Shown one piece after another: positions 1 to 24,315 of a DNA stretch of 24,315 nt. The notes under the pieces are model-generated. The model was not told the origin of the DNA, ran no database searches, and was given only the letters and a program-made list of their open reading frames with translations. Source of the DNA: a virus; the IMG/VR virus record IMGVR_UViG_3300022689_000069, positions 1 through 24,315 of that record. One strand, given 5' to 3'. Position 1 is the first letter of the stretch, and every line of letters starts with the position of its first letter. Position numbers and translations under genes: made by a program.

Positions 1-99
1 CTCCTTCCGTTTTCACTATATGGGGGTGTGTTTATATATGGCTTATATATAGGGGCCTTATATATAGGGGCCTTCTATACACCTCCCTTATCCCCGGCT
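1..99 (+). repeat. Left copy of perfect 99-bp inverted terminal repeat
   Basis: Bases 1-99 are the exact reverse complement of 24217-24315; identity stops at base 100 against 24216. The repeat holds a 15-bp tandem duplication (42-71) and alternates AT-only steps with G4 or C4 runs. The stop codon of the last leftward gene (88-90) lies inside it. The length fits a real terminal repeat, but it also equals a common odd assembly k-mer, so the true repeat could extend further out. Confidence 0.97.
42..71 (+). repeat. Two tandem 15-bp units inside the terminal repeat
   Basis: The unit CTTATATATAGGGGC occurs at 42-56 and again at 57-71, followed by a degenerate start of a third unit. The mirror copy is at 24245-24274. 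It could be a protein-binding iteron or simply a slippage duplication. Confidence 0.85.
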
Positions 100-258
100 A
101 TTTACAATTGAATAAAGTATTGATAGCTGTCTCATTATCTTCTTTCTCCTGGATTGGTATATAAGGCTTTTATTATGTTCGCATAAAGTGTCTATCTCCT
201 GAAATTGCTTCTCCTTGAATAGCATTGCTTTGTATAGTTCTTGATATGGATCAAACAT
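88..258 (-). CDS. Small hypothetical protein, 56 aa, last gene of leftward operon
   Basis: An open frame from ATG at 258 to TAA at 88-90 encodes a charged, helical-looking 56-residue protein starting MFDPYQELYK. It has no signal peptide or membrane segment. A purine-rich stretch precedes the start. Its last codons and stop fall inside the 99-bp terminal repeat, so its C-terminus is set by that repeat. I do not recognise a family. Together with the 50-residue gene upstream it forms a short pair that probably shares the promoter near 516-546. Confidence 0.5.
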   Translation of the reverse strand: MFDPYQELYKAMLFKEKQFQEIDTLCEHNKSLIYQSRRKKIMRQLSILYSIVNSRG

Positions 259-289
259 TGTTTATCTCTTTTGATTTCATTAATAAAGA

Positions 290-315
290 AATAGCAAGTC
301 TCCAGGCCTGCTATT
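290..315 (-). terminator. Weak inverted repeat between two small genes
   Basis: AATAGCA (290-296) can pair with TGCTATT (309-315). On the minus strand it is followed by a T-rich but interrupted tract. It might act as a weak terminator or processing stem between the 50-residue and 56-residue genes. Confidence 0.25.
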
Positions 316-331
316 ATTATGATGGATAGTA

Positions 332-484
332 TCATTTATTATCGTTTATGGCTTTGTGGTAGCCTAAAAAAAACATTTGTATAGCATCTCTTTTTTCAGT
401 GTCGCTCATGTACTTCCATGAACTAGGGAATACTTCACTTTTCAAATATTCCCTAATCTCTTGTTTTGTTGGAACTTCCTTCAT
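332..484 (-). CDS. Small hypothetical protein, 50 aa
   Basis: The start was chosen at ATG 484 (MKEVPTKQEIREYL), not the upstream ATG at 526, because the extra 15 residues look like untranslated leader and would overlap the promoter at 516-546. The product is charged and helical, with no membrane segment or known motif. It is the first gene of a two-gene unit downstream of the tail chaperone. Function unknown. Confidence 0.5.
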   Translation of the reverse strand: MKEVPTKQEIREYLKSEVFPSSWKYMSDTEKRDAIQMFFLGYHKAINDNK

Positions 485-515
485 GTTATTATTTGTTTTA
501 GTTTGTATGATGAGA

Positions 516-546
516 TAAAGGTAACACATTGTTTAGTTAAAGTCAA
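516..546 (-). promoter_or_regulatory. Bacteroidota-type promoter for the two end genes
   Basis: Read on the minus strand, a TTG (546-544) is followed after 20 bases by TACCTTTA (523-516), a one-mismatch fit to the Bacteroidota TTTG...TAnnTTTG promoter. It lies in the gap between the tail chaperone stop (559) and the 50-residue gene (484), so the two terminal small genes can be transcribed separately from the tail operon. Confidence 0.5.
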
Positions 547-558
547 CAAAAAGGATGT

Positions 559-849
559 TTATTTCTTTGCCTTTCTTTCTGCTTCCCTTAATTTCTGGCT
601 TTTAGTGTTGATATAAGCTTGATATCTGTGGATGTATTGCATGGTATTGACAAAATGCCAGTCCAGGTTGTAGACTTGTTCGTGCGTGTAATTATACTGC
701 TTTGCGAAGCTGTCTAAGGTGAGGAGGTCTGCAAACTGGTTAAGATGCTCGCCGCCTGCCGCTGTATAGATACGAGATGCTTCCGGGTCCTTCGGGATGC
801 TCTCAAACCTATTCGTCCAAATCTTTTGGAGCCTGACAACCTCTTCAAA
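559..849 (-). CDS. Frame -1 extension of the tail assembly chaperone (T part of a G/GT pair)
   Basis: After the T run the -1 frame is open for 96 residues to TAA at 559-561. It contains a natural-looking sequence, including GGEHLNQFADLLTLDSFAKQ, an aromatic stretch and a basic coiled tail ending REAERKAKK. It has no start codon or ribosome site of its own, so it must be reached by a -1 shift or be part of a single frame. The fused product would be 268 residues: 172 before the slip, one re-read Phe codon, then 95. It fills what would otherwise be a gap downstream of 714. Confidence 0.75.
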   Translation of the reverse strand, partial: FEEVVRLQKIWTNRFESIPKDPEASRIYTAAGGEHLNQFADLLTLDSFAKQYNYTHEQVYNLDWHFVNTMQYIHRYQAYINTKSQKLREAERKAKK

Positions 850-1364
850 AAAAAAATACCGTAAGGTAAAGCTTCATAGGCTTTCATTTGATATACCCAA
901 GGCTTAATCTCCTCAACTCTATCCCCTATAAACTTGCCATCGTAAGCAGGTTGTAAATAGATGGCTAATAGTTCCGGGATCTTGTTCACCTTTGGCATGT
1001 CAGAGGTAATTACATTTAGTGCCTGCACCTTTGCGCCAAACGCTTCTAGCTCTAGTTTTTTTGGGGGCTTTATGTACTTTCCATTTAGAGTAACCTGCTT
1101 TGGCCTTTTCAGCTTATCCCATTTCGGAGGATCAAAGACAAAGCTGAGCACCTGGAATAATGGCTCCCAAAGGTTTGTAGTAGACTGCTCCAAATCCTCG
1201 TATTTCTGGCCTGTAAAAGCGGAGAGGAGGCCGACCAAATCGGACCTTTTCCCGGACCACTTTTCTTCCATCTCTGTAATATGCTTTACTGTGACTTCGG
1301 ACCAATTCTCCGGCACTGTGGCAGTGATTGTTTTTTGTTTTAGCTTAAACTTAAATGTTATCAT
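714..1364 (-). CDS. Tail assembly chaperone candidate, zero-frame product
   Basis: The start ATG overlaps the tape measure stop as ATGA (1361-1364), so translation is coupled. Residues 1-172 form a consistent protein whose beginning (MITFKFKLKQKT) and layout resemble tail assembly chaperones of Bacteroidota phages. In the zero frame the protein then runs through a run of ten T (856-847) into about 44 basic, low-complexity residues and stops at 714-716. That tail looks like an out-of-frame read. The -1 frame continues with a convincing protein sequence to 559. This matches the lambda G/GT pattern of a short and a long product. A homopolymer miscall of an intact 268-residue gene would look the same. 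In most siphoviruses this gene precedes the tape measure gene; here it follows it. Confidence 0.7.
   Translation of the reverse strand: MITFKFKLKQKTITATVPENWSEVTVKHITEMEEKWSGKRSDLVGLLSAFTGQKYEDLEQSTTNLWEPLFQVLSFVFDPPKWDKLKRPKQVTLNGKYIKPPKKLELEAFGAKVQALNVITSDMPKVNKIPELLAIYLQPAYDGKFIGDRVEEIKPWVYQMKAYEALPYGIFFLKRLSGSKRFGRIGLRASRRTRKHLVSIQRQAASILTSLQTSSP
816..830 (-). other. Small hairpin downstream of the slippery run
   Basis: TCCAAA and TTTGGA form a perfect six-pair stem with a three-base loop. It lies 16 bases after the T run in the direction of translation, longer than the usual 5-9 base spacer, so its role as a frameshift stimulator is uncertain. Confidence 0.4.
847..856 (-). other. T10 slippery run, candidate -1 ribosomal frameshift site
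   Basis: On the minus strand the sequence is GGTA followed by ten T and then GAAGAG. TTTTTTT is a known functional -1 slippery heptamer. The zero frame reads ATT TTT TTT TTG; slipping back one base gives TTT GAA GAG and enters the long open frame. Sixteen bases further on is a hairpin of six pairs (816-830). One missing T in the assembly would equally explain the break. Confidence 0.65.
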
Positions 1365-2971
1365 AGATTGGCTTTATCTTCAATAGCCATTACTTTTGTC
1401 ATTTCTGTCCTAAGATCCGGGATAGGTAGAACTATTCTTTCCTGGCTAAGTGCTTGCTGAAGTTGTGAAAGCTGCTGTTCCGTGCTTGTCTGCGTTGGCA
1501 CTACTCCACCATCAGCAAACTTCAGACCTCCACCAAGCTCATTTAAGTAGCTGGCAATTTCCTTCACTCCTGGTATGTCCATTGACCTCTTATTGATAAT
1601 GGCCTCGCCCCCTTCAGCTTCAATGATAACACCTCCCTGACTATGGGAAGGTCCTTTAATTATTCCACCATCCTCAAAGATTCCCGAAATGAGGCTACCA
1701 ACTAAGCCAACACCCTGACCAATGCCGGGAATAAATCCTAATATTTTGGTTACTGTCTGAAGAACTGACTTAAATATATCCTTTCCTTTAACCTTACCCG
1801 TGAAAATGTCAAGCAATCCCTTTGCAGCATCGGAAGCTATATTGTATCCATCTGCCAGCCCTTTGGTTGTTTCTATTGCCTCCTTGTTTTTATTTATAGC
1901 AGCATCCCCCGCCTTTACTTCTATCTCAGCAAGCTGTGTCGAAAACTCCAGTTCCTTTCTTTTTAAATCAACTAATTCCGTGCCTTGCTCTATTTCTTTA
2001 TCTGCCTGCCTCCTTAATTGATTTAAAATCCTTTCAAGTCCCCTTGCAGTGTCCTGCCTTCTGGTCTGAACGTTTATCAATTCTGCCTGGGCTTGCGCCT
2101 CCTCATCTAAAGCCTGTTTGTTTGATTTGGCAAGCTTGTTTGATTCCTCAATAATGAATAAGCGGTTTGCCGCTATCTTTTCCTCTTTGGCTGCTAATTC
2201 ATCAAGGAGGTCTATTGCTTGCTGTTGAAATTCTGCCCTTTGTGTGGCTGTAAACTCCTCTTCCTGCCTGGCTTTCCTTCTTAAAGTTGATATTTGTAAT
2301 TCCCTTTTTGCCCTTTCAACTAAAAATTGCCTTTCAAGTCTGTCTGTTTCAGCCTCCAGGTCTGCTAATTCCTTGCTTACTTTTATATCCTCCTCTACCT
2401 CCTCAACAAAGCCCTTCACTGCTTCTTTCGCATTATTGAAAGCTTTAACGGTGTTTCCTACAGGGTCCTGAAAAAACTCTTTCACATTATCCCAGGCGTT
2501 TTTCAACGTGTCAAGGGGATTAATTAAGAAGTTTTGTATTGCTTCACCCACATCCCCGAAGATGTCTAGAAGGTTTTGCCATACACTATCCGCAACTCTA
2601 AGTACTTTATTTAGCCTGTTCTGACCCTCTTCAGTACGCTTGAATGATTGTATTAAAGATCCAATTAAAACAACTATTGCGCCGATCCCTGTCGCCGCTA
2701 AAGCAATTTTGAAAGTTCTTAAAGCTTTGGCGCTGGACAAAATACCTTTAGTTGTACTCAAAAGACCTCCGGTCATTTTATCAAGCTGTGCGGTTAATCC
2801 AGAGGTAGCCTTCCCGGTGTCCTCGGTTACCTTTTTGTAATCCTTCTGTTCATCTTTGGCCTCCTTTGTTTCCTTTTGATTTTCATCTAGGGATTTGTTG
2901 AGTTTGTCTATTGACTTAGTGGCCTGATCACCTTCAACAACAATCTCAATGGTTCTTGTCTTATCTGCCAT
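1361..2971 (-). CDS. Tail tape measure protein, 536 aa
   Basis: Sets tail length and helps DNA delivery in siphoviruses. Visible features are a charged N-terminal coiled region (about 15-50), one strongly hydrophobic segment (about 88-108), and long coiled-coil stretches rich in Glu, Gln, Lys and Arg (about 190-360). A Gly-rich C-terminal part follows, with GGIIKGPSHSQGGV and EGGEAIIN, typical of the C-terminus of tape measure proteins. Its start overlaps the upstream stop by one base (TAATG), and its stop overlaps the chaperone start. The short length implies a short tail, of the order of 80 nm if about 0.15 nm per residue holds. No peptidoglycan hydrolase domain is visible in it. Confidence 0.85.
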   Translation of the reverse strand: MADKTRTIEIVVEGDQATKSIDKLNKSLDENQKETKEAKDEQKDYKKVTEDTGKATSGLTAQLDKMTGGLLSTTKGILSSAKALRTFKIALAATGIGAIVVLIGSLIQSFKRTEEGQNRLNKVLRVADSVWQNLLDIFGDVGEAIQNFLINPLDTLKNAWDNVKEFFQDPVGNTVKAFNNAKEAVKGFVEEVEEDIKVSKELADLEAETDRLERQFLVERAKRELQISTLRRKARQEEEFTATQRAEFQQQAIDLLDELAAKEEKIAANRLFIIEESNKLAKSNKQALDEEAQAQAELINVQTRRQDTARGLERILNQLRRQADKEIEQGTELVDLKRKELEFSTQLAEIEVKAGDAAINKNKEAIETTKGLADGYNIASDAAKGLLDIFTGKVKGKDIFKSVLQTVTKILGFIPGIGQGVGLVGSLISGIFEDGGIIKGPSHSQGGVIIEAEGGEAIINKRSMDIPGVKEIASYLNELGGGLKFADGGVVPTQTSTEQQLSQLQQALSQERIVLPIPDLRTEMTKVMAIEDKANL

Positions 2972-5070
2972 TATATCTTATTTAATCTGATTAATTCCAC
3001 TAAGCAAGGTTTATTGACTTTCCACTGCTCAATTTTATTTATGTAATATAAGCCGTTCAAGCGCTGGCTAAATACGGGCTTTGTCATATCAATTTGATAG
3101 ATTTCAAGTGCGCTAAACTCCGCCCAAACACGTATGATCTTAGGTGTTTTCAAAGCATCAAAAAGGCTTGAATAATAGCTGTTGTAAATGCTTTCCATTG
3201 TCAGATTCACAAACTCAGCTTCGAACATAGTTGAGGAGGTTGGGCTACTATCCGGGAATCCATTTACATTAATGTCACAGCCTGACGTGTTAGATTGATT
3301 TATTTTTACCAACCTGTCTTTAATGTTATTTTGTGTAAATTTCACAATATAGCAAGGTCCATTGCTTACGGTAGTGCCGGAATAGCTAAAATAAAAAGTG
3401 CCTGCAACTTCGCTTGTCTTTGTGCTGATCCTGGCTATAGTAGTACCTGTTATTATGTAGTCGCCGGGATCGAATTTCGCTGCCTCACCAAAGGTAAATG
3501 AAGCGGATCCATTGCTTACACTAAAATTATCTTCAGTGCTTACATCAAGGCCGTATGCAGGTATTTGCACCCGATCCGGGTTTTGATCCGCTGTAAGGTC
3601 GTCAAGTATAAGGGACCTTTCAGAAGCGCTAAAAGGAAACGAAAGAACATTGCCAACGGGAGGCGCTGTTAAATCTCCATCTATCTCAATTTCATAGTCA
3701 GGATCAAATTGTAAATTATCTTCATTGTCATATACAAGCTTTGATCTTTGAAAATAGAGATTTCTTTCAATTACTTCCTTGACCTCAATAATGTTCTGAT
3801 CTATGTTCTGAGGTGTATCTGCCAGTAGGCTATTTATTGTCTTAAAAGAAATAGTTGTATTTGTCTTTGAGGGATAGGATAAGGCACAAAAATACTTCAG
3901 GAAGAAAAGAAAAAATTCCCTCTGGCTGATGTTTGGCAAGTATTTATTGACCTTTATTGTGCCTATGCTTGTAGTAATCTCCTCAGCTTTTACGGTAGTA
4001 TTGCTGTCGACTGTTAATGAGCCGAACTCATTATCATCATTCTCCTCTGGCGTGCTTACCCAAAATTCTACATAGTCAACACTTGATAAGAAGCCTTCAT
4101 AACTGAAGGTCCCTGTAACCGTTCCAACGCTGTCAAATTGTGCCTGGTCTAATACAGTGCCTGCCGCATTTTTCCTTATCTCTATCAAGCAAGGTACTTT
4201 TATAATGTCAAGTTCATAATTGAAGTCTATGCGGTAGTTGGCCCCAAAGTCAAATTCGATCCTATCGTTAGCATTATCAAATAAATTATTAGCGTCACTT
4301 ATTGCAGTCTCAAAAGGTATCTTCTGTTCTGATCCATCAGTATTACCATCATGAGAAAAATCTGAAGTTTTGCCTATCTCACATATAATAGGATTGTTTT
4401 GATCTATTCCTACCGTATCATAAACAGGGCAGTATATAGCCAATTCATCATAGTCATCCAATGAAGAAAGTCCACTACCATCATACACAAAGCCGGCCTG
4501 TTCAACAATTTCCTGAAATAGGGTTTTAGCATAGAAGAAAAAGCCGCAAGCTTTAATGTCTATGTTATCAATGAGCTGCTTTCTGTTTCCAAAAGGGATT
4601 TCTAACACTTCTTGCTGGTTAAATCCGAGGTGCTTTGCATACACAACGCCACTGGTATCGCTGACCTTCCCTGCTATTGTTGTCTTATCAAAATCATAAT
4701 CATATGCAGATAGATCAAGGTTTCTTATTGATTCGTTAGGAATGGAATTAAACAAGCTGAAGTTTTCAAAATAGATAACTATTTCAATAGCCTGACTATT
4801 CCAGGTCAATACATTAATATTGCCATTTGGAATCAAATTAATGTTTCCAATCAAGACGGAGCATGATATGAAAGTATTAGAGGCTTTTACATTGCTTTCC
4901 ATGCTTAAAAGCTCCCTGTTGTGATAAGTGTACGGCACTGAAAAAGTCCTACTATAATCGGAGGCCCTTCTATTAAAATTGAATAAGTCAAAAAGTTGTT
5001 TGGTTACAAAAAAGTTTTCTTCTGTTCCAGGGAAAAGATCCAATCCAACGCCGTTAATTATAATGTCCAT
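2971..5070 (-). CDS. Large tail protein (distal tail / tail tip candidate), 699 aa
   Basis: The largest protein of the leftward block, encoded directly before the tape measure gene. It is beta-rich with few charged helices. It starts MDIIINGVGLDLFPGTEENF and has an early FNRRASDYSRTFSVPYT region like the N-terminal domain of proteins I associate with tail tips of Bacteroidota phages. There is no signal peptide or coiled coil. Start and stop each overlap a neighbour by one base, so it belongs to the tail assembly operon. A role in the tail tip or baseplate hub is inferred from position and composition; no catalytic motif was recognised. Confidence 0.55.
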   Translation of the reverse strand: MDIIINGVGLDLFPGTEENFFVTKQLFDLFNFNRRASDYSRTFSVPYTYHNRELLSMESNVKASNTFISCSVLIGNINLIPNGNINVLTWNSQAIEIVIYFENFSLFNSIPNESIRNLDLSAYDYDFDKTTIAGKVSDTSGVVYAKHLGFNQQEVLEIPFGNRKQLIDNIDIKACGFFFYAKTLFQEIVEQAGFVYDGSGLSSLDDYDELAIYCPVYDTVGIDQNNPIICEIGKTSDFSHDGNTDGSEQKIPFETAISDANNLFDNANDRIEFDFGANYRIDFNYELDIIKVPCLIEIRKNAAGTVLDQAQFDSVGTVTGTFSYEGFLSSVDYVEFWVSTPEENDDNEFGSLTVDSNTTVKAEEITTSIGTIKVNKYLPNISQREFFLFFLKYFCALSYPSKTNTTISFKTINSLLADTPQNIDQNIIEVKEVIERNLYFQRSKLVYDNEDNLQFDPDYEIEIDGDLTAPPVGNVLSFPFSASERSLILDDLTADQNPDRVQIPAYGLDVSTEDNFSVSNGSASFTFGEAAKFDPGDYIITGTTIARISTKTSEVAGTFYFSYSGTTVSNGPCYIVKFTQNNIKDRLVKINQSNTSGCDINVNGFPDSSPTSSTMFEAEFVNLTMESIYNSYYSSLFDALKTPKIIRVWAEFSALEIYQIDMTKPVFSQRLNGLYYINKIEQWKVNKPCLVELIRLNKI

Positions 5071-6212
5071 CAGTATTGCTTTGCATTATAAAAATCAAAG
5101 TTTTTTGGAAACTCTATATTGATAGTGAACTCAAAACCTTGCTTTCCTGAAGTGTATGAAGTTGTGAAGTTGTCAACCGCAATCACACCTACCGCACTGC
5201 CTTTATCCTTTTCTAGCCATACCTGGAGGTTTGAAGCTCTTTTGATATAGTGGAGGCTTTGCAATTCATTTTGATTTAACTGAAAAGCCTTCAATACCAT
5301 CCTTTGGTAATTATCCCCAACGCCCCGGCCTTTGGTCCTGTCTATGCTATCAATGTAATCATCAACATATACGCTGTATGGTGTCCCAGGCTCCGTTGTT
5401 TCTATTACCGACTGCTCAATGTCAAATAGCCACTGCTCCAAGCCTCCAAACTGACCCAACCAGGATAGCATAATAGGCTGCTTACATTCTGGCCTTAGCA
5501 AAAACTCCTTTGTTTCTGATAGGTCGTTGGTATCCTCAATTTTGAAGTTTGTGTAGTATGCCCCAGCGTCAGCGGGATAGGTAAGCGAATAGTTTTTAAT
5601 TGTGTTTGATGATGGCAGCAACAAAGTTGGATTTGTGGTGCTTAAAACGGATCTATTAACATCCAAAACGTTTATCTCAGCGCTTACGCTTGTAGGGCTG
5701 TTCTGATTGTAGATGCTAAAAAACGTGGTCCACTTATCCCATATAGAAAGCTGGTCGAAGTTAGTCATATACTTCCCAAGCTCAGAAGCATTAAGCCCTG
5801 CGGCCACTGTGTCTTTCAAAGCAAATTGCCACATATTAGCACCCCTACTATCTAGTAGCTGTTTTTCTGCCAGTATAGCTAAGTATGTCACTGTGGTGCT
5901 TCCTGCATCGCTGCCGCCTTCCCAGGTGCTTGAATATGCTAAAGTAAATTGTAAGCTTGAAAGGTTGTTTCTTGAGAGGTAGCTTCTGAACAAATCCCCC
6001 AGCTCTACAACCATTACACCGTTACTGTCCGGGAAATAATAAAGCTCTAAGTCGTCAAGCTCCGCAATTACAACGGTAAGCATGTAGTTATCCTTCCCGG
6101 TCATCACACTTTCGGTAAATTCAAACCTGATCTGTGAGGTTGCTATCGCATCACAATTAAAGGGAGGGCTTCCGCCTGTCTCCCTGGGGTTACCTGTCAA
6201 ACTAAGAGCCAC
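5070..6212 (-). CDS. Tail-associated structural protein, 380 aa
   Basis: It starts at GTG 6212, inside the end of the tail terminator candidate gene, which gives an 11-base overlap; no ATG is available near the start. The protein is beta-rich, with NCDAIATSQIRFEF near the N-terminus and aromatic-rich strands throughout. Its place between the tail terminator candidate and the large tail-tip protein suggests a distal tail or adaptor role. I do not recognise a named family. Confidence 0.5.
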   Translation of the reverse strand: MALSLTGNPRETGGSPPFNCDAIATSQIRFEFTESVMTGKDNYMLTVVIAELDDLELYYFPDSNGVMVVELGDLFRSYLSRNNLSSLQFTLAYSSTWEGGSDAGSTTVTYLAILAEKQLLDSRGANMWQFALKDTVAAGLNASELGKYMTNFDQLSIWDKWTTFFSIYNQNSPTSVSAEINVLDVNRSVLSTTNPTLLLPSSNTIKNYSLTYPADAGAYYTNFKIEDTNDLSETKEFLLRPECKQPIMLSWLGQFGGLEQWLFDIEQSVIETTEPGTPYSVYVDDYIDSIDRTKGRGVGDNYQRMVLKAFQLNQNELQSLHYIKRASNLQVWLEKDKGSAVGVIAVDNFTTSYTSGKQGFEFTINIEFPKNFDFYNAKQY

Positions 6213-6672
6213 AATAGTAATTATTACGTGAAACTGGAAAATCGCACTGAAAGTCTACACCCGAAAGGACGGCATCAAAGCGTTTGGTTGCTGCAAGCCT
6301 GTTCAGTGTATATTCATCGATTGGCGCAACGTCATTGATAACACTGCTTTGCATCATCTTATCAAAAAATTCATCTGCTTTGCTTTCTGCCTGATCTACA
6401 AGGGTGTCAATTGTTGTCTGCTTGTCGTCAAATTCAGTATTTTTATACAGGAATAAAATGTTTGTGGGTATGACTTTGTAAACATAGTTTCCCGCAAGGC
6501 TTTTATTACCTATACTTTCGCCTCTGTCGTAGTGAATAACTATACAGTTAGTCGAGCAGTCTATTTTGTTCAATTGCATATTAGCCTCATATGAGGAGGC
6601 CCGTAAAAATGTGCAATCTGAAATGGTGGCCACTACGGCGGCAATCTCATCATTTAAGCTTTTAAAACTCAT
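6202..6672 (-). CDS. Tail terminator / completion protein candidate, 156 aa
   Basis: Mixed alpha/beta protein with an N-terminal helix (MSFKSLNDEIAAVVATI) and an anionic middle region. Its size and position directly after a gp10-like gene match the tail terminator (lambda gpU-like) slot in siphovirus gene orders. ATGA overlap with the upstream gene (6669-6672). The assignment rests on gene order and length more than on motifs. Confidence 0.45.
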   Translation of the reverse strand: MSFKSLNDEIAAVVATISDCTFLRASSYEANMQLNKIDCSTNCIVIHYDRGESIGNKSLAGNYVYKVIPTNILFLYKNTEFDDKQTTIDTLVDQAESKADEFFDKMMQSSVINDVAPIDEYTLNRLAATKRFDAVLSGVDFQCDFPVSRNNYYCGS

Positions 6673-7142
6673 ACCTTAATGTCTTCTAGTATCCTGTCTG
6701 CCAGTTCATCACCCCTGTAATCTAATCTATTATCTATAATTTTATCAATATCAATGGGTTCCCTTTTGCCCTGGTAAATATCAGTCCCTTTCTCTGCAAT
6801 TTTTCTGCTTATTAAATAGGCTGTTCTCTTGTAATTAGTTTCTGATTTGGAAGTGAAGCGTCCTAACGCATCCCTTAACTGTAGGCCCTTGTCTTTTATC
6901 CATTGTATTATTACATCTTGCGGAGGGTATTTTCCTGGAGGTCTTCCCGGCCTTCTGCCTCTAAATAAGCCTATCCATTGGGAGTAATAAGGGATTGATA
7001 AAAAGAACTTTCTCGGCCTCCTACCTATTCTCATATTGCGCTCAAAGTTCCCAGAAGCCTTCAAGCCTTTTTGCTCGTATTCATCTATAATGTCCTGCCT
7101 TATGTCTTCGAGGATCAACACTATAGATTGGTAAACTTTCAT
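6669..7142 (-). CDS. HK97 gp10-like neck / tail completion protein, 157 aa
   Basis: Basic protein with an N-terminal helix, a Pro/Arg/Gly-rich centre (RGRRPGRPPGKYPP), then PQDVIIQWIKDKGL, and a C-terminal YLISRKIAEKGTD stretch. The pairing of WI..KGL with AY.I...I...GT is what I associate with gp10-like neck proteins of Bacteroidota phages. It follows the large terminase with a 22-base gap and is translationally coupled to the next gene. Confidence 0.55.
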   Translation of the reverse strand: MKVYQSIVLILEDIRQDIIDEYEQKGLKASGNFERNMRIGRRPRKFFLSIPYYSQWIGLFRGRRPGRPPGKYPPQDVIIQWIKDKGLQLRDALGRFTSKSETNYKRTAYLISRKIAEKGTDIYQGKREPIDIDKIIDNRLDYRGDELADRILEDIKV

Positions 7143-7164
7143 ATTATAAATGTAAAAAAGAAAA

Positions 7165-8334
7165 CTATAAAAAACTAAACTTTGCTTTTGTCATGTCTGA
7201 AAGCGCATACCGGGCAGCATCAATAGCGTGATTATAAACATCAATAGGCTTTTTATCTATTAATTTATCTTCCTTATCTTTTTGCCATTTGTATGTACGT
7301 AATTCCTTAATCAAATTAATGCTGCTTTTGGTAACGTATAAATTATATGACTTCATGTTAATGATTCCTTTAATCAAACTATCAGGTCCCTTCTTTGCGC
7401 CCTTAACTCTTACCCCTCTGTTTCTTAGCTCCTGTATTTGCAGGGGGCTGGCGCTATCGGCAATAGCCTTCGTACCGTGAATGCGTTCATGGCAGATATC
7501 CGCAAGGATGTTTGATGTAATTTCAGGAGCATACAAATGCTCATGCAAATAAAGGTCAGTTCCTTTTTTCCTTATCTCTATTAGAGTTGTAGGATCTACC
7601 CAACCAAAGTCAATACCAAACCTGGAAGCTTCATAGTCAATGGGTAGGCTGTCAATCAATTTAAAGTCTTTAAATATTAGGCCGCTTAACTCCGCCCAGT
7701 TTCCTTTCAGATAAATGTTTCTCAAGTCCATATCTTTAATTTTTAAAATTTCCTTCAATTGTGCTTCGCTTAAAAATGGGTTATCGTGAACAGTGCTTAT
7801 GTCCAGGCTTACATCTTTATCTTTTATCATCCGTTCCTCTTCTATCTTTTCCTTTATCCAGCTTTGAGGGTCGTTTGGGTTGTAATCCAGAAAACAAAAG
7901 TGAGAGCATCTGAAAATTAGTTGATTAAAAACCTTTTCGGGTACTGCTGTGGCTTCGTTTATCCAGAAGATACTATTTTGAGGACCATGTATTTTACTTT
8001 CATCATCAGCGCTAAAAAAGGATATTGTCCTGTTCTGCCTTTTAAATTCGTGAGTAGTTTTCACGTGGTTCACGTAAGGCATAAAGCCCTCATGGCTTAG
8101 TATCATTTCAAAGTCCTTTAATACAGTTCGGCGGAGGGCTGGGAATGATTCCCTTAATACAAAAAAGTCCCCCCTTGGTAAATTGATATTACCTATCTTA
8201 CCATACATAAGCCAACGTACTGCCATTTGAGTCAGGGAGAAACTTTTAGTTGATCGAGTGCCTCCCCTCAAACAGTTGACACGTTTGATGTTATTCACAA
8301 CGTCACGATAGACGCGTGTGGTCTTATACTTCAT
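7165..8334 (-). CDS. terL: Terminase large subunit, 389 aa
   Basis: The packaging motor ATPase and headful or cos nuclease that translocates phage DNA into the procapsid. The N-terminal ATPase part has a divergent Walker A, GGTRSTKS (24-31, with K30 and S31), and Walker B SIFWINEAT (121-129, with E127). The C-terminal RNase H-like nuclease has GIDFGW (D242), ADSASP (D293) and AIDAARYAL (D372), the three acidic positions expected. The length fits the compact terminase class (Terminase_3/PBSX-like). Its start overlaps the previous small gene by 11 bases. It is on the opposite strand from the portal and capsid genes, which is unusual. Confidence 0.95.
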   Translation of the reverse strand: MKYKTTRVYRDVVNNIKRVNCLRGGTRSTKSFSLTQMAVRWLMYGKIGNINLPRGDFFVLRESFPALRRTVLKDFEMILSHEGFMPYVNHVKTTHEFKRQNRTISFFSADDESKIHGPQNSIFWINEATAVPEKVFNQLIFRCSHFCFLDYNPNDPQSWIKEKIEEERMIKDKDVSLDISTVHDNPFLSEAQLKEILKIKDMDLRNIYLKGNWAELSGLIFKDFKLIDSLPIDYEASRFGIDFGWVDPTTLIEIRKKGTDLYLHEHLYAPEITSNILADICHERIHGTKAIADSASPLQIQELRNRGVRVKGAKKGPDSLIKGIINMKSYNLYVTKSSINLIKELRTYKWQKDKEDKLIDKKPIDVYNHAIDAARYALSDMTKAKFSFL

Positions 8335-8578
8335 TTATTTGCTGTTCATATTTTTCCATTAATAAATCTACTTCTCCAAGTTTTTCAGATTGGTGCTCAC
8401 TGAAAGTGCCTGTTGTTTCACTGTTGCAAAAATACCAATACATCAACTTCATTTCCTCGTGCTTTTCTTTGAGTTGGAATTCTGCGTAAGACTCCATTAA
8501 TTTAATTATTGACTCATAGCTAATTAAACCATTTTCATTTTCTGTTCTATATTTTTTTAAAAATTCTTCAGCGTTCAT
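8324..8578 (-). CDS. Small conserved phage protein, 84 aa, upstream of terminase
   Basis: Acidic, helical protein (MNAEEFLKKYRTENENGLIS), with no signal or membrane segment. It overlaps the terminase start by 11 bases, which ties it to packaging by position only. It resembles small hypothetical proteins common in Bacteroidota phages; a small terminase role is possible but no DNA-binding motif is seen. Confidence 0.7.
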   Translation of the reverse strand: MNAEEFLKKYRTENENGLISYESIIKLMESYAEFQLKEKHEEMKLMYWYFCNSETTGTFSEHQSEKLGEVDLLMEKYEQQINEV

Positions 8579-8616
8579 CTTGTTTAGTTTTTGATTTTTT
8601 GTTGTAGTGTGTAATG

Positions 8617-8844
8617 CTACTTTACATCTTCTAATAAAGAATCTGTCCAGGCCTTTGCTTCATCAACTTTTTTACTTTGTTCTCTTATAGTGCTTTGAAA
8701 TACTTCCATTATTTTCTTTCTAACAGCATTATCAATACCCTCTTTTGTCATTACATCTACTAAAGCACTATAAGTTTCGTAGGTATCGTAACTTTCTAGC
8801 GTTTTAGAAATATGGTCAAGGCTTTTTTTCTGAATGTTCATCAT
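8617..8844 (-). CDS. Small hypothetical protein, 75 aa
   Basis: Starts at the first of two Met codons (MMNIQKKSL). Predicted all-helical and charged, with a lysine- and glutamate-rich C-terminal half. It lies 2 bases from the preceding gene in the same leftward operon. No family recognised. Confidence 0.6.
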   Translation of the reverse strand: MMNIQKKSLDHISKTLESYDTYETYSALVDVMTKEGIDNAVRKKIMEVFQSTIREQSKKVDEAKAWTDSLLEDVK

Positions 8845-8846
8845 TT

Positions 8847-9119
8847 TTATTCTTTTTTACGGTTATTCTTATATGTTCGCAAAATTGAATTATCATCCCA
8901 ACCTTCGCTAAATATAAATCTCTTTAACTCCCAGATGTCTTCATAACATCTATCAAGTAATTCATTCCTGTCTTTGAGTTGGGATTCTAAAACGTACTTA
9001 AAACCATACCCTGTAGCATTATCTTTGCTCCAGGTTACTTGTTTCAGGTCGTTGAAGTCATCTTCACTACTTGGATCATATCCAATGTCCAAGTAGATTT
9101 CTTTAGGGATGTTTTTCAT
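8847..9119 (-). CDS. Small hypothetical protein, 90 aa
   Basis: Acidic N-terminal half (YLDIGYDPSSEDDFNDLKQVTW) and a basic C-terminus (NNRKKE). The N-terminal pattern of a short beta strand, an acidic loop and VTW resembles small early proteins found in Bacteroidota prophages. Function unknown. Confidence 0.65.
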   Translation of the reverse strand: MKNIPKEIYLDIGYDPSSEDDFNDLKQVTWSKDNATGYGFKYVLESQLKDRNELLDRCYEDIWELKRFIFSEGWDDNSILRTYKNNRKKE

Positions 9120-9140
9120 GTTTATAGCTTTAGTATTTTG

Positions 9141-9380
9141 TTATAGGGCATTTAATTCAATCTCTATTTGTGACCAGTAAGCCCACCGCCCATCATTTAA
9201 AGTGTAACAACTATGTTCTTCAAGCATTATCTTACACATTTCTAAAGCACGTTCTTTAGCGTGTTCCCACATTGCATCCGAATTTACATTGCATCCAAGT
9301 TTTCCAAGCGGTTGATAAAATGTGTTAATCAATTCTTTTGCCTTCGCACGGCATTCTGGTTTTAATTGTGTTGGTGTCAT
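9141..9380 (-). CDS. Small conserved phage protein, 79 aa
   Basis: The pattern AKELI..F near the N-terminus, a central AKERALEMCKIML and a C-terminal WAYWSQIEIELNAL is one I associate with a widespread small protein of Bacteroidota phages of unknown role. Soluble, mostly helical, with three Cys. No enzyme motif. Confidence 0.65.
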   Translation of the reverse strand: MTPTQLKPECRAKAKELINTFYQPLGKLGCNVNSDAMWEHAKERALEMCKIMLEEHSCYTLNDGRWAYWSQIEIELNAL

Positions 9381-9395
9381 AATATTTAAGTAAAG

Positions 9396-9593
9396 TTATT
9401 TCTCTTTAAAATTTGTATATATATCTTCCGGCAATTCGCTGTCATTCGGATCTATAGAAGTGCGTTGCCTTTTTGGCCTCTGGTATTCTTTAGCATTTAA
9501 ATACATAGCAATTTTGTCCTTTGGCAATAAGGCATCGAAATAGCTTTCAAGATCCTTTTCCATATAATCTATAAATTCATCTAGTCTATCCAT
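9396..9593 (-). CDS. Candidate terminase small subunit piece, 65 aa
   Basis: The start was set at ATG 9593 because it forms an ATGGATAG overlap with the stop of the gene before; longer starts would overlap that gene by about 100 bases. The sequence has a helix with DEFIDYMEKDLESYF, then LLPKDKIAMYLNAKEYQRPKRQRT. The motif of PKD/PKE, a helix and a basic PK.QRT resembles the C-terminal part of small terminase subunits in related phages. It has no HTH of its own. A free-standing LuxR-type HTH is encoded two genes upstream, so a split small terminase is conceivable. Weak call. Confidence 0.4.
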   Translation of the reverse strand: MDRLDEFIDYMEKDLESYFDALLPKDKIAMYLNAKEYQRPKRQRTSIDPNDSELPEDIYTNFKEK

Positions 9594-9897
9594 TTTTTCT
9601 TTGTTTAAGCCATTCGTTAAACCAATGTTCTGATCCGTAAGCATGTGACGGTAACTTATTATGTAAATAATTACTAAATTCAATCATATCATCCTTTGTA
9701 AACTCTTTTATCTGTAGTTCTTTGATGTAGCCGTTAGATTCCCAAAAAATAATCATTTTATTGCTGTCTGGTATTCTTGTAATATGATTTAGTCCTTCTG
9801 AAATATACGGTATATCTATTTCTTTTGTATTAAAATAATCAAACCTTATCCCATCTCTTAAAAATGGATGTTTATTAGTTGTTATGTACTTTTTCAT
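9586..9897 (-). CDS. Hypothetical protein, 103 aa
   Basis: Mixed alpha/beta, basic N-terminus (MKKYITTNKHPFLRDG), and an aromatic C-terminal part with HWFNEWLKQRKNG. It lies between the HTH gene and the small terminase candidate, with an 8-base overlap downstream. No family recognised. Confidence 0.6.
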   Translation of the reverse strand: MKKYITTNKHPFLRDGIRFDYFNTKEIDIPYISEGLNHITRIPDSNKMIIFWESNGYIKELQIKEFTKDDMIEFSNYLHNKLPSHAYGSEHWFNEWLKQRKNG

Positions 9898-9918
9898 TTG
9901 ATTAATTCTTTAAATAGT

Positions 9919-10068
9919 TTAAAATCCATTTTTTGCTTTTTCCGCAATGTTTTTACGGTGTTTATGAACGGTGTGCCTAGAAATGAAGAGGCGCTCCGCT
10001 ATTTGATTTGAGTCCAAACCTAGTATTGTAAGGTTCCTAATTTTCTTTTCCTGCTCTGTTAGATACAT
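9919..10068 (-). CDS. LuxR/GerE-type helix-turn-helix protein, 49 aa
   Basis: A short open frame from ATG 10068 to TAA 9919-9921. Nearly the whole protein is a GerE-type four-helix DNA-binding domain: LTEQEKKIRNL, then GLDSNQIAERLFISRHTVHK with the pattern of the recognition helix, then HRKNIAEKA. No receiver or ligand-binding domain is attached. It overlaps the 3-prime end of the nuclease gene by 32 bases. It could be a transcription regulator of the phage or a DNA-binding component of the packaging system. Confidence 0.8.
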   Translation of the reverse strand: MYLTEQEKKIRNLTILGLDSNQIAERLFISRHTVHKHRKNIAEKAKNGF

Positions 10069-10411
10069 AATGTTCGTGCATAGCTCTAAAATCTTCTAAG
10101 GTCATTATTATATAATCATCTTCTTTAACCATGTTCTTATTAGCTCTTTTGGTCCTGCCCCAGGCAATGATATTAATGGCCTTACTATTGTAAGCTTCCA
10201 TTCTCTTAAATACCTGGAGGTCTGGAAGCTGGCGTGTTAGCTTACATTGCACCTGGAAAGGCTCAGTGTTGCAAAGGTCAATCCCTGCATTATCTTTGGC
10301 CCTGCTTTCAAGCCTGGAGGTAATGACATCTTTGTCAAGCATGTATTCAAATTCCTTTGCTATGTAAAGCTCATACCTGTGGCCCGCTGTTCTATTTCTC
10401 TTCATGTCCAA
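10037..10411 (-). CDS. PD-(D/E)XK-like nuclease, possibly a Holliday-junction resolvase-like protein, 124 aa
   Basis: Small basic protein with GHRYELYIAKEFEYML (Glu14 in the helix), SRLESRAKDNAGIDL (Asp45) and FQVQCKL (Gln55 and Lys57). The spacing Asp, ten residues, Gln-X-Lys matches the PD-(D/E)XK core as in archaeal-type resolvases, with Gln in the place of the usual Glu. A role in recombination, replication intermediate resolution or packaging junction cleavage follows from the fold, not from direct evidence. The gene starts 20 bases inside the preceding small gene. Confidence 0.6.
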   Translation of the reverse strand: MDMKRNRTAGHRYELYIAKEFEYMLDKDVITSRLESRAKDNAGIDLCNTEPFQVQCKLTRQLPDLQVFKRMEAYNSKAINIIAWGRTKRANKNMVKEDDYIIMTLEDFRAMHEHYVSNRAGKEN

Positions 10412-10547
10412 AATGTAATTCGTTGTGGCTGTCTTTGTAGATTATTGCCAGTTCTAATCCTAACAGGCCGTAATGGTAAAACTTATTGAGTCTTTCTGTA
10501 GGTCCCTCTCTAACAATAAATACACTCCTTTTAGCGCTATTTTCCAT
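10392..10547 (-). CDS. Small hypothetical protein, 51 aa
   Basis: The frame is open further upstream, but that part lies wholly inside the next gene in another frame and reads as low-complexity basic sequence. The start at ATG 10547 gives an 11-base overlap with the upstream stop. The product (MENSAKRSVFIVREGPTERL) has short beta strands and an acidic end. No family recognised. Confidence 0.5.
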   Translation of the reverse strand: MENSAKRSVFIVREGPTERLNKFYHYGLLGLELAIIYKDSHNELHFGHEEK

Positions 10548-10992
10548 GTGCTTTAATAATTCTTTGTTGCTTAATCTTATTGACTTCGCTTGCAATTGTT
10601 GTCTCCTCTGAAAGTCTGCCGGGTGTCCCGATGGCTTCTGCTCTTCTTTGTCGCTCTCTCTCTGGAATGATCTTCTGTTCCAGAAAGCTTGCAAATTTTT
10701 CTTGTAGCTGATCAATGCCGGGTTTTCCGTAAAACTTTCCAAGTTCTCCTTTAGCGCATTTATGAAGGAAAGAAATAATTGTTTGAGGTGTTTCATAGTT
10801 TCTTGATTCTATTAAAAGTTCAGTAAGGATTTCAATTCTGTTTTTCTCCAGGTCGTGACCAAGAGAGTAGAAGAGTTTGGCAACATGCTTTTCAATAAGT
10901 TTAAATAGCTGGTTTTGCTCTTCTGCTTTGTATGCTACTAAGGCTTGATTGTTGATGCAATCAGAAGCCGTAATAGTTCCGGGCTTCGTCAT
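10537..10992 (-). CDS. Replication-region protein, DUF6633-like, 151 aa
   Basis: Helical protein. The C-terminal half has TIISFLHKCAKGELGKFYGK followed by a helix ending FLEQK, the arrangement I associate with DUF6633-like proteins in Bacteroidota phages. The start at ATG 10992 (MTKPGTITASDC) was preferred over an upstream ATG at 11034, which would extend the overlap with the preceding gene to 74 bases. It probably works with the protein encoded just upstream in early DNA metabolism. Family call from memory of the pattern only. Confidence 0.55.
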   Translation of the reverse strand: MTKPGTITASDCINNQALVAYKAEEQNQLFKLIEKHVAKLFYSLGHDLEKNRIEILTELLIESRNYETPQTIISFLHKCAKGELGKFYGKPGIDQLQEKFASFLEQKIIPERERQRRAEAIGTPGRLSEETTIASEVNKIKQQRIIKAHGK

Positions 10993-11416
10993 TTTTGCTA
11001 GTCCCGTTTCGCTTAATTTCTGCAATGATTTCATTTAGTTTGCTGTTTATTACTTTCAATGATTGTGATTTATACCATTCCGGCAAATTACTCATAATGA
11101 CTTTAAACAAAGATGTTACATTTGTTACATCCGTTATCTTGTCCAATTTAGTGATAATTTGCTTTAAGTGCGATATTTCCACTGCTCCAAATCCAACCGG
11201 GTTAAACCCATTGTTTTCGGTCCACGTGTCCCAGAAGATTTGTTTCATTTCCTGAAGGCGTGGATCTGATTTACCTTTCTTTAATGAGGCTTTCTTTTTA
11301 GGCTTTAAGGCTTCAATGATAGCGTTCGATGCAAGGTAAGTGATACTTGCTCCTGTCTCATTGTGCCTATGCTGTAGGGCCTCGTATCCCTGTTTATTTA
11401 TTCTTATTACTGGCAT
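10961..11416 (-). CDS. Replication-associated protein candidate, 151 aa
   Basis: The N-terminal 45 residues (MPVIRINKQGYEAL...) look like a small ribbon-helix-helix type DNA-binding unit, followed by a basic linker (PKKKASLKKGKSD). The C-terminal half has FWDTWTENNGFNPVGFGAVE and a long helix, a pattern seen after initiator-like domains in Bacteroidota phage replication proteins. It overlaps the methyltransferase end by 23 bases. No helicase or primase motif is present, so it would need host replication proteins. Confidence 0.45.
   Translation of the reverse strand: MPVIRINKQGYEALQHRHNETGASITYLASNAIIEALKPKKKASLKKGKSDPRLQEMKQIFWDTWTENNGFNPVGFGAVEISHLKQIITKLDKITDVTNVTSLFKVIMSNLPEWYKSQSLKVINSKLNEIIAEIKRNGTSKNDEARNYYGF
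11114..11130. repeat. 17-bp repeat, copy inside the replication-associated gene
   Basis: TGTTACATTTGTTACAT, itself a 9-bp-period duplication of TGTTACAT, is identical to 12102-12118 at the start of the methyltransferase gene. It encodes VTNVT in both proteins, so it may be coincidence of coding or a protein-binding site. Confidence 0.6.
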
Positions 11417-12125
11417 GTGTGAAAATATCTAATTGATTTACATTTGATTTAGTTATTATGTTTCGGGCGCAGTTAAGGATCATTAAACCAGTGTCAGGAT
11501 TTACGCAGTTCCTGAATATCTGGCCTGGAGAATGATTACCATTTATATAAACTTTTTTATCCAGCGGTTTAAATCCGTATTTCTTAGCCAAATAAATATC
11601 ATTATCTTCTTTTATAAATGTCTTTAGTTTTTTGCCTGATTTCTTTGAATTATGGCTAATCATATTCATTGTCTTTGGAGGGTTTCTTTTGTCAGTTGTG
11701 GTTATCTTAAAATTACACCAAAACAAATGCCTGTTATGCTGTTGTGCTGGTATCAGTGGCTTATAGTAAGGAATAACATTCTCAACGCAATACTTACCAT
11801 CAAACCAGGCATCTAGTAATATGATCTCTTGGTATAGCTTCATATCAGCATACCTAACAAACCCAAAGTTTTTATTAATCCTACTATGCGTTGGACACGG
11901 TGGCGAAGACCATATAAAATCAAACTCTTTATAATGATCCAATAAATACTGATGCGCATCACCTACAATAACTTTATCATCAGGAAAGTAATTCTGGTAA
12001 ATAGCTGCTATTTGTGAATCAAGTTCTACGGCTGTGACCTCTACATCTTGCCAAAGCTTTCTATTTCCTCCGATTCCTGCATATAAGTTTAATACTTTCA
12101 TTGTTACATTTGTTACATTAAACAT
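11394..12125 (-). CDS. Orphan DNA C5-cytosine methyltransferase, 243 aa
   Basis: Transfers a methyl group from S-adenosylmethionine to C5 of cytosine in DNA. Visible motifs are motif I VLNLYAGIGG (11-20), motif IV SSPPCPTHSR with the catalytic Cys at 77, motif VI ENV (115-117), a motif VIII-like QHNRHLFW (129-136) and a motif IX/X-like GQIFRNCVNPDTG (201-213), in canonical order. At 243 residues it is short, with a target recognition region of only about 55 residues. No restriction enzyme gene is adjacent, so it probably protects phage DNA against host restriction or marks it. ATG 12101 (MKVLNLYAG) is an alternative start. It has its own upstream promoter and hairpin leader. Confidence 0.9.
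   Translation of the reverse strand: MFNVTNVTMKVLNLYAGIGGNRKLWQDVEVTAVELDSQIAAIYQNYFPDDKVIVGDAHQYLLDHYKEFDFIWSSPPCPTHSRINKNFGFVRYADMKLYQEIILLDAWFDGKYCVENVIPYYKPLIPAQQHNRHLFWCNFKITTTDKRNPPKTMNMISHNSKKSGKKLKTFIKEDNDIYLAKKYGFKPLDKKVYINGNHSPGQIFRNCVNPDTGLMILNCARNIITKSNVNQLDIFTHASNKNK
12102..12118. repeat. 17-bp repeat, copy at the methyltransferase start
   Basis: Identical to 11114-11130. It covers codons 3-8 of the methyltransferase and ends one base before the alternative start at 12101, a position where a bound protein could affect expression. Confidence 0.6.
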
Positions 12126-12126
12126 C

Positions 12127-12163
12127 TTTAAAAAAGGAGGTTACTAATACTTTCACCTCCTTT
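12127..12163 (-). terminator. Hairpin with T tract in the methyltransferase leader (terminator or attenuator)
   Basis: On the minus strand AAAGGAGGT (12163-12155) pairs perfectly with ACCTCCTTT (12141-12133), followed directly by a total run of six T. The first arm continues as AAAGGAGGTGA, a perfect Shine-Dalgarno sequence, so the stem also hides a ribosome site. The hairpin ends eight bases before the methyltransferase ATG. Confidence 0.75.
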
Positions 12164-12169
12164 ATCCAT
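12128..12169 (-). other. Possible 13-codon leader ORF before the methyltransferase
   Basis: ATG at 12169 opens MDKGGESISNLLF and stops at TAA 12130-12128, two bases before the methyltransferase ATG. It spans the whole hairpin and begins where transcription from the promoter at 12173-12205 would start. Translation of it would disrupt the stem. It may be chance. Confidence 0.3.
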
Positions 12170-12172
12170 CGC

Positions 12173-12205
12173 TAAACTTATTCTTTTTTCTGTTTAAACA
12201 TACAA
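12173..12205 (-). promoter_or_regulatory. Bacteroidota-type promoter for the methyltransferase
   Basis: Read on the minus strand: TTG (12205-12203), 22 bases, TAAGTTTA (12180-12173). The TAnnTTTA form is the same as at 516-523 and 14453-14460. Transcription would begin within a few bases of the leader ATG at 12169. Confidence 0.5.
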
Positions 12206-12290
12206 GGGCTATTATCAAGTAAGGTATGGAAAGCCTTAAATGATTTGAGTTACCAGTAAACAGTCAATTACAATAATACCCTTCTATCAA

Positions 12291-12494
12291 TTATTGCTGA
12301 ACCCTGTTATCTTTATGATCCAATGTTCCCCTCTTACTTTTTGACCTGGTTGCAGCCCTTGATGACATTGCCAGGATTTCCGGATTCAAAGATCTGGATT
12401 TGTTATAGATTTCTTTTTGGCGGCTTAACTCATTCCGCAAGGAAAAGAAAACGTTTTCAATATAACCTTTAAAATTTGTGTTTGTGAAATTCAC
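12291..12494 (-). CDS. Small hypothetical protein, 67 aa, GTG start
   Basis: GTG at 12494 is the only start after an in-frame TAA just upstream. The N-terminal half is helical; the C-terminal half is Ser/Arg/Lys-rich (SSRAATRSKSKRG) and looks disordered, as in small nucleic-acid-binding proteins. It stands alone between two gaps and next to a strong terminator on the other strand, so it may not be a real gene. Confidence 0.4.
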   Translation of the reverse strand: MNFTNTNFKGYIENVFFSLRNELSRQKEIYNKSRSLNPEILAMSSRAATRSKSKRGTLDHKDNRVQQ

Positions 12495-12519
12495 GACTTA
12501 TATTTGAATTGTTCACGAC
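12490..12519. repeat. Two direct repeats of TTCACGAC, two helical turns apart
   Basis: TTCACGAC occurs at 12490-12497 and 12512-12519, 22 bases start to start, so both face the same side of the helix. They lie immediately upstream of and over the GTG start at 12494, the position of an operator. Confidence 0.45.
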
Positions 12520-12542
12520 ATAAATAAAAGAATTTTATCTTT

Positions 12543-12571
12543 CCCTGTCAAGCCTTTGGCAGGGTTTTTTT
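12543..12571 (+). terminator. Strong intrinsic terminator on the plus strand
   Basis: CCCTGTCAA (12543-12551) pairs with TTGGCAGGG (12556-12564) through one G-T wobble, with a GCCT loop, followed by seven T (12565-12571). On the minus strand the tract is A before the stem, so it terminates rightward transcription. No rightward gene lies upstream of it in this region. Confidence 0.75.
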
Positions 12572-12815
12572 ATTCAGTCTCAAAATTTAAACCTGTAAAA
12601 GTTTTAACCGCTTGTAATTCCCTTTCCAGGAAATAGACTTTCAAGTACTCCTCATTAGTACTAAGTTTCATATATAGAGTGCTCCTGTCTATTTTCATGA
12701 AGTCGGCAAGGTCCTGGAGGGTTTTACCCATGTAGTGCAATTCCCTTTTAATCTTTTCTGCCTCCTCCTTATTGGTGACATAAAACCTATTTTCGTGATA
12801 TTTTATTAGCTTCAT
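12570..12815 (-). CDS. Small helix-turn-helix protein, 81 aa
   Basis: The centre reads GKTLQDLADFMKIDRSTLYMKL, with the spacing of an XRE/Cro-like or Fis-like HTH (helix, LADFMKID turn, recognition helix RSTLYMKL). The C-terminal helix may dimerise. It is a candidate repressor for the divergent promoter at 14453-14504. The start overlaps the upstream stop (ATGA). Its stop lies against the plus-strand terminator. Confidence 0.65.
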   Translation of the reverse strand: MKLIKYHENRFYVTNKEEAEKIKRELHYMGKTLQDLADFMKIDRSTLYMKLSTNEEYLKVYFLERELQAVKTFTGLNFETE

Positions 12816-13162
12816 TTTGTAAGTTCTTTTCCTGTTAATGCGAAATATAAATTCTGTAATTGATGTACGTATTTAAATTGCGTCAGTAAATTAAATCTTT
12901 CATCTCCTACTATGAGTTCAATTTCAAAAAAGTCTTTTAATAAATAAATCCACATGCAATCAAATTCATAATGAATATCATTTAATTCTTGAATAGTTTT
13001 TTCTTCAAACCCAAAATCTAAAAGCCATTGTTCTGTTAATGGGATGGGTTTAATTCCATTCATGAACTCGTTTTCAAAAGCAAGTGCATACCTGATATCT
13101 ATTCTATCTAGTTTTCCATCGTATAAGATGTAATTCCCTATCCTAAAGTCTTTCGAAGTCAT
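12812..13162 (-). CDS. Conserved Bacteroidota phage protein, 116 aa
   Basis: Starts with SKDFRIGNYILYDGKLDRID, then IKPIPLTEQWLLDFGFEE, then the C-terminal YVHQLQNLYFALTGKEL. This three-block pattern is one I know from a widespread but uncharacterised family in Bacteroidota phages and prophages. The beta-rich N-terminus and the conserved VHQLQNLYFALTG end suggest a fixed fold. Coupled on both sides by ATGA overlaps. Confidence 0.75.
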   Translation of the reverse strand: MTSKDFRIGNYILYDGKLDRIDIRYALAFENEFMNGIKPIPLTEQWLLDFGFEEKTIQELNDIHYEFDCMWIYLLKDFFEIELIVGDERFNLLTQFKYVHQLQNLYFALTGKELTK

Positions 13163-13587
13163 ATCTTCACGTTTATAGTGTCCTTTCTATAATTCTTTAT
13201 AGAAACTTTTGGAACTTCAGTAGGCTCCCCAGTCACAAGGTTAACAATGAATAGCGGAGCCTCTGACTTTTGCGCTAACTTCAATTGATCATCAATGCTT
13301 TTCAAATGGTCCGCTATTTCCTTTCTGTAATCAAAGGAATTTAGATCCAGTATTGCCCCGCCGTTGGTATAATCCATGTCCGGGTAAGATTCTTTTTCCT
13401 GGTCCCATACCATTTTAGCTTCTTTCTCAGCCTCAACTGTTAATTTCTCAGCAAAGAATTTAAGCTTTTTTGCAAATCTAAGAGAGTCTAAAGCGCTGAC
13501 ATTTTCCATTTGCTTTTTCACTGTATCTATTGCCATAGCTTCGAGCTGGCCTTTAGATAGTTTTTCTTTAAATACTTCTATTTTCAT
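13159..13587 (-). CDS. Hypothetical early protein, 142 aa
   Basis: Helical, charged protein with a coiled N-terminal two thirds (ALDSLRFAKKLKFFAEKLTVEAEKEAK) and a beta-like C-terminus ending with basic residues (VSIKNYRKDTINVKI). This layout resembles short conserved proteins near recombination or replication genes in Bacteroidota prophages. Function unknown. Coupled by ATGA overlaps to both neighbours. Confidence 0.6.
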   Translation of the reverse strand: MKIEVFKEKLSKGQLEAMAIDTVKKQMENVSALDSLRFAKKLKFFAEKLTVEAEKEAKMVWDQEKESYPDMDYTNGGAILDLNSFDYRKEIADHLKSIDDQLKLAQKSEAPLFIVNLVTGEPTEVPKVSIKNYRKDTINVKI

Positions 13588-13958
13588 AATAATTCCGGGT
13601 TTTCGTAAATGTTTCCTATTATTTCAATTTCATCCATATGACATATAGGTTTATTTCCATCTGTTATACAATAACCAAATAATGTTTCATCGAAAACAAT
13701 TTCACCAATTGTATTGTCGATATTTTCCTTTGGGTGAAATGGGCTAAATTCAATGCCATTTACTATATCCCCCTCATAGATGTCTTTCTTGTTTTTGTCT
13801 TTTAAGCCAGTATATTGCATTATAACAGCTCTAAGTCTTTCTTTTATTGATTCGGCTTTAAGACTTGGGACATCATAATATATGTTTTGAAATTCCTTTC
13901 TTGTGTCAGGATAATACATGACCTCATCAAAATACATTCTAAATTTTACCTCCCTCAT
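13584..13958 (-). CDS. YopX family protein, 124 aa
   Basis: Contains the signature order of the family: MREVKFRMY at the N-terminus, MQYTGLKDKNKKDIYEGDIV in the middle, then a GEIVFDE strand and the C-terminal EIIGNIYENPELL. The family is common in phages and prophages; its role is not established. The length is typical. Confidence 0.9.
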   Translation of the reverse strand: MREVKFRMYFDEVMYYPDTRKEFQNIYYDVPSLKAESIKERLRAVIMQYTGLKDKNKKDIYEGDIVNGIEFSPFHPKENIDNTIGEIVFDETLFGYCITDGNKPICHMDEIEIIGNIYENPELL

Positions 13959-13960
13959 AA

Positions 13961-14422
13961 TTAAAAAGGTAATTTGTTGTCGGGATGAATGGGGCCTGTA
14001 GGTTCTTTCATGTTGTCGGTAACGCCAAACTGTATATAATCAAAAAAGATTTCTGCCGCTTCAATAACTCTTTCAGGAGTTCCGTTATTTGTCTGAGCCA
14101 GTAATTCACAAGCTGCCTTAATAGCAACACTCCTGTTTATCTCTATTTTATCATCGCTTGATAAACTTTTTTCACTTTTTTTCCCTGGCTCATACGGTTC
14201 TTTATACCTCTGCAAAATTGCATAATCCCCAGCTTTTTCACTGTATTTCATTTCCTTAATAGAGAACTCAGCAGGCTGCCCTACAATAAAAAGGTTATTG
14301 TCAGGAGTGCGAAAAATGCCCTTGCTGCCATCTGTGAAGTTAATCCAATAGGCTTTGTTCCCGTGATCATCTGGCTGGCCAAACTCCGAAACGTCTTTTA
14401 CTACTTTTTGTACTTTTTCCAT
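13961..14422 (-). CDS. SSB-like single-stranded DNA-binding protein candidate, 153 aa
   Basis: First gene of the leftward operon. The N-terminal half is beta-rich with repeated aromatics (KAYWINFTDGSKGIF, NNLFIVGQPAEFSI, YAILQRY), as expected of an OB fold. A flexible Lys/Ser linker follows, then a helical region, then a C-terminal tip PDNKLPF, which resembles the DDDIPF tip by which bacterial SSBs recruit partner proteins. Being first in the operon fits an early, abundant DNA-coating protein. The fold is inferred from pattern only. Confidence 0.5.
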   Translation of the reverse strand: MEKVQKVVKDVSEFGQPDDHGNKAYWINFTDGSKGIFRTPDNNLFIVGQPAEFSIKEMKYSEKAGDYAILQRYKEPYEPGKKSEKSLSSDDKIEINRSVAIKAACELLAQTNNGTPERVIEAAEIFFDYIQFGVTDNMKEPTGPIHPDNKLPF

Positions 14423-14452
14423 AATTTGTTTATTTGTTTTAAATAGAATGGT

Positions 14453-14483
14453 TAAAGATACTAAACGTTATGATGTTTGCAAA
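14453..14483 (-). promoter_or_regulatory. Leftward early promoter
   Basis: Minus-strand TTTG (14483-14480), 19 bases, TATCTTTA (14460-14453): a near-consensus Bacteroidota sigma-type promoter. It drives the operon that begins at 14422. Confidence 0.65.
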
Positions 14484-14504
14484 TAATTATTTGATTTATT
14501 TTCT
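14476..14504 (+). promoter_or_regulatory. Rightward late promoter candidate
   Basis: TTTG (14476-14479), 17 bases, TATTTTCT (14497-14504). A weaker match than the leftward promoter, as would suit an activated late promoter. Its upstream element abuts that of the leftward promoter in TTTGCAAA. Confidence 0.35.
14480..14493. promoter_or_regulatory. 14-bp perfect palindrome between the divergent operons (operator candidate)
   Basis: CAAATAATTATTTG is its own reverse complement. It covers the upstream element of the leftward promoter and the spacer of the rightward one, the position expected for a repressor or switch protein. Confidence 0.6.
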
Positions 14505-14512
14505 TTATTCCC

Positions 14513-14539
14513 AAAATGGGATAAGTTCTAAAAATGGGA
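14513..14539 (+). repeat. Direct repeat AAAATGGGA at the protease start
   Basis: AAAATGGGA occurs at 14513-14521 and 14531-14539, 18 bases apart. The second copy holds the protease ATG; the first holds an ATG GGA TAA minimal frame and is part of a TCCCA/TGGGA stem (14509-14521). It may influence initiation. Confidence 0.5.
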
Positions 14540-15481
14540 AAGGTTTTTATAAACGATGTAATTACAACTGAGTACGGAAATAGAATAATTGAACAGATTA
14601 ATTCAATTGATGATAACCTTGAGGTTTACATAGACAGCCCAGGGGGTGACGTTTACAAAGGTTTTGCCATATACAACGCCCTAAACAGGAAACGAGACAT
14701 TTTAACTACTTATATTGACGGCCTAGCCTTTTCCGCTTTGTCTTGGGCCGCAGTTGTCCCTCCTCCAGAAAGAAGATTTATGTCACCAGCTTCGCAGTTT
14801 GGAGTTCATCAAGCCTGGAACCCTTCAGGAGGTAATAAAAAAGAGCTTTTACAAAAAGCTGAAAGCTTAAAGGCTATCGATGAAATTCAGATTGAAATTT
14901 TTGAAACTCATACAAATTTGACAAGGGATCAAATAATTGGTTATCTGGAAAATGAAAGTACTCTATCACCAAAACAAGCAGAAGCTTTTGGCTTCCAGTT
15001 ATATGAACCCCAACAAATAGCAGCACTATTCAATATCAATAATAATATGGATCTATTAGAAAAACTCAAAAACTCACTTCAGGCGGCTAAGGAAGCGCCA
15101 ACGGAAGAAATTAAAGAGGAGGTGAAAGCAGAGATAAAAGAGGAGGTGAAAGCTTCCAAAACTCCAGCTGAAGCTCTAAGCGCAAACTTCGCAAAGAAAG
15201 AAGATTTGTTAGCGTATCAAAAGCAAATTGAACCTTTGCTTGTAGCTCTTACAGATTATGTCAAGAAGGCCCCAAGGCTTGAAGATATGGAAGCAATGGC
15301 AAAGGAGGCAACTGATAAAGCAATGGCGGCATTATTGTCACAGCTTCAGAGCAGCGGCGAAGTACCAAGCGCCCAGGAAAAGAACTTTAATGAATTGGAG
15401 CAGAAAGCTACAATTACAGAACTAAAGCCTGACAAAGAAGCATTCAAAGAAATTTTCAAATCAAAAACAACAGTTGAATAA
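14534..15481 (+). CDS. ClpP-type prohead protease fused to scaffold, 315 aa
   Basis: Matures the procapsid. Residues 1-165 are a ClpP/S49-like serine protease: VYIDSPGGDVYKG (32-43), the nucleophile region IDGLAFSALSW (Ser67) and FGVHQAW (His92). The third catalytic acid is not clear; the usual ET site reads NES around 140-142. The remaining 150 residues are helical, Glu/Lys-rich and fit a scaffolding domain that is cleaved away. They include EIKEEVKA twice (192-207) and a C-terminal AFKEIFKSK helix. Met172 (ATG 15047) could start a separate scaffold product. It ends on the start of the capsid gene (TAATGG). Confidence 0.9.
   Translation: MGKVFINDVITTEYGNRIIEQINSIDDNLEVYIDSPGGDVYKGFAIYNALNRKRDILTTYIDGLAFSALSWAAVVPPPERRFMSPASQFGVHQAWNPSGGNKKELLQKAESLKAIDEIQIEIFETHTNLTRDQIIGYLENESTLSPKQAEAFGFQLYEPQQIAALFNINNNMDLLEKLKNSLQAAKEAPTEEIKEEVKAEIKEEVKASKTPAEALSANFAKKEDLLAYQKQIEPLLVALTDYVKKAPRLEDMEAMAKEATDKAMAALLSQLQSSGEVPSAQEKNFNELEQKATITELKPDKEAFKEIFKSKTTVE
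15107..15154 (+). repeat. 24-bp in-frame tandem duplication in the scaffold region
   Basis: 15107-15130 and 15131-15154 are near-identical units that each encode EIKEEVKA. Each carries AGGAGGTGA, a perfect Shine-Dalgarno match, but no ATG at a suitable distance follows. Confidence 0.75.
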
Positions 15482-16410
15482 TGGCTATTACCACAACTCC
15501 GTTAGATGTGCCCAAGTATGTGCAGGCACTATTTAAAGACCTTCTGTTCGGAGCAGAAACAATAGAGAAAGGTCTTGTCCAGGTCGTACCAATGGCCAGG
15601 AATAAAATAAACATGGACCGATTCACTGCCAGTACGGGAAACCTTACTGCCAGAGTAGCGACCCCGACCACGGCGGCCGATGCCTTGACGAAGGATGAAA
15701 AGACTTTGACGATGGCAGAAGTCATGTTTTATGATGAGTTCGACCCCAAGACGTTCAACGTTGAGCCTGAGTATTTAAGGACCATTGGGCCGACAGTAGA
15801 CGCTCAAGCAGCAGTAGTTTTGCTGAATGCTATCAGAGACAAGGTAGTAGAATCATTTAACTATGACCTTGAGAACCTTATGTGGAATGGTGATACTGCT
15901 AGCGGTGATGCGTGGCTGGATCCAATTGACGGTTTTGTAAAGCTCATTGATGCTGATGGAACTGTAAATAGCGTGACCCCGGCGGGTGCAGTGACGGCGA
16001 CAAATGTAATCGCAATACTGGAAGCCACTTTACAGGCAGTTCCAAACGTGGTGAAGAAAAAAACAGGCTTCAAATTTCTTACTAATCATACTATTCTGGA
16101 GCTTTACAAGCAAGCGGCCCGGGCACTTGATTATAAAGGCACAAACATTACAGAAGCAATCGCAAACCGCTACGGCGGCTACTTGATTGAGTCAGTAGAT
16201 AAGATACCAGCAAACAGGATCTTTGCGGGTAACTTTGTGAATGCTGAGGCAGGAGAGTTGAAGGTTGGTGTATGGTCAGATGCCGACAAATACAACGTAA
16301 AAATAGAAAGGCTTCAGGCAAACTCTGATTTGTTCTTTATTAAGATCAATACAGAAGTAGGCGTTCAGCATGTTTGGGGCAAGCAGATTGCAGAATATAG
16401 CCCGGCTTAA
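15481..16410 (+). CDS. Major capsid protein, HK97 fold candidate, 309 aa
   Basis: Forms the head shell. It directly follows the protease-scaffold gene, and its length and layout fit a compact HK97-type capsid protein: an N-terminal helix (VPKYVQALFKDLLF), a strand-rich E-loop region (FTASTGNLTARVAT), a helical spine (DAQAAVVLLNAIRDKVVESFNYDL), the WNGDTASGD loop, and an A-domain with TGFKFLTNH and a C-terminal beta part (FFIKINTEVGVQHVWGKQ). No separate delta domain, consistent with the scaffold being supplied by the protease gene. Confidence 0.85.
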   Translation: MAITTTPLDVPKYVQALFKDLLFGAETIEKGLVQVVPMARNKINMDRFTASTGNLTARVATPTTAADALTKDEKTLTMAEVMFYDEFDPKTFNVEPEYLRTIGPTVDAQAAVVLLNAIRDKVVESFNYDLENLMWNGDTASGDAWLDPIDGFVKLIDADGTVNSVTPAGAVTATNVIAILEATLQAVPNVVKKKTGFKFLTNHTILELYKQAARALDYKGTNITEAIANRYGGYLIESVDKIPANRIFAGNFVNAEAGELKVGVWSDADKYNVKIERLQANSDLFFIKINTEVGVQHVWGKQIAEYSPA

Positions 16411-16412
16411 TT

Positions 16413-16994
16413 ATGGCGATTTGTTCAGGAATAGACAGCGGAGCTACTTACTCATGTGATTCACCACTACAACCGGGTGTCAATGCTAGGATATGGCTTG
16501 CAAATTATGACGATGTTGCAAGCTATACTTTCGGCACTAACAACAACGTTGTAACGGCAATCACCATGCAGGCCAGCACTTACTTTTATCCCTTCCAGGG
16601 ATTCAAACAAAGTGTGGAGCCTAGCACTGAGCTAGTAGCAGGTCCTGTTTCCGTGCAATACAATCACAGCTTAACATTTCACGTCTTTGATATAAGCAGT
16701 GCAATGAAGGTCAACTTGCAAAAGATGGCTTTAAATAAAATTGTAGCTATTATCGAAAATGTGAATGCAGCGGGAAACAGCGACAGTGTATTTGAGATTT
16801 TTGGCGGAGGTGTAGGACTTGAAATGATAAGCCTTACGAGACTTTCGAGGGATGCCGAGACAATGGGGTCTTTCGCAGTGCAGTTGCAAACCTCCGATAA
16901 TGAGGGCAAAGAAAGTAAATTGCCTTATAGTTTGTGGTCAACGGACTACGCTACTACATTAGCATTAATTGAAGCTTTAGAAGAAACACCATAA
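16413..16994 (+). CDS. Structural protein, paralogue 1 (tail tube or decoration candidate), 193 aa
   Basis: Beta-rich protein with an N-terminal SGATYSCDSPLQPGVNARIWLANYDDV. It shares the order CD(S/A)PLQPG, VFDISS, QKMALN, VAI, GNS..FEI.G.G.GLE, TR.SRD.E.MG.F.V.LQTS and TDY.T.LA with the product of 18941-19552, so the two are clear paralogues. The N-terminal IWLANYDDV pattern is one I associate with structural proteins of Bacteroidota phages that may form the tail tube. Starts 2 bases after the capsid stop. Exact role unresolved. Confidence 0.7.
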   Translation: MAICSGIDSGATYSCDSPLQPGVNARIWLANYDDVASYTFGTNNNVVTAITMQASTYFYPFQGFKQSVEPSTELVAGPVSVQYNHSLTFHVFDISSAMKVNLQKMALNKIVAIIENVNAAGNSDSVFEIFGGGVGLEMISLTRLSRDAETMGSFAVQLQTSDNEGKESKLPYSLWSTDYATTLALIEALEETP

Positions 16995-17230
16995 TGGCAG
17001 AAACGATAAAAGAAAAAAAAGTCTATAGCAAAAACTATTATGTTAAGGACTTTGGCGCTATCGGCGGGATGCCCGTAAGCACCGAAATTGACAAGCAGTT
17101 AAACGAGCAGCTAAAAGATGTCAAAGCGAAAGCATCGGACTATCATGTGACTGAAAAGGAATATGATTTAATGGTTGAAAAGTCAAAGCTGCAAATTGGC
17201 ATCAAACAAGTATCTGCCAAGAAAAAATAA
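16994..17230 (+). CDS. Small hypothetical structural-region protein, 78 aa
   Basis: Lys- and Glu-rich, with an N-terminal KKVYSKNYYVKDFGAIGG and a basic C-terminus (QVSAKKK). Overlaps the preceding stop by one base and ends just before the portal. Could be a head accessory or a chaperone for a neighbour; no motif. Confidence 0.6.
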   Translation: MAETIKEKKVYSKNYYVKDFGAIGGMPVSTEIDKQLNEQLKDVKAKASDYHVTEKEYDLMVEKSKLQIGIKQVSAKKK

Positions 17231-17233
17231 ACG

Positions 17234-18418
17234 GTGTTTTATTTACACACAAACAAGGTAATTCAAAAAAGGATTGACACTTCAATTGACTATCAATATT
17301 CTATAGTCAAATATGGGGTGTCAAATCTTTATCCTCAGCTCATGGAAGAGCTATATAAGCGCTCTCCCTTGACTAAGGCAGCCATTGAAGTGTTGTCAGA
17401 GTTCTACTCCGGCCAGGGGTGGACCAATAACGGTGATGAAATGATCAACCGCTATGGACAGAATTTCAATGAAATGCTTCGCCTATGCTCTGAGGACATA
17501 GCCAAGTTTTACGGTTTTGCTGTTCACATTAATTACAATGGACTAGGCCAAGGGGTAGAGCTTCAGCATATACCTTTTGAGTATGTAAGATTGGCGCACC
17601 CCAATGAGAAGGGCGTTATCAATTCCGTTTACGTTTCTTCCAACTGGGAGGAAGACAGCTATAAGGAAAAGAATTACAAAGGCTTGAAGCCAGTGAAATA
17701 CCCGATGTTCAATCCTCGAACAGCGCAAGCGGAGGTATTGACAGGGAGGCGAACGGGCCAGGTATTATATTTCACCCCTAAAATGTGGGCGTATCCCCTG
17801 GCAACCTTTGACAGCATTCGGGATGCAGTGCAGACTGATGCAGAAATTCAGACCTTTATGCTGGCCAATATTCAAAATGGCTTTCATGGATCTACAATAA
17901 TTAAATACCCTGGAGGCTTTGAAAATCAGGATGAAGAAAACAGCGTAAGGGATAAGATTAAAGAGCTTGTAGGTGCTGGCAATGCTAACAGCACATTGGT
18001 AGCTACAACTCCAGAGGACTTTACAGGATCTTTGGTTGAGGGTATTCCAGCCCCAAACAATGACAAGCTTTTTGAGCTTACTGGCAAAAGGATAAGAGAT
18101 ATTATTTTGCAAAACTATGCTATTCCCGGTCCGTTGATGGGAGTCAACCCGGAAGGCGGGATATTTACCCAGCAGGCCATCAGGGATTCATACATTTACA
18201 TGAATGCCAGGACTTCCAACAAGCGGCGCTTAATAGCTCGAATGTTCAAACCTATTGGTGAGCTATTTGGCTATGATCTGGGAGAGATACAGGAGCAGGC
18301 TTTTGAGATACCTGGCTTGAACATGCCAAAGCTAAACGGTGACCCTGATCAATTGGAGGATGATACGGAGGAGCAAGAACCGGAAGCAGAGGCAAAACTA
18401 AGGGCGCTTTATGGCTGA
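17234..18418 (+). CDS. Portal protein, 394 aa
   Basis: Forms the dodecameric channel at the head vertex. It starts at GTG 17234 with no nearby ATG. Visible features are an N-terminal SIVKYGVSNLYPQLMEELYKRS, then SPLTKAAIEVLSEFYSGQGW, an alpha/beta core with IPFEYVRLAHPNEKGVI, the clip and stem region around TFDSIRDAVQTDAEIQTFMLANI, then PAPNNDKLFELTGKRIRDIILQNYAIPGPLMG, with a crown-like acidic C-terminus (DDTEEQEPEAEAK). The length fits compact portal proteins. The motif of a short loop then IPGPLMGVNPEGG is typical of portal C-terminal halves. It lies downstream of the capsid gene, the reverse of the usual order. Confidence 0.85.
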   Translation: MFYLHTNKVIQKRIDTSIDYQYSIVKYGVSNLYPQLMEELYKRSPLTKAAIEVLSEFYSGQGWTNNGDEMINRYGQNFNEMLRLCSEDIAKFYGFAVHINYNGLGQGVELQHIPFEYVRLAHPNEKGVINSVYVSSNWEEDSYKEKNYKGLKPVKYPMFNPRTAQAEVLTGRRTGQVLYFTPKMWAYPLATFDSIRDAVQTDAEIQTFMLANIQNGFHGSTIIKYPGGFENQDEENSVRDKIKELVGAGNANSTLVATTPEDFTGSLVEGIPAPNNDKLFELTGKRIRDIILQNYAIPGPLMGVNPEGGIFTQQAIRDSYIYMNARTSNKRRLIARMFKPIGELFGYDLGEIQEQAFEIPGLNMPKLNGDPDQLEDDTEEQEPEAEAKLRALYG

Positions 18419-18944
18419 ACAAACAATCATAGCGAAGGCAGACATTACCGCATTTTGGGACTTTTCGACAAATGTAGATGACGAAAAAGTCAATGCTGCC
18501 ATATTGCGAGCACAGCAAACAGATTTAGAAAGCCTCTTAGGCGCACCGCTATACTATTCATTTATTGAAGATTACAACGGGAGCACGTTTGACACTACAG
18601 AGTTTCAAAGCCTATATGATGGGGGCTCATATACATACTTAGGTAACTCTATATATTTTAGAGGAATTAAAAACTATCTTTGTGTTTCTGCATATATACA
18701 CCTGGTTGACATTGCAAGAATCAACGTAGTAAGAGGTGGTCAGGTGTATAAGCTATCAGAGGAGAGCGAGTACCTTGAGGACTTCCAGGTTCGTACCGAC
18801 ACAAGAAAAGCAAAGGCAGACCTTGTACGATTAGAGCGTGACACAATGCAGTTCCTTGAGGATAATATTAGTGATTATCCCCTTTATAAGTATCGGGATT
18901 ACACAGAAAGAAAAACAGCATATAATTTCTTTAAAATAAAATGA
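18411..18944 (+). CDS. Head-tail connector candidate, DUF6712-like, 177 aa
   Basis: Overlaps the portal end by 8 bases. Helical protein: ADITAFWDFSTNVDDEKVNAAILRAQQTDLESLLGAPLYY matches the pattern of portal-adjacent adaptor proteins, in which the first residues and ...AQ..DL..LLG..LY form a helical bundle. It probably docks under the portal to complete the head. Family named from memory of this pattern. Confidence 0.65.
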   Translation: MAEQTIIAKADITAFWDFSTNVDDEKVNAAILRAQQTDLESLLGAPLYYSFIEDYNGSTFDTTEFQSLYDGGSYTYLGNSIYFRGIKNYLCVSAYIHLVDIARINVVRGGQVYKLSEESEYLEDFQVRTDTRKAKADLVRLERDTMQFLEDNISDYPLYKYRDYTERKTAYNFFKIK

Positions 18945-19552
18945 GTATTTGCCCATTCACCATAGGAGCTAATTATAATTGTGATGCACCGCTTCAGCCG
19001 GGCCTCCTTAATTATATACTGCTCATCAATAAAAGCGACATTAGCAATGTAGCTATTTCATCGGGCGTAGCTACCAGCATAACACTAAAACCGGGAAAGG
19101 TAGCTTACAAGTTTGAAGGGTTAAGAGGTTCTTTTGATGCTAGCTATGAACAGAGGAATAGCGGCAATTTTGCAGTAGGCTATAACCATATCATTGAAAT
19201 GACGGTATTCGACATTTCAAGCGATCAAAAGATGAACATTCAGAAGATGGCACTTAATGAAATGGTAGCCATTACTTTCTTAATCAACTCACCAGGCAAT
19301 AGCAATACTTTCTTTGAGATATATGGTTTAGGTGCTGGACTGGAAAGCTCTCAAATAACTAGAGTGAGCAGAGATAACGAATACATGGGAGCATTCAGAG
19401 TTACCTTGCAAACGTCTGAGTCACTTATAGAAACTGCTATGCCTGTAACTTACTTTAATACTGATTATGATACAAGCCTTGCAGATTTACAGGCATTATT
19501 GACAAGTACTGCGCCAACGGCTTTTCCTTACACTTTCCCAATAACATTTTAA
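18941..19552 (+). CDS. Structural protein, paralogue 2 (tail tube or decoration candidate), 203 aa
   Basis: Paralogue of the 16413-16994 product, with nearly the same blocks in the same order (NCDAPLQPG, VFDISS, QKMALN, VAITF, GNSNTFFEIYG, TRVSRDNEYMGAFRVTLQTS, TDYDTSLADLQALL). The C-terminus has an added Pro/Phe-rich tail (TAFPYTFPITF). An ATGA overlap with the connector ties it to that module. One paralogue may form the tail tube and the other a decoration or a minor structural ring; the sequence does not tell which. Confidence 0.7.
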   Translation: MSICPFTIGANYNCDAPLQPGLLNYILLINKSDISNVAISSGVATSITLKPGKVAYKFEGLRGSFDASYEQRNSGNFAVGYNHIIEMTVFDISSDQKMNIQKMALNEMVAITFLINSPGNSNTFFEIYGLGAGLESSQITRVSRDNEYMGAFRVTLQTSESLIETAMPVTYFNTDYDTSLADLQALLTSTAPTAFPYTFPITF

Positions 19553-19556
19553 TATC

Positions 19557-20999
19557 ATGGCAAGAAATACATCGAGCATACCAGCAAAGACAACAGGTAG
19601 AACATATACAGCGGCAGAATTTGAGGCCTTAAGAGGCTTTGTTGATAGCCCTTCTCAGTCATTAGGAGCATTTACAGGTTCTTTAATTGTAATTGATGGC
19701 AGTGGATATTTTACAGAACTCGGAAGTGGGTCAGGTAATATTTCCGTAACGTTTTCAACATCGGGTCACAATAATGAAAACGTAAAAAGACTCACAAAAA
19801 CATTTAGTGGCTCAGAGTCACTTACAATCACCAAACCTTCAGGAATTAACCTTAATCTGATTGCACCTGCTGGTTTTACAAACGGCGACGACTTATCGGC
19901 AGGAAAATATAAGATTTCGTTTGTGTATGAAAGTGGAGAGATTACGGTAATTATCAGCGATGCAGTTACAGAGATTTTAGATATATCACCTTTGACTACC
20001 CCTACTGGTTTGTCAGCAAGAATAACACTATCTAGCAGCATTGTACTTGAATACGATAGCATAGATGCAAATGCAGACAATGTTTTAATTCAAAGAAGTA
20101 CCACTTCAGGGAGTGGTTTTTCTACAATTGCAACTATTGACAGTGCATTTACTGAGTATGAAGATACCACAGTAGTTGATGGGACTACATATTACTATAG
20201 AATAATAGCAACTGCGATAACTGGTTATTTGGATTCAAGCCCAAGTACTGAAGCCTCAAAAACTGCCCTAGACAACAAAGTATTTTATACAACTTTTGAC
20301 GATAATGATGTTGCGTTTAATACAGGCGGACTTGAGACAGTTAATGATGTTTGGAATAGTAATACTTTCACGCAAAGCGTTGAAGCAAACAGGCCTGGTC
20401 TTTCATTAAATTTAGCAGGCAATGGTATTGATTTTGGTACTTTTGTGCGTGCAAATGTAGATTACGTAAAATCGGCTTCTGCCTTTCAGTCTACTATAAG
20501 ATCAGAGTTTAGTATAGTATTTCTGTTACATCCAAATGACGGTATTCCTGCTAATTTTTTAAGGATTATGGGTGCTTATGATGATAGTACATTACCTTCA
20601 GCAAGCAATGCACTGGAAATAGCTTTAACCACTGAGGGTAAAATAAGGTCACTTTATAAGTCAGGGGGTGTTGGCAATTTGACAGAGACTGCCAGCGCTG
20701 TTTTTACTGACGGCTTCCCGAGTGTATTTATAGTTGTAGGAATAACTTACTCCGAGTCTGGTAATAAAATTTATATTGACGGCTCAGAAGTAGCATTAGA
20801 TGGGTCTTTTAACGGAAATATGGCAGGTGTGACAATGGTAGATTATACAAGCACAACTACGCTTGCATTAGGAGGTGCTAATGAACCCAGTGGCTTAGAT
20901 ATTGGATGTTATGACGGGTTTTTAAGTAATGTGGCTATGATAAGCAGAAACCTTACGGCTCAAGAAATGGATGATATAGCTAAACAATTTGGCAAATGA
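19557..20999 (+). CDS. Tail fibre / receptor-binding candidate with fibronectin III and lectin-like domains, 480 aa
   Basis: Residues 1-140 are a beta-rich virion attachment region. About 144-236 is a fibronectin type III domain (PTGLSARIT..IVLEYDSIDANADNVLIQRS...TTYYYRIIAT). About 242-475 is a concanavalin/LamG-like sandwich (FYTTFDDNDVAFN, FSIVFLLHPND, IYIDGSEVALD, LALGGANEPSG, FLSNVAMISRNLTAQEM). Such combinations bind cell-surface glycans or proteins. It starts 4 bases after the paralogue-2 stop. Substrate unknown. Confidence 0.75.
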   Translation: MARNTSSIPAKTTGRTYTAAEFEALRGFVDSPSQSLGAFTGSLIVIDGSGYFTELGSGSGNISVTFSTSGHNNENVKRLTKTFSGSESLTITKPSGINLNLIAPAGFTNGDDLSAGKYKISFVYESGEITVIISDAVTEILDISPLTTPTGLSARITLSSSIVLEYDSIDANADNVLIQRSTTSGSGFSTIATIDSAFTEYEDTTVVDGTTYYYRIIATAITGYLDSSPSTEASKTALDNKVFYTTFDDNDVAFNTGGLETVNDVWNSNTFTQSVEANRPGLSLNLAGNGIDFGTFVRANVDYVKSASAFQSTIRSEFSIVFLLHPNDGIPANFLRIMGAYDDSTLPSASNALEIALTTEGKIRSLYKSGGVGNLTETASAVFTDGFPSVFIVVGITYSESGNKIYIDGSEVALDGSFNGNMAGVTMVDYTSTTTLALGGANEPSGLDIGCYDGFLSNVAMISRNLTAQEMDDIAKQFGK

Positions 21000-22888
21000 T
21001 TGATCCTTTTATATTCAGTCCTGTCTCTGGCGGTATCACTTTAATTGCAGATCAAGCAGCAGTAGACAATTTATCTTTTGAAGGTAATAAAACCTATTTA
21101 TTTAAAAGGGGTGAATATTTTAGGTTTACTAAATCATTTTCTGATTTATCAGATGTAGTAATTGGTGCTTACGGCTCAGGCAATAATCCTGTTTTAACAG
21201 GAGGACAAGACATATCCTCTGAGTCTTGGTCGGATGAAGGTTCCGGGATTTATTCACTTGTAATAAATGAACCAAAATGGATTGAAATAGTTGGCCAAAA
21301 TAGTAAGTATGTAGAAACAGATTGGATACAAATACAATCAATTCCGTCAAGCACACAAATAGGCATAAATGCACTTGATGTATCTAGTTTCAGTAATATT
21401 GTTGGTAGTAAATGGGTTTGTAGATCAGAGCCTTGGACTACGGGATTAGAGTACGAAGTAACTGCTTACTCAAATGGAACAATTACACTGGATAGAGATC
21501 ATACAGCAGAAGTGTACGAGCCAAAAACGACAAGGTATTTTAAGTTACTTGGCAAGCTAGAATATATCCAGAATGATTTTGAATGGGCATATGAAGGGGG
21601 TTCTTTGTATGTGAAACTACCTAGCGCACCAAGCAACTATGAGATAGTTAATTACATCGATAATGTAGGTTTAAACATATCTGGAGGTAATGGAAATCGA
21701 ATTTCCAATCTTGACTTCAACTATTATTTTGGTCATGGAATCCTTGCGTCCAACTCAAACAATATCTTAATACAAGGGGTAAAAACCGATAGGATTAGAC
21801 ATATAGGTGTTACAGTTAATGATTGCATTAATCTTTCAATTAAAAATTCTAATGTCTCGAATTGTGGAGTAAGAGGAATAAGCGGAAGTGGCGAAAATGC
21901 ATATATTTTAAATTCAACAATTAATAACATCGGCAATTCAGAAAATATATGCTATGTAAGACAAAGTTACATTGATGCGACAAGTTTAGGTATAGGTATT
22001 TCTCTAAATAGCTCAAGCAGTGAACACATGAATATGATAGTAGATAATTGCCATGTTTACAACATTGCATATGTGCCTGTCATAAACGCTTCGAAAGGAA
22101 GTAAGGTAAGATATTGTATTCTTCATGACTATTTAACAAAATTCATGGATGGAGGGGCAGTATATTCTTATTCAGGGGAATGGTTAGGATTTGGAAAAGA
22201 CCTTGAAGTATCAAACTGCATTATTTACAACGCAATTGGCAATCAAGAAGGTATAGATTTTGGAGATATAAAAGTAGGGATCTATTTTGATAATAGGGTA
22301 GCTAATTCAGTAGCAAGGAATAATGTCATATACAATGTAGATAATCGAGGAGATTTGTTTTCCAACGGAGACACAGAAAACAATACCTATGAAGAGAATT
22401 TGGTCATCACAAAATCAGTTGCATCTATGTATAATGACTTTTATCCAGCCTCAGCTCCTTTGTTTGGTAATAACGGCTATGTGAATAGAAACAATATATA
22501 TGTAGGTAGTAGTCCTGACACGATTTTACACTCAAACGATTACGCAACTGACAATATTTTAGAGAACGATTACAACTATTATATTAATCCATTTACAACA
22601 AATGTGTATTTAAAAAATGAAGTTACGGGAAACTTTGCAGGACTTCAAGCGGCCTATAATGATGATCAAAACAGTGTATCAAAAACAAACTGGCTTACAT
22701 ATGTAGATGAGGCTACAGCAGAAACTCAAATACTCAAGGTAATTAATGAAGGTGATGATGATATGAATTATGTGGTTCCGTCAGGCTACGAAGATAAAGA
22801 TGGTGTAGACCGTAGCGGTCAAACACTCACAGTACCGTCACGCTTCGATGGTCGTCCAGGAATGGTATTATTTAAAACAAGTGATTAA
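20996..22888 (+). CDS. Right-handed beta-helix tail protein, candidate polysaccharide depolymerase, 630 aa
   Basis: Overlaps the previous stop as ATGA. A small N-terminal anchor is followed by strands around GAYGSGNNPVLTGG and, from about 220 to 480, a run of short repeated strand-turn units (NRISNLDF, NNILIQGVKTDRIRHIG, NLSIKNSNVSNCG, NAYILNSTINNIG, RYCILHDYL, LEVSNCIIYNAI) typical of parallel beta-helix lyases or glycosidases of the pectate-lyase type. Such tailspikes cut capsular or exopolysaccharide. A catalytic residue set cannot be named from sequence alone. Confidence 0.75.
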   Translation: MIDPFIFSPVSGGITLIADQAAVDNLSFEGNKTYLFKRGEYFRFTKSFSDLSDVVIGAYGSGNNPVLTGGQDISSESWSDEGSGIYSLVINEPKWIEIVGQNSKYVETDWIQIQSIPSSTQIGINALDVSSFSNIVGSKWVCRSEPWTTGLEYEVTAYSNGTITLDRDHTAEVYEPKTTRYFKLLGKLEYIQNDFEWAYEGGSLYVKLPSAPSNYEIVNYIDNVGLNISGGNGNRISNLDFNYYFGHGILASNSNNILIQGVKTDRIRHIGVTVNDCINLSIKNSNVSNCGVRGISGSGENAYILNSTINNIGNSENICYVRQSYIDATSLGIGISLNSSSSEHMNMIVDNCHVYNIAYVPVINASKGSKVRYCILHDYLTKFMDGGAVYSYSGEWLGFGKDLEVSNCIIYNAIGNQEGIDFGDIKVGIYFDNRVANSVARNNVIYNVDNRGDLFSNGDTENNTYEENLVITKSVASMYNDFYPASAPLFGNNGYVNRNNIYVGSSPDTILHSNDYATDNILENDYNYYINPFTTNVYLKNEVTGNFAGLQAAYNDDQNSVSKTNWLTYVDEATAETQILKVINEGDDDMNYVVPSGYEDKDGVDRSGQTLTVPSRFDGRPGMVLFKTSD

Positions 22889-22891
22889 GCA

Positions 22892-23428
22892 ATGAGAAGG
22901 TATATAATATTTTTATTATTTCTACCCCACTTGTGTTATTCTCAGCATTGGATAGACAGCGTTACGGTAGACCACTTTTCAGTTCAAAAAGAAGGTAGTT
23001 GGGTGCATATGAGTGGAGGCGGATCTTATCCCGAAACATGGAAGCCAGGGCCTCATTCAATGACATATAGAACTATTTGCTATCAATTAGAAGTGTTCAC
23101 AGAGAAGTCCGATCATCACGGGGCTTATATTGTCAACATAAACGGCGTTGATATTGATACCATTAATGTGAAAAAAGCAACACCGGAAAAAGATCTGAGG
23201 ACATGGGTAGCTATATGGCCAACACAGGAAAATAGAACTATTAATTTAAGGCCATACGGAGGGACTTTCGTGATAGATAAAATTGTCAGGTGGGTTAGTG
23301 GTAATCCTGATTACATACCACCAGGCACAGAGCCATGTGATTCCATTTACATACCAAAAATAGACACTGTTTTTTTGACTCCGAAATATTATTTTTTACC
23401 GGATACTTTAGAAATAATTACTCAATAG
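22892..23428 (+). CDS. Secreted hypothetical protein with signal peptide, 178 aa
   Basis: Starts with a classical signal: MRRY, then IIFLLFLPHLC, with likely cleavage after CYS before QHW. The mature part is beta-rich and aromatic (MSGGGSYPETWKPGPHSMTYRTICYQLEV) with a Pro-rich C-terminus. A signal peptide is unusual for a virion protein, so it may act in the envelope during infection or lysis, or be a surface-modifying moron-like product. No lysozyme or amidase motif was found. Confidence 0.7.
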   Translation: MRRYIIFLLFLPHLCYSQHWIDSVTVDHFSVQKEGSWVHMSGGGSYPETWKPGPHSMTYRTICYQLEVFTEKSDHHGAYIVNINGVDIDTINVKKATPEKDLRTWVAIWPTQENRTINLRPYGGTFVIDKIVRWVSGNPDYIPPGTEPCDSIYIPKIDTVFLTPKYYFLPDTLEIITQ

Positions 23429-23658
23429 TGGCTGTATTATTCTTAGATCATAAGCTAATGATTAACTACCCGGATGAAATTAAGCTATTAAAGGACCGTA
23501 TTAATATTACTGAAACGATCGATTTAGATTTGGGCATTATAAAGGTTATATTTGAGGATGAAAGGTTCAAAGAAAACGAGTTTGTTCTAGCAAGGCTAAA
23601 GAAGGTTTGCAAGCGTAATAGAATAGAGCTGACCACAAACGAAATATTAAGAACATGA
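23428..23658 (+). CDS. Small hypothetical protein, 76 aa, GTG start
   Basis: GTG overlaps the previous stop by one base (TAGTGG), a clear coupling. The protein has a DLGIIKVIFEDE strand and a basic C-terminal helix (RLKKVCKRNRIELTTNEIL). No membrane segment. It overlaps the next gene by 4 bases. Function unknown. Confidence 0.6.
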   Translation: MAVLFLDHKLMINYPDEIKLLKDRINITETIDLDLGIIKVIFEDERFKENEFVLARLKKVCKRNRIELTTNEILRT

Positions 23659-24065
23659 CCTTAGAGAATTACTCACATATAGCAGGCGTAGCGGGTATAA
23701 TATCAATAGTAATCACCTTTATACTAGGTTATAGAAAGAAGCTATTAATGACAGGCTTCAATACTTTTAAGGATAATTATAATTTATTCAGGCAGGAAAT
23801 AAGGTCTGAAATGATTGATTTTAAGACCACTATAAGAGACTATATAAACCAGAATGATGAAAGGCATACGAGAACTCTAGAGCGTGTCACACAGATATTT
23901 GATGACACTCAGAAGGCTATCTGTAAACAAACCAATGCGTGCAAGATGGTGCAGGTTAGGAAGGAAGGCGCTTCTAAAAGAGATTCTGAATGGAAGGAAA
24001 GAATAGAGAAAGAAGTTAAAGATATATATAATGATGTTGAACTAATAAAAGATAAATTAAAATGA
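23655..24065 (+). CDS. Membrane-anchored coiled-coil protein, spanin- or lysis-related candidate, 136 aa
   Basis: One N-terminal hydrophobic segment (about 9-25: IAGVAGIISIVITFILGY) followed by a long charged helix. This is the shape of an inner-membrane i-spanin or of a membrane-tethered accessory. Its place just before the holin candidate favours a lysis role. No partner outer-membrane lipoprotein was found nearby. Confidence 0.5.
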   Translation: MTLENYSHIAGVAGIISIVITFILGYRKKLLMTGFNTFKDNYNLFRQEIRSEMIDFKTTIRDYINQNDERHTRTLERVTQIFDDTQKAICKQTNACKMVQVRKEGASKRDSEWKERIEKEVKDIYNDVELIKDKLK

Positions 24066-24241
24066 AAAATCCAGTTACAACAATTTCAGGTATCGTATTA
24101 TTGCTCATCTCAGCACTTACTCTATTTGGTGTCATTACCCAGGAGCAGGCGGGATCAATAGAGCAGTATGCTGGCATGATAGTAGAAGCAGTTATAGGTT
24201 TAATCGCAGTTTTCAAAGCCGGGGATAAGGGAGGTGTATAG
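24062..24241 (+). CDS. Small two-segment membrane protein, holin candidate, 59 aa
   Basis: An open frame from ATG 24062 (ATGA overlap with the previous stop) to TAG 24239-24241 encodes MKNPVTTISGIVLLLISALT and onward. Two hydrophobic segments (about 7-25 and 36-51) are linked by a short polar turn, and the C-terminus is basic (FKAGDKGGV), as in class II holins. The last eight codons and the stop are inside the terminal inverted repeat. It would form membrane pores for lysis timing, but no endolysin gene accompanies it. Confidence 0.6.
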   Translation: MKNPVTTISGIVLLLISALTLFGVITQEQAGSIEQYAGMIVEAVIGLIAVFKAGDKGGV

Positions 24242-24315
24242 AAGGCCCCTATATATAAGGCCCCTATATATAAGCCATATATAAACACACCCCCATATAG
24301 TGAAAACGGAAGGAG
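24217..24315 (-). repeat. Right copy of perfect 99-bp inverted terminal repeat
   Basis: Exact reverse complement of bases 1-99. The last eight codons and the stop of the holin-like gene (stop at 24239-24241) are inside this copy, so here the repeat is partly coding. The left copy is used in a different frame by an unrelated small gene. Confidence 0.97.

Follow-up and report, generated by a model that had tools for sequence, protein, structure and literature searches.

Inverted repeats at the ends of an uncultivated tailed-phage contig: a length set by the assembler and arms that appear to be kept identical

The DNA analysed here (the window) is a whole IMG/VR record of 24,315 b, IMGVR_UViG_3300022689_000069, and belongs to an uncultivated tailed phage with relatives among the Bacteroidota phages. 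It ends in a perfect 99-bp inverted repeat. The length of this repeat is an assembly effect, whereas the repeat itself, judged from the related sequences described below, is biological and not an accident of one contig. Such a repeat is a lasting part of how genomes in these phages join or end.

The end repeat and the meaning of its length

Direct comparison confirmed that the left arm at the tail end of the map (1-99, plus strand) is the exact reverse complement of the right arm at the lysis end (24217-24315, minus strand), with no mismatch and with the first mismatch at base 100, as the initial annotation had described. A perfect match of 99 bp cannot be chance. Both copies were located in the window and there was no third. 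Among approximately 160 contigs of relatives the next-longest end-to-end inverted match, after the window (99 bp) and one relative (71 bp), was 14 bp, and no standout end inverted repeat was seen in the other contigs scanned. The ends are inverted, not direct, which leaves the contig without closure by a direct repeat; if joined they would form a palindrome. Folding of the 99-mer was not above that of shuffled sequences, and the arm had no exact match among the IMG/VR records searched. Each arm starts within the 3' end of an ORF, and the two outermost ORFs enter the repeat in different frames. The AAGGAG motif at the right edge was considered as the ribosome site of a next gene and rejected, a Shine-Dalgarno-like motif preceding only one of the 39 ORFs checked.

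It had been pointed out before that 99 is a common assembler k-mer and that the contig could have ended at a longer, collapsed inverted repeat. This proposal is well supported by the literature, by the present collection and by simulation. CheckV traces a clustering of terminal repeats at 55, 77 and 99 bp to the k-mer overlaps that assemblers leave (PMC8116208). According to COBRA, metaSPAdes and MEGAHIT break contigs at repeats, leaving overlaps of exactly maxK, which was 99 in COBRA's simulation (PMC10914622). Microvirus contigs in our collection carry direct repeats of 99, 121, 123 and 127 bp. Several types of molecule were passed through a de Bruijn simulation with k = 99. The linear molecules had true repeats of 99, 100, 150 and 500 bp or hairpin ends, and the circles had either a palindrome or an inverted repeat together with a second segment; each gave a single contig with inverted ends of exactly 99 bp. 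Since every simulated topology yielded the same value, the arm is at least 99 bp long, and this figure is uninformative on topology. Moreover, because the length was set by the assembler, bases 1 and 24315 have no standing as demonstrated termini, and the arms may run outward. Given that no endolysin could be recognised, further genes are likely to lie beyond the repeat.

In these respects the window resembles the contigs with inverted terminal repeats in IMG/VR and CheckV, being a metagenomic phage contig with identical inverted ends of assembler k-mer length. It differs in that its repeat is shown to be biological by a relative and by evidence at the codon level.

Gene content and layout of the window

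The genes are arranged in two operons transcribed outward. The minus-strand operon (88-14422) runs toward the left arm and contains early/DNA genes, the large terminase subunit (TerL), tail genes and the tape measure; a YopX-like protein, a C5 methylase and a Holliday-junction-resolvase-like protein (10037-10411, minus strand; phrog_244, E 4e-7) are also encoded there. The plus-strand operon (14534-24241), which runs toward the right arm, encodes protease, major capsid protein (MCP), portal, head completion proteins, a beta-helix protein and a holin-like ORF. Between them lies a short intergenic region (14423-14533), and the sign of the GC skew changes at approximately 14-15 kb. The outermost ORF of the minus-strand operon (88-258, 56 aa), for which no significant family match was found, has its last codons and its stop within the left arm. 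At the other end, the last 8 codons of a holin-like ORF of 59 aa (24062-24241, plus strand; weak PHROG holin match, E 0.009) are within the right arm.

Profile matches were obtained for the proteins of a Caudoviricetes-type terminase packaging set: TerL with its nuclease domain (7165-8334, minus strand; Pfam Terminase_3 and Terminase_3C), protease, portal and tape measure (1361-2971, minus strand; PHROG tape measure). The nuclease domain of TerL is of the RNase H type and has been kept. The MCP matches virion structural families and is putatively of the HK97 type. All ORFs longer than 370 aa encode virion, packaging or beta-helix proteins, except the unassigned ORF 19557-20999 in the structural operon. 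Two paralogous structural proteins (16413-16994 and 18941-19552) flank the portal gene, and both match one single gene in the relatives.

Pfam and/or PHROG scans covering nearly all predicted ORFs gave no match to a terminal-protein polymerase or a protelomerase, which bears out what the initial annotation had stated. Likewise, no integrase, DNA polymerase, transposase or endolysin was recognised among the ORFs scanned, and the window contained no recombinase and no convincing candidate for the small terminase subunit (TerS).

The closest cultured matches are distant (TerL at most 34%, portal 29% and MCP 25% identical), and searches with TerL or portal found no close prophages in bacterial genomes. 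In the comparison with the Bacteroides phages BT24/BT638P4, the portal (29%), TerL (30%), the tape measure and one tail protein of the window matched BT24. BT24 differs in that its record is circular, 38 kb long and co-directional in gene order, and encodes a polymerase, helicases and an amidase of its own; no end inverted repeat was found in it. The MCP matched that of hankyphage p00 at 25%, the only p00 match, and Mu-like DDE transposase A/B of the hankyphage type had no match among the ORFs scanned.

As a separate observation, syntenic phage-like blocks were seen in four Bacteroidota genomes (G218:C1 ~2139-2163 kb, G103:C23 24-52 kb, G367:C6 775-803 kb and G383:C6 376-403 kb). These blocks are co-directional, ~24-28 kb long, and contain TerS, TerL, tail, protease, MCP and portal genes and a muramidase or lysozyme gene. 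Relative to the G218 copy, MCP is 85-91% and portal 81-85% identical. The cellular neighbours are partly shared, with a UbiE-like methyltransferase upstream in three of the four and a YCF48-like protein downstream in all four, and no obvious replication or integrase genes were seen inside. They are candidates for a gene-transfer-agent-like or domesticated element.

A same-place repeat in a relative and an arm in step with the tape-measure gene

Relatives were found by TerL and portal profile searches of IMG/VR. The best of them, c267 (IMGVR_UViG_3300021378_000267; 16,828 b, joined from L143 and L296, which are identical where they overlap), comes from a different metagenome and has 12 proteins in common with the window (portal 41%, TerL 39% and MCP 35% identical). 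Its last 71 bp are the exact reverse complement of its bases 113-183, which makes a perfect 71-bp inverted repeat. One arm is the 3' end of the tape-measure gene (the last 71 bp), the other the 3' end of a DUF5675 lysis-cassette gene (113-183). This is the same place as in the window, where the outermost tail gene and the outermost lysis gene have their 3' ends. The protease-portal and TerL-tail blocks are co-directional in c267, whereas in the window they point apart; in contig 3300037851_000739 they are again co-directional, in the succession opposite to that of c267. Despite this difference in inner gene order, transcription of the outermost units is directed outward to the arms in both the window and c267.

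A conserved block at the lysis-end arm is shared by six contigs, all of which stop 12-107 bp outward, inside the arm; in one relative this arm could be read to 219 bp. The arm depths of marine contigs (124, 127 and 132) are near the 123-bp direct repeats of neighbouring data sets, a suggestive link to k. The marine arm had no match in cultured phages. A motif, TAAGGGAGRTKTATAG, is common to the window arm and a marine arm, which is only suggestive, as 2 of 300 shuffles were equally good. The otherwise identical marine arms of L148 (1-48) and L143 (1-12) split abruptly ~171 bp into the repeat.

In all six contigs the lysis-end arm, though it lies behind another gene, encodes AQSNSAVTVTSSTL followed by a stop in the frame of the tape measure. 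This peptide corresponds to the C-terminal 14 residues of the tape-measure protein, the gene of which is 16 kb away from the arm; it is the native C-terminus of the protein and aligns with the C-terminus of the window's own tape measure. Pairwise comparison of five divergent sequences gave 49 codon differences in the tape-measure frame, 49 of them synonymous and none non-synonymous, whereas in the remaining frames non-synonymous changes made up 49 of 51 and 51 of 51 differences. These are pairwise counts from sequences with common ancestry, not independent events; the frames nevertheless contrast completely. The synonymous changes include the serine switch between AGC/AGT and TCA. Since all 49 differences are synonymous in the tape-measure frame, the arms appear to be kept identical. 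On the simplest account, the tape-measure gene of every strain would contain the second copy, which is under selection there, and both copies would be held identical. This concerted evolution was seen only in the marine relatives, whose proteins are ~40% identical to those of the window, and the window arms themselves have no close relatives.

Taken with the same-place repeat of c267, the arm locked to the tape measure bears on the technical explanation that the initial annotation had offered for the repeat: this explanation holds for the length, but to call it technical overlooks that the repeat as such is biological. It also makes it very improbable that the repeat is a pure artefact, one copy of an arm having been put at the wrong end by a chimeric fold-back or a misassembly. 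Artefacts are indeed enriched among contigs with inverted ends: CheckV rated only 33% of them as high quality (PMC8116208), direct and inverted ends occur together in 87 vOTUs (PMC9610469), and a related contig, L189, shows a local 50-bp fold-back at its end (5368-5417 and 5688-5737), an artefact of a type unlike the window. However, the pair recurs at these gene ends in the independent assembly of a 40%-identical relative, and the arm co-evolves at the codon level in six contigs. Moreover, fold-back chimeras are local, whereas the arms here are 17-24 kb apart.

Joint or ends of the genome

With some reserve, we favour the reading that these are genuine inverted repeats where the outward operons meet, with the arms on either side of a joint in a genome that is circular or concatemeric. 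The pair would sit where the tail operon meets the lysis end of the structural operon, with arms in the window of at least 99 bp and perhaps longer, and the contig would halt at exactly 99 because an assembler with k = 99 is unable to exit the shared 99-mer. The identity of the arms would be maintained by gene conversion or recombination. The molecule itself would be circular or concatemeric and cut by the terminase, and the joint would in the window probably hold the missing endolysin. A joint is favoured because TerL has a nuclease domain, neither a protein-primed polymerase nor a protelomerase was found, and the window has no recognisable endolysin; its resolvase-like protein was also counted toward it. 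In the relatives a DUF5675 gene, a lysozyme or an amidase gene is found beside the holin-like gene, and none of these was recognised in the window; we infer that DUF5675 is an endolysin. Some observations speak against a joint. No contig was seen to continue outward beyond an arm, and true ends would also account for this. In addition, the tail arm of c267 stops at 71 bp, which is no usual k and resembles a drop of coverage near a real end, and c267 seems nearly complete at 16.8 kb.

A less probable but serious alternative is a linear genome that truly ends in the arms, as hairpins or with protein caps. The arms would then exceed 99 bp, have been collapsed to k by the assembler, and stay identical because one end is copied from the other. 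A simulated true repeat of at least 99 bp likewise gives exactly 99, each of the six marine contigs extending to the lysis end stops no more than 107 bp from a single block, and transcription runs outward to both arms in two genomes of different inner order. Homogenised termini typically have strictly identical arms, which was counted for linear ends. On the other hand, the window yielded neither a protein-primed DNA polymerase nor a protelomerase, the nuclease domain of TerL fits the cutting of concatemers, and the phage would need to live without a recognisable endolysin.

Known systems with such ends match the window in part. The protein-primed linear phages phi29 (Salasmaviridae) and PRD1 (Tectiviridae) also carry inverted repeats at their map ends, but no family-B DNA polymerase was found in the window, which has a terminase with a nuclease domain and head and tail genes of the siphovirus type. 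For ends of the phi29/PRD1 type the repeat was confirmed in the window, yet the end position equals the assembler k. The hairpin-telomere phage-plasmids N15, phiKO2 and PY54 are, like the window, tailed phages with a terminase and mirrored map ends. In contrast to them, no protelomerase was found in the window, and the arms are at least 99 bp long (at the lysis end, up to 219 bp in a relative). The telomere site of N15 is 56 bp, which the arms here exceed.

Inverted repeats around unseen DNA are also the anatomy of invertible switches, and the outer part of the arm differs between the otherwise identical marine strains L143 and L148. Arms that flank an invertible, phase-variable cassette beyond the contig, flipped by a recombinase, are nevertheless hardly to be expected: the window has no recombinase, no cassette was seen, and the genes in whose tails the arms end encode virion and lysis proteins rather than variable proteins.

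Inverted ends on metagenomic phage contigs are usually read either as proof of completeness or as an artefact. The window represents a third state, an artefactual length on a repeat that is real and conserved and appears to be homogenised, so that the record should be called neither a complete genome nor a misassembly. Synonymous drift in a copied gene end provides a simple test of the reality of repeats collapsed by an assembler. If the linear reading applied, these could be small tailed phages (~17-24 kb) that form a lineage whose linear genomes end in long terminal inverted repeats under continual homogenisation. An ordinary terminase would package these genomes and host enzymes would replicate them, with neither a protein-primed polymerase nor a protelomerase involved; we regard such a lineage as rather unlikely. 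In it, the phage's own Holliday-junction resolvase might serve as the resolver of the ends. More generally, the finding points to an uncultivated phage lineage with an unexplained genome junction or unexplained ends.
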